Assembly (NCBI GenBank): GCA_030532425.1
Contig: JAUNLD010000002.1
Coordinates: forward strand, 34,628-92,864
Length of the DNA: 58,237 nucleotides
Reading direction: 5' to 3'
Source: Lautropia sp.
Lineage (GTDB): Bacteria; Pseudomonadota; Gammaproteobacteria; Burkholderiales; Burkholderiaceae_E
The notes under the pieces are model-generated. The model did no database searches. It had not been told where the DNA came from and saw nothing but the letters and a program-made list of their open reading frames with translations. Positions within the stretch are counted from its first letter, which is position 1, and each line of letters begins with the position of its first letter. Shown here one piece after another: positions 1 to 58,237 of the stretch. Both the position numbers and the translations under genes were made by a program.

Positions 1-330
1 AGGCAGAAGCCGCGGAAGTGAAGGTGCCGGCCCGTCGTGGCCGCAAGCCCAAGGCCGAAACGGTTGCCGCTGCGGCTGCCAAGGCGCCCGCCACCCGCGG
101 TCGAAAGAAGGCCGAGGCGGTGGCAGTGAAGGCCCCCGCCACCCGTGGCCGCAAGAAGGCAGAAGCCGCGGAAGTGAAGGTGCCGGCCCGTCGTGGCCGC
201 AAGCCCAAGGCTGAAACGGTTGCCGCTGTTGCTGCCAAGGCCCCTGCTACCCGAGGTCGAAAGAAGGCCGAGGCGGTGGCAGTGAAGGCACCGGCCACCC
301 GTGGCCGCAAGAAGGCTGCTGCGGCATCGG
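1..330 (+). repeat. 156-bp coding tandem repeat
   Basis: The sequence beginning aggcagaagccgcggaag at base 1 recurs at base 157, and tcgaaagaaggccgaggcgg at 101 recurs at 257, so the period is exactly 156 bp. A few substitutions separate the copies. Within each unit there are shorter 48-60-bp sub-repeats encoding the K-A-P-A-T-R-G-R-K-K motif. The array starts before the window. Confidence 0.85.
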
Positions 331-380
331 CTGCACCGGCCCAGGCGGCCTGGCCTTTCCCGGTGGGCAAGCGCCCCTGA
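1..380 (+). CDS. Histone H1-like repetitive Lys/Ala/Arg-rich protein, C-terminal part
   Basis: The reading frame is open from base 3 and runs to a TGA at 378-380; the true start is upstream of the window. The visible 125 residues are nearly all Lys, Arg, Ala, Val, Pro and Thr, made of blocks of the type KAPATRGRKKAEAV and KVPARRGRKPKAETV, ending in a non-repeated tail (AWPFPVGKRP). This composition matches bacterial H1-like or AlgP-like DNA-binding proteins, such as Bordetella BpH1, which are thought to bind DNA non-specifically through basic tails. The DNA is a tandem repeat with a 156-bp (52-codon) period. The GTG at 18 is an internal valine codon, not a start. The N-terminal part, which could hold another domain, is not visible, so the exact role stays open. 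Confidence 0.75.
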   Translation, partial: AEAAEVKVPARRGRKPKAETVAAAAAKAPATRGRKKAEAVAVKAPATRGRKKAEAAEVKVPARRGRKPKAETVAAVAAKAPATRGRKKAEAVAVKAPATRGRKKAAAASAAPAQAAWPFPVGKRP

Positions 381-419
381 GCGCCGCCGCAGGAGGCTGT
401 CTGTAGGCCTCCGGCATGG

Positions 420-455
420 CCCGTCCTGCACCATGTTGCGGACGGGCTTTCTTTT
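420..455 (+). terminator. Rho-independent terminator after the H1-like gene
   Basis: CCCGTCC (420-426) pairs with GGACGGG (440-446) and GCA/TGC extends the stem into the loop; a T-rich tract (ctttctttt) follows at 447-455. It sits 40 bp after the stop codon of the histone-like gene. Confidence 0.85.
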
Positions 456-610
456 GGTGCATGCCGTAGCGGAGTATGGGCTGGTGGGCGATGTACCGGA
501 CAGGGCCGCCGTCATGATGTTTATGGCCATTCCCGGCCATCCGGGGGCCTGGCCCGGTATGATGCAGCCAGCATACCGTCTTTCCTGTCCGCTTTTTACG
601 GGGAATCCTG

Positions 611-1180
611 ATGCAGATTTTGTGGATGCTGGTTGAAACGCTGGCTTCGTTGATGGCCAGTGTCTGCCTGTTGCGTGCTTATGCCTGGTCGATGCGCATT
701 CCAGGTCATGGCAACCCGTTGGTGCATTTCAGTCAGGTGCTCAGCCGCTGGCTGGTGACGCCGGTCAGCAGGCTCATCAAGCCGACGTCGCGCGTCGACT
801 GGCCCAGTCTGGTGTCGGCACTGTTGCTGGGGCTGCTGACGGCCTGGGTGTTCTCGGCGCTCAGCCGCTTTGGATTTGGGGTGGCGCTGACGCCGGTGCT
901 GGCCGTGTTGTGGGTGCTGCGCTGGGGGCTGTATCTGGCGATGATGCTCATCATCGCTTCGGCCATCCTGTCGCTGGTCAATCCGCAGGCGCCACTGGCC
1001 TGGCCACTTCAGCAGTTGACGGCGCCGCTGCTGGCGCCATTTCGTCGCATCGTGCCGCTGGTGGGCAATTTCGATCTGTCTCCGCTGGTGGCGATCATCC
1101 TGATCCAGATCCTGTTGGTGATCTTTGATCCCACCCTGGTGCTGAGTGCGCTGGGCAGCATGCTGGCAGGCGGTTACTGA
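611..1180 (+). CDS. YggT family integral membrane protein
   Basis: A 189-residue, very hydrophobic protein with two related halves. Each half has a hydrophobic helix pair and a segment of the type P(L)..LL.P.RR(I)..(V): see TPVSRLIKPTSRVDW around residues 52-65 and APLLAPFRRIVPLVGNFDLSP around 138-158. This duplicated arrangement is typical of the YggT family, small inner-membrane proteins of uncertain biochemical role that have been linked to osmotic tolerance and cell-division or membrane organisation. The ATG at 611 is preceded by a weak Shine-Dalgarno (GGGGA at 600-604). The gene faces the marR-like gene convergently, with hairpin-forming DNA between them. Family assignment is solid; function is not known. 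Confidence 0.85.
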   Translation: MQILWMLVETLASLMASVCLLRAYAWSMRIPGHGNPLVHFSQVLSRWLVTPVSRLIKPTSRVDWPSLVSALLLGLLTAWVFSALSRFGFGVALTPVLAVLWVLRWGLYLAMMLIIASAILSLVNPQAPLAWPLQQLTAPLLAPFRRIVPLVGNFDLSPLVAIILIQILLVIFDPTLVLSALGSMLAGGY

Positions 1181-1204
1181 TACTGATTGATACGGGGTCC
1201 GAAC

Positions 1205-1287
1205 ATCGGGCCGCTCAGGCCAGGCCCGATGGCCGCTGCCCATCGCCGGCGCATGTGACGTGCCCAACGCCCCTTCTGAAAGGGGCG
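1205..1287. terminator. Hairpins between convergent genes
   Basis: Two perfect 8-bp hairpins lie between the convergent yggT-like and marR-like genes: ATCGGGCC/GGCCCGAT at 1205-1230, and CGCCCCTT-ctga-AAGGGGCG at 1268-1287. Neither has a T-run on either strand, so they may end transcription weakly from both sides or merely block convergent read-through. Confidence 0.4.
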
Positions 1288-1300
1288 GGCGCCCATATGC

Positions 1301-1813
1301 TCATTGGTCGTCGTCGGGCGTTTCCAGCACGGCCAGCAGCTGTTTCAGTGCATCGTTGATCTGTTTCTGCCGGCTGGCCGGCAGCCCGGCCAGGAGCGCG
1401 TCGTTGTTGGCCATATGGGCCGTCAGGGCCTTGTCGATCAGCGTACGGCCCTTGGCCGTGAGCTTGACCAGGGTGCTGCGCCCGTCACCGGGGTTGGCCA
1501 GGCGGGTGATCCAGCCCTGTTCTTCCAGCTTGCCCAGCCGGGTGGTCATGGTGCCGGAGGTTACCAGCAGGTCGGAAAAAAGTTCGGTGGGTGACAAACA
1601 GTAGGGGCTGCCGGCACGGCGCAGTGCAGCCAGCACATCAAAAGCCCACGGGGCCAGGCCAAACTGCCGAAAAACCGGTTCGAGCTGGGGCTGCAACAAC
1701 TGATTGCAGCGCTTCAGGCGTTCAAGCAGGGCCAGGCGATCTGCGCCCAGCCGGGGCATTTCCTGTTGCCATTGTCCGATGATGACATCGACGGCGTCTT
1801 GCTTGCGTTTCAT
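1301..1813 (-). CDS. MarR family transcriptional regulator
   Basis: A 170-residue protein with the winged-helix MarR layout: helical dimerisation ends and a central DNA-binding part containing LSPTELFSDLLVTSGTMTTRLGKLEEQG (recognition helix) followed by the wing ANPGDGRSTLVKLTAKG. MarR proteins repress a nearby gene until a small aromatic or phenolic ligand binds. The best start is the ATG at 1813; an in-frame TTG at 1834 would add seven residues but neither has a good ribosome site. The gene stands alone: the kinase gene upstream runs the same way, 157 bp before. Its ligand and target cannot be told from the window. Confidence 0.85.
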   Translation of the reverse strand: MKRKQDAVDVIIGQWQQEMPRLGADRLALLERLKRCNQLLQPQLEPVFRQFGLAPWAFDVLAALRRAGSPYCLSPTELFSDLLVTSGTMTTRLGKLEEQGWITRLANPGDGRSTLVKLTAKGRTLIDKALTAHMANNDALLAGLPASRQKQINDALKQLLAVLETPDDDQ

Positions 1814-1970
1814 GTCGTTTTGTTCTGGAGTCAAGGGTCTGGCCGGTGTCCGATCCGTTCATCGGACAGGCCGTCCGGGCGCGCCTGTGCATGCCGCACA
1901 GGCACAACAGGCGCAGCCGGCGTTCAGCGCCTATTGTGCGCCTGTTGGCAGGCTTTTGCAGTGGGCTTTC

Positions 1971-2918
1971 TTACCAGGGGCGGCTACCAAAGGCACCGGC
2001 AAAGCGGTCGGCAATCTGCTCACGGCCGGGCTTGTGGTTCTGAGGGCCGGCCGATTCGATCTTGATGGCTCCCATCACGCTGCCCAGCTGGGCGGCCTTG
2101 GTCCAGCTCCAGCCGTTGGTCAGGCCGTGCAGCAGGCCGGCGCGGTATGAGTCGCCGCAGCCGGTCGGATCGACGGCCTGGCTGATGGGCAGCGAGGGAA
2201 TGGTTTCGCTCTGACCATCATGGTAAAGGCGCGAGCCATCGCCGCCCAGCGTCACGATCAGGGTGCCGGCAGCCTGGGCCACCTCGGCTTCGGTCCAGCC
2301 GGTTTTCTGCATCAGCAGGCCGAATTCGTAGTCGTTGACGGTGAGGGCGCTGGCTGCATGCACCAGGGTTTTCAGTTCGTCGCCGTTGAAGATCGGCAGG
2401 GCCTGACCCGGATCGAAGATGAAGGGGATCTTCTGCTCCGCAAACTGCTGGGCGTGGCCGGTCATGGCATCCTTGCCGTTGGGCGAGACGATGCCCCAGG
2501 CCACGTCGGCTGCCGGGAAGGCGTCGACACGGGCCTGGTGGGCCTCGTTCATCGCGCCGGGATGGAAGGCGGTGAACTGGTTGGCCGAGAGGTCGGTGGT
2601 GACGAAGGCCTGCGGCGTGTAGTAGTCGTCGAGCACTTTCACCTGGCTGACGTCGATGCCCTGCTGGCGCAGCACCTCGACGTACTCCCGGCCATCGGCC
2701 CCGACGGCGGCGAGAATGGCTGGCTGGCCCCCCAGCAGGGCAAGGTTGTAGGCGATGTTGGCGGCGCAGCCTCCCTGTTCGCGCTTGAGGCGCGGCGTCA
2801 GCAGCGAGATGTTGATCTGGTGGACACGCTCGGGCAGGATGTGATCCTTGAAGTGGCCATCGAAGACCATGATGGTGTCGAAGGCGACCGAGCCGCTGAT
2901 AAGGACGCGTCGGGTCAT
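1971..2918 (-). CDS. PfkB family carbohydrate/adenosine kinase
   Basis: A 315-residue ribokinase-fold enzyme that phosphorylates a sugar or nucleoside with ATP. It has the N-terminal GG signature (REQGGCAANIAYNLALLGG, residues about 46-64) and the C-terminal signature DPTGCGDSYRAG starting at residue 250, whose GCGD holds the catalytic base Asp256 and the anion hole. The N-terminal part (SGSVAFDTIMVFDGHF) and the NIAYNLALLG segment resemble the bacterial adenosine-kinase-like subgroup found in many proteobacteria and annotated as 'carbohydrate kinase family protein'. The start is secure: a strong ribosome site (GGAGGAAACAG) ends just before the ATG. The substrate cannot be fixed from sequence alone; adenosine or a ribose compound is likely. 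Confidence 0.85.
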   Translation of the reverse strand: MTRRVLISGSVAFDTIMVFDGHFKDHILPERVHQINISLLTPRLKREQGGCAANIAYNLALLGGQPAILAAVGADGREYVEVLRQQGIDVSQVKVLDDYYTPQAFVTTDLSANQFTAFHPGAMNEAHQARVDAFPAADVAWGIVSPNGKDAMTGHAQQFAEQKIPFIFDPGQALPIFNGDELKTLVHAASALTVNDYEFGLLMQKTGWTEAEVAQAAGTLIVTLGGDGSRLYHDGQSETIPSLPISQAVDPTGCGDSYRAGLLHGLTNGWSWTKAAQLGSVMGAIKIESAGPQNHKPGREQIADRFAGAFGSRPW

Positions 2919-3051
2919 GCTGTTTCCTCCTGGAAGCTGGGATGCCGCCCGTGGGGCGGATGAATGTCGTGGCGGGCCCGCGCCGAAGCCCTGCCTGCCC
3001 TCATCGGGGCAGGTTGCAGACAGGGATGGGATGGCTGCATGCTGCTGGGCG

Positions 3052-4374
3052 TCAGGGCTGCGGATAGAACAGGGCCACCGAGTAGCCGGCCAGGTTCAGG
3101 TCGTCGGTGTCCAGCAGCAGGTCGAGCGGAAACTCGGTGTTGGCGGCAATGCCCTGCTGTACCGGCTGGGTGGCGGGCAGATAGTGGTGGGGCAGCAGCA
3201 CCTTGCGCACCAGCACCGTGTTGGAAGGGCCGGTCAGCGTCAGTTCCATCGCCGGCCAGCGGGCCGGCAGGTGGCTGCGGTTGCGCAGGATGGCGGTGAG
3301 ACGGGTGCGGCCTGCCTGCGGGGTGCCGCGCAGCTCGAAGGATTCGATCGACAGCGTGGCCAGGCTCATCGGCGGCTGGATCTCCTGCCCGGTGAGGGTG
3401 CTGGCCAGGCTGGCCAGCGGCCGCAGGAAGGGCAGGCGGTAGGCGATTTCGGTACGGAAGACGGCCAGCAGCTGAATGACGGCGAGCACCGCCAGTCCGA
3501 TGGTGAGCCAGCGCCGCTGGGGCGGGGTGAACCAGGCGCCGATGCCGGCGCGGGCGGCCGCTGAGGGCGCCGGTGCGGCAGGGGGGCTGGAGGGGGTGTT
3601 GCCGTGTTCCAGTTCGGTGCGCGACTTGTGCTGGCGCCAGATCCGGTTGGCCTCGCTGACAACCTTGCCGGCGGCCACGGTGTCGGGGTCGATGTCGTTG
3701 CCGGGCTGGCCGGCAGGGGGCGCTGCACGCAGCGAATCGGGCAGGCGCACGTCGTCGGCACCGGTGCCGTCGTCGTGGTCGGCCATGAAGAAGACGGTGT
3801 TGAGATTGTCGTCTTCGGGGACTGGCGGCGGAGCCGGGCGCTCGTGAGCCGCCCTGTTGCGGCCACGGCGGCGGTTGCGTCCCTTGCCGGGGGCGGCGCT
3901 GGCTTCGGGGGGCGGGGCAGCGGTGGTGTCGTCGGCAGCCTCGTCCGTCAGCGGTGTACCCATGCCGCTGGAGGCACTGGCAGCGGGGGCCTCATCGGCG
4001 GAAGCAACTTTGGCCTCAAGGTAGCTGCTGAGCGGACCAGGTACGGAGGTGACGCCGGGCAGGGGCGGCGGCGGCACGGGGGCGGCTTCGTCGGCAGCCT
4101 CGGGGGAGGGGGCCGGCCCGGCGGGCTGAACGGGGGGGGGCGCTGCGGTGGCCGTGGCCTCGTGAGCGGCGGTGTCGTCAGCGTGTGTCGCGGTGCCGTC
4201 GGCCGGCTGGACCTTCTCGGTGTTTTCGTCCTTGTCGACGTAACGCAGGTGCTCGACGCCGGAGAAGACGTGCTGGCAGACCCCGCAGCGGACCAGGCCG
4301 CGGCGCAGCTTGAGCTGGTCGGGCACGACCTTGAAGCTGGTTTTACATTGCGGACAAGTGGTTGCGAGCGCCAT
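3052..4374 (-). CDS. Zinc-ribbon and DUF3426 domain membrane protein
   Basis: A 440-residue protein that starts with a MJ0042-type zinc ribbon (CPQC at residues 8-11, then CGVC about 20 residues on), continues with a long Pro/Ala/Glu-rich disordered middle (about 55-270), a single transmembrane helix (WLTIGLAVLAVIQLLAVF, near 287-304) and a C-terminal DUF3426 domain. The order zinc ribbon-linker-helix-DUF3426 is typical of beta-proteobacteria, where the gene commonly follows prmA as it does here. The topology suggests a cytoplasmic zinc ribbon and a periplasmic C-terminal domain. No function has been proven for the family. The gap of 209 bp to prmA may hold its own promoter. Confidence 0.85.
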   Translation of the reverse strand: MALATTCPQCKTSFKVVPDQLKLRRGLVRCGVCQHVFSGVEHLRYVDKDENTEKVQPADGTATHADDTAAHEATATAAPPPVQPAGPAPSPEAADEAAPVPPPPLPGVTSVPGPLSSYLEAKVASADEAPAASASSGMGTPLTDEAADDTTAAPPPEASAAPGKGRNRRRGRNRAAHERPAPPPVPEDDNLNTVFFMADHDDGTGADDVRLPDSLRAAPPAGQPGNDIDPDTVAAGKVVSEANRIWRQHKSRTELEHGNTPSSPPAAPAPSAAARAGIGAWFTPPQRRWLTIGLAVLAVIQLLAVFRTEIAYRLPFLRPLASLASTLTGQEIQPPMSLATLSIESFELRGTPQAGRTRLTAILRNRSHLPARWPAMELTLTGPSNTVLVRKVLLPHHYLPATQPVQQGIAANTEFPLDLLLDTDDLNLAGYSVALFYPQP

Positions 4375-4583
4375 GTCGCTATCTTACCGTTGCAGGAGTG
4401 GGTCTGGGAAAGCCTCGGGCCGGCCAGTGTGTGGTCATGCGGGGTTTTCGCACAGGGAGGCTGGCAGGGGAGTTGGCCGCGAAGATCTCACAGACGACGG
4501 GCTGGTGCAAATGCGGGCCGCTGGCAGGCGGGCCGGGTGTTTCCTTTTTCGTCGCTTGGGGCCCGTGGGGCAGCCGGTGGCCT

Positions 4584-5516
4584 TCAGGCCGGGCGGTGTC
4601 CCGCCAGGCAGGCCCAGCCATCGCGGCAGCGCCAGGCGCTCAGGTGCAGCGCGGGGTCGTAGCAGGCCGATACCTCGTCGATCTGGCGCTCCAGCACGCC
4701 CGAGAGGACCAGACGCCCACCGGGGGCCACCAGTGACGACAGCAGGGGGGCCAGCAGCTTGAGCGGCGTTGAGAGGATGTTGGCCACGACCAGATCGGCC
4801 GGGGCGGGCTGCCCGGCTTCGCCGCTCAGGGCGGTGATGCTGACCCGGTTGATGCGGGCGTTGTCCTGGGTGGAGAGCACGGCCTGCGGGTCGATGTCGA
4901 TGCCGATGACCTCGCGGGCGCCCAGGCGGGCGGCCGCAATGGCGAGGATGCCGGAGCCGCAGCCGTAGTCGATGACGCGCAGGCCGGCCAGATCGTGTTC
5001 GTCCAGCCATTCGAGGCAGAGCCGGGTGGTGGGGTGGCTGCCGGTGCCAAAGGCCAGGCCCGGGTCGATGATGAGGGCTTCGCGGTCGCCGGCCTGGGCC
5101 TCGGCGGCATGCCAGCTGGGCAGGATCAGCAGGCGCCGGCCCACCGGGATCGGATCGAACTGTGATTGCGTCAGCCGGACCCAGTCCTGGTCGTCGATGC
5201 GCCGGCTGGCCAGCACTGGTGGAGCGGGCTGTTCCATCTGCGCAGCGGCAGCGGCCAGGATGGCGGGGGCGTCGTCATCGCGGTCGACCAGCAGCGCCAG
5301 CCGGGTGCGCTTCCAGCCGAAGGCCTGCGGCAGCATGCCGGCGCCGATCGTGCCGGCGGGCAGTGGCTCGCCAAACAGCGGCTGCTCGTCGGCCGAATCG
5401 GCGTCGGCGTCTTCGGCCTGCACCGACAGGGCGCCGGCTTCCAGGCAGGCATCGGCCCAGGCTTCGGCCTGGGCCTTGTCGACTTCGATGGACAGTTCGG
5501 TCCAGGACTGGCTCAT
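4584..5516 (-). CDS. prmA: Ribosomal protein L11 methyltransferase
   Basis: A 310-residue class I methyltransferase that methylates lysines and the N-terminus of ribosomal protein L11 using S-adenosylmethionine. The N-terminal substrate-recognition domain (SWTELSIEVDKAQAEAWADACLEAGALSV) matches PrmA, followed by DPGLAFGTGSHPTTRLCLEWL (about 155-175), the SAM-binding glycine loop DYGCGSGILAIAAARLGA and VANILSTPLKLLAP, the family's N-P-P-Y-like equivalent. Length is normal (about 293-310). It starts 16 bp after the accC stop, so it is very probably co-transcribed with accB-accC, the usual linkage in beta-proteobacteria. Confidence 0.95.
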   Translation of the reverse strand: MSQSWTELSIEVDKAQAEAWADACLEAGALSVQAEDADADSADEQPLFGEPLPAGTIGAGMLPQAFGWKRTRLALLVDRDDDAPAILAAAAAQMEQPAPPVLASRRIDDQDWVRLTQSQFDPIPVGRRLLILPSWHAAEAQAGDREALIIDPGLAFGTGSHPTTRLCLEWLDEHDLAGLRVIDYGCGSGILAIAAARLGAREVIGIDIDPQAVLSTQDNARINRVSITALSGEAGQPAPADLVVANILSTPLKLLAPLLSSLVAPGGRLVLSGVLERQIDEVSACYDPALHLSAWRCRDGWACLAGHRPA

Positions 5517-5532
5517 GGGGCGCTATCGTCGC

Positions 5533-6885
5533 TCAGGGTTTCTTGGCGGCTGCCAGACGCTTTTCCAGATAGTGGATCGAGGTGCCGCCTTCGATGAAGC
5601 GGGCGTCGTCCATCAGGTCGCGGTGCAGCGGGATGTTGGTGCTGATGCCCTCGACGACCATCTCGGACAGCGCGATGCGCATCCGGGCGATGGCCTGCTC
5701 GCGGCTGTCGCCATAGCAGATCACCTTGCCGATCATCGAATCGTAGAAGGGCGGCACGAAGTAGTTGCTGTAGACATGCGAGTCGACGCGGGTGCCGGGG
5801 CCGCCGGGCGGGTGCCAGTTGGTGATGCGGCCAGCCGAGGGCGTGAACTTGTAGGGGTCTTCGGCATTGATCCGGCATTCGATGGCGTGGCCACGGAAGT
5901 TGACCTGGTCCTGGGTGATCGAGAGTTTCTCGCCGGCCGCGATCAGGATCTGCTGCTGCACCAGGTCGATGCCGGTAATCATCTCGGTGACGGGGTGCTC
6001 GACCTGCAGGCGGGTGTTCATCTCGATGAAGAAGAATTCGCCGTTCTCGTAGAGGAACTCGAAGGTGCCGGCGCCCCGGTAGCCGATGGCCTTGCAGGCA
6101 TCGACGCAGCGCATGCCGATGGCGTGGATCATCTCGCGGGTGATGCCGGGGGCGGGGGCTTCCTCGATGATCTTCTGGTGGCGGCGCTGCATCGAGCAGT
6201 CGCGCTCGCCCAGATAGATGGCGTTGCCGTGTTCGTCGGCCAGCACCTGGATTTCGATGTGGCGCGGGTTTTCGAGGTAGCGCTCCATGTAGACCGCGCC
6301 GTTGTTGAAGGCGGCCTGGGCCTCGTTGCGGGTCATCGACACGGCATTGAGCAGCGTGGCCTTGTCGTGCACCACGCGCATGCCACGCCCGCCGCCGCCG
6401 CCGGCGGCCTTGATGATGACCGGATAGCCCACCTCGCGGGCAACGGCCAGAATCTCCTGTGCGTCGTCGGGCAGGGCGCCGTCCGAGCCGGGCACCACCG
6501 GCACGCCGGCACGTTTCATCGCGTCCTTGGCCGAAACCTTGTCACCCATCAGGCGGATGGAGTCGGGACGGGGGCCGATGAAGACGAAGCCACTCTTTTC
6601 CACACGCTCGGCAAAATCGGCGTTTTCGGAGAGAAAACCGTAGCCCGGGTGGATGGCGCCGGCGTCGGTGACTTCGGCCGCGCTGATGATGGAGGGGATG
6701 TGCAGGTAGCTGTCACGCGAGGGCGGGGGGCCGATGCAGACGGATTCGTCGGCCAGACGCACGTACTTGGCCTCGGTGTCGGCCTCGGAGTGGACGACGA
6801 CCGTGCGGATGCCCATTTCACGACAGGCCCGCTGGATGCGCAGGGCGATTTCGCCCCGGTTGGCGATGAGGATCTTCTCGAACAT
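5533..6885 (-). CDS. accC: Acetyl-CoA carboxylase, biotin carboxylase subunit
   Basis: A 450-residue ATP-grasp enzyme that carboxylates the biotin carried on AccB with bicarbonate and ATP, the first half-reaction of malonyl-CoA synthesis. The N-terminus [16 protein letters not shown] is the classic start; the glycine-rich ATP lid [11 protein letters not shown], the metal and catalytic segment [24 protein letters not shown] and the C-terminal [13 protein letters not shown] are all intact. Length equals that of E. coli AccC (449). It follows accB by 19 bp and precedes prmA by 16 bp, forming one operon read on the minus strand. Confidence 0.98.
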
Positions 6886-6904
6886 GATGAGGCCCGCCGC
6901 TGGC

Positions 6905-7372
6905 TTACTCGATGATGAACAGCGGCTGGCCGTATTCGATCGGCTGGCCGTTCTCGACCAGCACCTCGACCACGGTGCCGGAGAATTCGGATTCGATCTC
7001 GTTCATCAGCTTCATGGCCTCGATGATGCAGAGGGTGTCGCCGGCCTTGACGGTGCTGCCGACCGAGACGAAGGGATCGGCGCCGGGGCTGGGAGCACGG
7101 TAGAGCGTGCCGACCATCGGCGACTTGACCGTCTTGCCCCGGCTGGCGGGCACTGCTTCGGCGGCCGGGGCCGGTGCGGCGGCCTGTGGTGCGGCAGCGG
7201 CGGCCGCAGCCGGCTGGGCGGCGGCCTGCGCGGGCAGGTGCACGACCTGGGCCACGGGGGCCGGTGCCGCCTTGACGATGCGGACGCGGCCTTCGGCTTC
7301 GGTGATTTCGAGTTCGGAAATGCTGGACTCGGCAACGAGGTCAATCAGGGTTTTGAGTTTGCGCAAATCCAT
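6905..7372 (-). CDS. accB: Acetyl-CoA carboxylase, biotin carboxyl carrier protein
   Basis: A 155-residue carrier protein that swings biotin between AccC and the carboxyltransferase. It has the N-terminal helix [22 protein letters not shown], an Ala/Pro-rich flexible linker (about residues 35-78) and the C-terminal biotinyl domain with [11 protein letters not shown], where Lys121 is the lysine biotinylated by BirA. The protruding-thumb sequence typical of AccB ([15 protein letters not shown]) is present, which separates it from other biotinyl domains. It lies just upstream of accC and about 100 bp downstream of aroQ on the same strand, so an operon promoter could sit either before the upstream genes or in that 100-bp gap. 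Confidence 0.97.
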
Positions 7373-7474
7373 GCTGGTGGTCCCCGGAAGAATGGTGTGG
7401 CCATCACGGCCCTTGTATGTCGGATGAAAACCCGGGGGCAGCCTGCAGGGGCTCGGCCGGGCGGTTGCTGTTGC

Positions 7475-7948
7475 CTAGGTGGTGTGGAGGCGTCCCAGCC
7501 TGGAAAGGGCGTAATGAAGGGCGGCCTCGTAGCCGTAGGCTCCCATGCCGGCAATGACTGCTTCGGCAAGGTCTGAGAAATGGGAATGGTGGCGGAAGGG
7601 CTCGCGCCGGTGGACATTCGAGAGGTGGATCTCGATGAAGGGCAGGGCAACACCTGCCAGGGCGTCGCGCATCGCCACGCTGGTGTGCGTGTAGGCGGCG
7701 GGATTGATGAGGATGAACGCGGTGCCATCGAGACGGGCCTGCTGGATGCGGTCGACCAGGGCCCCCTCGTGATTGCTCTGGAAGCTGGACAGCGGCGTGT
7801 CGTGCCTACGGGCGAGCATGGCCAGCCGGGCGTCGATGTCGGCCAGGGTGGTGCGACCGTAGATCTCGGGTTCGCGGGTGCCCAGCAGGTTGAGGTTGGG
7901 GCCGTGGATGACCAGCAGGCCAGGCAACTTATTGGCAGATGCGTTCAA
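7475..7948 (-). CDS. aroQ: Type II 3-dehydroquinate dehydratase
   Basis: A 157-residue enzyme that dehydrates 3-dehydroquinate to 3-dehydroshikimate in the shikimate pathway. All type II signatures are present in order: [17 protein letters not shown] (catalytic Tyr in the flexible lid), [31 protein letters not shown], and [17 protein letters not shown] (catalytic His). Family members are 140-160 residues and form dodecamers. It begins 12 bp after the stop of the thioredoxin-like gene. The window also carries aroE and an aroE-like gene, so three steps or near-steps of shikimate chemistry are encoded here but in separate transcription units. Confidence 0.97.
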
Positions 7949-7960
7949 GATATTGCACGC

Positions 7961-8581
7961 TCAATGCAGATCAGCAGATTTTAGCACTGAACGCAAGGTG
8001 TCGATGTTGACCTGGCCACTGTGTCGCCACTGAATGCGGCCTTGTGCATCCAGCACCACAGTAAATGGGAGGCCGTTGCTCTCGTTGCCCCACTGCTTGC
8101 TCAGGGAAAGTGCCTTGTAGCCGATGGGCAGCAGTGGAAAGCGGATGTCGGGATGCCGGTTCACGAAGCGTTCGACGTTGGCCGGTGCATCGGCCGCCAC
8201 ACCGACGAAATGCACCGCCTCGCCCAGTTCGCCCTGCAGGGCGGCCAGATCGGGCATTTCACGGATGCAGGGGGGGCACCAGGTTGCCCAGAAGTTGACC
8301 ACCACCGGCTTGCCCTTCAGCGCGGCCGTGTCAAAGGGCTGGCCATCGAGCCGGGGGGGCGCCAGCTGTTGCAGCGAAGGCAGTGGCTGGGCCGCCTCGC
8401 CGGCGGCTTGCCCGGCGTGGGCGACCGGGCTGCTGGCCAGCAGCAGGCCGGCCAGCAGCGGTGCCAGCAGGGCGGTGGGGCGCAGGCGCCTCGGGCTGCC
8501 TGCCGGGGCAGCCGTGTGCCGGGCGCTGAGAGGCTGGCCCGGGTGGGGCCAGGGAGCATGAGGCGGGGTCGGTTGGGGCAT
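7961..8581 (-). CDS. TlpA/ResA-type thiol-disulfide oxidoreductase
   Basis: A 206-residue exported thioredoxin-fold protein. An unusually long basic N-terminal region (about 35 residues) precedes a hydrophobic signal segment (LLAPLLAGLLLASSPVAHA), then a redoxin domain with the motif NFWATWCPPCIREMPDL; Cys102 and Cys105 form the redox pair. The cis-proline region is NGLPFTVVLD. Such proteins reduce disulfides in the periplasm, for example in cytochrome c maturation. The ATG at 8581 overlaps the preceding stop codon (TGATG), so the two genes are translationally coupled. A shorter start further in is possible given the long pre-signal segment; no internal Met is visible before the hydrophobic stretch. 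Confidence 0.88.
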   Translation of the reverse strand: MPQPTPPHAPWPHPGQPLSARHTAAPAGSPRRLRPTALLAPLLAGLLLASSPVAHAGQAAGEAAQPLPSLQQLAPPRLDGQPFDTAALKGKPVVVNFWATWCPPCIREMPDLAALQGELGEAVHFVGVAADAPANVERFVNRHPDIRFPLLPIGYKALSLSKQWGNESNGLPFTVVLDAQGRIQWRHSGQVNIDTLRSVLKSADLH

Positions 8582-9219
8582 CAGGCAAATCTCGGGGTGG
8601 TGGGGGTGTTGGCCAGCAGACGGCGGGCGGCCTCGATGTCGCCGCGCTCGCTGCCCTGGTTGCGTCGCAGGGCGCCGCGCAGATCGTCGTGCTGATAGAC
8701 GGAAATCATCACCGGCAGATCGTGGCGGTCGTGAAAGACCAGGGCCGGTACATCGGCGCCCCGGCTGGAAAAGTGCGCTACCTCCACCACGTCGTAATGG
8801 ACGCCGGCATCCAGCAGCAGCACTTCCAGCTCCTTGGCGTCGTCGGTGAAGCACTGGATGTGCAGCGGTGAATGCGGGGTCACCACGCCTTTCCAGGCGG
8901 CGCCCGCCAGATGGGGGTGGTGATCGGCCAGCCGTTCCAGCCAGACCACACCGGCCTGACGGTACTTCAGCACCCGTTCGCCGTGCGCCGGGTCGAACAG
9001 GTCGAGGTGCTCACGCAGTGCGCGGTCGATTTCCTCGTTGGCTGGGGCCATGCCGGCTGGTACGGGAGCGTTGCCAAAGACGCGCCGCAGCGCCTTCTGC
9101 TTGGCGCTGTGGTAATCGAGGCCGCTGTCGGCAATCAGCCGGGCGGCCTGGTCGGCGATGTCGGCGCGCAGGCCGGCACGCGGGTCGGCCGGAGGCAGGG
9201 GGGCAGTCGGATCGGTCAT
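8581..9219 (-). CDS. Conserved betaproteobacterial protein, nucleotidyltransferase-like
   Basis: A 212-residue soluble protein with an N-terminal helical part (ADIADQAARLIADSGLDYHSAKQKALRRVFG) and a C-terminal part containing DAKELEVLLLDAGVHYDVVEV and a closing segment DDLRGALRRNQGSERGDIEAARRLL. I recognise this as a family common in Burkholderiales, often labelled 'nucleotidyltransferase' or mislabelled as a muramate ligase because of its position next to mpl. In the WKGVVTPHSPLHIQCFTDDAKELEVLL stretch the layout resembles a reduced nucleotidyltransferase core, but the catalytic Asp pair is not clear to me. It is divergent from mpl and overlaps the tlpA-like start by one base. Function unknown. 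Confidence 0.75.
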   Translation of the reverse strand: MTDPTAPLPPADPRAGLRADIADQAARLIADSGLDYHSAKQKALRRVFGNAPVPAGMAPANEEIDRALREHLDLFDPAHGERVLKYRQAGVVWLERLADHHPHLAGAAWKGVVTPHSPLHIQCFTDDAKELEVLLLDAGVHYDVVEVAHFSSRGADVPALVFHDRHDLPVMISVYQHDDLRGALRRNQGSERGDIEAARRLLANTPTTPRFA

Positions 9220-9438
9220 GAGTACAAATGGCAGACAACGTTTACCTGCGGGCACCAGTTTACCGGGTGGCGCCCGTCCGCCATCAAGATACCGTGCCCG
9301 GGCCACGGTTTGCCTCCTGACGAGGCGCCGGCGGCCGGGCGTCGGCGAGCCCGGCCGCCGGGCAGGCGGGGTCGTCGAAATGGAGACGACCGGGCGCAGG
9401 GGGTGTGCCTGCCGGTAACAGGCTCGTAAAATAATGGG

Positions 9439-10851
9439 ATGCACATACATATTCTGGGGATCTGCGGCACCTTCATGGGGGGTGTGGCAGCCATTGCCAA
9501 AGAGGCCGGTTTCCGTGTCACCGGCTGTGATGCCAACGTCTATCCGCCGATGAGCGAGCAGCTCCGGGCGCTCGGCATCGAGCTGATCGAAGGCTGGGAT
9601 ACGGCCCAGCTGGCGCTCAGGCCCGATGTCTGGGTGATCGGCAACGTGGTCAGGCGCGGCAATCCGCTGATGGAAGCCATCCTGAACGAAGGGCTGCGTT
9701 ACATCTCGGGCCCGCAGTGGCTGGCCGAACAGGTGCTGCATGGCCGCTGGGTGATGGGCGTGGCCGGCACGCACGGCAAGACGACCACCGCGTCGCTGCT
9801 GGCGTGGATCCTGGAGGCCAACGGCCGTGAGCCGGGCTTCCTGATCGGCGGGGTGCCCGGCAACTTTCCGGTGTCGGCGCGGCTGGGCAGTGGGCAGCAT
9901 TTCGTGATCGAGGCCGATGAATACGACACGGCCTTCTTCGACAAGCGTTCCAAGTTCGTGCACTACGGGCTGCGTACCGCCGTGCTCAACAACCTCGAAT
10001 ACGACCACGCCGACATCTTCCCCGATCTGGCCGCCATCGAGACGCAGTTCCACCACCTGGTGCGCACCGTGCCGGGGCAGGGCCGCATCGTCTGGCCGGG
10101 CGACGCCGATGCCTTGCAGCGGGTGCTGGCCCGGGGCTGCTGGAGTGCCACCGAAACCCTGGGGGCGGATGGCTGGCATGCGGCCGATGTCCGCGAGGAG
10201 GCCGAGGCCACCGTCTTCACGCTGATGCGGGGCACCCAGGTGCTGGGCACCTGCCGGCTGCCGCTGGCCGGCGCCCACAACCGCGCCAATGCCATCGCCG
10301 CCATCGCTGCGGCCGAGCACATCGGCATCAGCCCGGCCGCGTCGATCGAGGCGCTGGCGGCCTTTCGCGGCGTGCGCCGCCGGCTGGAGGTGCGCGGCAC
10401 GGTGCGTGGGGTGACGGTCATCGATGATTTTGCCCACCACCCGACGGCCATCGCCACCACCATCGACGGGCTGCGTGCCCGGATGCAGGCGGCCGTGGCG
10501 GCCGGGCAGCCTGCCGGGCGCCTGCTGGCGGTGCTGGAGCCGCGCTCCAACACCATGCGCGCCGGTGCCATGAAGGACCAGCTGGCCGGCAGCCTGGCCG
10601 GGGCCGACCGCGTGTACTGCTACAGCGGCGGCATCGACTGGGATGCTGCCGCAGCCCTGTCAGCCCTGGGCGGGCGCTTGGAGGTCTTCACCGATCTGGG
10701 CGCCCTGGAGGCGGCCATCCTGGCCGAGGCCCGTGCCGGCGATCAGGTGCTGGTGATGAGCAATGGCGGCTTTGGCGGCATTCACGCCCGCCTGCTCGAC
10801 GGCCTGGCCCGTGGCGGACACGGGGCCGGGAGGGAGGATGACCATGACTGA
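9439..10851 (+). CDS. mpl: UDP-N-acetylmuramate:L-Ala-gamma-D-Glu-meso-DAP ligase
   Basis: A 470-residue Mur-ligase-family enzyme that attaches the recycled murein tripeptide to UDP-N-acetylmuramate, feeding cell-wall recycling. The N-terminal domain starts MHIHILGICGTFMGGVAAIAKEAGF, the central domain has the ATP loop GVAGTHGKTTTASLLAWIL, the Mur-ligase Glu/His segment and the third domain with EPRSNTMRAGAMKD, all as in Mpl (E. coli 457 residues). The ATG at 9439 has no Shine-Dalgarno; a TAAAAT box sits only 8 bp upstream (see findings). The stop overlaps the start region of the next gene, so mpl and the esterase gene form an operon. Confidence 0.95.
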   Translation: MHIHILGICGTFMGGVAAIAKEAGFRVTGCDANVYPPMSEQLRALGIELIEGWDTAQLALRPDVWVIGNVVRRGNPLMEAILNEGLRYISGPQWLAEQVLHGRWVMGVAGTHGKTTTASLLAWILEANGREPGFLIGGVPGNFPVSARLGSGQHFVIEADEYDTAFFDKRSKFVHYGLRTAVLNNLEYDHADIFPDLAAIETQFHHLVRTVPGQGRIVWPGDADALQRVLARGCWSATETLGADGWHAADVREEAEATVFTLMRGTQVLGTCRLPLAGAHNRANAIAAIAAAEHIGISPAASIEALAAFRGVRRRLEVRGTVRGVTVIDDFAHHPTAIATTIDGLRARMQAAVAAGQPAGRLLAVLEPRSNTMRAGAMKDQLAGSLAGADRVYCYSGGIDWDAAAALSALGGRLEVFTDLGALEAAILAEARAGDQVLVMSNGGFGGIHARLLDGLARGGHGAGREDDHD

Positions 10852-11491
10852 CACCGTGACCGACCTGTCCGCCCTGCCGGGTGGCGCGCTGCCCAGCCTG
10901 CCGGCCACCGGGGGGCGGCTGATCTACCTGCACGGCTTCCGTTCATCGTCACAGTCGTTCAAGGCGCGGCTGCTGGCCGAGCGGATGGCGGCCCTGGGGC
11001 TGGCCGGGCGCTTTGTGGCGCCAGACCTCGCCGTGTCTCCGGCCACGGCCATCCGCGAGGTGGTCGAGCAGCTTCAGCCCACCGAGGCCGACGTGCTGGT
11101 GGGCAGCTCGCTGGGGGGCTACTACGCGATCGTGCTGGCCGAATACGCCGGCTGTCGTGCCGCGCTCCTGAACCCCGCCGTGCAGGCACCGCGCGATCTG
11201 GCCTCGCAGGTGGGGCCACAGCAGGGCTGGCACGATGGCCAGAGTTTTCAGTTCCTGCCCGAATACATCGACGAGCTGCGGGCCATGCAGGTGCCCTCCC
11301 TCACCCGGCCCGAACGTTACTTCCTGATTGCCGCGCAGGGCGACGAGGTGCTCGACTGGCAGGAGATGGTGGCGTTCTGCCGGGGGGCGCACCAGCTGGT
11401 GCTGCCCGGCAGCGACCATGGCCTGTCGGACTTTGCCGGACAGGTGGATGCCGTGCTCGACTTTGCCGGCATGCTGCCACGCGCCTACTGA
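10844..11491 (+). CDS. YqiA/YcfP-type alpha/beta-hydrolase esterase
   Basis: A 215-residue single-domain alpha/beta hydrolase. Visible landmarks are the oxyanion-loop segment IYLHGFRSSSQSFKARLL, the nucleophile elbow GSSLGGYYA (Ser89), an acid in QGDEVLDW and the catalytic His in LPGSDHGLSDF. The LHGF-S...K and GSSLGG patterns are those of the YqiA/YcfP family, small esterases of unknown natural substrate. I chose the ATG at 10844 because AGGGAGG lies seven bases upstream; a second ATG at 10838 abuts that site too closely. The start lies inside the last codons of mpl, so translation is coupled. Confidence 0.85.
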   Translation: MTDTVTDLSALPGGALPSLPATGGRLIYLHGFRSSSQSFKARLLAERMAALGLAGRFVAPDLAVSPATAIREVVEQLQPTEADVLVGSSLGGYYAIVLAEYAGCRAALLNPAVQAPRDLASQVGPQQGWHDGQSFQFLPEYIDELRAMQVPSLTRPERYFLIAAQGDEVLDWQEMVAFCRGAHQLVLPGSDHGLSDFAGQVDAVLDFAGMLPRAY

Positions 11492-11620
11492 GGCAACCCG
11501 CTGCCGGCATGGGGGCGCGTCAGGGGGGCAGCCCTTCGGCCCTGCCTGCTGCCGTGACCCCCGAGGAGCTGCCCGCAGGGGGCCGTCCGGCCATTGGCCA
11601 GCCGGCGCTCTGCCCGACCG

Positions 11621-11626
11621 TATAAT
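11621..11626 (+). promoter_or_regulatory. Candidate -10 box upstream of the RNB gene
   Basis: A perfect TATAAT lies in otherwise GC-rich DNA 127 bp before the exoribonuclease start. No well-spaced -35 box is visible (TTGGCC at 11594-11599 is 21 bp away), so the assignment rests on the -10 alone. Confidence 0.35.
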
Positions 11627-11753
11627 GATCGGCCGTACCCGTGCCGCAACGCTTCCGGCACGCTTCATCCGTTGATCCACATCCCGTGCCGAGCTGTCCG
11701 GTGCCCGCCCGCGGGGCGCCCGGCAGCTCGGTCGCGTTTATTGCCTGCTGTCG

Positions 11754-13733
11754 ATGAGTCAAAACTATCTGTTGTTCGAGGAGGCCGGTCAGTTCAAGAC
11801 GGGCTCCATCCTTCAGGATGCCGGTGCCAGCCTGCAGGTGGAGCTTCCCAGCGGCAAGCGTGTCAAGGTCAGGCAGGGTAACGTCATGCTGCGCTTTGAC
11901 AGTCCCGGCCCGGCCGAGATGCTGGCCGATGCCTTGCAGGAGGCCGAGACCATCGACATCGATTTCCTGTGGGAATGCGCCCCGCAGGAAGAATTCGACT
12001 ACCAGCTGCTGGTGGCGGATTACTACGGTGAAGGCGCTACCGCCACCCAGCAGACGGCGATGCTGATGCGCCTGCACGGCATGCCGGTGTACTTCTACCG
12101 CAAGGGACGGGGCCGTTATCGTCCGGCCCAGCCCGACACCCTCAAGGCCGCGCTGGCCGCCATCGAGCGCAAGCGCCTGCAGGAAGAAGAAATCCAGCGC
12201 CTGGCCACCGAGCTGGCCGGGGGAGGGCTGCCGGCGGTGGTCAAGGAGCAGGTGGCCGACCTGCTGGTGGCGGCCGACCGGCAATCGGTGGCCTGGCGGG
12301 CCCTGGACCAGGCCTGCCAGCAGACCGGTTTGTCGCCCGAGCGGCTGCTGCTGAAGGTGGGGGCGCTGCCCCATGCGCGTGCCGTGCACGAGCTGCGCTT
12401 CCTGCGCTCGCATTTCCCTGCCGGCACGGCCTTTCCGGCGGCACTGGCCGGCTACCAGCCGCCTGCGCTCGACGAGCTGCCCGAAAGCCCGGTCGAGGCC
12501 TTCTCGATCGATGATGCCAGCACCACCGAGATCGACGACTGCCTGTCGGTGCAGTGGCTGGGCGACGGCCTGGCGCGGGTGGGCATCCACATCGCCGCCC
12601 CGGCACTGGGCATCCGGCCGGGCGACGAGGTCGACCAGGTGGCGCGCGACCGCATGACCACCGTCTACAGCCCTGGCGGGAAGATCACGATGCTGCCCGA
12701 GGCCGTGGTGCGCAGCTTCTCGCTGGACGAGGGCCACGTCCGCCCGGCGCTGTCGCTGTATCTCGACATCAACATCGACACCCTGCAGGTGGCCAACGAG
12801 TTCAGCCAGGTCGACCGCATCCGCGTGGTACGCAACATCCGTCACGACGAGCTGGTGCCCTACGACAACGAGGCCGCGCTGGAGGCCACCCCCGCCCCCG
12901 GCGAACCCGATCCGCTGGCCGGGCTGCCCTTTGCCGACGCCTTCCGGCTGCTGTGGCGCTTCACGCTGGTGCTGGCGGCCGAGCGCGAGAAGATGCGCGG
13001 CCGGCCCGAGATGCGCGCACGTGTCGACTTCACGTTCCGCATCGACGGTGAGCAGGTCGAGATCGTGCCGCGCCGGCGCGATGCACCCTTTGACCGCATC
13101 GTCGCCGAGATGGCGATCCTGGCCAATTCGCGCTGGGGACGGTTGCTGGCAGACCACGCCGTGTCGGGCCTTTACCGATCACAGACCTTTGGTCGGGTGA
13201 AAATGTCGACCCAGCCGGCTGCCCATCAAGGTCTGGGCGTTGCCCAGTACGCTTGGAGCACGTCGCCCTTGCGCCGCTATGTCGATCTCATCAACCAGAT
13301 GCAGCTGGTTGCCGTCCTCGAAGCCGAAGTGCCGCCTTTCACCATGAATGACACATCCTTGTATGCGATTGTGTCGGCTTTTGAGGCGCGCTATGGCACG
13401 GTAGGCGAATATCAGCAGACAATGGAGCGCTACTGGTGCCTGCGCTGGCTTGGCCAGCAAGACGATCGCCGCCTGACGGCGGTGGGCATCCGCGACGAAA
13501 CGGTGCGTCTGGCCGATGCGCCGCTGTATTTCCAGGTTTCAGGGCTGCCGCCGCTGGGCAATGGCCAACCGCTGCTGGTCGATCTGCTGGACTGGGACGA
13601 GCTGGACCTCACCGTCCAGGCGCGCGCCGTCCGGCTGCTGACCGACCCGCTGGATTCCGATCCGGTCGGGGCAGAGGCGGCCGTGGCGGGCGGTGCCGCC
13701 CCCGAGACCGGGCAACCGATCGATACGGAGTGA
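11754..13733 (+). CDS. RNB-domain exoribonuclease (RNase II family)
   Basis: A 659-residue 3'-to-5' exoribonuclease of the RNase II/R family, which degrades single-stranded RNA to nucleotides. The catalytic signature FSIDDASTTEIDDCLS lies near residues 247-262, with the metal-binding Asp residues intact, followed by HIAAPA and, further on, TSPLRRYVDLINQMQL. The N-terminal third (1-220) is a small OB-like and helical region as in the beta-proteobacterial 'RNB domain-containing ribonuclease'. No S1 domain is evident at the C-terminus, which ends in an Ala/Gly-rich tail. The start has no Shine-Dalgarno. The stretch 13140-13470 is visibly less GC-rich than the rest of the gene. Confidence 0.9.
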   Translation: MSQNYLLFEEAGQFKTGSILQDAGASLQVELPSGKRVKVRQGNVMLRFDSPGPAEMLADALQEAETIDIDFLWECAPQEEFDYQLLVADYYGEGATATQQTAMLMRLHGMPVYFYRKGRGRYRPAQPDTLKAALAAIERKRLQEEEIQRLATELAGGGLPAVVKEQVADLLVAADRQSVAWRALDQACQQTGLSPERLLLKVGALPHARAVHELRFLRSHFPAGTAFPAALAGYQPPALDELPESPVEAFSIDDASTTEIDDCLSVQWLGDGLARVGIHIAAPALGIRPGDEVDQVARDRMTTVYSPGGKITMLPEAVVRSFSLDEGHVRPALSLYLDINIDTLQVANEFSQVDRIRVVRNIRHDELVPYDNEAALEATPAPGEPDPLAGLPFADAFRLLWRFTLVLAAEREKMRGRPEMRARVDFTFRIDGEQVEIVPRRRDAPFDRIVAEMAILANSRWGRLLADHAVSGLYRSQTFGRVKMSTQPAAHQGLGVAQYAWSTSPLRRYVDLINQMQLVAVLEAEVPPFTMNDTSLYAIVSAFEARYGTVGEYQQTMERYWCLRWLGQQDDRRLTAVGIRDETVRLADAPLYFQVSGLPPLGNGQPLLVDLLDWDELDLTVQARAVRLLTDPLDSDPVGAEAAVAGGAAPETGQPIDTE

Positions 13734-13740
13734 TTTCTCG

Positions 13741-14616
13741 ATGGCCGCTGCTGCGCAATGGTCGCGTTTCTTCAACCGGATGGACCCGCTGACGGTGGGC
13801 ATCGTCGCCTCGCTGGTGCTGCATGCCGGCATGATGGCGGTGCGCTTCACCGCCGCCGATCCGCAGCGCTTTCTGCCGGCCGAATCGCAGCTGGAGGTGG
13901 TGCTGCTCAACGCTTCCACCCGCAACAAGCCCGTCAAGGCCGATGTGCTGGCCCAGGTCGACATGGAAGCCGGTGGCGACCGTGACGAAGGCCGCGCCCG
14001 CTCGCCGCTGCCCGTCTCGCCGGCCCCGCGCGATGGCGAGGTGCTGGAGCAGCAGCAGGCCCGCCTCAAGCAGCTGGAGGCCGAACAGCAGCGCCTGATC
14101 GCCCTGAACAACCAGAACGAACAGGCCGCCCGTACCAACCCGCAGCAGGAGCAGGCCGCCAACAGCGAGCACGAGGAACTGAAGCGGCAGATGGCCCGCA
14201 TGCAGGCCCAGATCGACCGCCAGCTGGAAGACTACGCCAAGCGGCCCAAGCGCCTCACCTACGGCGTCAATGCCACCGGTGTCAACTACGCCCGTTACGT
14301 CAATGCCTGGGCCGACCGCATCGAAAAGATCGGTACCGACCGCTTCCCGGCCGAAGCCCGCGGCAAGATGTACGATGCCCTCACCGTCACCGTCGAGCTG
14401 GACAAGTACGGCAACGTCGTCGACGTGCTGGTCAACAAGAAATCCCGCTACGAGGCGCTCAACCGTGTCGTGCGCGAGATCGTGCTGGCTGGCGCGCCCT
14501 ACGATCCCTTCACCGCCGAGATGCGCAAGGACGGCGACATCCTGCAAATCGTGCGCACCTGGACCTTCACCAACGGCAGCCTGCGCACCGGTGCCGTCAA
14601 ACCCGCCAAACCCTGA
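13741..14616 (+). CDS. TonB-like energy transducer protein
   Basis: A 291-residue protein with one N-terminal membrane anchor (VGIVASLVLHAGMMAV, about 19-34), a long charged Gln/Glu-rich coiled-coil segment (about 95-170, EQQQARLKQLEAEQQRLIALN) and a C-terminal TonB-like domain with the YP.EAR-type sequence FPAEARGKMYDALTVTVELDKYGNVVDVLVNKKS. This is the common layout of the TonB-family protein encoded between the RNase II-like gene and aroE in beta-proteobacteria. It would span the periplasm and couple inner-membrane energy to the outer membrane, or act like TolA. The ATG lies seven bases after the stop of the RNB gene, so they are co-transcribed. No exbB or exbD is in the window. Confidence 0.85.
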   Translation: MAAAAQWSRFFNRMDPLTVGIVASLVLHAGMMAVRFTAADPQRFLPAESQLEVVLLNASTRNKPVKADVLAQVDMEAGGDRDEGRARSPLPVSPAPRDGEVLEQQQARLKQLEAEQQRLIALNNQNEQAARTNPQQEQAANSEHEELKRQMARMQAQIDRQLEDYAKRPKRLTYGVNATGVNYARYVNAWADRIEKIGTDRFPAEARGKMYDALTVTVELDKYGNVVDVLVNKKSRYEALNRVVREIVLAGAPYDPFTAEMRKDGDILQIVRTWTFTNGSLRTGAVKPAKP

Positions 14617-14661
14617 GAAGAACGCACGATCAGGCCGGTTCCGCGCTGGCCTCTGGACTCA

Positions 14662-15267
14662 TTACCGCACCGATATGATGTGGATGTAGTTTCCCCAGTT
14701 GAGCCAGGAATTTTCCAGGGATTGCAGCGTGAGGGTGGCCTTGCCGCCGGCGGGGATGTCGCCTTCGATGAGGTCAACGTCGACATCCCACAAGTCTGCC
14801 TTGCTCTTGTACCAGCCGTGATCGATCCAGCCCCGGGTACTGAAACATCCATGACCATTGTGAACGAGGACACGTGAGCCGCTCTTCAGCCAACACATTT
14901 TTCGCTCTACAAGAATCTCCTGGGTCTCAATCGGCAGCACCCACCGGCACACCCAGAAGTTCAGCATCATCACGGTTGCAAAGCCGACGCAGGCCAGGGA
15001 CCAGGGCCGCAGCTTTCTTTCCCACAGAACGGGGTCAAGCGTGCCTGGGTTGGAGGGATCGGCTGGGAAGCGCCTGAGGATATCCATCAGCAGGTGCACA
15101 AGAATGATCATGTAGGCAAACCCCATAGGCAGCCGCCAGCGTGCGGCATGGGCTTCCCAGCTATCGAAGGCAAGAACGAACAGGAGAAGGCCCGCGACGA
15201 TCCATCGCGTTCTGATACGGAAAGGCGGCAAGGCTTCGGATTGCGGCGTGCTGGCTTGCTTTTTCAT
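14662..15267 (-). CDS. Hypothetical three-helix membrane protein
   Basis: A 201-residue protein with three hydrophobic helices, at about 20-38 (WIVAGLLLFVLAFDSW), 46-64 (GFAYMIILVHLLMDIL) and 88-110 (LACVGFATVMMLNFWVCRW), followed by a C-terminal soluble part with several Trp and Gly residues (STRGWIDHGWYKSKADLWDVDVDLIEGDIPAGG), ending NSWLNWGNYIHIISVR. I do not recognise the family. I chose the ATG at 15267; a longer frame reaches 15345 but its first 26 residues look non-coding. The gene runs against tonB and aroE and lies in a lower-GC block, suggesting acquisition by transfer. Confidence 0.55.
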   Translation of the reverse strand: MKKQASTPQSEALPPFRIRTRWIVAGLLLFVLAFDSWEAHAARWRLPMGFAYMIILVHLLMDILRRFPADPSNPGTLDPVLWERKLRPWSLACVGFATVMMLNFWVCRWVLPIETQEILVERKMCWLKSGSRVLVHNGHGCFSTRGWIDHGWYKSKADLWDVDVDLIEGDIPAGGKATLTLQSLENSWLNWGNYIHIISVR

Positions 15268-15724
15268 CCCGGTTGCCCAAGAGAGTGAATGTTGTGTGCG
15301 GATTGCTGGATATCCGGATTCCAACACAAACCAGACACGGGGCAACTATCGGTGGCTGTGCGGCAAGCAATTGCTGTCTGCTGGCTTGGTCAGGTGCGCC
15401 TGCCTGTTTTTTGGGTGTGTTCAAGAGGCCGGGTGTGCTGAGATGCTGCAAGGCAAGTGCCGACTGACGGGTGGCTTGCAAGATCCGATGCGAGAAATTC
15501 AAATTCGTGCGCGAATGAACTGAGAAGGCTAGAACCCGTGCTTGACGTCATGACGTGAATTAATGCCTTTCTAGGATGTAAAGACTGCCGATACCCTGTT
15601 GTTCAACGTGGCTCTGATGAGTTGCGTGCTTGTGGCCGAGTGGTGCATGCGACGCTGGTGTTTTCCCCGGAAGTGCAAGTCCATGTTCGGCATTTTCAAT
15701 ATTGAACAAAATCAAGGTGCTATC
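15268..15724. other. Intergenic region between divergent accessory genes
   Basis: Non-coding, AT-richer than the flanks, between the membrane-protein gene (minus) and the lipoprotein gene (plus). It contains two adjacent 8-bp sites, TGACGTCA (15543-15550, itself a palindrome) and TGACGTGA (15551-15558), which could be a regulator site. I see no convincing -35/-10 pair and no further gene. Confidence 0.5.
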
Positions 15725-16483
15725 GTGAAAGCAAAAAGGCTTTTTGGGGTTTGCGCATTGGCGATCGGGTTGGCTGCTTGTAGCGGTGGTGGGGGTGGTG
15801 ATGATGGCGGTGCTTCAAAACTGGGTTCCGATAGTGATGCACAAACCATCGGCACCGGGACGCTCATGTCCAGAACCTTTGTTTTTACGGAGCAAGAATC
15901 AAAGGGGTCGACCATTTCCGATACCGAGTTTGAGGTGCGCCAGCCACAACAGCGTGTTTATGCCGTAGGTGATGTCTTGATCGTGGATGATCATGGTGGG
16001 CGCCTGATCAAGATCACCGGTGTCCAGGTCAATGCAGACACCATTGTTTATTCCTACGAACAAGCCAGTCTGGCAGAGGCATTCGAGGCGCTGGACATCC
16101 GGATGCAGGGGGAGCTGACCCGCGAGGAGCTTGGCGAGAGCTTTGATACGGGAAATCCGGAAATCGAGCTTCGCTGGGCGGATGGCGTGTCGAAAAAAGG
16201 CCTGAATTCCAAGGGGGTTGAAGTTGACAGTAATGTCATGGAGCTGAATTTCAATCGTCTGGGTGTTCAGTCGAAAAGCGGGGTTGAAATCAATGGTGGT
16301 GCTACCTTTCGGCTAAACCCTGATTTCGGCATCAAGCTGGAACGCCAGCCGGGTGGCTATTTGCCCCATTTGTCCGTCAGCGCAATGTTGTCGCCAAACT
16401 TCAAAGGGCATGTTGACTTGAAGTCCAGGTACGGTGGTGCTCAGGTGTCTTATTGGGCTGAGTGGGCTAAGTCTTTGCCATAA
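15725..16483 (+). CDS. Lipoprotein, N-terminal part, ended by an in-frame TAA
   Basis: The frame starts at a GTG (15725) preceded by AAGGTG and gives MKAKRLFGVCALAIGLAACSGG: a lipoprotein signal with Cys19 as the lipidated residue, then a Gly-rich spacer and a beta-rich domain of about 230 residues (repeated patterns such as VEIDGGATFRLNPDFGIKLE-like strands). It stops at TAA 16481-16483 after LKSRYGGAQVSYWAEWAKSLP. The same frame then stays open until 17356, so this is probably the first half of one longer protein of about 543 residues. I do not recognise the family. The start could be upstream (frame open to 15599) but the lipobox makes 15725 convincing. GC content is lower than in neighbouring genes. 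Confidence 0.6.
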   Translation: MKAKRLFGVCALAIGLAACSGGGGGDDGGASKLGSDSDAQTIGTGTLMSRTFVFTEQESKGSTISDTEFEVRQPQQRVYAVGDVLIVDDHGGRLIKITGVQVNADTIVYSYEQASLAEAFEALDIRMQGELTREELGESFDTGNPEIELRWADGVSKKGLNSKGVEVDSNVMELNFNRLGVQSKSGVEINGGATFRLNPDFGIKLERQPGGYLPHLSVSAMLSPNFKGHVDLKSRYGGAQVSYWAEWAKSLP

Positions 16484-16534
16484 ATTAGAAGGCTTATCAA
16501 GATTCCTGGAAAAGGGTTTTATGTTCCATTCTGG

Positions 16535-17356
16535 GTGACGCCCAGGCTGGCTGGTACTATAGGAGTCAGTGGGAGCGCTAACAGCAAGTTGGTTACAAAT
16601 TATAGTTTTGATATTGGTGGACGATTCGGGGTCAGTAAGCCTGCGCAAGCTGACTGGGACTTGATTGCCGATGTCACAAGCTCCGCGGAGCTGGAGGTGG
16701 GTGATGCTCAAGGCGAGCTGCAAATCGGTTTTCATATCCCGAATGTTGATTTTCAGTTCCTGATATATAGCGTGGCTGGTCCAAATTTCGAGGCTAAGCT
16801 TGGCGGTCATCTCAAAGGTGCGGGGGCTACGAGAAATGATCCGTATGAAGAAGGCATTGAAGTGGAAGGTAAGGTGCAGGCAGAAATGCGTGCTGGCCTG
16901 AAAGGTATGATCGATCTGAAAGATGCTGGCGCTCTCAGTAAGCTGTTTGGTGATGTATCCTATTCCTATGCGCCGGTTTCTATGAAAGTTTACGAAGGAC
17001 TGAAGCTGGTTGACTACAAAAAGTTCTTTCCCTACAAGGGCAAGGCAGCAGTAACAGTCTTTGATAGCGGTAATGTGCCGGATGATGTTTTTGAGGTTCG
17101 CCTCGATGGCAGGTTGGTGGGGCGAACCAGCAAGGGTGGCTCTGGTCAGTTTAGGCTCACGAGTCTGCGCCCGGGTGAGCACGAGTTGACGATCACGACG
17201 GTGGAAGACGATGCCCCGCCGGGCACCTGGAGTATTCAGTTGAACGAGGGGGTGACTTTTTCCAATGGCGCAACCTTCGATTCAGGGGAGGCATATTTGG
17301 GTGGACGGGAGTCGTTCATCATCATCGCACCCGAAGAGTCGGAAGAGGCGCCATGA
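16535..17356 (+). CDS. C-terminal part of the interrupted lipoprotein
   Basis: An open frame of 273 codons in the same reading frame as the lipoprotein 51 bp upstream, with no ribosome site before its first GTG. The bases between the stop and this GTG also read as sensible protein (IRRLIKIPGKGFYVPFW), so I take it as the continuation of the lipoprotein after a nonsense mutation. It is beta-strand-rich (GTIGVSGSANSKLVTNYSFDIGGRFGV, GELQIGFHIPNVDFQFLIYS) and ends in a domain with FEVRLDGRLVGRTSKGGSGQFRLTSLRPGEHELTI, which looks like a carbohydrate-binding or Ig-like beta sandwich. Whether it is translated at all is doubtful. Function unknown. Confidence 0.45.
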   Translation: MTPRLAGTIGVSGSANSKLVTNYSFDIGGRFGVSKPAQADWDLIADVTSSAELEVGDAQGELQIGFHIPNVDFQFLIYSVAGPNFEAKLGGHLKGAGATRNDPYEEGIEVEGKVQAEMRAGLKGMIDLKDAGALSKLFGDVSYSYAPVSMKVYEGLKLVDYKKFFPYKGKAAVTVFDSGNVPDDVFEVRLDGRLVGRTSKGGSGQFRLTSLRPGEHELTITTVEDDAPPGTWSIQLNEGVTFSNGATFDSGEAYLGGRESFIIIAPEESEEAP

Positions 17357-17425
17357 TTTCCAAGCCGCTGCGGAAGTCTGAATACCGCGCTCAGACGCAT
17401 CGCATTCGGTTATAGTGCCCATAGC

Positions 17426-17470
17426 CCCCAGGGGCCTGCTGCATGGCAACAGGCCCCTGGGGCTTTCTGT
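17426..17470 (+). terminator. Strong 13-bp hairpin before aroE
   Basis: CCCCAGGGGCCTG (17426-17438) pairs perfectly with CAGGCCCCTGGGG (17450-17462) across an 11-base loop, followed by CTTTCTGTT. It lies between the accessory block and aroE and would end transcripts coming from the lipoprotein gene. Confidence 0.7.
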
Positions 17471-17495
17471 TCAAGTCATTTTCAGGTGCAGGGCC

Positions 17496-18383
17496 GTGAC
17501 CGAGATTTCTTCTTCTGTGTCTGCCGACGTGGATCGGTATCTGGTGGTGGGCAACCCCATTGCCCACAGCCGCTCGCCGCAGATTCATGCCGCCTTTGCT
17601 GCGCAGACGGGGCAGCGCATGCACTACGACCGCCGGCTGCTGCCCACCGAGCCGGAGACGGCCTTTGCCGAGGCCATGCGCCGTTTTGCGGCCGAGGAGG
17701 GGGGCAAGGGGGCCAACGTGACCATGCCCTTCAAGGAGGCGGCCTTTGCGCTGGCGGATGTGCGCAGCGAGCGTGCCGATGCGGCGGGCGCTGCCAACAC
17801 GCTGGTCTTTGACGAGGGGCGTGTGCTGGCCGACAACACCGACGGGGCGGGCCTGGTGTGGGATGTGCTGCGGCAGGGGGGTGAGCTGGCCGGGCGGCGG
17901 GTGACGGTGCTGGGGGCCGGGGGCGCTGCCCGCGGCCTGATGCTGTCGCTGCTGCAGGCGGGGGTGAGCCGGCTGGTGGTGGCCAACCGCAACCTGGCGC
18001 GTGCGCAGCGGCTGGTAGCCGATCTCAATGCCCATCCGGCCCTGGCCGGCCATCAGCCCCGCCTGCCGGCCATCGAGGCCGTGGCGCTGGCCGAGGCGCC
18101 GGCTGCGGATGTCGTCATCAACGCCACCTCGGCCGGCTTGCAGACGCAGGGCCTGATCCTGCCGGCCGGCCTGTTCGAGGGCTGCCGGATGGCCTATGAC
18201 TGCATCTATGCCGAGCAGCCCACGCCCTTCATGCAGGCGGCGGCGCAGGCCGGTGTGCCCCGCATCAGCGACGGGCTGGGGATGCTGGTGGGGCAGGCGG
18301 CCGAGAGTTTCCGCCTGTGGCGCGGCGTGATGCCCGACGCTGCTGCGGTGCTGGCCCTGTTGCGGCAGCCGCCGGGGCGCTGA
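17496..18383 (+). CDS. aroE: Shikimate dehydrogenase
   Basis: A 295-residue NADP-dependent enzyme that reduces 3-dehydroshikimate to shikimate. The substrate-binding segment VVGNPIAHSRSPQIHAAFA, the catalytic lysine in ANVTMPFKEAAF, NTDGAGLVWDVL, and the nucleotide-binding GAGGAARGLMLSLLQAG are all present, with the C-terminal YAEQPTPFMQAAAQAG. The start is taken as the GTG at 17496 (MTEISSSVSADVDRYLVVGNPIAHS); no ATG fits. In related bacteria aroE follows tonB directly; here a lower-GC block lies in between, and a strong hairpin sits 25 bp before the start. Confidence 0.95.
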   Translation: MTEISSSVSADVDRYLVVGNPIAHSRSPQIHAAFAAQTGQRMHYDRRLLPTEPETAFAEAMRRFAAEEGGKGANVTMPFKEAAFALADVRSERADAAGAANTLVFDEGRVLADNTDGAGLVWDVLRQGGELAGRRVTVLGAGGAARGLMLSLLQAGVSRLVVANRNLARAQRLVADLNAHPALAGHQPRLPAIEAVALAEAPAADVVINATSAGLQTQGLILPAGLFEGCRMAYDCIYAEQPTPFMQAAAQAGVPRISDGLGMLVGQAAESFRLWRGVMPDAAAVLALLRQPPGR

Positions 18384-18704
18384 AGCAGGCGCCGGCCGGT
18401 TGTTGCGGCCGGCCGTGCCAATGCAACCGCCCTGAACCGGGAAAACAGGGCAAGCCGGGCACACCGCCGCACACCGCCGCACCCGGGGTGCGCAAAAGCG
18501 GGCCGGCTACCGACACGGCTGGACGCCCCGGCGTGCCGCACGCGCAGCGCAGCAAAGCCCGGCAGTTGCGTTACCATGCCGGATTGATCGCTGCCCGATC
18601 ACCGCCTGTCGTCCGACGCCCCGTCGTCCGCCCGTGTTGCCGTCAAGCCCGGTCCTGCACGGCGCGTATGGCGCATGCTTGCGTCCTTACCGCCCGCTTC
18701 CGCC
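18384..18704. other. Intergenic region between aroE and mgtE
   Basis: Very GC-rich, no credible gene on either strand. It includes a short direct repeat of CACACCGCCG (18459-18481). I see no clear terminator, and no recognisable magnesium-responsive leader, although such leaders often precede mgtE. Confidence 0.5.
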
Positions 18705-20429
18705 ATGAACCAGCCCACCGATCCCAAGCCGGTCCCGTCGCTGCCGGCGGATGAGGCTGCGGTTTCCGCAGACACTCACGCCGCGCACCCTGATTCCCGG
18801 ATCGCGCCGGTGGCCGAAGGGCCGGTGCCGGGGGCCGAGCTGCTCAATCAGCCGGGGGCCGAGGGCGCCGGCCTGCCGCTGCCCGGGGGCACGCACGGGG
18901 CCGCCCAGCCGGCAGCCGGGGCCGCTGCGGCTGAGACTGAGGGGGGCGCGGGGGACGAGGATGATGATCCGGTCACCGTGATCCCGCGCGAGGCTGAAGA
19001 GGCCCAGCGGGCGCTGGCCGATGTGCAGGAGTTGCTGAGCCACTACGAGGCGGTGCAGGAGGCGGCCCAGAACGAGCCCGAGGCCACCGAGGGTGAGCGC
19101 GGCGAGCTGGATGCACGGATGAGCGAGGCCCAGTATCTGGGGCACCTGCGCGCCCGGATGGAAAGCCTGCACCCGGCCGACATCGCCTATGTGCTGGAGG
19201 CCTTGCCCCCCGATGAGCGCCGGCTGGTCTGGGATTCGGTCAAGCGCGAGGCCGACGGGGCCATCCTGCTGGAAGTGTCCGAGCCGGTGCGCGAAGGCCT
19301 GATCGAGTCCATGACCGAGGCCGAGCTGGTGGCGGCGGTCAGGGATCTGGATGCCGACGACGTGGCCGACCTGGCCGAGCATCTGCCCGAGGCGGTGGTC
19401 GAGCAGGTGCAGCGCGAGCTGTCGCCCGAAGAGCGCGAGCAGTTGCAGGCCGTCATGTCGTACCCCGAGGATTCGGTCGGGGCGCGCATGGACTTCGAGT
19501 TCGTGCGCGTGCGCGAGGACGTGACACTGGAAGTGGTCTCGCGTTATCTGCGCCGCTTCGACGAGCTGCCCCAGCATACCGACCAGGTGTTCGTGGTCGA
19601 CCGGGATGGCCAGCTGATCGGCAGCCTGTCGATCGAGCAGCTGCTGATCAACGAGCCCGACACCGAAGTGTCGGCCGTCATGCACCGCGACATCCTGTCG
19701 TTGCAGGCCGATTACGATGCCGGTGATGCGGCCCAGGCCTTCGAGCGCTACGACCTGGTGTCGGCGCCGGTGGTCGACCCGGAAGGCAGGCTGATCGGCC
19801 GCCTGACCGTCGACGAGGTGGTCGACGTGATCCGTGAGGAAGGCGATGCCGAGGCCCTGTCGCAGGCCGGCCTGCGCGAGGAGGAAGACCTGTTCGGCTC
19901 GGTCTGGCAGTCGGCGCGCAACCGCTGGCTGTGGCTGGCCATCAACCTGGTCACCGCCTTCGTCGCCTCGCGCGTCATCGGCGTTTTCGACGGCACGATC
20001 GAAAAGGTGGTGGCGCTGGCGGCGCTGATGCCGATCGTGGCCGGCATGGCCGGCAATTCCGGCAACCAGACGATGGCGCTGATGATCCGCTCGATTGCGC
20101 TGGGCCAGATCACCCGGGGCAATTTTGGACGGCTGCTGCGCAAGGAGCTGACCGTGGCGCTGCTCAACGGCGTTGTCTGGGGGGCTGTGGCGGGCGCGGC
20201 CTCGTGGCTGTTGTACCGCGACGACAATTATGCCGAGCTGCTGGCGGCGGCGATGGGCATCGCCATCCTGCTCAATCTGCTGATCGGGGCGCTGCTGGGC
20301 GTGCTGGTGCCGGTCACGCTGGAAAAGTTTGGCCGCGATCCGGCGATCGGTTCGTCGGTGCTGCTGACGTTTTCCACCGACAGTCTGGGCTTTCTGATCT
20401 TTCTGGGTCTGGCGACAATGCTGTTCTGA
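18705..20429 (+). CDS. mgtE: MgtE-type magnesium transporter
   Basis: A 574-residue inner-membrane Mg2+ channel/transporter. After a long acidic, Ala/Pro-rich N-terminal extension (about 1-135) come the MgtE N domain (HPADIAYVLEALPPDERRLVWDSV and the EAELVAAVRDLDADDVADLAEHLP repeats), two CBS domains (VFVVDRDGQLIGSLSIEQLL and APVVDPEGRLIGRLTVDEVVDVI) and five transmembrane helices with the family signature PIVAGMAGNSGNQTMALMIRSIALG. The cytosolic domains sense Mg2+ and close the pore when it is high. Typical MgtE proteins have about 450 residues, so the extension here adds over 100. The ATG at 18705 is the first plausible start; an in-frame one at 18675 lies in poor context. Confidence 0.93.
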   Translation: MNQPTDPKPVPSLPADEAAVSADTHAAHPDSRIAPVAEGPVPGAELLNQPGAEGAGLPLPGGTHGAAQPAAGAAAAETEGGAGDEDDDPVTVIPREAEEAQRALADVQELLSHYEAVQEAAQNEPEATEGERGELDARMSEAQYLGHLRARMESLHPADIAYVLEALPPDERRLVWDSVKREADGAILLEVSEPVREGLIESMTEAELVAAVRDLDADDVADLAEHLPEAVVEQVQRELSPEEREQLQAVMSYPEDSVGARMDFEFVRVREDVTLEVVSRYLRRFDELPQHTDQVFVVDRDGQLIGSLSIEQLLINEPDTEVSAVMHRDILSLQADYDAGDAAQAFERYDLVSAPVVDPEGRLIGRLTVDEVVDVIREEGDAEALSQAGLREEEDLFGSVWQSARNRWLWLAINLVTAFVASRVIGVFDGTIEKVVALAALMPIVAGMAGNSGNQTMALMIRSIALGQITRGNFGRLLRKELTVALLNGVVWGAVAGAASWLLYRDDNYAELLAAAMGIAILLNLLIGALLGVLVPVTLEKFGRDPAIGSSVLLTFSTDSLGFLIFLGLATMLF

Positions 20430-20682
20430 GCCGGGCGTACCCGGCCGCCTGGAAGGGTGTGTGCCAGTGACGCGGTCTGCGGGCGGATTCGTCGCCGGTG
20501 CCGGAGAAGACGCCCGCTGTGGTGCGCAGGGGTATCTCGGGGCCGGCACGGGTCTTGTCCGCGGCCGTCATTCCGGTTCATGTCTTGCCGGCAAGACAGT
20601 GTTTCTGCGTGTCCTCCCGTCCGGAGGCCAGCGTGGATATCTTGTTTCTTTGTGCATCATCCCTTTCTGGAGAGTGTCGAGC

Positions 20683-22557
20683 ATGGCCGCAGCCGAAGGT
20701 GCCAATCAGTTCGTCAATGTCGTCACCTTGCTGGGGGCGGCCATCGTGGCCGTCCCGCTGTTCAAGAGGCTGGGGCTGGGGTCGGTCCTGGGCTATCTGG
20801 CGGGCGGCCTGGCCATCGGGCCCTTTGGCCTCAAGCTGTTCAACGATCCGCACGCCATCATCCATGTCGCCGAGCTGGGGGTGGTGATGTTCCTGTTCGT
20901 CATCGGCCTGGAAATGAAGCCGGCGCACCTGTGGAGCCTGCGCAGGCAGATTTTCGGGCTGGGCAGCCTTCAGGTGCTCAGCTGTACGGCCCTCATCACC
21001 GTGGCGGCCATCCTGGCCTTCGATGTGCCCTGGCAGGTGTCTTTCGTCTGTTCGGCAGGTTTCGTGCTGACCAGCACCGCCATCGTCATGCAGGTGCTGG
21101 GCGAGCGGGGCGACCTCACGGCGCCCCGTGGTCAGCGCATGGTGTCGGTGCTGCTGTTAGAAGACCTGCTGATCGTGCCCTTGCTGGCCATCGTGTCCTT
21201 CCTGGCGCCCGCGACCCCGGACGCCGGGGCGGCCGATGCCACGCCGCTGTGGCAGCAGATCGGCCTGGCTGCCGGTTCGCTGACGGTGCTGGTGGTGGCG
21301 GGCCGCTGGCTGCTCAATCCGCTGTTCCGCCTGCTGGCCAAGGTGAAGGTGCGCGAGATCATGACGGCGGTGGCACTCTTCGTGGTGCTGGGCGCGGCCG
21401 TGCTGATGGAAGCCGGCGGCCTGTCTGCCGCCATGGGCGCTTTCGTGGCGGGCGTGCTGTTGTCCGAATCCAGTTTCCGCCATCAGCTGGAGGCCGACAT
21501 CGAGCCGTTCCGGGGACTGCTGCTGGGCCTGTTCTTCCTGGGCGTGGGCATGTCGCTCGACCTGTCGGTGATCGCCGGCAACTGGGGGCTGATCCTGGCT
21601 GGCGTGGTGCTGTGCATGCTGATAAAGGGGATCTGCATCTACGGGGTGGCCCGTCTCACCCGCAGCAGCCATGCCGATGCGCTGGACCGTGCCGTGCTGA
21701 TGGCCCAGGGGGGTGAATTTGCCTTCGTCCTGTATTCGGCCGCCGCCGGCAAGGGCGTGATCGATGCCCGGACCGATGCCAACATGACGGCCATCGTCGT
21801 GCTGTCGATGGTGATTACGCCGATGATGATCGTGCTCTACAACCGCTTCATGGCGCCGCGTCTGGCGCCGGGCGGCACATCGCGGGAGCAGGACGAGATC
21901 CACGAACGGAAACCCGTCATCGTCGTCGGCATGGGGCGCTTTGGCCAGATCGTCACCGACCTGCTGACGATGACCGGCCACCAGCCCACCATCATCGATC
22001 TGGACCCGGTCACCGTCGATGGCTGGACCGCCTTTGGCCTGAAGACCTATTACGGTGATGCCTCGCGCCCCGAGATCCTGCACGCGGCCGGCATCGAGCA
22101 GGCCGCGCTGCTGGTGCTGGCCATCGACGACCGGGAGAAGGCCCTGCAGATTGCCGAGTTTGCCCTGCACGCCAATCCCGGGCTGAAGATCGTCGCCCGG
22201 GCCTACGACCGCATGCATGTTTTCGACCTCTATCGCGTGGGCGCCACCCATGCCGTGCGCGAAACCTTCGATGCGGCCGTGCGGGCCGGGCGCGACAGTC
22301 TGGTGATGCTGGGCATGGACGAAACCCTGGCACGCCAGGTGGGCGACATCTACTTCCACGAAGACCGCCACACCGTGCGTCGCATGGCCGAGGTCTACGA
22401 TCCCTCGCTGGGGCGCTTCAAGAACAAGAAGCTGGCCGACATCGCGCTGGCCGAAGACCACCGCATCGAGCAGCTGATCCGTGCAGCGATGGACACCCAC
22501 GCGGCCGAGCAGGCCGGGCACGCCGGAGAGGCGGCTGGCCGGTCGGCCCCGGTCTGA
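20683..22557 (+). CDS. KefC-type monovalent cation/proton antiporter with RCK domain
   Basis: A 624-residue CPA2-family exchanger. The first 390 residues form about 12 transmembrane helices with the sequence GYLAGGLAIGPFGLKLF and ELGVVMFLFVIGLEMKP characteristic of KefB/KefC, and AMGAFVAGVLLSESSFRHQLEADIEPFRGLLLGLFFLGVGMSLDL. A RCK/TrkA-N nucleotide-binding domain follows (PVIVVGMGRFGQIVTDLLTMTGH, about 410-430) and a C-terminal regulatory helix region. In E. coli such proteins export K+ under electrophile stress, gated by glutathione. The ATG at 20683 has GGAG 10 bp upstream. KefB and KefC cannot be told apart here, and no KefF/KefG partner is adjacent. Confidence 0.9.
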   Translation: MAAAEGANQFVNVVTLLGAAIVAVPLFKRLGLGSVLGYLAGGLAIGPFGLKLFNDPHAIIHVAELGVVMFLFVIGLEMKPAHLWSLRRQIFGLGSLQVLSCTALITVAAILAFDVPWQVSFVCSAGFVLTSTAIVMQVLGERGDLTAPRGQRMVSVLLLEDLLIVPLLAIVSFLAPATPDAGAADATPLWQQIGLAAGSLTVLVVAGRWLLNPLFRLLAKVKVREIMTAVALFVVLGAAVLMEAGGLSAAMGAFVAGVLLSESSFRHQLEADIEPFRGLLLGLFFLGVGMSLDLSVIAGNWGLILAGVVLCMLIKGICIYGVARLTRSSHADALDRAVLMAQGGEFAFVLYSAAAGKGVIDARTDANMTAIVVLSMVITPMMIVLYNRFMAPRLAPGGTSREQDEIHERKPVIVVGMGRFGQIVTDLLTMTGHQPTIIDLDPVTVDGWTAFGLKTYYGDASRPEILHAAGIEQAALLVLAIDDREKALQIAEFALHANPGLKIVARAYDRMHVFDLYRVGATHAVRETFDAAVRAGRDSLVMLGMDETLARQVGDIYFHEDRHTVRRMAEVYDPSLGRFKNKKLADIALAEDHRIEQLIRAAMDTHAAEQAGHAGEAAGRSAPV

Positions 22558-22691
22558 GGGGGCCAGGGGGGCGAAAGTCCCTCAGCCCCTCAGTCCCTCG
22601 GCCCCTTCCGGCAAGTCATCGGTCCGGAAAGGGGGCGGAGGGGCCATGGGGCTGGCCTGCACCCGGGGCCGGCCCCGCGTCCGATGTTGCC

Positions 22692-23510
22692 TCAGCCTGC
22701 CGAACGCGCAAAGGCCGCGGCTTCGGCCATCAGCTTCTCATCGGGCCGCACCCCGGTGTACAGTGCAAACTGCTCCACTGCCTGCAGCACGATCACCTCG
22801 GCCCCCGAGATCACCGGCTTGCCCAGCGCGCGGGCGCGCCGGATCAGCGGGGTGTCGGGCGGCAGTGCCACCACGTCGAACACCACCGAGGCGGCCGCGA
22901 TCGCTGCCTCGGGGTAGGCCACCTCGTCGGCCTCCGGCCCACCCTGCATGCCGATGGGGGTCACGTTCACCAGAATGTCGGCCGGATCTTTTGCCAGGCT
23001 GTCGATGTGCTGATAGCCGTACAGGGCTGCCAGGTGCCGGCCTGTCTGGCCGTTGCGCGCATACACCTTCAGGCGGCTGAAGCCCTTGTCACGGAAGGCC
23101 GCCACCACCGCCTTGGCCATGCCGCCGCTGCCGCGCACGATCACGCTGGCATTGCGATCCAGCCCGTGGCGCTCGATCAGCGTGGCGATGGCGATGTAAT
23201 CGGTGTTGTAGGCCACCAGCCGGCCATCGGTGTTGACGATGGTGTTGACCGACTCGATCGCGCGCGCCGAGGGCGTGATCTCGTCCAGAAAGGGCATGCA
23301 GCTTTCCTTGAACGGCATCGACACCGCGCAGCCGCGGATGCCCAGCGCCCGCACCCCCTTGACGGCATGTTCGATGTCGGTGGTGGTGAAGGCCTTGTAG
23401 ATGAAGTTCAGCCCCAGCTTCTGGTAGAGGTAGTTGTGAAAGCGCGTGCCGAAGTTGCCCGGCCGTCCAGCCAGCGACATGCACAGCTGCGTGTCCTTGT
23501 TGATCTGCAT
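22692..23510 (-). CDS. Shikimate dehydrogenase-like protein (SdhL/HI0607 type)
   Basis: A 272-residue paralogue of AroE. It has the Rossmann-type domain with VIVRGSGGMAKAVVAAFRDKG, the lysine-containing substrate loop GCAVSMPFKESCMPF and NTDYIAIATLIERHGL, but lacks the usual N-terminal GNPI.HS.SP motif (here MSLAGRPGNFGTRFHNYLYQKL). This matches the subgroup typified by Haemophilus HI0607 (SdhL), which reduces dehydroshikimate poorly and whose real substrate is unknown. The start is firm: AAGGAG lies eight bases before the ATG. It follows moaC by 17 bp on the same strand, so the two are likely co-transcribed, although no functional link is known. Confidence 0.85.
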   Translation of the reverse strand: MQINKDTQLCMSLAGRPGNFGTRFHNYLYQKLGLNFIYKAFTTTDIEHAVKGVRALGIRGCAVSMPFKESCMPFLDEITPSARAIESVNTIVNTDGRLVAYNTDYIAIATLIERHGLDRNASVIVRGSGGMAKAVVAAFRDKGFSRLKVYARNGQTGRHLAALYGYQHIDSLAKDPADILVNVTPIGMQGGPEADEVAYPEAAIAAASVVFDVVALPPDTPLIRRARALGKPVISGAEVIVLQAVEQFALYTGVRPDEKLMAEAAAFARSAG

Positions 23511-23527
23511 GGGGCTTCTCCTTGAAT

Positions 23528-24016
23528 TCAGCTGCCTTCTGGCGGGGGGGCGCTCCAGTCCGACCTGCCGCCGCGCTTTTCCAGCAGGCGGATGCCCTCC
23601 ATCACCATGCCGCGGTCGATGGCCTTGCACATGTCGTAGATGGTCAGCAGGCCCACCTGCACGGCCGTCAGTGCCTCCATCTCGACGCCGGTGCGGCCGG
23701 TGCATTCGGCCGTCACTTCGCAGCGCACGCGGCTGCCCGCCTCGTCCAGCGTGAAGGCGGTGGCCACGCGTGACAGGGCGATCGGGTGGCACAGCGGCAC
23801 CAGATCGGCCGTGCGCTTGCTGGCCATGATGGCGGCTACCCGGGCAATGCCCAGCACGTCGCCCTTGGCGGCGCTGCCCTCGCGGATGCGCGCCAGCGTG
23901 GCGGGCTGCATGCGGATCCATCCTTCGGCCACGGCCACCCGGCGGGTTTCCGTCTTGCCGCCCACATCGACCATATGGGCCTGGCCGTGGGCATCGAAAT
24001 GCGTCAAATCGTTCAT
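23528..24016 (-). CDS. moaC: Cyclic pyranopterin monophosphate synthase
   Basis: A 162-residue molybdenum-cofactor enzyme that, after MoaA, converts 3',8-cyclo-7,8-dihydro-GTP to cyclic pyranopterin monophosphate. Signatures are [28 protein letters not shown] at the N-terminus, [32 protein letters not shown] (active-site His and Lys) and [28 protein letters not shown]. Length fits the family (about 160). It is divergent from the BepA-like protease gene; the 99-bp gap must hold both promoters. No other moa gene is in the window. Confidence 0.96.
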
Positions 24017-24115
24017 CGTGCCATCATAACAACATGCGGCCCTGTCGTCCGGCGCTGGGCGTGGGCCGTTGCAGGAGGCAGGGTCGATGTGCAACAGGCA
24101 GACAAAGGGAATGAG

Positions 24116-25651
24116 GTGAGCGTCAGGGCGTCCAACATCGCAGGGATCAGGTTACGGTGCCTGGCGGCGGGGCTGGCCGTGGCGATGCTGCTGCACGGGC
24201 CGGGGGCGGCCGTGGCCCAGGTCGAGCGCCTGCCGGACCTGGGGTCGGCCGATGGCGATTCGCTGTCGACCTCGTCCGAGCGGATGCTGGGCGAATCGAT
24301 CATGCGCGAGCTGCGTGCCGATGGCACGGTGTACGACGACGCCGAGTTCAACGATTTCCTCAACCGTTTCGGCGCGCGCCTGACCGGTACCGGCCCGGCC
24401 CGTGGCCGCGCCTTCGAGTTCTTTGCGGTGCGCGACGGCACGATCAACGCCTTTGCGTTGCCGGGCGGCTACATCGGCGTGCATACCGGCCTGATCGCGG
24501 CGGCCGGCAGCGAATCCGAGCTGGCCAGCGTGGTCGGGCACGAGATGGGGCATGTCACCCAGCGCCACATTGCCCGGATGCTGCGCAACCAGAAGCAGGC
24601 CAGCATGCTGGCGATGGCGGGGCTGGTGCTGGGGGCGCTGGCGATGCGCTCGAACCCCGACGCCGGCATGGGGGCGATGATGCTGGGCGATGGCCTGGCC
24701 ACGCGCAACATCCTGGCCTTCTCGCGCGATGCCGAGCGCGAGGCCGACCGCATCGGCCTGGAAGTGATGCGCGAAGGCGGTTTCAACGTCGACGGTGCGC
24801 CGCTGTTCTTCAGCCGGCTGCAACAGCAGAACCGCTTCAACGAGGGTGATGGCGCCATCTACCTGCGCACTCACCCCGTCACCAGCGAGCGCATCAACGA
24901 CCTCAAGCTGCGCATCCAGCAGATGAACGGGGCGGGGCGGGCCTTGCCCGATTCGCTTGAGTTCAAGCTGTTGCGCGCGCGGGCGCGCGTGGTCGGGGCC
25001 AGCCGCACCGAAGAACAGAACAATGTGCTGGCGCATTTCCAGACGCTGACCCGTGCCGAGGCTACCCAGAAAGATCCGGTGGCCTGGTATGGCCTGGCCT
25101 GTGCCGCCCAGCTGCGGCAGGATTGGGCTGGCAGCCTGAAGGCGGTGGCGCAGGCGCAGCAGCTGCTGGGCAAGCCTCATCCCTATCTGGCGCGGCTGCG
25201 CATTGCCGCGCTGATGGGCAGTGGTCAGATGACCGAGGCCGATACCCAATCCGCCGAGGCGCTGCGGGCCTTTTCCGGTGCACGCGCCCTGGTGCGCCAG
25301 CGGGCCGAGGTGCTCAATGCCCGCAAGCAGTGGGAGGCCGCCATCAGCCTGCTGCGCAACGAAACCCGCGTCTACAAGAGCGATGTCGAGCTGTGGCGCA
25401 TGCTGGGCGAAGCCTATCTGGCACACGGCGAAAAGGGCATGTCGCACCTGGCGGCTGCCGAGGCCTATCGGGTGCAGGGCCTGCTGCAACCCGCCATCGA
25501 ACAGCTGCGCCTGGCGCGCAATGCGGGTGATCTGGATTTCTACAACGGCTCGATTGCCGATGCCAGGCTGAAGGAAGCCGAAGCCGGCTGGCTGCAACAG
25601 CAGAAGGATGCCGGTATGCCCGTGCCCGAGCGCGGCGCGGGCGGGCAGTGA
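24116..25651 (+). CDS. bepA: M48 family metalloprotease with TPR region (BepA-like)
   Basis: A 511-residue exported zinc protease. A signal sequence (residues 1-35, [20 protein letters not shown]) precedes the protease domain with [13 protein letters not shown] (HEMGH at 142-146) and the third zinc ligand in [17 protein letters not shown]. After about residue 280 comes a helical tetratricopeptide-like part that binds partners. E. coli BepA (487 residues) sits in the periplasm and degrades or helps fold outer-membrane proteins such as LptD. The start is a GTG at 24116 with AAAGGGA upstream; no ATG fits the signal sequence. It is followed closely by a small membrane-protein gene. Confidence 0.9.
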
Positions 25652-25679
25652 AGGCCGGGCGGCGGGGTATCATCGCCGC

Positions 25680-26006
25680 ATGGATACCAATACGCTGCTG
25701 CTGGTGGTGATGGCCGGCTTCTTCTTTGGCTGGATGGTGAATCATGCCATCTCGCGTGGCTTTGGCTGGGGGCGCTCCTTTATCTATGGCGCCATCACCT
25801 ATGGCCTGCTGGGGGTGCTGGTGGTCTGGATGAAGCCTCCCGGCGAGCCGGCGCAGACACCGACGGTGACCGACCTGGCCATGCTGGGGGGCGCCGTTGC
25901 GGTGGCGGGCGGCCTGATCCTGGCGGTGCTGGTTCGGCTGGGCCAGCGCCATCGCCAGAAACTGCTCAGGCGCCTTCAGGAAAGCCGCAAGCCCGACGGA
26001 GAATGA
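25680..26006 (+). CDS. Small hypothetical membrane protein
   Basis: A 108-residue protein with three predicted transmembrane segments (about 4-22 NTLLLVVMAGFFFGWMVN, 33-52 FIYGAITYGLLGVLVVW, 66-90 LAMLGGAVAVAGGLILAVLVRLG) and a basic cytoplasmic tail (RHRQKLLRRLQESRKPDGE). The ATG lies 28 bp after the bepA stop, so it is probably in the same transcript. I do not recognise the family. It ends facing the first GH13 gene. Confidence 0.7.
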   Translation: MDTNTLLLVVMAGFFFGWMVNHAISRGFGWGRSFIYGAITYGLLGVLVVWMKPPGEPAQTPTVTDLAMLGGAVAVAGGLILAVLVRLGQRHRQKLLRRLQESRKPDGE

Positions 26007-26099
26007 TCCGCGCCCTGGGGCCGGGCGTTTGCGCGGCTGTCGGGGCGGATCCGTCCGGGCCGCCCCCCGGCGGGGCGTCACGCATGGCGAGTGCGTCCT

Positions 26100-27986
26100 T
26101 CATGCGCTGCTGGCACCGCGCGCCGGCTTGCGCAGGATCATCCCGCCCCACGGCGGCAGCACCAGGCGGCCCAGGCGGTTGATGGTGCCGTCGGTGACGC
26201 CACTGCCGGTATCGGGCGTGGCGTGCTGCCACGTGCGTGGCAGTTCGACGCTGGCTTTCCTGCCGCTGAAATTGAAGGCGCACAGGAAGGCATCTTCGCC
26301 CGCCAGCGTGCGCTGATAGGCCAGCACCTGCGGGTGGCGTGGCAGCAGTTTCAGCTCGCCCCTGATGAGGGTGGGCTGCTGTCGGCGCCAGTGCAGCAGG
26401 CGGCGGTAATGGGCCAGCATCGAGTGCCTGTCGCGCTCCTGCTGGTCGACCGCCAGCGGGCGGTGCTCGGGCGCCACCGGCAGCCAGGTGTGTGCCGCCT
26501 CGGAAAAACCGGCCTGCGTACCCTTCTTTTGCCAGGGGAAGGGGGTGCGGCAGCCGTCGCGCCCCTTCACGTCGGGCCACAGGTTGATGCCTTGCGGGTC
26601 GACCAGCGCCTCGAAGGGCAGCTCGACATCGTTCAGGCCCAGTTCATCGCCCTGATAGATGCAGGGGGTGCCGCGCAGCGTCAGCTGCATCGCCACCGCC
26701 AGACGGGCCAGCGCCTGCCCACCTTCCTGGCCGCCCCAGCGGGTGACGATGCGTTCGCAATCGTGGTTGGAAATGGGCCACGAGGGCCAGCCGTCGGTCA
26801 CCTTTTTGCCAAAGCGGTGCAGCACGTTGTGCAGATAGGGCGCCGAGTGGCCGTGGCCCAGCAGCTCGAAGCTGTAGGCCATGTGCAGCTTGTCGCCATC
26901 GGCCGTGTAGTCGGCCATCACCTTCAGGCTGTCGTCATCGCCGACTTCGCCCACCATGGTGGTGTCGGGGTACTGGTCGAGCAGCGCACGCATCCGTTGC
27001 AGGAAGCGCAGGTTTTCGGGCTGGGTCTTGTCGTACCTGTGCCACTGCCAGGTGTAGGGGTTGGCCGGGTTCATGCTGGTGCCATCTTCGGCGTGCATGC
27101 CACGTGCGGGGTTGTCCTGCAGGCCCTGGCTGTGGAAGTAGAAGTTGACGGTATCCAGCCGGAAACCATCCACCCCCAGCTCCAGCCAGAACTTCATGTC
27201 GGCCAGCAGCGCATCCTGCACCTTGGGGTTGTGCAGGTTCAGGTCGGGCTGGCTGGTGAGGAAGTTGTGAAGGTAATACTGGCAGCGCCGGGTGTCCCAC
27301 TGCCAGGCACTGCCACCAAAGATGGCCAGCCAGTTGTTGGGGGGCGAGCCATCCTTTCTGGCATCGGCCCAGACATACCAGTCGGCCCTGGGGTTGGTGC
27401 GGTTTTTGCGGCTTTCGACGAACCACGGATGCTGGTCGGAGGTGTGCGACAGCACCTGGTCGATCATCACCTTCAGGCCCAGCTCGTGGGCGCGGGCCAC
27501 CAGGGCACGGAAGTCGTCGAGGGTGCCGAACATCGGATCGACGTCGCGGTAGTCGGAGACGTCGTAGCCGAAGTCCTTCATCGGGCTCTTGAAGAAGGGC
27601 GAGAGCCAGATGGCATCGACACCGAGGCGGGCGACGTAATCGAGGCGGCGGGTGATGCCGGGCAGGTCGCCGATGCCGTCGCCGTTGCTGTCCTGATAGC
27701 TGCGCGGATAGATCTGGTAGATGACGCCGCCCCGCCACCATTCGCTGTTGGGGGCCTTGCGGCGTCGTGAGACGGGGGGGCTGGCCGGCGCGGTACGCGA
27801 TCCTGGAGCGGTGCGCGATGTCGGGCTGGCGGCAGGCTTGCGTGTGCGGCGTGCACCGGACGCATCTGGCCCGGCCGTGGGCTTGGTGACGGGTTTGCGG
27901 CCCCGGTGTGGTGCAGCGGGGCTGGCGGCAGCCATCTTGCGTGAACGGGGAGAGGCGGAAGCGGGGGCTTTGGTTCGCGTGGCCAT
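26100..27986 (-). CDS. GH13 alpha-glucosidase, copy 1, with basic N-terminal tail
   Basis: A 628-residue glycoside hydrolase family 13 enzyme. Residues 1-77 form a low-complexity Arg/Lys/Ala/Pro/Ser tail with no signal peptide; the (beta/alpha)8 catalytic domain follows from PNSEWWRGGVIYQIYPRSYQ. Catalytic residues are the nucleophile Asp278 in GFRLDTVN and the acid/base Glu347 in MVGEVGDD, with the conserved VLSHTSDQHPWF and SNHDCERIVTRW. The sequence is of the exo-acting alpha-glucosidase/oligo-1,6-glucosidase type (close in feel to GH13_23), so it should release glucose from short alpha-glucosides in the cytoplasm. It lies after the sugar ABC operon, beyond a terminator. Its 5' catalytic part is identical in DNA to that of copy 2. 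Confidence 0.9.
   Translation of the reverse strand: MATRTKAPASASPRSRKMAAASPAAPHRGRKPVTKPTAGPDASGARRTRKPAASPTSRTAPGSRTAPASPPVSRRRKAPNSEWWRGGVIYQIYPRSYQDSNGDGIGDLPGITRRLDYVARLGVDAIWLSPFFKSPMKDFGYDVSDYRDVDPMFGTLDDFRALVARAHELGLKVMIDQVLSHTSDQHPWFVESRKNRTNPRADWYVWADARKDGSPPNNWLAIFGGSAWQWDTRRCQYYLHNFLTSQPDLNLHNPKVQDALLADMKFWLELGVDGFRLDTVNFYFHSQGLQDNPARGMHAEDGTSMNPANPYTWQWHRYDKTQPENLRFLQRMRALLDQYPDTTMVGEVGDDDSLKVMADYTADGDKLHMAYSFELLGHGHSAPYLHNVLHRFGKKVTDGWPSWPISNHDCERIVTRWGGQEGGQALARLAVAMQLTLRGTPCIYQGDELGLNDVELPFEALVDPQGINLWPDVKGRDGCRTPFPWQKKGTQAGFSEAAHTWLPVAPEHRPLAVDQQERDRHSMLAHYRRLLHWRRQQPTLIRGELKLLPRHPQVLAYQRTLAGEDAFLCAFNFSGRKASVELPRTWQHATPDTGSGVTDGTINRLGRLVLPPWGGMILRKPARGASSA
26905..27764 (-). 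repeat. 860-bp tract identical to the second GH13 gene
   Basis: By direct reading, this stretch matches 30224-31083 with a constant offset of 3319 bp and no difference seen; the edges are sharp (C/G mismatch at 26904, complete divergence beyond 27764). It covers the first half of the catalytic domain. Confidence 0.85.
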
Positions 27987-28093
27987 GAAAGCTCTCTGCA
28001 AAAAACGTGCGTCTAGACTAGCACCAAAGCGTGCCGGCCAAGCGGATGCCTGCTGATGATTGCGGACAAAAGCGGGAGGGCCGCTTGGTGGCA

Positions 28094-28128
28094 ACAAAAA
28101 GGGGCCAGGTCGGCAAGACCGTGGCCCC
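28094..28128 (-). terminator. Terminator after the ABC transporter ATPase gene
   Basis: On the minus strand GGGGCCA-type arms (28122-28128 with 28101-28107) plus an inner GGTC/GACC pair form a stem, followed by five Ts (28096-28100 on the plus strand read as A). It closes the sugar-transport operon before the second GH13 gene. Confidence 0.75.
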
Positions 28129-28187
28129 GGGGTGCGTGAGGCGGCGGGTGAGGCCTGTTCGGGGCCACACCGCTTGCCGGCACTGGC

Positions 28188-29348
28188 TCAGTGATTGGGA
28201 TGTGCGCCCGGATCGGAGGGCAGCAGCACTGTGCGGGTGCAGGCGTCCTCGTTGTCGTCAAAGACGTGCAGGTGATTTTCACGCAGCTTCAGGTGCACCG
28301 GCTGGCCCACTTCCTGCGAGGCGTAGTTGGGTACCTTGGCCGTGAACAGGCCGGCGCTGGGCACTTCGGTTTCGATGTAGAGGTAGGACGAATCGCCCAC
28401 GCGTTCGATGTGTGAGATCAGCCCCGAGATCACGTTCTGCCCCGGGCCGCTGGTGATCTCGACGCGCTCGGGGCGGATGCCTACCCGCACATTGCTGCCG
28501 GCCGCCAGGTGGGCAGCATCGACACGGGCGCGCACCGGCACCTTGCCGATGCGGATGTCGGCCGTTTCGTTGTTGCCCTGCTCCAGCGTGCCGGGCAGGA
28601 TGTTCATCTTGGGCGAGCCGATGAATTCGGCCACGAACAGGCTGTTGGGGCGGTGGTAAAGCATCAGCGGCGAGCCGGCCTGCGCCACCGACCCCCGCTT
28701 GACGACGCGTTCGCCGCTGTGCAGCAGCACGATCTTGTCGGCCAGCGTCATGGCCTCGATCTGGTCGTGGGTCACGTAGATCATGCTGGCGGTGCCGATG
28801 CGCTGGTGGAGTTTGGCAATTTCCAGCCGGGTCTGCACCCGCAGCGCGGCGTCCAGGTTCGACAGCGGTTCGTCGAACAGGAAGACCTTCGGGTCCTTGA
28901 CGATGGCCCGGCCGATGGCCACGCGCTGACGCTGCCCCCCCGACAGGGCCTTGGGCAGACGGTCGAGCAGGGGCGTCAGTTGCAGCGCGCGCGCCGCCTC
29001 GTTCACGCGGCGGTCGATCTCGGCCTTGTCGCTGTGCATCACCTTCAGGCCAAAAGCCATGTTCTCGCGCACCGTCATGTGCGGATACAGCGCATAGCTC
29101 TGGAACACCATCGCCACGCCGCGCTCGGACGGGTGCTTGTCGTTGACGCGCTCGCCGTTGATGTAAAGGTCGCCCTGGGTGATGTCTTCCAGCCCCGCCA
29201 CCATCCGCAGCAGCGTGGATTTGCCGCAGCCCGACGGGCCGACGAAGACGCAGAATTCGCCCGGCTCGATCACCAGGTTGGCGTTGTTGATGGTGATGCT
29301 TTGCGGCGTGTATTTCTTGGTGACGTTCTTGAACTCGATCTTGGACAT
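28188..29348 (-). CDS. Sugar ABC transporter ATPase (MalK/UgpC/AglK family)
   Basis: A 386-residue ATP-binding subunit that powers the sugar importer encoded upstream. Walker A GPSGCGKSTLL, the Q-loop FQSYALYPHMTV, signature LSGGQRQRVAIGRA, Walker B VFLFDEPLSNLDA and the switch VTHDQIEAM are all intact, followed by the C-terminal MalK-type regulatory OB domain (GIRPERVEI, LKLRENHLHVFD). Family length is 355-390. The ATG at 29348 has no strong ribosome site. It is the last gene of the unit binding protein-permease-permease-GH13-ATPase, and a terminator follows 60 bp after its stop. Confidence 0.93.
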   Translation of the reverse strand: MSKIEFKNVTKKYTPQSITINNANLVIEPGEFCVFVGPSGCGKSTLLRMVAGLEDITQGDLYINGERVNDKHPSERGVAMVFQSYALYPHMTVRENMAFGLKVMHSDKAEIDRRVNEAARALQLTPLLDRLPKALSGGQRQRVAIGRAIVKDPKVFLFDEPLSNLDAALRVQTRLEIAKLHQRIGTASMIYVTHDQIEAMTLADKIVLLHSGERVVKRGSVAQAGSPLMLYHRPNSLFVAEFIGSPKMNILPGTLEQGNNETADIRIGKVPVRARVDAAHLAAGSNVRVGIRPERVEITSGPGQNVISGLISHIERVGDSSYLYIETEVPSAGLFTAKVPNYASQEVGQPVHLKLRENHLHVFDDNEDACTRTVLLPSDPGAHPNH

Positions 29349-29430
29349 GATGGGATCTTCGGTTCGGCGTGGTTCGGTGTGGCCGATGCTGCGCCGTGCT
29401 GGCATCGGCCGTTGTCGTGTCGGCGGCGGA

Positions 29431-31236
29431 TCAGCGTTTGCCGGTGGGGCCCGTCAGCACCGCACCGCCGAAGGGCGGCAGATGCAGGCTGCCGGCCTTC
29501 AGGCGGGCGCCGCGCAGGCCGCAGCCCGGGTCGATGTCGGCCTGATGCCAGGCGGAGGGCAGCGGCAGGGTGGCTTTCCTGCCGCTCAGGTTGAAGACGC
29601 AGAGCAGGCGCGCATCGTCCAGCCGGCGCTCGAAGGCCAGGCACTGCGCATGGGCCGGCAACACCCTGATGCTGCCCTTGATGAGGGCCGGGTGCTGACG
29701 GCGCCAGGCCAGCAGGCGGCGATAGAAGTGCAGCAGCGAATCGGGGTCGGCTTCCTGCTGGTCGACCGCCAGCGCCCGGTGCTCGTCGACCACGGGCAGC
29801 CAGGTCTCCCTGGCCCCGGAAAAACCGGCGTGTGCCTTGGCCTGTTGCCACGGAAAGGGCGTGCGGCAACCGTCACGGCCCTTGAAGCGGGGCCACATCG
29901 TGATGCCGTAGGGATCGCGCAGCTGCTCTAAACGCAGCTCGGCCTCGGGCAGGCCCAGCTCGTCGCCCTGGTAGAGGCAGGGGCTGCCGCGCATCGTCAT
30001 CTGCAGCACGGCGGCCAGGCGTTGCAGGCGCGCATCGGGCGCCCCCTTGTGGTTCCAGCGGCTGGCCAGACGCATGCAGTCGTGATTGGTCAGTGCCCAC
30101 GAGGGCCAGCCATCGCCGACGATGCGCACGAAGCGCGAGAAGACCCGGTGCAGGTTGGTGGACGAATAATCCTTGCCCAGCAGCTCGAAGCAATAGGCCA
30201 TGTGCAGCTTGTCGCCATCGGCGGTGTAGTCGGCCATCACCTTCAGGCTGTCGTCATCGCCGACTTCGCCCACCATGGTGGTGTCGGGGTACTGGTCGAG
30301 CAGCGCACGCATCCGTTGCAGGAAGCGCAGGTTTTCGGGCTGGGTCTTGTCGTACCTGTGCCACTGCCAGGTGTAGGGGTTGGCCGGGTTCATGCTGGTG
30401 CCATCTTCGGCGTGCATGCCACGTGCGGGGTTGTCCTGCAGGCCCTGGCTGTGGAAGTAGAAGTTGACGGTATCCAGCCGGAAACCATCCACCCCCAGCT
30501 CCAGCCAGAACTTCATGTCGGCCAGCAGCGCATCCTGCACCTTGGGGTTGTGCAGGTTCAGGTCGGGCTGGCTGGTGAGGAAGTTGTGAAGGTAATACTG
30601 GCAGCGCCGGGTGTCCCACTGCCAGGCACTGCCACCAAAGATGGCCAGCCAGTTGTTGGGGGGCGAGCCATCCTTTCTGGCATCGGCCCAGACATACCAG
30701 TCGGCCCTGGGGTTGGTGCGGTTTTTGCGGCTTTCGACGAACCACGGATGCTGGTCGGAGGTGTGCGACAGCACCTGGTCGATCATCACCTTCAGGCCCA
30801 GCTCGTGGGCGCGGGCCACCAGGGCACGGAAGTCGTCGAGGGTGCCGAACATCGGATCGACGTCGCGGTAGTCGGAGACGTCGTAGCCGAAGTCCTTCAT
30901 CGGGCTCTTGAAGAAGGGCGAGAGCCAGATGGCATCGACACCGAGGCGGGCGACGTAATCGAGGCGGCGGGTGATGCCGGGCAGGTCGCCGATGCCGTCG
31001 CCGTTGCTGTCCTGATAGCTGCGCGGATAGATCTGGTAGATGACGCCGCCCCGCCACCATTCGCTGTTGGGGGCCTTGCGGCGGGCACGGCGGACCGGCG
31101 CGGCTGGCGGAACGGATGCCGTGCGGCGGCGGGAGGAGGCCGTGGCCACGGTGGCGGCCGGGGACACCTTGCGGGGGCGGACGGCGGCGGCCGGCTTGCG
31201 GCCGCGGCCGGTGGCGCTGTTTTTCTTCGTGTTCAT
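29431..31236 (-). CDS. GH13 alpha-glucosidase, copy 2 (AglA position), with basic N-terminal tail
   Basis: A 601-residue paralogue of copy 1. Residues 1-54 are a basic low-complexity tail (RGRKPAAAVRPRKV, VRRARRKAPNSEWW at its end) with no export signal. Catalytic Asp255 (GFRLDTVN) and Glu324 (MVGEVGDD) are intact. The N-terminal 270 residues of the catalytic domain equal those of copy 1, but from CFELLGKDYSSTNLHRVF onward the two proteins differ clearly. The ATG lies seven bases after the stop of the second permease, so it is firmly part of the uptake operon, in the place that aglA has in the rhizobial aglEFGAK operon. It probably hydrolyses the imported alpha-glucoside. Confidence 0.92.
   Translation of the reverse strand: MNTKKNSATGRGRKPAAAVRPRKVSPAATVATASSRRRTASVPPAAPVRRARRKAPNSEWWRGGVIYQIYPRSYQDSNGDGIGDLPGITRRLDYVARLGVDAIWLSPFFKSPMKDFGYDVSDYRDVDPMFGTLDDFRALVARAHELGLKVMIDQVLSHTSDQHPWFVESRKNRTNPRADWYVWADARKDGSPPNNWLAIFGGSAWQWDTRRCQYYLHNFLTSQPDLNLHNPKVQDALLADMKFWLELGVDGFRLDTVNFYFHSQGLQDNPARGMHAEDGTSMNPANPYTWQWHRYDKTQPENLRFLQRMRALLDQYPDTTMVGEVGDDDSLKVMADYTADGDKLHMAYCFELLGKDYSSTNLHRVFSRFVRIVGDGWPSWALTNHDCMRLASRWNHKGAPDARLQRLAAVLQMTMRGSPCLYQGDELGLPEAELRLEQLRDPYGITMWPRFKGRDGCRTPFPWQQAKAHAGFSGARETWLPVVDEHRALAVDQQEADPDSLLHFYRRLLAWRRQHPALIKGSIRVLPAHAQCLAFERRLDDARLLCVFNLSGRKATLPLPSAWHQADIDPGCGLRGARLKAGSLHLPPFGGAVLTGPTGKR
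30224..31083 (-). repeat. 860-bp tract identical to the first GH13 gene
   Basis: Partner of 26905-27764, same orientation. Identity ends exactly where the basic tail begins on one side and in the middle of the catalytic domain on the other. Confidence 0.85.
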
Positions 31237-31243
31237 GGGTGAC

Positions 31244-32089
31244 TCATCCCTTGACGGCGCCGGCGGTCAGACCGGAGACGATCTTCTTCTGGAAGGCGAT
31301 CACCAGGCCGATCAGCGGCAGCGTGACGATGACCGAGGCGGCCATGATCTTGCCCCAGGGAATGTCGTACTTGCTGGCGCCTGACAGCAGCGAGATCGAC
31401 ACGGGCACGGTGCGCTCATCGTTGTTGACGATGAAGGTGAGGGCAAAGAGGAACTCGTTCCAGGCGGCGATGAAGGCCAGCAGCCCGGTCGAGACCAGTG
31501 CCGGCCACAAGAGTGGCATGAACACGTCCTTGATGATCTGCCACGGCGTGCAGCCGTCCATGATGGCAGCCTCTTCCAGCTCGGCCGGCAGCTGGGCCAT
31601 GAAGGTGGTGAGTACCCACACGGTGAAGGGCAGGGTGAAGATCATGTAGGGAAGGATCAGGCCCAGTGCCTTGTCGTACAGGCCAAAGGCACGGATCAGC
31701 TCGAACATGCCGCCCAGCACCGCCACCTGCGGAAACATCGACACGCCCAGGATGGCGGCCAGCAGCAGGCCACGGCCCTTGAACTGGATGCGGCCCAGCG
31801 CATAGGCGGCCGTCACGCTCAGGAAGAGCGACAGGGCCACCACCCCGGTGGACACCAGGATCGAGTTGAGCAGGTGCCGCCCGAAGGGCTGCTCGGCCAG
31901 CGTGAACAGCGAGATGTAGTTTTCCAGGCTGGGGTTCTTGGGCAGCAGGTCGGGGCTGAACAGCTCGGAGCCGGTTTTCAGCGAGGTGGTGATGGCGTAC
32001 AGGAAGGGAAAGACGCAGATCACCGTGATGATGGCCGAGGCCACGTAGGTGGCGATGATGCCCAGCCTTTTTTGCGTTGCGTAGTTCAT
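31244..32089 (-). CDS. Sugar ABC transporter permease (MalG/AglG type)
   Basis: A 281-residue inner-membrane protein with six helices, starting MNYATQKRLGIIATYVASAIITVICVFPFLYAITTSLKT. The cytoplasmic coupling loop, the EAA motif, reads EEAAIMDGCTPWQIIKDVFMPLLWPAL near residues 180-205 and contacts the ATPase. Length is normal for MalG-like permeases. I chose the ATG at 32089, with AGGA about 12 bases upstream; a longer frame has no support. It lies 28 bp from the first permease and seven bases from the GH13 gene. Confidence 0.93.
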   Translation of the reverse strand: MNYATQKRLGIIATYVASAIITVICVFPFLYAITTSLKTGSELFSPDLLPKNPSLENYISLFTLAEQPFGRHLLNSILVSTGVVALSLFLSVTAAYALGRIQFKGRGLLLAAILGVSMFPQVAVLGGMFELIRAFGLYDKALGLILPYMIFTLPFTVWVLTTFMAQLPAELEEAAIMDGCTPWQIIKDVFMPLLWPALVSTGLLAFIAAWNEFLFALTFIVNNDERTVPVSISLLSGASKYDIPWGKIMAASVIVTLPLIGLVIAFQKKIVSGLTAGAVKG

Positions 32090-32117
32090 GTTTGCTTCGT
32101 CCTGAAAGGTGGGGGCG

Positions 32118-33029
32118 TCAGTCCTGCTTGCCACGCATGAACTTCATGTAGGCCAGCGTGCACAGCGAGATGATGAGGAACAGGGCCGTCGAGGCGGCAG
32201 AGCCATAGCCCATGTAGCCGTTCTCGACCATTTCCCGTTGCACGAAGCCCGACATCGAGATGGTGGAGGTGCTGGACGAGGTCAGCACGTAGATCAGGTC
32301 GAAGATGCGCAGCGCATCGAGCAGGCGGAAGATCACGGCCACCATCAGCGCGGGCTTGATGAAGGGCAGCGTCACCTTCCAGAACACGCGCCACGGGCTG
32401 ACGCCATCCACCTTGGCGGCTTCGTAGCAGTCCTTGGGCACGGTTTGCAGTGCGGCCAGGATCAGCAGCGCCATGAACGGGACGGTCTTCCAGACATCGA
32501 CGAAGATCACCGTCCACATCGCCCATTGTGGTGAGGCCGTCCAGGCGATGTTGTGGTCGATGATGCCGAGTGAGCGCAACCAGTTGTTGGCCAGGCCAAA
32601 CTGGTCGTGCAGCATCCAGCCCCACATCTTGGCCGAGACGATGGTGGGAATGGCCCAGGGCACCAGCACGGCCGCACGCACCAGCATCCGGCCGCGGAAT
32701 TCCTGGTTGAGCAGCAGCGCCACCCCCAGGCCCAGCACCGTTTCCAGCGACACCGAGATCAGCGCAAACCACAGCGTGTTGCGGATGGAGATGCCCCAGT
32801 CGCTGTTCCAGAAGCCTTCGGTGTAGTTGGGGTTGCCAAACAGGCCGTATTCACCCCAGTAGTTTTCGAGGCCGACGAATTCGGCGACCTCGATGTTGTC
32901 GATGTTGGCGTTGGTGAAGCTGAACCAGATGGTGCGGGCCAGCGGCCAGACGGCCACGGCCAGCAGGGTGATGAGCATGGGCGTGAGGAACAGCCATGCC
33001 TGGCGGGTGCGGCGTGATGCTTGTGCCAT
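32118..33029 (-). CDS. Sugar ABC transporter permease (MalF/AglF type)
   Basis: A 303-residue six-helix permease beginning RRTRQAWLFLTPMLITLLAVAVWPLARTIWFSFT, with the EAA loop YEAAKVDGVSPWRVFWKVTLPFIKPAL near residues 210-236. With the MalG-like partner it forms the membrane channel for the imported sugar. It is separated from the binding-protein gene by 143 bp containing a hairpin terminator, so its expression should be lower than that of the binding protein. Confidence 0.93.
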   Translation of the reverse strand: MAQASRRTRQAWLFLTPMLITLLAVAVWPLARTIWFSFTNANIDNIEVAEFVGLENYWGEYGLFGNPNYTEGFWNSDWGISIRNTLWFALISVSLETVLGLGVALLLNQEFRGRMLVRAAVLVPWAIPTIVSAKMWGWMLHDQFGLANNWLRSLGIIDHNIAWTASPQWAMWTVIFVDVWKTVPFMALLILAALQTVPKDCYEAAKVDGVSPWRVFWKVTLPFIKPALMVAVIFRLLDALRIFDLIYVLTSSSTSTISMSGFVQREMVENGYMGYGSAASTALFLIISLCTLAYMKFMRGKQD

Positions 33030-33069
33030 GATGTTCTCGTGGAGGTTCTTGGGCAGGATGGGCCACCCA

Positions 33070-33103
33070 GAAAAAAGCCCGCGCGGCGGTTGCAGCGCGG
33101 GCC
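33070..33103 (-). terminator. Intra-operon terminator between binding protein and permease genes
   Basis: On the minus strand GCCCGCGC and GCGCGGGC (plus-strand 95-102 and 77-84 of 33000) form an 8-bp stem with a 10-base loop, followed by six Ts (33071-33076). It is placed right after the binding-protein gene, where partial termination would give an excess of binding protein over permease, as is known for many sugar ABC operons. Confidence 0.8.
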
Positions 33104-33172
33104 TTGAGCGGATGGACGGGGCAGCGATTGCGGCCCCGCTGGGTCCCTGCCGGGCAGGGATTCAGTCAGGTT

Positions 33173-34438
33173 TTACCACTTGCCGCGCTGCACGCGCTTG
33201 AGCTTGCCTTCAAGCTTCTTGACGGCATCGGCACCGGTGGCGTGACCGCTGAGCACGTCGTGGGCGGCATTCCAGAAGTTCTGGCTGACCTCGTTGTACT
33301 TCAGGCCGGTGACGCTGGACGGACGCGGCACGGCGCTGGCCAGCACGTCGTACAGCTCGCCAAAGAAGGGATTGGCGGTCAGCACTTCCTTGTCCTTGTA
33401 CAGCTCGGGGTAGGTGGGGTTGTACGAACCTTCGATGGCGCGGCGCTTCTGCATGTCCTTGCTGGTGAGGAACATGACCAGATCGGCGGCCAGATCGGGG
33501 TTGGCCGAGTACTTGGAGACGGCCAGCTGCCAGCCACCCAGTGTGGCGGCCTGACCGTTTTCGCCTCCCGGCATCACGGCCACGCCCACCTTGTCCTTCA
33601 CGCGGCTGTCGGCACCCTGTGCCAGCGACCAGGCATAGGGCCAGTTGCGCATGAAGGCGGCCTTGCCGTTCTGGAAGACGCCACGGGCATCTTCTTCGGC
33701 GTAGTTGAGCACACCCTGCGGCGAGATCGTGCCCACCCACTTGGCGGCCATGTCGAGCGCCTGGGCGGCCTTGTCGTTGTTGATGGTGATGGCACCGCTG
33801 TCGGCATCGACGATGGTGCCGCCGCCGTAGCTGTAGACCCATTCCAGCGCGCCGCAGGTCAGGCCCTCATAGGCCTTGCCCTGCCAGACGAAGCCCTGGA
33901 AATCCTTGTCGCCGGCCTTGCGCTCGCCGTCCTGGATGAGGGCAGCGGTCTTCTCGAAGTCGGCCCAGGTCTTGGGCACGGGCTGCTTGTACTTTTCAAG
34001 CAGATCCTTGCGGTAGTAAAGCAGGCCTGCGTCGGTGAACCACGGCATGGCCACCAGCTTGCCATCGATGGTGTTGTTCTTGACGATGGCGGGGAAGTGT
34101 TCCTTGATGTTGTCCTTGGCGTAGGGCGTGAGATCCAGCAGATGGTTGCCGATCATGCCGGGCCACACCACGTCGACCGTCACGATGTCGACTTCCTTCG
34201 ACTTGGCGGCAAACATCTTGCGATACAGGCCGAGGATGTCGGTACTGGAGGAAGGGATCGACAGCTGCTTGACTTCATGGCCGGTCTTTTGCGACCACTC
34301 GGCGATCGCGCGCTTGCAGAACTCGTAATCCTGGCCAACGGTGCCGCAGGAAACGGTCAGGGTGGCGGCCTGAACCATGCCGGCGGTCAGGGCCACGGCA
34401 GCGCCCGTTGCCAGCTTGAAAGTCATCTTCATCGTCAT
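33173..34438 (-). CDS. Sugar ABC transporter substrate-binding protein (AglE/ThuE-like)
   Basis: A 421-residue periplasmic binding protein with a clear signal peptide (KMTFKLATGAAVALTAGMVQAA) and the family-1 fold: TLTVSCGTVGQDYEFCKRAIAEWSQKTGHEV at the mature N-terminus, DIVTVDVVWPGMIGNHLLDLTPY, FTDAGLLYYRKDLLEKY and GGWQLAVSKYSANPDLAADLV. It delivers the sugar to the two permeases encoded next. Two Cys residues lie near the mature N-terminus (SCGT, EFCKR) and may form a disulfide. Size and the gene order suggest an alpha-glucoside (trehalose, maltose or sucrose) as ligand. Three ATGs lie close together (34438, 34432, 34426); GGAG just upstream suits the first two. Confidence 0.92.
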   Translation of the reverse strand: MTMKMTFKLATGAAVALTAGMVQAATLTVSCGTVGQDYEFCKRAIAEWSQKTGHEVKQLSIPSSSTDILGLYRKMFAAKSKEVDIVTVDVVWPGMIGNHLLDLTPYAKDNIKEHFPAIVKNNTIDGKLVAMPWFTDAGLLYYRKDLLEKYKQPVPKTWADFEKTAALIQDGERKAGDKDFQGFVWQGKAYEGLTCGALEWVYSYGGGTIVDADSGAITINNDKAAQALDMAAKWVGTISPQGVLNYAEEDARGVFQNGKAAFMRNWPYAWSLAQGADSRVKDKVGVAVMPGGENGQAATLGGWQLAVSKYSANPDLAADLVMFLTSKDMQKRRAIEGSYNPTYPELYKDKEVLTANPFFGELYDVLASAVPRPSSVTGLKYNEVSQNFWNAAHDVLSGHATGADAVKKLEGKLKRVQRGKW

Positions 34439-34519
34439 CTGCTCCGTGTGGATGCACGAATGGGTTGAGGTGCAGCAACAATCATATAGAAAATATGCGC
34501 GTGACTTTATATCGCCGGC

Positions 34520-34537
34520 ATCAGTGTTTACCCTGAT
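34520..34537. promoter_or_regulatory. Inverted repeat, possible operator
   Basis: ATCAG, eight bases, CTGAT, set in AT-rich DNA about 85 bp upstream of the binding-protein start. Likely a regulator site for the sugar operon, but short. Confidence 0.35.
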
Positions 34538-34631
34538 AAAACGGGGCGTCTGGCCGTTCTGGCCCTGTTGCAGTGCGGCTTGCCATGTTGCGCACGGTGC
34601 GTGTGCCAAAGCCCCTTGGCACCAACAGGTA

Positions 34632-34648
34632 TTCATCATCCTGATGAA
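34632..34648. promoter_or_regulatory. Perfect 17-bp palindrome, possible operator
   Basis: TTCATCA-tcc-TGATGAA: seven-base arms matching perfectly around a three-base centre. The arms contain the same TGAT core as the repeat at 34520, 95 bp away. Confidence 0.4.
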
Positions 34649-34681
34649 AAGCGGGCGCTCATGCGCATGAACACGCCGTCG

Positions 34682-34800
34682 TGTGTGGCGCGGGGAAAGG
34701 GGCGCGGGGCGGGGGCGTGCGATGTGTGGCGCAGGGAGAGGGGCGCGGGACAGGGGGCGTGTGGTGTGCGGCGCAGGGCGTGAGGCGAGGGGGAGGGCAG
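34682..34800. repeat. Degenerate 41-bp G-rich tandem repeat
   Basis: The unit beginning TGTGTGGCG recurs at 34682, 34723 and (as TGTGCGGCG) 34765, a 41-42-bp period, each followed by runs of G with GGGGCGCGG. One strand is very G-rich. Confidence 0.6.
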
Positions 34801-34851
34801 CCTGCGGCGCGGGCCGCGGTGCCCGGGTGCCGCGGTGTGGGGCGCCCGGCC

Positions 34852-35295
34852 TCAGTGCAGATATTCGGACGGGGGCGTGGCGATGAGGCCGTCGGGTTCG
34901 GCGCCGGCCTGTGAGGCGTGGTGCAGCATCAGCTGCCAGCCATAGGGGGTGCGCAGGAAGACGTTGGTGGCGTAGGTGAAGACGCGCTGCGAGATGTCGT
35001 GCGCCTGCTCGAACTGGAACTGCTCGATGACGTGGTGGACGGAGACGGTGCCGGTCTCGAAGGATTGAAGCTCCTGGTAGGCCACGCGCACGCCGCCCCG
35101 GGCAAAGATCTCTTCAAGGGCGTCGTGGATGGCTTCAGGCCCGCACAGGCGCTCGCCCGAGGGCAGGATGCACAGGACGGCATCGTCGTTCACCCACAGC
35201 GACATCAGCGTGTCGAGGTCGCCGTCGGCCAGTGCCTGATAGAAGCTGTCCTGGGCAGAGGCAGCGGAGGGCGGGACATAGGAGTCTGAAGACAT
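34852..35295 (-). CDS. SnoaL-like/NTF2-fold protein (DUF4440 type)
   Basis: A 147-residue protein with the cone-shaped NTF2-like fold: helix AQDSFYQALADGDLDTLMSLWVNDDAVLCILPSGERLCGPEAIHDALEEIF, then beta strands ending FLRTPYGWQLMLHHAS. The LADGDLDTLMSLW...D..V and GWQLMLHHAS motifs fit the SnoaL-like/YybH group of small enzymes or binding proteins whose ligands are mostly unknown. It lies 37 bp downstream of the zinc-finger gene, on the same strand, and so belongs to the ilvE transcription unit. A C-terminal tail ATPPSEYLH follows the fold. Confidence 0.85.
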   Translation of the reverse strand: MSSDSYVPPSAASAQDSFYQALADGDLDTLMSLWVNDDAVLCILPSGERLCGPEAIHDALEEIFARGGVRVAYQELQSFETGTVSVHHVIEQFQFEQAHDISQRVFTYATNVFLRTPYGWQLMLHHASQAGAEPDGLIATPPSEYLH

Positions 35296-35332
35296 GGCCG
35301 GTGTACGGGAAACGGAAGGAAACGGGCGGCGT

Positions 35333-35569
35333 TCAGTGGGCCGCGCGGAGCTTGACGCCGGGTTTCAGCGTGTAGCGGGTGCTGCAATAGGGGCAGCGGG
35401 CCTGCCCGTCGTGCGCCAGATCGAGGAACACGCGCGGGTGCAGGCTCCAGAGCGGCATCCGCGGGTTGGGGCAGAAGGCCGGCAGCTCGTCGGCATCCAG
35501 CACGATCACGTCGGCGGTGTCGGGCTGGCTGGGGGCGGCGGGCTGGGCGGGCGTGGTGGCTTGGCTCAT
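35333..35569 (-). CDS. Small CHCC-type zinc-finger protein
   Basis: A 78-residue protein with a Pro/Ala-rich N-terminus and a zinc-finger domain: AFCPNPRMPLWSLHPRVFLDL, then ARCPYCSTRYTLKPG. Cys, His and the CxxC pair are spaced as in the zf-CHCC family, which includes the mitochondrial complex I subunit NDUFS6 and small bacterial proteins. In beta-proteobacteria this gene regularly follows ilvE, as here (56 bp after its stop). The bacterial role is unknown. The ATG at 35569 has GGGAG about ten bases upstream. Confidence 0.88.
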   Translation of the reverse strand: MSQATTPAQPAAPSQPDTADVIVLDADELPAFCPNPRMPLWSLHPRVFLDLAHDGQARCPYCSTRYTLKPGVKLRAAH

Positions 35570-35625
35570 GGCGGGGCTCCCGGGGCGGGCAGGTGGCGGG
35601 CGGCGGAGGCCGGCCCGCCGGCTCC

Positions 35626-36552
35626 TCAGGTATTGACGTATTGCAGCCAGTGGCTGTAGTGGCTGTCTTGGCCCTTGACGATGTCGAAGAAGGCCTTTTG
35701 CAGGCGGGTGGTGACCGGGCCGCGCACGCCTTCGCCGATGACGCGGTTGTCCAGCTCGCGGATCGGGGTGACCTCGGCGGCCGTCCCGGTGAAGAAGGCT
35801 TCGTCGGCGCAATAGACCTCGTCGCGGGTGATGCGCTTCTCGCGGACCTCGATGCCCAGATCGCGGGCAATCGTCAGGATCGAGTCGCGGGTGATGCCGT
35901 CCAGGCACGAGGCCAGGTCGGGGGTGAAGAGCCTGCCCTGCTTGACGATGAACAGGTTTTCGCCCGAGCCTTCGGACACGTAGCCTTCGGTGTCGAGCAG
36001 CATCGCCTCGTCATAGCCATCGGCCAGCGCCTCGTTGTTGGCCAGGATCGAGTTGATGTAGTGGCCGCCTGCCTTGGCCCGCACCATCGAGATGTTGACG
36101 TGATGGCGGGTGAACGAGGAGGTCTTGACGCGGATGCCCTTGTTGATGCCGTCCTCGCCCAGGTAGGCGCCCCAGGGCCAGGCGGCGATCATCACGTGCA
36201 CCTTCACGCCCTTGGGCGAGACACCCAGCTTGTCGTCGCCCAGCCAGATCAGCGGGCGCAGGTAGCAGCTTTCCAGCTGGTTCTCGCGTACCACCAGCTT
36301 CTGGGCCTCTTCGAGCGTGGCGGCATCGAAGGGCACCTGCATCTGGAAGATCTTGGCCGAGTTGAGCAGCCGGCGGGTATGCTCGGGCAGGCGGAAAATG
36401 GCTGTGCCCTGCGGGGTGTGATAGGCGCGCACGCCCTCGAAGACGCTCATCCCGTAGTGCAGCGAATGGGTCAGCACATGGATGCGGGCATCGCGCCACG
36501 CCACCAGCTGTCCGTCAAACCAGATTTTCCCGTCACGGTCGGCCATCGACAT
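35626..36552 (-). CDS. ilvE: Branched-chain amino acid aminotransferase
   Basis: A 308-residue PLP enzyme that transfers the amino group in the last step of leucine, isoleucine and valine synthesis. Family markers: KIWFDGQLVAWRDARIHVLTHSLHYGMSVFEGVRAY at the N-terminus, RPLIWLGDDKLGVSP, the PLP lysine in VRAKAGGHYINSILA, and EGYVSEGSGENLFIVK, then FFTGTAAEVTPIRELD. I chose the second ATG (36552) because CTGGAG abuts the first (36558) but sits six bases from the second, which also gives the normal family length. It heads the ilvE-zinc finger-SnoaL group. Confidence 0.96.
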   Translation of the reverse strand: MSMADRDGKIWFDGQLVAWRDARIHVLTHSLHYGMSVFEGVRAYHTPQGTAIFRLPEHTRRLLNSAKIFQMQVPFDAATLEEAQKLVVRENQLESCYLRPLIWLGDDKLGVSPKGVKVHVMIAAWPWGAYLGEDGINKGIRVKTSSFTRHHVNISMVRAKAGGHYINSILANNEALADGYDEAMLLDTEGYVSEGSGENLFIVKQGRLFTPDLASCLDGITRDSILTIARDLGIEVREKRITRDEVYCADEAFFTGTAAEVTPIRELDNRVIGEGVRGPVTTRLQKAFFDIVKGQDSHYSHWLQYVNT

Positions 36553-36672
36553 CGTCATCTCCAGGACGGTGCCAAAGCGGGCACCGTGTTCCAAGCAAGA
36601 GTAAAAAGGTATCGTGGCATTCTAGCAGCGGCCATCGCCTGCGGGGGGTGCGGTCGTGGCCGCCAGGCCGCG

Positions 36673-39498
36673 TCAGTGATCGGGGCGTGCATCGAACAGC
36701 TGCTGCCAGAGTTCGCGCACGGCCCCGGCCTCGGCGGCCACCAGCGCATGCGGCACACGGGCGCGCTCGGCGTCGTTCAGCCGCATCTCGTGCTGCAATT
36801 GCCGGTAGCGCCGGTAGGCATCGCCCACCGTGCGGGCCTGTGCCTCGCTCATCAGCCCGGCCTGCCCGGCGCGGCGCAGCAGCTCGATGTTGCCGCGGTT
36901 GTCCAGCAACGGCGCAAACCAGTGGCCAAAAGCCAGCACCAGGTACTGCACCATGAATTCGATGTCGACCATGCCGCCGGCATCGTGCTTCAGGTCGAAC
37001 AGCCCGCTCTTGTTGGGGTGGCCCTCGTGCATCTTCTGGCGCATGGCCAGAATCTCCTGCACCAGGGCCCGCCGTTCGCGCGGGCGGGCCAGGATCTGCC
37101 GGCGCAACTGCTCGAAGTGCTGGCCGATCGGGGCATTGCCGGCGCAGTGGCGGGCGCGGGTGAGCGCCTGGTGCTCCCACACCCAGGCGGACTCGGCCTG
37201 ATAGCTGGAAAAGGCCTGCTGGCTGGACACCAGCAGCCCGGCGTTGCCGTTGGGGCGCAGGCGCAGGTCCACCTCGAACAGGGTGCCGGCTGCCGTGCGC
37301 GTCTGCAACCAGCCCGACATGCGCTGGGCCAGCTGGGCATAGATGCGCAGCGCGTCTTCGGCCGGATCGTCGTACAGGAACACCAGGTCCAGATCGGAGG
37401 AATAGCCCAGCTCCTTGCCGCCCAGGCGGCCGTAGGCGATGATGGCGAACTGCGGATCATCGCGGTGGCGGCGCGGCAGCTGGCGCCACACCCGCTCCAG
37501 CGTGATCTCCAGTACCGCATCGGCCAGTGCGCTCAGCTGGTCGCTCAGGTGCTCGACCGTCAGCTGGCGTTCCAGGTCCTGCGCCAGCAGCCGGAAGACG
37601 GCGGCGTGGTGCGCCTCGCGCATCGCGTCCATCTGCCGCTCGATGTCCGGTGCCGGCTGGCCGTCGTCGCCGGTCACGCCGGCCAGCACGGTGGCATCCA
37701 GCTGCTCGCGCAGCTCGGCCGCCCAGCGCGGGATGTCGATGGGTGTCATCAGCTGGCCATCCAGCAGCTGGTCGATCACCACCGGGTGACTGCGCAGATA
37801 GTCGCTGGCCCAGCGTGCCTGCGCCATCATCCGCAGCAGATGATCGAAGGCCGCGGGGTGCTGCACCAGCAGCTCCAGATAGGCCGAGCGCCCGGCAATC
37901 GATTCCAGAAAACTGCACAGCCGCCCGATCAGCTCGGGGCGGGCACACTGGCCGGGCCCCAGCGGGGCTGCCAGCGCCTGGGTCAGCAGCTGCTCGATGC
38001 GCTGCTGGGCGTGTTCGCGCGCCTTGCGGTAGGCGTGCGAATCGCGCATGGCCGTGATGCGCCGCCGGCTTTCGTCGTCGATGGCAGGCATGGCATCGAC
38101 GGTGGCGCCCGGGGCCGGGGGTGCGTCGGGGGTGTTGGGCGCGCTGGGGCTGTCGGGGGCTGATGCGCCTGCGGCGCCGGCTGGGGGGGCGCCGTGGCCG
38201 GCCGGTGTACCGGCGCTGGCCTGCATGGCCGAATTGGCCGGCGCCAGCAGCTCGTCGAAGACGCGGGCCACCGCCTCGCGGGCTTCACCCAGCTGCTCGT
38301 CGAATTCGGCATGCCCCAGCCCGAGCATGGCGGCAATCGCCGCGTGCTGCGGCGCATCGTCCGACAGCCAGTGCGTCTGCGCATCCTCCTGGTATTGCAG
38401 GGCGTGCTCGGTGCGCCGCAGCAGCCGCCAGGCCGACAGCAGGGTCTCGACCGTGCCCTCGTCCAGCAGCCGGCGCTGGGCCAGCCGGCGCAGGGCCTTC
38501 GGGGTGCTGCGTTCGCGCAGCACCGGATCACGCCCGCCGCGCACGATCTGGAACATCTGGGCGCAGAACTCGATCTCGCGGATGCCGCCGCGGCCGAGCT
38601 TCACGTCGAAACCGGCATTGTCGCTGCGGGCACGCCGCGATTCGGTCTTGGCCGCCTCGGCACGGATCATCTCGTGCAGCCGGGCCAGCGAGGCAAAGGC
38701 CGGAAAGTCCAGATAATGCCGGAACACGAAGGGCACCACCTGCTGCATCAGCTTCTGTTCGTCCTGCCGGGTGGCCTCCTGCGGGGCCAGCCCGGTATGG
38801 GCGATCACCCGCCCCTTCAGCCAGGCAAAGCGCTCCCACTCGCGGCCCTGCTCGTGAAAATAGCTGCCCAGCGCCGGCAGCGTGGCAATCAGTGGCCCGG
38901 CATCGCCATAGGGGCGCAGCCGCGTGTCCACCCGGAAGACGAAGCCGTCGGCCGTGACGGCCGACAGCAGCTGGCTGATGCGCCGGGCGATACGCTCCAG
39001 ATAGCGGTGATCCTCACCCTGGTCGCGGGCCACGTAGATCAGGTCGATGTCGGAGGAGACGTTCAGCTCGCCGCCGCCCAGCTTGCCCATGCCCACCACC
39101 AGCAGGTCTTGTGGCTGGCCGCGCATGTCCAGCAGCGTGCGTCCCTGCGCCTGCAACTCGGCCGCGCCCACGTCGAGCGCGTGCTGCACCGAGCGTGTGG
39201 CCCAGTGAGTGATGGCGGCCAGCACTTCCTCCAGCGGCGCCTGGCCGCTGATGTCGCGCTCGATGATCGCCATCATCAGCAGGGTGCGGAAGCGCCGCAG
39301 GGCCACCTCGGGCGCCTGGCCCAGGGCCAGCTGCCGCTGCCAGGCCGCGTCGATCGCCACCGGGGCCAGCGGTGCGGCCACCAGCGCGGCCAGGCTGGCC
39401 GCCTCGTCGTGCTGGCCACGAGCCTGCACGGCCTGCCAGCTCCGACGGAAATAGGCGCTGTGGGCTTCGGCCTGATAGGGGGCGGGGGTGGTGTTCAT
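36673..39498 (-). CDS. glnE: Bifunctional glutamine synthetase adenylyltransferase/deadenylylase
   Basis: A 941-residue two-domain regulator of glutamine synthetase. The N-terminal removase domain has GMGKLGGGELNVSSDIDLIYV and the C-terminal transferase domain GRLGGKELGYSSDLDLVFLYDD; both contain the DxD metal site. It receives nitrogen signals through PII proteins. Length fits E. coli GlnE (946), although a low-complexity Ala/Pro/Ser/Gly insert occupies about residues 420-470, between the halves. The ATG at 39498 (MNTTPAPYQAEAHSAYFRRSW) is the first sensible start. The gene is divergent from the acyltransferase gene; 120 bp separates its stop from ilvE. Confidence 0.95.
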   Translation of the reverse strand: MNTTPAPYQAEAHSAYFRRSWQAVQARGQHDEAASLAALVAAPLAPVAIDAAWQRQLALGQAPEVALRRFRTLLMMAIIERDISGQAPLEEVLAAITHWATRSVQHALDVGAAELQAQGRTLLDMRGQPQDLLVVGMGKLGGGELNVSSDIDLIYVARDQGEDHRYLERIARRISQLLSAVTADGFVFRVDTRLRPYGDAGPLIATLPALGSYFHEQGREWERFAWLKGRVIAHTGLAPQEATRQDEQKLMQQVVPFVFRHYLDFPAFASLARLHEMIRAEAAKTESRRARSDNAGFDVKLGRGGIREIEFCAQMFQIVRGGRDPVLRERSTPKALRRLAQRRLLDEGTVETLLSAWRLLRRTEHALQYQEDAQTHWLSDDAPQHAAIAAMLGLGHAEFDEQLGEAREAVARVFDELLAPANSAMQASAGTPAGHGAPPAGAAGASAPDSPSAPNTPDAPPAPGATVDAMPAIDDESRRRITAMRDSHAYRKAREHAQQRIEQLLTQALAAPLGPGQCARPELIGRLCSFLESIAGRSAYLELLVQHPAAFDHLLRMMAQARWASDYLRSHPVVIDQLLDGQLMTPIDIPRWAAELREQLDATVLAGVTGDDGQPAPDIERQMDAMREAHHAAVFRLLAQDLERQLTVEHLSDQLSALADAVLEITLERVWRQLPRRHRDDPQFAIIAYGRLGGKELGYSSDLDLVFLYDDPAEDALRIYAQLAQRMSGWLQTRTAAGTLFEVDLRLRPNGNAGLLVSSQQAFSSYQAESAWVWEHQALTRARHCAGNAPIGQHFEQLRRQILARPRERRALVQEILAMRQKMHEGHPNKSGLFDLKHDAGGMVDIEFMVQYLVLAFGHWFAPLLDNRGNIELLRRAGQAGLMSEAQARTVGDAYRRYRQLQHEMRLNDAERARVPHALVAAEAGAVRELWQQLFDARPDH

Positions 39499-39749
39499 GG
39501 TGCGGCACGGGGCAGGGGGATGACAGGCTGACGATACCACTGCACGGGCGCTGGCGGGGGGCCGGGGGCAGACAGGCCGGCCGGGGCGCTGCATGGGCAA
39601 GCACCAGGATGGCACGCGTCAGGCCACGGCGCTACCAGGCCGGGCGGTGCCAGCATCGCTGGTGGCCGGCAGGGGCGGGTATCCGCGCAGCGGGCGCGCG
39701 TATTTGTTACTCTTTGGCCGTTTTATCGACGAAAATTTCAGGTGCTCCC

Positions 39750-40862
39750 GTGATCCGATCGATCGAAGGCTTGCGCGGCGTGGCCGCCCTGATGGTGGTG
39801 TTCTTCCACGCGTTCATCCTGGCCCGCTGGGGCGGGGCGCCGGCCCAGTGGGGCATCGTCCAGAATGCCTGGCTGTTCGTCGACCTGTTTTTCGTCATCA
39901 GCGGCGTCATCATGGCGGCGGTCTACGGCCAGCGCCTGCACAACGGAGCGCAGCTGCGCGGTTTTTTCATCAAGCGCTTCTTCCGGCTGTATCCGCTGCA
40001 TCTGGTCACCACCTTCACCGCCATCGCCGCCGTCATCGCCGTGCAGGGGGCCAAGTGGGCGGCTGCCCAGGCCGGCATCCAGCTGGGGGGCGAACCGCCG
40101 TTTTCCAGCGAATTCTTCAGCCTGCCCTATCTGGTGCTGGAGCTGCTGATGTTGCAGGGCATGGGCATCATGACGGTGGCCCTGCACAACTACCCGTCGT
40201 GGTCGCTGTCGGTGGAGTTCTGGCTGTATCTGGTGTTCGCGGCGCTGTTCTTTCTGGTGCGCCGCCGCGGGCTGCGCCTGCTGCTGTCGGCGGCGATCGT
40301 GCTGGCCTGCCTGGTGCACTTCCTGCAGCCGATGGACGGCCTGACCCACCGCCCGCTGGCGATGGACGTGCACGGCCTGCCGCGCGGGCTGCTCAGCTTC
40401 TTCATCGGCGTGCTGGTCTGGCATGGCTGGACCGCGATCCGTTCCGACAGTGCCCTGCTGCCCTCATGGCTGCAAGGCGCGCTGCAACTGGTGCTGGGGA
40501 CGCTGGCCCTGCTGCTGGTGGCCCACAAGCCGGCGCTGGGCGCCTGGGTCTATGCGATTCCCTTCGTCTTTGGCCTGTGGGTCTGGAGCCTGCTGCCCGA
40601 TCGCGGCCTGGTGGCGTGGCTGTTGCAGACCAGGCCCCTGCAGTGGCTGGGCGTGCACAGCTACTCGATCTATCTGGTCCACGTCACGGTGCTGACCTTT
40701 TTCGACTGGCCGGCCCGCAAGTTCGACGGGCCGCTCAAATACGGGGTCGTCATCGCCTTCATCCTGGCCGTCTTCATCACCTCGGCGATCAGCTATCGCT
40801 GGATCGAGGTGCCGTGGCGCGAGCGCGGCCGCCGGCTGGCGGCGAAGGTGGAGAAGGGTTGA
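39750..40862 (+). CDS. Acyltransferase 3 family membrane protein
   Basis: A 370-residue, about ten-helix membrane protein of the OafA/YrhL-type acyltransferase 3 family, which usually puts acetyl or succinyl groups on sugars of surface polysaccharides. Markers: IRSIEGLRGVAALMVVFFHAF with the likely catalytic His20, WLFVDLFFVISGVIMA, RFFRLYPLHL and SWSLSVEFWLYLVFAALFF. The GTG start at 39750 has AGGTG six bases upstream and starts exactly at the conserved RSIEGLRG. It ends about 106 bp from the end of the giant gene transcribed towards it; a link to glycan modification of surface proteins is possible but not shown. Confidence 0.9.
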   Translation: MIRSIEGLRGVAALMVVFFHAFILARWGGAPAQWGIVQNAWLFVDLFFVISGVIMAAVYGQRLHNGAQLRGFFIKRFFRLYPLHLVTTFTAIAAVIAVQGAKWAAAQAGIQLGGEPPFSSEFFSLPYLVLELLMLQGMGIMTVALHNYPSWSLSVEFWLYLVFAALFFLVRRRGLRLLLSAAIVLACLVHFLQPMDGLTHRPLAMDVHGLPRGLLSFFIGVLVWHGWTAIRSDSALLPSWLQGALQLVLGTLALLLVAHKPALGAWVYAIPFVFGLWVWSLLPDRGLVAWLLQTRPLQWLGVHSYSIYLVHVTVLTFFDWPARKFDGPLKYGVVIAFILAVFITSAISYRWIEVPWRERGRRLAAKVEKG

Positions 40863-40968
40863 GGGGCTGAAGGGCTGACGGGCGCGCCGGCTGGAAGGTA
40901 GCGCGGGATGGGGGCTGTTGATGGCCGCGGTGCCCCGTGTCCCGGCAGGGACAACGGAGCGCTCGGGG

Positions 40969-43900
40969 TCAGATCAGGGGGCCCAGTGTCGCCGTGTCAT
41001 CCAGCGGCAGCGAGCCGTGCTTCCAGAGGCTGCCCGGTGTGGCCCATGCCGCGGGGCTGCCGGAGAGCAAGGGCGACGGCATCGCCTGGCTGCTGCTGGC
41101 GCCGGCGCTGGCCGGCTGGATCTCCGGTGTGCTGTCTCCCTCGAACAGCTGCCCGGCCTGCAGGGGGTCATCCGGCAGCCCGCCTGTCAGGTGCTGCTTG
41201 GTTACACGGGGAACGTGCAGCTTGCCTTCGGTTACCTCGAAGGTGTGGTCCTGGACCTGATTGTTGATGGGCGTGTTGCCCGGCTTGTTGGGGTCCTGCG
41301 TCTGGCCGTCACTGCCAAGCTGCGCCCGTCCCGACACCTCGATGAATGTGAAGCTGCCGCCGGTGTTGGCGCGGCTGTCCCATACCAGCCTGGACAGCTC
41401 GTTATCGAGGTGGTCATTGCCCACCACCTGGCCGTTGTAGACGGCGGTCGACTTGCTCAGGTCGGTCGGGTCGTCCTTGTCCAGCAGCCGCAGCGGGTAG
41501 TGTCGACTGTACTGCTCGAACTCGACGACGAAGGCATGCAGCCTGCCTGCGGCACTGCCGCCACCGCGGGCCGCATCGTGATGCACGTCGGCCAGCGTGG
41601 TGCCCCCCTGAAAGAGGTTGCTGGCCAGGGTGCCGCCTTCGATGTCATTGTCGATGTGCAGCAGCTTGCCGCCCAGCTGTGCGGCACGTGCCCGCGCCTC
41701 GTCCTTGGTCAGCCCCTCGGCGACCTGCACGATCTCGTAGGCGGTCATGTCCTGGCCGCTGTAATCGATGTAGCGCCGGCCGTTGTTTGTGAGGAAGGCC
41801 TGCACTTCCTGGCTGGGCTCGATCCGGAACCAGCGCTGGTCATCACCCGCGCCCGCCCGGGTGGCCAGCATGTGTTCGCCAATCAGAGACACGCCGTCCA
41901 GCCCCACCGTCAGGGCCGTGCTGTGGGCTGTCGTGCCGGCCCCTGTGTTGACGGAATGGACGGGCCCCGCTTCCTGGAGGGTGATGGTGCGCTCGGGCGT
42001 GCCGGTGATGACCTGGCCGGCCGTGTCCAGGGCCTCGAAGCGGAAGCTGCCGCTGTCGCCCTGTGCGCTGTCCCAGAACACCTTGTCGTAGTCCGCGCGG
42101 TCGATGAGGCTGCCGGCGTTCAGGCGGGTGATGTTCCCGTCCTTGTGCAGGTACAGCGCGGACTGGGCCGGGTCAAGGTCGAAGGCTTCGTTCACGGCCG
42201 TGATGCGCACCTGGGCCGGACTGGTCTGTACGTGGTTGCCATCGAACAGTGCACGGTCGATCTGCACGGGCTGGTTGTACGCGGTGCGCTGTGTTACCTG
42301 GCTGTCCGGGTAATCGGGGCCCTCGACCAGCTGGATCGTGATCGTGTTTCCAGTGCCCAGATAGGGGCGGCCATCGGTATGAAGTGGCGTGAACGTGAAC
42401 GCACCGCCCTGGTCGTTGGCGGCATTCCAGTAGATGCGGTTGAAATCGCTGGCGTTCACGATCCGCGTGCTGCTGGTGCCCGTTGTGCTCAACAGGCGCT
42501 GCGAACCATCATCCTGCAGGATGTAGAGGCTGGGGCCGTGCGAGTTGTTCAGGCCCTGGGTGATGGCCGTGATCCGGATGGCGGCTGGTGCCAGCGACGG
42601 ATTGGTGCCTGCAAAGACGGTTTCACTCAGGTGCACGGTCTGGTCGTGCCCGGCGGACAGCGTCTGGTTGGTGCTGCGGTAGGCCGGCAGCGGGGGCAGC
42701 TCCAGAGCTGTCAGTGTCTGTAGCGGAAGGCCTTCGATGGGGCGACGCTGGGCATCCAGGGCCATGAACTGGACCGTGCCGCCCTCGTTGCCGGCGGCAT
42801 TCCAGCGCAAGCGGCCGAAGTCAACCCTGGCAATCTCATCGTCGACGCCAACCGGGCGGCTGGTGCCGGTGCTGCTGTTGGCCGGGTCCAGGCTGAGGGG
42901 AGAGCTGCCCCCGGTGCTGTTGATGCTGACGATGCGGATGAAATCCGGCTGGAGATTGGAGTTCGTGCCGCCCAGGGCACGGGAGTTGAAGGTGGCTGCG
43001 CCATCCTGCGCGAGACGCATGATCTGCCGGCTGGGGTCGTACACCGGCGCCTGCGGCGATTCGTACACCGACACCTGCTGTGCGGTGGTGCCGATGATCG
43101 GCTGACCGTGTGCGTCCAGGGCCTCGAAGTGCAGGCTGCCGCCGTTGTTGTGGGCGGCGTTCCAGCGCAGCTTGCCCAGGTCGGCCTGCGTGATGATCTG
43201 GTTGACCTGGACGGCCGTGCCGGTTTGCGGGCCGGGGCCATCCGGGTCGAGCATCAGGGCGTCGCCGCTGCCGCTCGGCTGGCTGGGCGTGATGGCGGTG
43301 ATGCGCACGCTGGCGGGCTGGCGGGCCGGGTCGGTGCCGGCAAACAGGCTGGCATCCAGCAGTTTGCTGCCCTGGTGGGCCACCCCCACCTGCGGGGAGT
43401 CGACCGGGTAGGCCGGTGGTGCCCCCGACTCCTGGATGGTGATGTCCTGCTGGCGGCCATTGGGGATCAGCCGGTGGTTCTTGTCGAGCGGATGGAAGGT
43501 GAAGTGGCCGCCGCTGTTGGTCGAGGCATCCCAGCTCAGCTTGCCGAAATCGGCGGCCGACAGCACCATCGAGCCGCCTTCGAGCGGCACCGGCCGTTCG
43601 GTCGGCAGGCCACGGTCGATCAGCAGGGCGGGCCGGGCCGGATCGGTGTCGCCCTGTTCGCTGATCTGCTGGATCCAGACGGCGGCGGGAGCCCGTGCCT
43701 CGTCGGTGCCGACGAACAGGCTGCGGTCGAAGTGCAGGACCTGATCGTGGCCGACACGCAGCGTGGTGTGGTAGTCGGCATAGGCCGGCGGCAAGGGGGG
43801 CAGTTCCAGCACGTTCACCTGTTGCTGGCCGGCGCCGATGATGTTCTCCCGGTTCTGGTCCAGGGCACGGAACAGCAGGCTGCCGCCATCGTTGTGCTGG

Positions 43901-46900
43901 CTATCCCAGCTCAGGTGGGCAAAATCCGCCGCGGCGATGACGCTGCCCTGACCGATGGCCAGCTGACCGCCCTGGCCCCGGTGCAGCACCAGGGGCGACT
44001 GGCCGGCCGCCGTGTCGTTGGTGACATTGAGCTGTTCCACCCGGATGAAGGCGGGGGCGGTATGGGGTGTGTCGCCGATGAACAGGCGGGCATCCAGGGT
44101 CTGCACGGAATCGTGCGCTACCGAAACATCAGTACGGTAACTGGATGGATAGCTGGGCGCCGGCGGCGATTCGTAGACCCGCAGCTGCTGTTCGCCGGCA
44201 CCGGGAATCTCGTGGCGGAGGCCATCCAGCGGCACGAAGCGGAAACTGCCGCCGTCGTTGTGTTCGCTGCGCCAGTGCAGGCGGGGCAGATCAGTGATGG
44301 CAATCTCGCTGTCGACCCCGATCGGCGTGCCCTGGCCCTGGCCGTCGGCGGGCCTGAGATAAAGCGGGCTGACGCCGGGTTCCTGGTCGTTGCTTTCGTC
44401 GATGGCGGTGATGCGGATGAAGCGGGTGGAGTCCGACAGCGTGCCGTCCGAGGCACTGACCACCCCTTGCAGCTGCGACAGGGCAAAAGCGGTTTCACCG
44501 TTGTGGCCGACCTTGGTCGGCGTGTTGTGCGGCGAATAGTGGGGCGCCACCGGCGATTCGTGGATGCGGATCGTCTGTGTGTCGGCACCGATGATGGCGA
44601 TCTCGCCGGGCCCCAGCGCCACGAAGCTGAAATGGCCGCCGTCGTTGGTGCTGCTGTCCCAGCGCAACTTGTCGAAATCGGCCTGGGCGACGACATCGCC
44701 GTGTGCCAGCCGGCGTGCGCCCTGGGTGCCCTCATCGACGTACAGGGCCGAGTGGCTGTGGTCGGTGTCGGCGTCTTCCTGCACGCGCTCGATGCGGATG
44801 AAGGCGGGCGCCCGCGAGGGATCGGTACCGGTCAGCAGGGTGGGGGTGATCGCCAGGGTCTGGTCATGGGCCACCGACAGCGTGCTGTCGCCCTGGCCAT
44901 AGTGCGGCACGGGCGCGCATTCGTGGATGCGATAGTCCACCGGCGAGGCCCCGACCACGGGGGCACGGTCACTGTCCAGCGGAATGATGCGGAAGCTGCC
45001 GCCTTCATTGCTGGCGGTCTGCCAGCTCAGCGCGCTGAAACCGCTCAGGGGGATGACGTCGCCGTGGCTGACGGGTTTGGAGCTGCCGTCGCGATGGTGC
45101 ACGCGCAGCGCCGATTCGCTGCTGGCCTGGTCATGCTGCTCGCTGATGTTCTCGATGCGCACGAAGCGCACCGGATGCCAGCGGCCGAACACCTGCTCGC
45201 GGGTGTAGCGCAGTTCGCCGTCGTGGGCGACGGGGATTTCCCGGGGCCCTTCATATACGGGCGCCTGCTGCGATTCGTGTACGGTGATGGTGCGTGCGGC
45301 ACTGCCGGCGATGGGCACGCCCTGCGCGTCCAGTGCGCTGATGACCAGCCGGCCGCCGTCGTTGACGGCGCCATCCCAGTGGAGCTTGTCGAACAGGCCG
45401 GACGGAATGTCCTGGCCGGCTTTCAGGTAGATGCGCGCGCCCTGCCCATCGATGAAGAACAGCGGCGACAGGGCGGGAAGGCGGTCGCCGTTTTCATGAA
45501 TGGCATCGATGCGGATGCGCGCCGGCTTGTGGGCCGGATCGTTGCCGGCGAACAGCTCGGCGGCCAGCAGGGCAGCCTGGTCGTGGGCCAGGCGGGCCAC
45601 GGCCGGTGCGGCGTAATCCGGGGCCGGGGGCGATTCGTGCACCCGGATCTGTACCGGCGTGCTGCCGACGATCGGTGTGCCGTCATCCAGCACGGCACTG
45701 AAGCTCAGCGTGCCACCGGCGTTGCCGCTGGCATCCCAGTGCAGGCGCTGCACTTCGGCCTGCGACAGGATCTGGCCGGCCTGCACGGCGCGCCCGTCCA
45801 GCAGCAGCGTGTGGCTGCCCGGCGTTGCCTGTTCCGGGGTGATGGCATCCACCCGGACATGCGCCGGCTGCTGCGCCGTGCCCAGGATGCGGCTGGGCTC
45901 CAGGGCCAGCAGGCCGTCATGGGCCACCACCTGCGGTCCGCTGGGCGCCCCGCTGTAATCCGGTGGCAGCGGGTGTTCACGCACGGTGATCGTGCGGGAA
46001 TCCGAGCCGGCGATGGGCAGGCCATCCGCATCCAGTGCGCTGAAGACGATCTGGCCGCCGGTGTTGCCGGCCCCATCCCAGTGCAGCCGGCCAAAATCCT
46101 CCTGGGCGATGGGCTGGCCGGTACGCAGGAATTCCTTCTGGCCATCATCCCTCAGCAGGTACAGGGCCTGCTGGCCGGGGCCGGTGGCGCCCTCTGGCCG
46201 GATCGCGTCGAGGGTGATGAAGGCCGGGCGGGTGGCCGGCTGGGCGCCCTCGAACAGGGCTGCATCGAGGCGCAGGACCTGGTCATGGCCCAGTTCCTGC
46301 GTGGCCGGCGCCGAATAATCGGGGGCAGCCGGCGACTCGTGCAGGCGGATGCTGTGTGAAACCGGCTGGCCGCTGGCCGACAGGATCGGCCGGCCTGCCG
46401 CGTCCAGCGCAGTGAAGTGGAGGGTGCCGCCGGCACTGTGTGCGCCGTGCCAGCTCAGCTTGCCGAAGTCGGCAGCGTCGATGACCTGACCTTCCTGCAC
46501 GGCCACCGGCTCGTTGCCGCCCGGGCCATCGCGGTCCAGCGTCAGCAGCGGGCCGCTACCGGGCAGGCGGGCGACGATCGTGTCGATGCGGATGGCGGCC
46601 GGCTGCTGGGCCGGCTGGGTACCGCCGAACAGCTCGGGCGCCAGGGCCTGGTCGGCCTCGTGGGCCACGATCAGGGTGGGCGGCTGCGACGGATAACCCG
46701 GGGGCTGCGGTGATTCGTGGATGGTGATGGTTTGCGGCGTGGCACCGAGGATCGGCGTGCCATCGGCCAGCACCGGCACGACACTGAAGTGGCCGCCCTG
46801 GTTGCCGATACTGTTCCATTGCAGCGCCCGGGCCTCGTCGGCGCTGAGGATGTCGCCGGCCTGTACGGGTCTGCCGTTGACGCTCAGGGGCTGGTCGCCG

Positions 46901-48945
46901 TCCTGGGCATCCTCGGAATGGATGGCCTGCACGCGCACGTGGCTGGCCGTGTGGCTGCTGCCCAGCAGGCGGGCGGCATCCAGCAGCACGGTGCCGTCGT
47001 GCGCCACGGTCTGCGGGTCGGTGGGCACCCCGCTGTAATCGGGTGCCTGCGGGTGTTCGTGAATCTGCACCACCTGCTCGGTACTGCCGGCCAGCGCGCG
47101 CCCGTCGCTGTCGCTGGGCACGAAGCGGAAGCTGCCGCCCTCGTTGCCGGCTGCATTCCATTGCAGGCGCAGGAAATCGGCAAAGGGCACTACACTGCCC
47201 ACCGCCAGCGGCTGCGGGGCCCCGGCATCCGGATCGCTGTTGGTGCCGGGGTCGGCCGTACCTGTGCGCGGCAGCCGCTGCAGGGCGCCGGAGGGGGCGC
47301 CCGGGTTGCCATGCTCGTCGATGGCGGTGATGCGGATGTACTCGGGCTTGCGGCTGATGTCGGTACCGGTCAGGCGCAGCGGATCGATCTTCAGCGTGCC
47401 GTCGTGGGCCACGGCCAGGGGGCGGTCGGTGGCGTAGAGCGGCAAGGCCGGGTCTTCGTTGATGGTGATGGTCTGCTCGTCGGCCCCCAGAATCGGGGTC
47501 CGCTCGGCATTGGTGGGCACGAAGCGGACCTGGCCACTGTTGCCGATGGCGGCATCCCACGACAGCTTGCCAAAATCCGCCTGGGCAATCCACTGGCCGA
47601 CGCTGACCGGCTGGCCGTCCAGCCGCAGCGGGGCTTCAGCGCCCGGGGCGCCACCGCTGCGGGCGTCGATGGCCTGGATCAGCACGCCGGCCGGTTGCAG
47701 GGCCGGCTCGCTGCCGGCCAGCCGAATCGCCGGGATCAGCAGCGCCTGCTCGTGTGCCACATGGAGCGTCGGTGCGGCCGGATCGTAGACCGGCGGCGCC
47801 GGGTGCTCATCGATGATGACCTGCTGCTCGGGCACGCCGTTGATGACCGCGCCGTGTGCATCGAGGGGGACGAAGCTGAAGCGGCCGCCGTCGTTGCCCT
47901 GGGCGTTCCAGCGCAGCTTGTCGAAATCGTCCAGCGTGATGATCTGGCCCACCGACACGGCCTCGGTGCGCGGCTGGCCATCGACCATGCGCTCGATCAG
48001 CAGCGCCGGCGCATCGGCCGATTCGGCATTGATCGAGGTGATGCTCTCGATGCGGATCTGCGCCGGCGCGTGCTCGGGTGTCTTGCCGGCAAGAATTTCG
48101 GCATCGATGATGATGCTGCCATCATGCGCCACCGATTTGGTGACGTTGCTGCTGCTGTAGTCCGGCGCCACCGGCGGTGGGGCCGGGTGTGGCGGCGCAG
48201 GTGGCTGCGGGGCCGGTGGCTGTGGCGCTGGTTGCTCGGGCGCTGGCGCCGGTGGCGGAACGGGCGACGGGGCCGGCATGGGTGCCGGCGAGGGGGCAGG
48301 GCTGGGCGCTGCCTCGGGAGACGGGGCAGGGGACGGTGCGGGGGAAGGTGCCGGGGTGGGAGCCGGCGTCAGGGGGACATCGTCCGCAGGGGCCGGCCTC
48401 TCCAGACCGAGGCCGTCGCTGGACGGTGTCGGCGCGGCCCTGTCACCGCGGTGCTTGCCGCTGCCGACGGCGATCACACCCGCCAGACCGGCCAGACCCG
48501 CTGCCATCTGCAAGGGGCTGGGGGGCTGCGGAAAATCGTTTATCAGGCTGCCGAACGCCCCGGCGCCCTGGTGCGCCGGCAGCGCGCTGTCGCTGCCCAG
48601 GTGAGGGGCCGCCCCTTCACCCAGGCCGGTGGCCCCAATGGCCCTGGGGCTGGCCGTCACGCTGCCCTGGGCCGTGTGGTCGGCCAGTTCTGTCCAGGCC
48701 AGGCCGTCATCCTGCGCCAGCAGCGGGGCTTCATCGTCGTCGTCATCCTGGTCACGCACGACACCATACTGATAATCTGGCAGTGCCTCTTCATTCCGTC
48801 CGCCGGTCGAGGCCGATGGCAGACGGCCTGCGGTCGTCATCGGGGATCTTCCGGGCAGAGGGCGGCCAGCCGCCTGGGGAGCAGGCGACACCGGCAGGCC
48901 ATCGGCAGAGGGCTGGATGGAAGCGTCTGGCGTGTGCGTGTTCAT
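40969..48945 (-). CDS. Giant repeat protein 1 with C-type-lectin-like domain
   Basis: A 2658-residue protein. Residues 1-130 are low complexity and acidic, with no signal peptide; near 145-165 is a Gly/Ala-rich hydrophobic stretch (LQMAAGLAGLAGVIAVGSG); 190-260 is a Pro-Ala-Pro-Ser spacer. Then come 17 repeats of about 115 residues (roughly 48170 down to 41950). Their consensus has VAHDxxLxLDxxLFxGTDP, FIRIxxI, ADFxKLxWDxxxNxGGSF, FxALDxxGxPIxG and QTITIxExPxAPDY. An 18th unit is split by a C-type-lectin-like domain (TAYEIVQVAEGLTKDEARARAAQLGGKLLHID ... HAFVVEFEQY). The end is TLGPLI. I do not recognise the repeat; each unit looks like a beta-sandwich, as in adhesins. The ATG at 48945 has no good ribosome site. 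A surface or secreted adhesin is inferred. Confidence 0.8.
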   Translation of the reverse strand: MNTHTPDASIQPSADGLPVSPAPQAAGRPLPGRSPMTTAGRLPSASTGGRNEEALPDYQYGVVRDQDDDDDEAPLLAQDDGLAWTELADHTAQGSVTASPRAIGATGLGEGAAPHLGSDSALPAHQGAGAFGSLINDFPQPPSPLQMAAGLAGLAGVIAVGSGKHRGDRAAPTPSSDGLGLERPAPADDVPLTPAPTPAPSPAPSPAPSPEAAPSPAPSPAPMPAPSPVPPPAPAPEQPAPQPPAPQPPAPPHPAPPPVAPDYSSSNVTKSVAHDGSIIIDAEILAGKTPEHAPAQIRIESITSINAESADAPALLIERMVDGQPRTEAVSVGQIITLDDFDKLRWNAQGNDGGRFSFVPLDAHGAVINGVPEQQVIIDEHPAPPVYDPAAPTLHVAHEQALLIPAIRLAGSEPALQPAGVLIQAIDARSGGAPGAEAPLRLDGQPVSVGQWIAQADFGKLSWDAAIGNSGQVRFVPTNAERTPILGADEQTITINEDPALPLYATDRPLAVAHDGTLKIDPLRLTGTDISRKPEYIRITAIDEHGNPGAPSGALQRLPRTGTADPGTNSDPDAGAPQPLAVGSVVPFADFLRLQWNAAGNEGGSFRFVPSDSDGRALAGSTEQVVQIHEHPQAPDYSGVPTDPQTVAHDGTVLLDAARLLGSSHTASHVRVQAIHSEDAQDGDQPLSVNGRPVQAGDILSADEARALQWNSIGNQGGHFSVVPVLADGTPILGATPQTITIHESPQPPGYPSQPPTLIVAHEADQALAPELFGGTQPAQQPAAIRIDTIVARLPGSGPLLTLDRDGPGGNEPVAVQEGQVIDAADFGKLSWHGAHSAGGTLHFTALDAAGRPILSASGQPVSHSIRLHESPAAPDYSAPATQELGHDQVLRLDAALFEGAQPATRPAFITLDAIRPEGATGPGQQALYLLRDDGQKEFLRTGQPIAQEDFGRLHWDGAGNTGGQIVFSALDADGLPIAGSDSRTITVREHPLPPDYSGAPSGPQVVAHDGLLALEPSRILGTAQQPAHVRVDAITPEQATPGSHTLLLDGRAVQAGQILSQAEVQRLHWDASGNAGGTLSFSAVLDDGTPIVGSTPVQIRVHESPPAPDYAAPAVARLAHDQAALLAAELFAGNDPAHKPARIRIDAIHENGDRLPALSPLFFIDGQGARIYLKAGQDIPSGLFDKLHWDGAVNDGGRLVISALDAQGVPIAGSAARTITVHESQQAPVYEGPREIPVAHDGELRYTREQVFGRWHPVRFVRIENISEQHDQASSESALRVHHRDGSSKPVSHGDVIPLSGFSALSWQTASNEGGSFRIIPLDSDRAPVVGASPVDYRIHECAPVPHYGQGDSTLSVAHDQTLAITPTLLTGTDPSRAPAFIRIERVQEDADTDHSHSALYVDEGTQGARRLAHGDVVAQADFDKLRWDSSTNDGGHFSFVALGPGEIAIIGADTQTIRIHESPVAPHYSPHNTPTKVGHNGETAFALSQLQGVVSASDGTLSDSTRFIRITAIDESNDQEPGVSPLYLRPADGQGQGTPIGVDSEIAITDLPRLHWRSEHNDGGSFRFVPLDGLRHEIPGAGEQQLRVYESPPAPSYPSSYRTDVSVAHDSVQTLDARLFIGDTPHTAPAFIRVEQLNVTNDTAAGQSPLVLHRGQGGQLAIGQGSVIAAADFAHLSWDSQHNDGGSLLFRALDQNRENIIGAGQQQVNVLELPPLPPAYADYHTTLRVGHDQVLHFDRSLFVGTDEARAPAAVWIQQISEQGDTDPARPALLIDRGLPTERPVPLEGGSMVLSAADFGKLSWDASTNSGGHFTFHPLDKNHRLIPNGRQQDITIQESGAPPAYPVDSPQVGVAHQGSKLLDASLFAGTDPARQPASVRITAITPSQPSGSGDALMLDPDGPGPQTGTAVQVNQIITQADLGKLRWNAAHNNGGSLHFEALDAHGQPIIGTTAQQVSVYESPQAPVYDPSRQIMRLAQDGAATFNSRALGGTNSNLQPDFIRIVSINSTGGSSPLSLDPANSSTGTSRPVGVDDEIARVDFGRLRWNAAGNEGGTVQFMALDAQRRPIEGLPLQTLTALELPPLPAYRSTNQTLSAGHDQTVHLSETVFAGTNPSLAPAAIRITAITQGLNNSHGPSLYILQDDGSQRLLSTTGTSSTRIVNASDFNRIYWNAANDQGGAFTFTPLHTDGRPYLGTGNTITIQLVEGPDYPDSQVTQRTAYNQPVQIDRALFDGNHVQTSPAQVRITAVNEAFDLDPAQSALYLHKDGNITRLNAGSLIDRADYDKVFWDSAQGDSGSFRFEALDTAGQVITGTPERTITLQEAGPVHSVNTGAGTTAHSTALTVGLDGVSLIGEHMLATRAGAGDDQRWFRIEPSQEVQAFLTNNGRRYIDYSGQDMTAYEIVQVAEGLTKDEARARAAQLGGKLLHIDNDIEGGTLASNLFQGGTTLADVHHDAARGGGSAAGRLHAFVVEFEQYSRHYPLRLLDKDDPTDLSKSTAVYNGQVVGNDHLDNELSRLVWDSRANTGGSFTFIEVSGRAQLGSDGQTQDPNKPGNTPINNQVQDHTFEVTEGKLHVPRVTKQHLTGGLPDDPLQAGQLFEGDSTPEIQPASAGASSSQAMPSPLLSGSPAAWATPGSLWKHGSLPLDDTATLGPLI
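41950..48170 (-). repeat. Seventeen coding repeats of about 115 codons
   Basis: Diverged protein repeats inside giant gene 1. Each ends in a strand of the type TITIHESPxAPDY that leads into the next unit. Copies differ at most positions in the DNA, so the array is old rather than recently amplified. Boundaries are approximate. Confidence 0.8.
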
Positions 48946-49287
48946 GATGGAAGGAGAGGGCGGGACGTACCTCGCCCCAAGGGTCCTGGCCATTATGGGG
49001 AAACGCAACGCATACTTTTTGGCCGGTGGGGCCAGCGGTCGAGGGCATCCGTCGGGCGTCGGCCCCCGTGTGGGATCTCACGGCGCTGCCGGATGGGCAC
49101 TGGCCGGACATCGGCAGGGCAGTGGCAGGAGGGCGGCAGGACACCGGCAGGACGGGGGGCCCGAGCCTTCGTCCGGCATGGGGGCACGACGCACGGCGTT
49201 CCCCAAAAAAAACGCCCCACTCGAATGAGCGGGGCGTTGCGGCCAGGGAGGTGTCCCTGGCCTTGGCCTGCCAGCCGGAATCCGGAT
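48946..49287. other. Region between the oxidase and giant gene 1
   Basis: Non-coding. Holds the terminator of the oxidase gene (49205-49238) and the presumed promoter of giant gene 1. A stretch at 49100-49155 has loose GGCAGGAC-type repeats. No clear -35/-10 pair and no gene seen. Confidence 0.5.
49205..49238 (-). terminator. Rho-independent terminator of the oxidase gene
   Basis: On the minus strand AACGCCCC and GGGGCGTT (plus 231-238 and 211-218 of 49000) pair, with inner CTC/GAG around a GAAT loop, followed by a run of eight Ts. One of the clearest terminators in the window. Confidence 0.9.
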
Positions 49288-51123
49288 TTACGGATTCGGC
49301 GTCGGGTTGATGCGGATCATGCGACCCTTGGACGGCACGCCTTCCTTGTTCAGCGCAAAGACCATGTAGTAGCCCGGCGGCGTCAGGTACTTGTTGGCCG
49401 GCAGCTGGATGTCCAGCGTGTTGCCGTTGGCCGTGAAGTCCAGTTGCAGGAAGCGCTGGTCCATGTCGAAGGAGTGGGTGACGGCACCGGTCTTGATGAG
49501 CGTGACCTTGCTGATGTCAGCCGCATCCGGCGAGCCCACATTGAACTTGGACCCCGGCTCGACCACCATCGCCAGTGCACCGTCGCTACCCTCCAGCGTC
49601 GGGCGGGTGGCCAGCGTGCCGTCGGCATTGAACAGGTAGCCGGGGCGGTAGATCTGGGCGTTCAGGTTGTGAACCGGGCCCGGGGCACCACCACCCGAGG
49701 ACAGCACCGAGCCATCCGGCAGCAGCAGCGTCAGGCTGTGGTACAGGCGCTGGGCGGCAAACTTGCCGGCATCGGTGAAGGTGCGCGTCTCGGGGTTGAA
49801 GATCATGGCGTCATAGTTGATTTCGCCAGCGTCTTCGTTGATCGGCTCGACCATGTCGAGCAGCAGGTTCTTGGTGGAACCACCCGAGATCAGCACATTG
49901 CCATCCGGCAGCATGGTGGCGCTGCTCCAGTGATAGATCTTCTTCAGCTTGGGCAGGTCGGTGAGGACCGGCTTGTCGCCGTTGATGTCGATCAGCGTGG
50001 CATGCGGTGCCGAACCACCGAATTGCAGGATCAGGCCCGGACGGACCATGACGGTGGCCGAGGTGGCCGACCAGCCACGGTAGAAGTCGGGATCCTTGGC
50101 GGCTTCGGCGGGATCGCTGTGCGGGATGTCCCAGTGCGCACCAAACATCTTGATGGCGCCCTTGCCCTTCGGATCGACCTCGTACATGTAGTGCGGATCG
50201 AAGCCGAAGATCTTGCCGTTGGGGGCGACGAAGTTGCGCGGGTAGTTGTTGTCGAAGTAGTTGCCCGTGGCCCCACCGTTGGTCTTGTAGGTGGCCAGCG
50301 TGTCGATGCCATCCAGCAGGCGGAAGGTGCCGTCGAGGTTGCGGACTTCGGGGTGCTTCTCGCCACTGGTGCCGCCCTGGATGTAGATCTCGCCACTGGG
50401 CAGCGTGGTGCTGGAGCCGTACCAGCGCGGCAGCTGCATCTGGTTGGCTGCCGGCTTCAGGCTGTTGTCGACCGGGCTGAACAGGTTGACGTCCTTCACA
50501 CCGGTGTTGGTGACCTTGCCGTTCTTGAGCAGGTCGCCACCGAGGATCAGCAGCTCACCCGTGGTGGGCACCAGGATCTGGGCCGCGCAGAACAGGAAGG
50601 TGTTGGTCTGGTTGGGCAGCAGCATGTGCGAATCGGCGGCCACACCCAGGGTGGGATCCCAGACGTCGTAGTAGAAGGTGTTGCCGGCCCGGATGCTGTA
50701 GTCGACGCCGAAGGTCATCACGCGGCCATCGGGGGTGAGGGCGGCGTGAATGGCGATCACCGGCCAGTCGAACAGCGGCGTCCAGGAACCCTGGCTCTTC
50801 AGTTCGGGCGAGGGGGTGGGGGCATCGAGGCGGGTGACACCCGTGCCACTCTGGGCCTGTGCCGTCGGTGGCACGGCGCCGCCCAGACCCAGACCCGGCG
50901 CGGGCTTGCCGTTGGCGATGGCGCCGTTGGTACCGTTGTTGTCGGTGACCTGGGCCGGCGGATTGTTGGGCGTGGTCGCGCCAGGCGTGGCGGTACCGGC
51001 ATTCTGGCCCGACGGCGATGCGCTGACGGAGCTGTCGGAATTGCTGCCACCGCCGCCGCATGCTGCGAGCACGGTCAGCACCGCAAGAGATGCGAGCTTG
51101 AAAGAGGGCGTAGAGACTTTCAT
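49288..51123 (-). CDS. Galactose/glyoxal oxidase-like copper radical oxidase lipoprotein
   Basis: A 611-residue lipoprotein: MKVSTPSFKLASLAVLTVLAAC gives the lipidated Cys22, then a low-complexity linker (23-100) and a Kelch-type seven-bladed propeller with a C-terminal DUF1929 domain. All copper-radical-oxidase residues known from fungal galactose oxidase appear present: the Cys of the Tyr-Cys cofactor (TNTFLFCAAQIL), its partner Tyr (LPRWYGSSTTLPSGEI), the ligand pair Tyr-His (RLYHSLTLLLPDGSVLSSGGG) and the last His (THSFDMDQRFLQL). Such enzymes oxidise an alcohol or aldehyde and make H2O2; in Streptomyces, GlxA acts on cell-surface glycan. It has its own terminator and lies between giant genes 1 and 2 on the same strand. 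Substrate unknown. Confidence 0.85.
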   Translation of the reverse strand: MKVSTPSFKLASLAVLTVLAACGGGGSNSDSSVSASPSGQNAGTATPGATTPNNPPAQVTDNNGTNGAIANGKPAPGLGLGGAVPPTAQAQSGTGVTRLDAPTPSPELKSQGSWTPLFDWPVIAIHAALTPDGRVMTFGVDYSIRAGNTFYYDVWDPTLGVAADSHMLLPNQTNTFLFCAAQILVPTTGELLILGGDLLKNGKVTNTGVKDVNLFSPVDNSLKPAANQMQLPRWYGSSTTLPSGEIYIQGGTSGEKHPEVRNLDGTFRLLDGIDTLATYKTNGGATGNYFDNNYPRNFVAPNGKIFGFDPHYMYEVDPKGKGAIKMFGAHWDIPHSDPAEAAKDPDFYRGWSATSATVMVRPGLILQFGGSAPHATLIDINGDKPVLTDLPKLKKIYHWSSATMLPDGNVLISGGSTKNLLLDMVEPINEDAGEINYDAMIFNPETRTFTDAGKFAAQRLYHSLTLLLPDGSVLSSGGGAPGPVHNLNAQIYRPGYLFNADGTLATRPTLEGSDGALAMVVEPGSKFNVGSPDAADISKVTLIKTGAVTHSFDMDQRFLQLDFTANGNTLDIQLPANKYLTPPGYYMVFALNKEGVPSKGRMIRINPTPNP

Positions 51124-51822
51124 GGCGATCTGTCTATCCGATCAAGTGAAAAACGTCCCACCACACGTCGCTGCCCGCTCGTGGCGAGCAGCGTCCTGCA
51201 CGGTGCGAATGGAAAAGAATCCGACAGAAACGACTGCATTCATAATGAGGTCATCCTGCCATTCGTCAGCGGAAATCATCCGCTGTTTTGGTCATTGTCA
51301 CATTAAAAAAATGCACAATCCAGCAAAGTGACTCCGCATTTCTGATGAAAAAAATTCTAACGAAGGCGTCCACGATCAAGAATGGGCCGCTCAAACCGTG
51401 AAGAGGGTGTGCTTGGCAGGGCAAGTCTGCGCTGCATTGCACAAGTTGTTGAAAAGAAACGGTTTTAGTAACCTGGCCACGAAAGAGGCCGCCGATGGGG
51501 CAGACACGGATCGCCACATACTTCACAATTGGACACAGCTGCGGTCTCCCGGGTGTAGCGCGCCGTCACCACGGATCATGACCAAACGTAACAAGGCTGA
51601 GGGCTTTTGTCGGATAAAACCAGCCGCCAGATCGGGTGGGGCTGGCAGAAAATCCGGAAAAATTCGCCAGGCATGGGCGGATATCCGCCGGGCATGGGCT
51701 GCTGGACGGCAGGAGGGGGTGGATACGGCCTGAAAATGCGCTGAAAAAGGGGCCGCCCCCGCGAAGCCATGGGGGCTTGGGCGGGGGCGGCGGGGCCTGC
51801 GCGTGGCCTGGAACGGCCTGGA
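51124..51822. other. Long intergenic region between giant gene 2 and the oxidase
   Basis: Non-coding. The part at 51290-51370 has two seven-base A/T runs about 42 bp apart, typical of bent promoter DNA, and probably drives the oxidase gene. A perfect palindrome GGCGGATATCCGCC lies at 51676-51689. The terminator of giant gene 2 is at 51744-51791. An 86-codon open frame at 51266-51526 has no coding features. Confidence 0.55.
51744..51791 (-). terminator. Terminator of giant gene 2
   Basis: On the minus strand GCCGCCCCCG pairs with CGGGGGCGGC (plus-strand 782-791 and 752-761 of 51000) across a 20-base loop, then CCCTTTTTC. It begins about 30 bp after the stop codon. Confidence 0.75.
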
Positions 51823-54800
51823 TCAGATCAGGCCGTCAGAGACGCTGTCGTAGGGCTGGTGTCCGGCCAGCAGTGCGTTCACCGCGTGGGAGGGGCTATA
51901 GAAACCCTGCTCGGTGCCAGGGACGGTGCCGGGCTCGCCGCCGGCCGCGGCCGTGATGGTGGTGTCGGGCTGGTTGTCCGTCTGGGCGCTGCTGTTGGGC
52001 TGTAGGCCGGCCTGGTTGCCCTGCGCTGTACTGGGCTGGCCGTTCGCCTGCCCGTCAGGGGGGCTGGTGTGCCCGCCGGGCTGATCCTGTGAGCTGTCCA
52101 CCGTGCTGGCCGTCACCCGATTCGGGTCGTCGCCGGGGGCATCGGTCTGGGCGGCATCATCCACGTTGCCGTTGCCGTTGCCGTTGCCGGTGTCAGTGTC
52201 GCTGGCGTCTGCCTGGCCATTGGGACTGTCGCCTGCCTGGCTTTCGCGAATGGTGTCAGGCTGGCTGTCGGGTTGGCCTTTGCCGGGGCTGTCGGGCTGT
52301 TGGCCGGTCTGGCCGTCTTGCGCTGTATTGGGCTGGCCGTCGGCCTGGGCCGCGTCATCGCGCAGGGCGTTGTCGTCCTGTTCCGAGATCTGCACCCGGA
52401 TGCTGGGCGAGCTGGCGATGGGGTTCCTGTACTCGTCCAGGGCCTGGAAGCGGAAGCTGCCGGCGATGTTGTGGGTGGAATCCCAGAACAGCTTGTCGAA
52501 GTCGCCCGATGGCACAGCCAGCAGATCGTCTGCGCTCAACGGGGTTTTCTGGTCGCCGGCTTCATTGCCCCGGTAGAGGACGGGGTGATCGTCCGCCTGG
52601 TGGTTGGCGCCGATGGCGCTGACCTCGGTGATGCGGATGAAGGCCGGCTTGTTGACCGGCGGGATGCCGTTGAAGATGCCGTTGTCGAGCACGCGAAAGC
52701 CGGTGGTGCCCAGCGGGAAGCTCTGGGAGGCCAGGCCGTTGCCCGGGTAGCCGGGCGCGGCCTGCTGCTCATGGATGGTTATGGTCTGGACTGCACTGCC
52801 GGCGATGGGCTGTTTGTGCTGATCCAGCGCCTGGAAGCTGAAGCGGCCGCCCGTGTTGGTGCGGGCATCCCAGCTCAGGTGGCCAAAGTCGTTGAAGGCG
52901 ACGACGTCACCCACTTTCAGTTCGGCGCTGCTCAGGCCGGCGCGTGCCACCGTCAGGGCGCTGTGCCCGGTATCGCTGTCGGCCGTTTCGGTCACGTCGG
53001 TGATGCGGATCCAGGCCGGGGCCTTGGCGGCATCGGCGCCATCGAAGAAGACGCGATCGATGGCGGCCGTGGTGCTGTCGTGGGCCACGGTCTGCCGGGC
53101 AGGCTGCTGGCTGTAATCCGGCGCCTCGGGCAGCTCGTAGACGGTGACGGTCTGAACCTTGCCCAGGTGGTTGCCATGCTGGTCGAGGGCGACGAAGCTG
53201 AAGCTGCCGCCCCGGTTGTCGGCCGTGTGCCACTGGATCTTGCCCAGATCCGCTTTCTGGAGGACGTCGCGCGCCTTCAGCCCTTCGGGCGTGCCGTCGG
53301 CATCAAGCCTGACCAGGGCAGAGCGGGCCGGGTCGGTGTCATCGATTTCGTGCACGCTGATGATCTTGATGCGGTCGGGGGCCCGCTCGTCGGCGTCCCC
53401 CTTGAAAACCGGTGCCGTCAGGGGCAGCACGTCATCCCGGGCGATGCCGTAGATCTGCTGGCCATCGTTTGGATAGGCGGGCGGTTTCGGCTGTTCGTAC
53501 AGGGTGATCGTCTGCTCGGGCGCGCCTGCGATGGGCTGCTGCCGGGCATCGAGGGCGATGAAGCGCAGGCTGCCACCGCTGTTCTGCTTGCTGTTCCAGT
53601 GGAGTTTGTCGAAGTCGAAACGATGAATGATCGCTCCTTCGTCCACGGCCCTTTCCTGGCTGGTGCCCAGGTGCAGGATCAGTGGCGACTTGGCGTTGCC
53701 GGTGTCGGGGGCGCCGTTTTCCTCGACGCCCACGATCTTGATGAAATGGGGCTGCCTGCCCAGGTCCACGCCCTGGAAGAGGCGGGCGGGCAGTTGCCTG
53801 ATCCAGTCCTGCGGTACTGAAAATTCGGGCTTCTCGACGTTGTTGCTGTAGTCGGGGCCCTCGTAGGGCGGCGGGGCAGGGGGCGTGGCCGGCTTGTCCG
53901 GGGCGGCTCCGTGGTCCGGCGACGGCGTGTCGGTGGCGGGCGGCTGGCCGGGGGCGGTGGCATCACCCTGCGCACCTGGCGGCGTTGGCGTGGCCGGTGC
54001 GGGCGGCCGGACAGCGGCCGATTCGGTGATCGACAGCGTCACCGGCGTCGAGCCGGGCACGGTCTCGGCGGCGCTGCCTTCGTCGGTCAGCACGGCCTGA
54101 AGCCGGATGGAGCCCACCCGGTTCTGGTCGCCATTCCAGACCAGCCGGTTGAGGTCGGCGGCGCGGATCGTCTGCCCTTCGAGAATCGGCGTGACCTGGC
54201 CGTCTGCCCCCTGGATGCCCAGGGGCGACTGGTAATCGTTGTACTCGATGACGAAGTGCGAGAGCGTCCCGGGCGTGGCATCGTGCGAGTGGATGCCGTC
54301 CTGTGGGCCGCCGGCACGCTTGACGGCATCGTGGCTGGCGTCGGCACCGGGCATCCGGTTGCCGCCAAACCAGGCCCCGTGGGCCGCCAGATGTTCGCCG
54401 GCGGCGCTGGTGTCGTCGTCGGTGGGGCCCAGCACGCCGAACAGGTTCTGGCTCAGCCAGCGCAGTTCGTCGGCGTCGTTGATCTCCAGCAGCTTGCCGC
54501 CCATGGCGGCGGCACGCTGGATGGCATCGGCGCGGCTGATGCCGCCGTCGACCCGGATGACTTCGTAGGCGGTGAGCTGGGGCGGGCTGGCGGTTGCGCG
54601 GGCGTCGTCGCCCTCGGCCTTCACCAGCATCCTGAGGGTCTTGCCGGTGCTGCCGCCCGGTGATGATTCGGTGCCATAGCGGATGACCCGGGCTTCGGGG
54701 TCTGTCCCGTCGGCGGCGAGGATGCGGTCGATGCGCACATACTCCAGCTCGACGCCCGCCACCGCCGCCTGCCGGAAAGAGGCGGCGCTCAGGCGGGTGA

Positions 54801-55350
54801 GGCCCTCCACGGCCACGTGGGGCGCGTCGGCCTCGCCCTGGGCGATGGCCGGGCCGCTGGGCTGTGGGGTGTGGTGGGATGGCGTCTCGCCGCCCTCGGC
54901 GGGGCTATCGTTGCGGCCTGCGGCGGGCGTGGACGGTTCGGTGCGGGCCGGTGGCTTCTGGGCCAGCGGGGATGGGCCGTGATGCGCTCCGGCGGGGCCG
55001 GCACCCTGGCCGCTGCCCGCGCCGGCCGCGGCCACGGCCACCATCCCCAGCACGCCCCCGGCGATGGCCAGCGGGCCGAGGCCGGCGCCTTCGCTCAACA
55101 TGATCTCGTCGCCGGCCAGGGCCTGGGTCTCGGCCGATGCGGGCACGGGCTGCGGCCGGCTGCCGGCATCTGCCAGCAGCACGGCCTCGTCCGTGGGCTC
55201 GGCCTGGGGGGCCGATGACCGTGTTTCGTCATCGTCCAGCAGGTGGCTGCCGGAGTGAGGGGGCGCCTTGAGCGGCTGCTGGGCAGCCCCGGCATCGGCC
55301 TGGGACTGAAGGTGGGCGTGGGGCATGTGGGCAGGACGCGGTTTTGCCAT
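51823..55350 (-). CDS. Giant repeat protein 2 with C-type-lectin-like domain
   Basis: A 1175-residue paralogue of giant protein 1. Residues 1-85 are low complexity; a Gly/Ala-rich hydrophobic stretch (LGPLAIAGGVLGMVAVAAAGAG) follows near 90-112. The lectin-like domain comes first here (about 255-375: TAYEVIRVDGGISRADAIQRAAAMGGKLLEIND ... GAWFGGNR ... HFVIEYNDY), again inside a repeat unit. A Pro/Ala linker and four clear repeats follow (about 500-1000), then a Gln/Asp/Asn/Gly/Pro-rich region and a C-terminal tail NALLAGHQPYDSVSDGLI. The ATG at 55350 is preferred over a TTG at 55359; GAGAGA lies upstream. A secreted or surface protein is inferred; no RTX repeats or signal peptide were seen. 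Confidence 0.78.
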   Translation of the reverse strand: MAKPRPAHMPHAHLQSQADAGAAQQPLKAPPHSGSHLLDDDETRSSAPQAEPTDEAVLLADAGSRPQPVPASAETQALAGDEIMLSEGAGLGPLAIAGGVLGMVAVAAAGAGSGQGAGPAGAHHGPSPLAQKPPARTEPSTPAAGRNDSPAEGGETPSHHTPQPSGPAIAQGEADAPHVAVEGLTRLSAASFRQAAVAGVELEYVRIDRILAADGTDPEARVIRYGTESSPGGSTGKTLRMLVKAEGDDARATASPPQLTAYEVIRVDGGISRADAIQRAAAMGGKLLEINDADELRWLSQNLFGVLGPTDDDTSAAGEHLAAHGAWFGGNRMPGADASHDAVKRAGGPQDGIHSHDATPGTLSHFVIEYNDYQSPLGIQGADGQVTPILEGQTIRAADLNRLVWNGDQNRVGSIRLQAVLTDEGSAAETVPGSTPVTLSITESAAVRPPAPATPTPPGAQGDATAPGQPPATDTPSPDHGAAPDKPATPPAPPPYEGPDYSNNVEKPEFSVPQDWIRQLPARLFQGVDLGRQPHFIKIVGVEENGAPDTGNAKSPLILHLGTSQERAVDEGAIIHRFDFDKLHWNSKQNSGGSLRFIALDARQQPIAGAPEQTITLYEQPKPPAYPNDGQQIYGIARDDVLPLTAPVFKGDADERAPDRIKIISVHEIDDTDPARSALVRLDADGTPEGLKARDVLQKADLGKIQWHTADNRGGSFSFVALDQHGNHLGKVQTVTVYELPEAPDYSQQPARQTVAHDSTTAAIDRVFFDGADAAKAPAWIRITDVTETADSDTGHSALTVARAGLSSAELKVGDVVAFNDFGHLSWDARTNTGGRFSFQALDQHKQPIAGSAVQTITIHEQQAAPGYPGNGLASQSFPLGTTGFRVLDNGIFNGIPPVNKPAFIRITEVSAIGANHQADDHPVLYRGNEAGDQKTPLSADDLLAVPSGDFDKLFWDSTHNIAGSFRFQALDEYRNPIASSPSIRVQISEQDDNALRDDAAQADGQPNTAQDGQTGQQPDSPGKGQPDSQPDTIRESQAGDSPNGQADASDTDTGNGNGNGNVDDAAQTDAPGDDPNRVTASTVDSSQDQPGGHTSPPDGQANGQPSTAQGNQAGLQPNSSAQTDNQPDTTITAAAGGEPGTVPGTEQGFYSPSHAVNALLAGHQPYDSVSDGLI

Positions 55351-55744
55351 CGTGAACAATCTCTCGGGAAAGGTTGTGGTGCCGGGGCGCCGGCATCAGC
55401 GGCACGGAAAAAAGGGGCGCACGGCTGGCGCTGTGCATGACGACCGGGCGCGATGCGCGGGGTCATGGCAGGGGGGCGGTGCGGGCGCAGGCAGGAGCGT
55501 GCCCCTGTTGCGCCGGCAAGACACGGCCGGAGGGCGCGAATGGTCGCTGGCGGCTGCTGCATGCCATGCGGCGGGCGGCTGCTGTGAAATAGTTCCGCAC
55601 GGTAGACAGGGCCGTCTGGATGGCGTGCGGACGCAAAGAAAACGGGCCACGTCCCGAAGGAAGTGGCCCGTTGAACGGGGCCGCCGGGGAGCTTGCGCCT
55701 GCCGGCGGGCGCCAGGTGCCTGGAGGGCACCTGGGGGAGGGGGC
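55351..55744. other. Region between giant genes 3 and 2
   Basis: Non-coding. Contains the terminator of giant gene 3 at 55634-55672 and about 280 bp that should carry the promoter of giant gene 2. GC-rich, no gene seen. Confidence 0.5.
55634..55672 (-). terminator. Terminator of giant gene 3
   Basis: On the minus strand AACGGGCCAC pairs with GTGGCCCGTT (plus 663-672 and 641-650 of 55000) across a 12-base loop, followed by TTCTTTGCG. Ten-bp perfect stem. Confidence 0.85.
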
Positions 55745-58237
55745 TTAGATCACCGGGTTGTTCAGGTCCTCGGTGCCCAACAGCGCGCTGAGGTTCTGAC
55801 CGCCGTCGAAGGACTTGGCCACCACCTCGCCGGCTTCAGCCTTCTCGGTGATGTTGATGGTCTTTTCCTTGGCACCCTCTGCCTGCTCATTGCCATCGAT
55901 AGCCGTAACCTCGACGAACTTGATGGTGCCGCCGTTGTTGAACATCGAATCCCAGCTCAGCTTCTCGAGCTTGTCGGCAGCGATGATCGCACTGGTCTCA
56001 CCCACCACCACCGGGTTTTTCTGAGCCGGGCTGTCCCCTTCCACCAGCAAACCGGGCTGCTGGGGTTGTAGTTGGCGAACTCGACGACATAGGCAGAGGC
56101 CTTGCCCGTGGCCGCTTCAGCATCTTCAAAACTGAAGTTGTCTGCTTCGGTACCGGTCGAGAAGATCACCTCCTTGTCAGCTGCACCTGTGGCGAGGTTG
56201 TCAGACGGGTTGGTGAACCAGGCGCCTTTGGTGACGTCTCCACTGGCGGCCTCAAGATTCAGTTTGCCCATCAGATCGGTCGATGCCTTGATCCAGTCGA
56301 GTTCTGCCTGATCGCTGATCTCGAGCAGCTGACCACCCATCGCCTTGGCTGCTGCCTTGGCATCCTCCAGCGTGATGCCCTCCGCACCCGCCTTGATGAC
56401 CTGGTAGGCGGTCTTGGTGACATTGTCGTCCTGGCCAACGGTGCGGACGATGCGCTCGGCCGCCAGCTCGTCTGCCCGGGGATCGATCGCGGTGATCTTG
56501 ATGTAGGTCGGTTCGGCCTTGCCTTCAACGCTGTGATCGAACAGGGCTTTCTCGAGTGCCGTGACGGCATTCTTGTCGACCTGCTTGTTCTCGGCCTCTG
56601 GCTTGTAGGCGGTTTCAGTAATCGTCACCGTCCGTTCGATCGCGCCCAGGTGGGTATTACCCTGCTCATCGATCACCGAAATGAACTTGAAGTTGCCATT
56701 CTCGTTCTTCGAGCTGTCCCACTTGATCTTGTCGAAGTCGGCGGCTGCGATCACCTGGTTGAGCGTGACCGGATCACTACCCTTCAGCAGCGTGGCAGCT
56801 TCCGCATTCGCGCCTTCTCCATTCTTGATCTCGGTGATCTTGATGTACTGGGGCTGGGCTTCGACTTTCGTGCCGTTGAAGAGCGACACGTCGAAGGTGT
56901 GGATCTTGTTCTCACGAACGTTTTGTGCCTCGTTCAGCTCGCTGTAGACAGGTGCTTCGCGGTGCTCGTTGATGGTCACCGTCTGCGTGGCCGGTGCATT
57001 GGCGAATGCCTCACCATCGGCCTGAACGGCAGTGAACTTGAATGAGCCTCCGTCGGCCATGCTGGCGTTCCAGACGAGCTTGTTCAGTTCGGCCACTTCG
57101 ATGACAGCGCCTTCCTGAACATTGCCGTCCTTGTACTTCAGCGTGCCCGCATCGGCATTCTCACCGCCACCCTTCTTGATCTCGGTGATCTTGACATGGG
57201 TTGCCTTGTCCGTCGCGTGGTTCCCCTCGAAAGCGGCTTTCATGGCTTCGAAGGTGTGGGCCTGCGCGTCATGCGCGACCTGAGCCGTGTGCTGGTTGCC
57301 TTCGGCGTAGGTCGGGACCTTCTGTTGCGGCGGAGCGTCTGCTTCCTCGATCGTCATCGTCTGGGCGGCAGGACCATTGGCGATGGGCTGGCCATCAGGC
57401 TGAACCGGCGTGAACTTGAACGAGCCACCTTCTGCCTGGGAGGCGTTCCAGACGAGTTTGCTCAGTTGGCTGAGGTCGATGACGGTGTCTGGGGTCACGT
57501 TCTGGCCGTCGTATTTCAGCGTATCGGCGTCAGCTGCGTCCGAGGCGTTTTTCTTGATCTCGGTGATCTTGACGTGCGTGGCCTTGGTTGCACCCGTACC
57601 TTCGAGCAGGGATTTCTGGGCCTCGAAGCTGTGCGAGGCATTGTCATGCGTTACCGCAGCCTTGATGTCCGACGGGTTGTCGTAGGCAGGTACCTGCTTC
57701 TGGCCCGGGTTCTCCTGGTTCTGCTGGCCACCCGGGGTTTGCTGGTTCTGGCCCGTACCGGAGCCTTGCTGTGCGTTGCTGTCAGGCGGAGTTTGCTCGG
57801 ACGGGGCCTGATTGGCTGCAGGAGGCGCTTCCGTGATGGTGATGGTCTGTGCCTTGGCGCCGGGGATGGCGGTGCCATTCGCGTCAGCCACCGGGACGAA
57901 CTCGATGGTGCCGCCGTTGGCCAGCGCTGCATTCCAGACGATCTTGTGGAAGAACGTCTGGTTCAAGACGGTCTCGCTTTCACCGTTGACGACTTCGTTC
58001 TTGACGCCGTCAGCGGTTTCGAAGACCAGGGCTTTGGTCTTGTTGTCTTCGGAAACGTCCGGCAGTTTGACGTTGGTGATCTTGATGAATTGCGGCGCAT
58101 TGGCAGCGTCCGACCCCTTGAACAGGTCGGCACTCAGCGTGGCGTCGGTCTTGTCCTGCGCAACCTTGGCAGCCTGGGTGTTGCTATCCGGATAGGTCGG
58201 CAGCTTGACGTTGCCACCGGTCGAGCCACCGGTCGAA
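55745..58237 (-). CDS. Giant repeat protein 3, partial, with a frameshift near the 3' end
   Basis: The frame enters from beyond the window end and is open through 58237; about 830 codons are visible. It has five units of the giant-protein repeat, with a more regular, lower-GC and Lys/Glu-richer style (VKITEIKKG, VAELNKLVWNASMADGGSFKF). The last unit is split by the lectin-like domain (TAYQVIKAGAEGITLEDAKAAAKAMGGQLLEISD ... GAWFTNP ... AYVVEFANY). Just after it the frame breaks: read on, it ends at 55957 with an Arg/Trp-rich nonsense tail. Shifting at a CCCC run (56062-56065) restores the repeat, and the gene ends at 55745 with NLSALLGTEDLNNPVI, like the other two paralogues. The intact form is inferred to be secreted or surface-bound. 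Confidence 0.75.
56062..56065 (-). other. Probable frameshift site in giant gene 3
   Basis: The minus strand has AACCCCAGCAGCCC here. One more C would read N-P-Q-Q-P-G-L-L-V-E-G-D and join the two halves seamlessly, matching the equivalent point of giant protein 2 (YNDYQSPLGIQG). Confidence 0.7.

Follow-up and report, generated by a model that had tools for sequence, protein, structure and literature searches.

Giant repeat proteins with an inserted C-type-lectin-like domain in Lautropia: probable non-RTX fibrillar adhesins

Background

Three minus-strand genes in the draft genome of an oral Lautropia encode very large proteins built from one repeat, and the question raised by this locus is what such proteins are for and how they leave the cell. 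Lautropia has been reported at the centre of cauliflower-shaped plaque consortia, according to a review (PMC8306857), and none of the open-access literature matches listed gives an account of Lautropia adhesins. Here we analyse the stretch of 58,237 nucleotides that holds the locus (the window), together with the related proteins of its own genome and of the genus.

Results

Gene structure and genomic setting

The initial annotation proposed three repeat genes of 2658, 1175 and more than 830 residues. The genes and the first two lengths were recovered (Table 1), but the third length spans a frame break, because the last half unit and the tail of gene 3 sit in another frame. The full frame of gene 3 has 1245 codons, extends to window-equivalent position 59,694 (L013:2585-6322) and contains an assembly gap (X residues). 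A break in the frame falls between about 55.96 and 56.12 kb; it is either real or an assembly error, and we left the sequence unmended. Its part in the window comprises 4 full units and then the first half of a unit split by a C-type-lectin-like domain (CTLD; match at about 56068-56412). A tRNA-Ser call at 55687-55779 overlaps the coding end of this gene and was for that reason judged a likely false positive. As previously annotated, GC content is lower in gene 3 (0.60 against 0.67-0.71), and the divergence is old, since the copies of the one DNA repeat family found in gene 1 are 61-72% alike.

The same housekeeping genes flank the island in other Lautropia genomes, so that it reads as a core locus. 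Given these conserved flanks, and because tblastn searches with P0006 in plasmids and P0002 in phages gave no match, a mobile or viral origin was set aside. The galactose-oxidase-like lipoprotein gene lying within the island was likewise set aside as probably outside the system, because none of the other Lautropia stretches compared showed a counterpart.

Table 1. Features of the repeat-protein locus and further members of the family in the same genome
Feature	Position	Strand	Remarks
glnE (glutamine synthetase adenylyltransferase)	36673..39615	-	left anchor of the island
Gene 1 (P0001)	40969..49008	-	2679 aa with TTG start; 2658 aa with internal ATG start
Gene 1, C-terminal 25 residues	40972..41046	-	end ...PLDDTATLGPLI; L[LMIVW]D motif absent; possible export signal
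Gene 1, stretch taken as CTLD-split unit	41263..42000	-	reduced CTLD match at about 41560-41745
Gene 1, 17 tandem units	41965..48132	-	repeat HMM
Gene 1, hydrophobic Gly/Ala segment	48457..48513	-	strongest hydrophobic stretch of the protein
Galactose/glyoxal-oxidase-like lipoprotein (P0004)	49288..51123	-	between genes 1 and 2
Gene 2 (P0002)	51823..55359	-	1178 or 1175 aa; 4 full units preceded by a CTLD-split unit
Gene 2, 4 full units	52375..53814	-	repeat HMM
Gene 2, CTLD-split unit	54007..54828	-	CTLD match at about 54232-54573
Gene 2, hydrophobic Gly/Ala segment	55024..55080	-	hydrophobicity scan
Gene 3, other-frame piece	55745..56116	-	second half of last split unit and tail
Gene 3, part in the window	55957..58237	-	open at window edge
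P0006	upstream of gene 3		511 aa
P0007	contig C90		1981 aa
P0008	contig C54		532 aa

A repeat unit confined so far to Lautropia

The repeat shared by the three genes was modelled by an HMM with 111 positions, built by iteration over the six family proteins that this genome encodes. With it, gene 1 shows 17 full units plus a half unit, gene 2 shows 4 full units plus one that is split, and the longer form of gene 3 has 4 full units along with two split ones. Full units had E-values from 3.5e-22 to 4.6e-39 in the search with this self-trained model, and within a protein the units were on average 27-37% identical, as compared over 33 of 45 stretches. At least three further paralogs lie elsewhere in the genome (P0006, P0007 and P0008). 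The tandem stalk units, full or nearly so, number 17 in P0001, 4 in P0002, 4 in P0005, 9 in P0007 and 2 in P0008, and P0006 has no full unit and one split unit. The repeat was present in all nine Lautropia genomes (one of them through a single weak match) and in none of 52 genomes of other relatives; judging from these searches, the unit appears so far to be restricted to the genus.

The initial annotation matched the repeat to no named domain, and this view holds: Pfam, NCBIfam and PDB searches gave weak, scattered matches only, and the repeat had no convincing match in any of the three. No repeat profile matched PDB below E=0.05, the consensus units had no Pfam match, and CarboxypepD_reg, MRP-S34, PA_Ig-like and others were all under the cut-offs in P0001-P0003 and P0005. 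When 69 unit pairs were compared with Pfam at E<=0.05, matches were obtained to SAF (6, best 1.4e-4), SatD (3, best 1.4e-5), CarboxypepD_reg (3) and Cadherin_4 (1, E=0.0063). These matches were scattered, and we took them as chance. A 6697-aa ORF in a genome from the same class (G761) contains one unit that matched the repeat at E=7e-5, but the profile-profile comparison with the units of that protein gave a probability of 0.4%, and we do not claim it as a homologue.

These matches bear on whether the novelty of the stalk is limited to its sequence, the unit being a strongly diverged form of the known bacterial cadherin-like or Ig-like repeats of RTX adhesins. We give this reading, which is compatible with the explanation favoured below, slightly less than an even chance. 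The Cadherin_4 match and the unit of the 6697-aa ORF would agree with it, as would a crude propensity profile averaged from 246 unit sequences, which is mostly strand with short helix-like stretches; the low profile-profile probability and the failure of repeat profiles in PDB and of consensus units in Pfam to find relatives count against it. The units may fold as beta-sandwiches, as the initial annotation suggested, and the stalk unit is a candidate for a new Pfam domain.

A lectin-like domain inserted in the unit

A CTLD interrupts the repeat unit, nearly always at one place. Of 47 family ORF rows, a count that includes fragments and duplicates, 33 contain it. In the 37 CTLD rows, where overlapping loci are counted twice, the second half-unit comes next in 33, and in 28 of these the unit picks up again at position 36-42. 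Gene 1 carries its 17 full units and one CTLD-split unit at the C-terminal end, of which the repeat HMM recognises the second half only. The lectin-like insert had gone unmentioned in the initial annotation.

Profile comparisons establish the homology of the insert to C-type-lectin-like domains at the level of sequence. The profile of four full CTLDs matched 77 PDB sequences at E<=0.1, the best 60 of which all bear names that we take to be those of C-type-lectin-like proteins; the best whole-chain E-value, 7.6e-14, is a sum over several domains, and the best single-domain chain reached 2.4e-5. The L048 member passes Pfam Lectin_C (30.8 bits against a cut-off of 22.6, profile positions 1-71 of 107), P0006 scores below that cut-off (17.6-18.6 bits), and the Pfam scan found no Lectin_C match in genes 1-3 of the window; at E<=0.05, 6 of 22 split units matched. 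The CTLD is full-length in four members, which share 46 invariant columns out of 174. The insert may serve as a binding domain. The long members have a short version without the middle region of the full CTLDs, so that binding by these is doubtful. Near-complete members without a CTLD are P0008, the L041 and L045 pairs, L046 (2130 aa) and L049 (1429 aa).

LapF-like and S-layer proteins are precedents for extracellular scaffolds, and the repeat proteins might be matrix or sheath components of that kind, secreted by the same route and then released or layered, with the CTLD a structural remnant lacking a specific ligand. The reduced CTLDs of the long members, the range of full-unit number from 0 to 17 within one genome and the failure to find LapG or a recognised retention module would suit such a role, but the insertion site is kept and the four full-length CTLDs share their invariant columns, and we consider this role unlikely.

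Export and retention

Matches over cut-off to HlyD and LssB (TIGR03375), adjacent by coordinates, were found in all nine Lautropia genomes, with one LssB-type type I exporter over cut-off per genome, unlinked to the repeat genes. The initial annotation proposed looking for type I export genes beyond position 58237; the pair does exist in this genome, but on contig C85, in an operon that includes a TolC-like gene (product 178 bits, below the cut-off of 225). In two genomes (G001 and G006) there is a second HlyB/HlyD-like pair, weaker and below the cut-offs (370.7 and 360.5 bits in the LssB search, 117.5 and 116.3 bits in the HlyD search), and LssB is also present in 13 of the 52 relatives without the repeat. 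The exporter does not lie beside the repeat genes and could carry other cargo.

RTX repeats (PF00353) were found in 0 of 9 Lautropia genomes and in 2 of 14 controls, and LapG (PF06035) in 0 of 9 and 1 of 14; LapD (PF16448) also gave 0 of 9, but here the controls were silent too. NCBIfam scans of P0001, P0002, P0003 and P0005-P0008 found no type I target domain, domain scans of the family proteins no recognised retention module, and Pfam no N-terminal outer-membrane beta-barrel in P0001, P0002 and P0005-P0008; no Sec signal was evident by eye. Most family members have a hydrophobic Gly/Ala segment, in a count leaving out 12 of 47 rows in which the first recognised domain starts before residue 120.

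Tails were compared in 33 rows, 14 of the 47 having been dropped (5 that run off a locus, 5 whose frame is broken or whose end lies out of frame, and 4 duplicates). The motif L[LMIVW]D, a pattern picked after the tails had been inspected, occurs in 21 of them and is missing in 12; shuffling gave a mean of 3.3 and a maximum of 10 over 2000 rounds, and 9 of 490 mechanical control ORFs contained it. In the genome studied here it is present in P0007 only, being missing in 5 of 6 members, all three window genes included.

That missing motif, the unlinked exporter, and the failure to find RTX repeats in the nine genomes or a type I target domain in the scanned proteins would fit another export route, in which the Gly/Ala segment is an internal signal for a different or undescribed system and the C85 operon serves other cargo. 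This is quite improbable in our view, given an LssB-type exporter in all nine genomes with RTX cargo found in none, no beta-barrel in the Pfam scans, and a tail motif far above shuffles across the genus.

Discussion

Taking these results together, we think it probable that the genes encode Lautropia-specific giant non-RTX fibrillar adhesins, exported by a type I system, whose new stalk unit presents a CTLD from a split unit. The adhesin-like chain suggested by the initial annotation is backed by the tandem units, the inserted CTLD and the LssB/HlyD pair of all nine genomes. Counting against the reading are the tails that lack the motif, those of all three window genes among them, the unlinked exporter and its occurrence in relatives without the repeat, the second exporter-like pair of two genomes, the low-scoring TolC-like product, the reduced CTLDs of long members and the near-complete members that show none. 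In such a model the LssB/LapB-type operon on contig C85 would export the chain, which has no evident Sec signal, with its C-terminus leading, and would read a signal in the C-terminal tail; the N-terminal part with its hydrophobic segment would stay behind and anchor the fibre in the envelope. The units of about 111 residues would fold outside the cell into a stalk, and the CTLD, seated in a loop of a single unit that lies near the far end in long members or at the chain start in shorter ones, would project sideways to bind a partner.

A more ambitious version, which we put forward only tentatively and hold to be rather less likely true than false, is a genus-private adhesin system with a stalk family without known sequence relatives, several paralogs per genome produced through unit duplication, export free of RTX and LapG through an unlinked LssB that reads a short acidic-hydrophobic tail, and a CTLD head in a stalk unit, the whole acting as glue at the centre of the cauliflower consortia. 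A genus-specific adhesin family with a CTLD and a clear candidate exporter would open plaque organisation to a one-gene knock-out test and, being without RTX and LapG, would offer a simplified case for the recognition and retention of type I adhesins.

Comparison with known systems

Adhesins of the SiiE and BapA type are giant non-RTX repeat proteins with type I export, a general description that the Lautropia family would share; we know of no CTLD insert among them. Of the traits of LapA-type RTX adhesins the LssB-type exporter was found in the nine Lautropia genomes, and RTX nonapeptides and LapG were not. Fibrillar adhesin-like proteins (PMC8286594) pair a stalk of tandem domains with one or more adhesive domains, and the Lautropia proteins share the tandem stalk and have a presumed adhesive domain; they differ in that their stalk unit is absent from the Pfam copy searched and in carrying that presumed domain within one of the stalk units. 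The same paper describes Intimin_C as distantly related to C-type lectin domains (PMC8286594). Intimin and invasin join an Ig-like stalk to a lectin-like domain, an arrangement that the Lautropia proteins may parallel, but are inverse autotransporters with a beta-barrel (PMC7718877), and no such barrel appeared in the Lautropia Pfam scans.

A further close parallel is with split-domain RTX adhesins such as AhLap of Aeromonas hydrophila, MpIBP and FrhA, as described in two reports (PMC12077191, PMC10865825). The Lautropia family differs in its unit sequence, in that neither RTX nor LapG was found in nine genomes and in having no recognised retention module. Both have long tandem extender units, a ligand-binding domain within a split unit that is (in Lautropia, would be) projected sideways, and type I secretion, which is probable for Lautropia (PMC12077191, PMC10865825). 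Where the split-domain RTX adhesins carry CBM, RTX, PA14 or peptide-binding domains, the Lautropia proteins have a CTLD.

Unit structure and copy number

The three minus-strand genes of the window, which spans C88:34628-92864 of our Lautropia draft genome (G000), carry a unit of ~111 residues with the consensus VAHDGTLALDASLFAGTDPARAPAAIRITAI...ALLLD...VSAGQVIAAADFDKLSWDAAKNEGGSFRFVALDADGEPIAGASEQTITIQESPAAP, taken from an HMM that we iterated on six family proteins of this genome. This HMM found 45 unit stretches in the six proteins: 17 full units and a half in gene 1 (P0001), 4 full units and both halves of a split unit (interrupted by a C-type-lectin-like domain, CTLD) in gene 2 (P0002), 4 full units flanked at either end by split stretches in gene 3 in its longer reading (P0005), 9 full or near-full units and a late half in P0007, and 2 units in P0008. 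P0006, encoded upstream of gene 3, has a single split unit, recognised as its two halves. Mean identity among units within one protein was 27-37% (33 of the 45 stretches compared). Repeat number has changed recently in a paralog of another Lautropia genome (G002), because a block at 1467-bp spacing is present there three times with 96-99% identity over 300 nt; the DNA repeat copies of window gene 1 are older than these. A beta-sandwich fold may be proposed from a rough averaging of residue propensities across 246 unit sequences, in which some helix-like stretches are also present.

The frame of gene 3 contains an assembly gap and is broken near its C-terminal end, which either decay or an assembly error would explain; the sequence was taken as assembled and the break left unmended.

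Coordinates of the features discussed
Feature	Location	Strand	Remark
Gene 3 frame	L013:2585-6322		1245 codons
Last half unit and tail of gene 3	window 55748-56116		in another frame
tRNA-Ser (ARAGORN)	window 55687-55779	+	overlaps C-terminal end of gene 3, hence probably a false positive
Kelch/galactose-oxidase-like lipoprotein	window 49288-51123	-	inside the candidate adhesin island
Member without CTLD	L046:7577-13966		2130 aa
Member without CTLD	L049:11737-16023		1429 aa
Three near-identical copies, long paralog of G002	L047:7943-11176		recent duplication of ~four-unit block
Short-period repeats (12-18 bp) upstream of units, long paralog of G007	L039:6627-7126		probably a low-complexity linker
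6697-aa open frame, G761	L068 / L071 (contig C59)		acidic repeats, cadherin-like by eye
Second, weaker HlyB/HlyD-like pair	G001:C6:1483881-1489970		below type I cut-offs
Second, weaker HlyB/HlyD-like pair	G006:C50:616-5108		below type I cut-offs

A lectin-like domain inserted in the unit

The family CTLD model matched 33 of 47 family ORF rows over 46-232 residues, fragments and overlapping loci being counted as found, and four members have a full-length CTLD of 156-168 residues. One of these exceeds the Pfam Lectin_C cut-off (30.8 vs 22.6 bits) and covers positions 1-71 of the 107 in that profile; P0006 scored below it (17.6-18.6 bits), a composed consensus of the four full CTLDs scored 27.5, and 6 of 22 split units matched at E<=0.05. 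Window genes 1-3, searched individually, gave no Lectin_C match, so that their CTLD reading comes from the family alignment only. Against the PDB, the profile of the four full CTLDs matched 77 sequences at E<=0.1, and the 60 listed among them we take, by their names, to be C-type-lectin-like proteins. The best whole-chain E value (7.6e-14, phospholipase A2 receptor) is summed over several domains, with 0.0043 for the best single stretch, and the best one-domain chain was bitiscetin (2.4e-5); these matches extend only to about position 113 of 159.

The second half of the repeat follows the CTLD in 33 of 37 CTLD rows, and a recognisable first half precedes it in 13 of the 37. Because the second half resumes at unit position 36-42 in 28 of these 33 rows, the insertion site, between the AIRITAI and ALLLD stretches, appears nearly fixed. 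The CTLD is reduced in the long members, making a binding role there less sure, and it is missing from P0008, the L041 and L045 pairs and two long frames (table), the remaining ORF rows without it being fragments.

Protein ends

Hydrophobic segments were analysed in 35 of the 47 ORFs. The strongest N-terminal one is typically Gly/Ala-rich (for example, SPLAIGAGVLGVVAVAAAAGGGSSG), lies mostly between residues 97 and 346, and is the strongest of the entire ORF in 32 of the 35, being weak in several; inspection by eye showed no N-terminus of the Sec type. At the other end, L[LMIVW]D, a pattern picked after inspecting the tails, occurs within the last 25 residues of 21 of 33 tails (shuffle expectation: mean 3.3, maximum 10; mechanical control ORFs: 9/490), and 24 of the 33 have I, L or V as the final residue. 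The pattern is missing from 12 of the 33 tails. Five of the six members in our genome lack it, among them all three window genes, whose tails (for example, PLDDTATLGPLI) bear only a loose resemblance to it.

Distribution and genomic setting

Profile A1, the family search profile, matched all nine Lautropia genomes, including our own; the 720-contig G004 gave one match only (2e-5). No match was found in 28 other genomes of the family or 24 of other families. With at most 11 candidates scored per genome, 5 of 399 genomes in an order sample matched, all Lautropia, and 2 of 398 in a phylum sample, namely our own and one of the same class. The latter match, one unit (E=7e-5) inside a 6697-aa ORF, failed in a profile-profile comparison (probability 0.4%); a 1051-aa piece of that frame had no Pfam match at E<=0.001. 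Genome contigs yielded nothing with P0002 and two Lautropia records with a member from G007, and neither plasmids (searched with P0006) nor phages (with P0002) gave a match.

Paralog numbers vary, with minimum counts in the stretches and genomes compared of two long members plus one fragment (G002), five (G007), six (our genome) and about eight (G001); our draft (3.12 Mb, 125 contigs, 88.8% complete) is incomplete and may thus hold more. The island is bounded by glnE on one side and a nitrilase/tldD/aroG block on the other. Both flanks recur beside repeat genes in G001, G002, G007 and G008, in G008 with the left one represented by the gene next to glnE; the stretch fetched from G005 has the left flank only. 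Members also lie outside the island, on contigs C90 and C54 of our genome and at further sites in G001 and G007. For the lipoprotein inside the island (GO-like_E_set, 87.5 bits; GlxA model, 140 bits, cut-off 800), comparison with other Lautropia stretches turned up no counterpart.

Proposed export and resemblance to split-domain adhesins

HlyD-type (TIGR01843) and LssB-type (TIGR03375) proteins scored above cut-offs in all nine Lautropia genomes, adjacent by coordinates. In ours, the genes for the two and one for a TolC-like protein (178 bits, cut-off 225) make up an operon on contig C85, beside cytochrome c maturation genes. Among the matches listed, two of the nine genomes have a second HlyB/HlyD-like pair (table). 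LssB is not genus-specific, being found at E<=1e-220 in 9 of the family's 28 other genomes and in 4 of 24 taken from other families, and its co-occurrence with the repeats is not independent evidence because of shared ancestry. None of the nine Lautropia genomes gave RTX repeats or LapG, their controls being detected; for LapD (PF16448), neither these genomes nor the controls gave a match. With no RTX cargo seen, we infer that the LssB-type exporter has its best candidate substrate in the repeat family.

Our search of the open-access literature, at listing level, found no published description of these proteins. Cauliflower structures in plaque have been reported to have Lautropia at their centre (PMC8306857), a position that makes a role there for the repeat proteins plausible, if putative. 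Fibrillar adhesins have been defined by a stalk together with adhesive domains, in work that also notes Intimin_C as distantly related to C-type lectins (PMC8286594). In RTX adhesins, ligand-binding domains are recognised by the way they bud from Ig-like 'split' domains, by which they are projected off the fibre axis (PMC12077191, PMC10865825). We keep the Lautropia proteins out of the LapA/RTX family because RTX repeats and LapG were looked for and not found. They differ from the RTX split-domain adhesins in having another stalk unit, a CTLD as the insert and no RTX, whereas the layout is common to both, and in this layout they look like split-domain adhesins.
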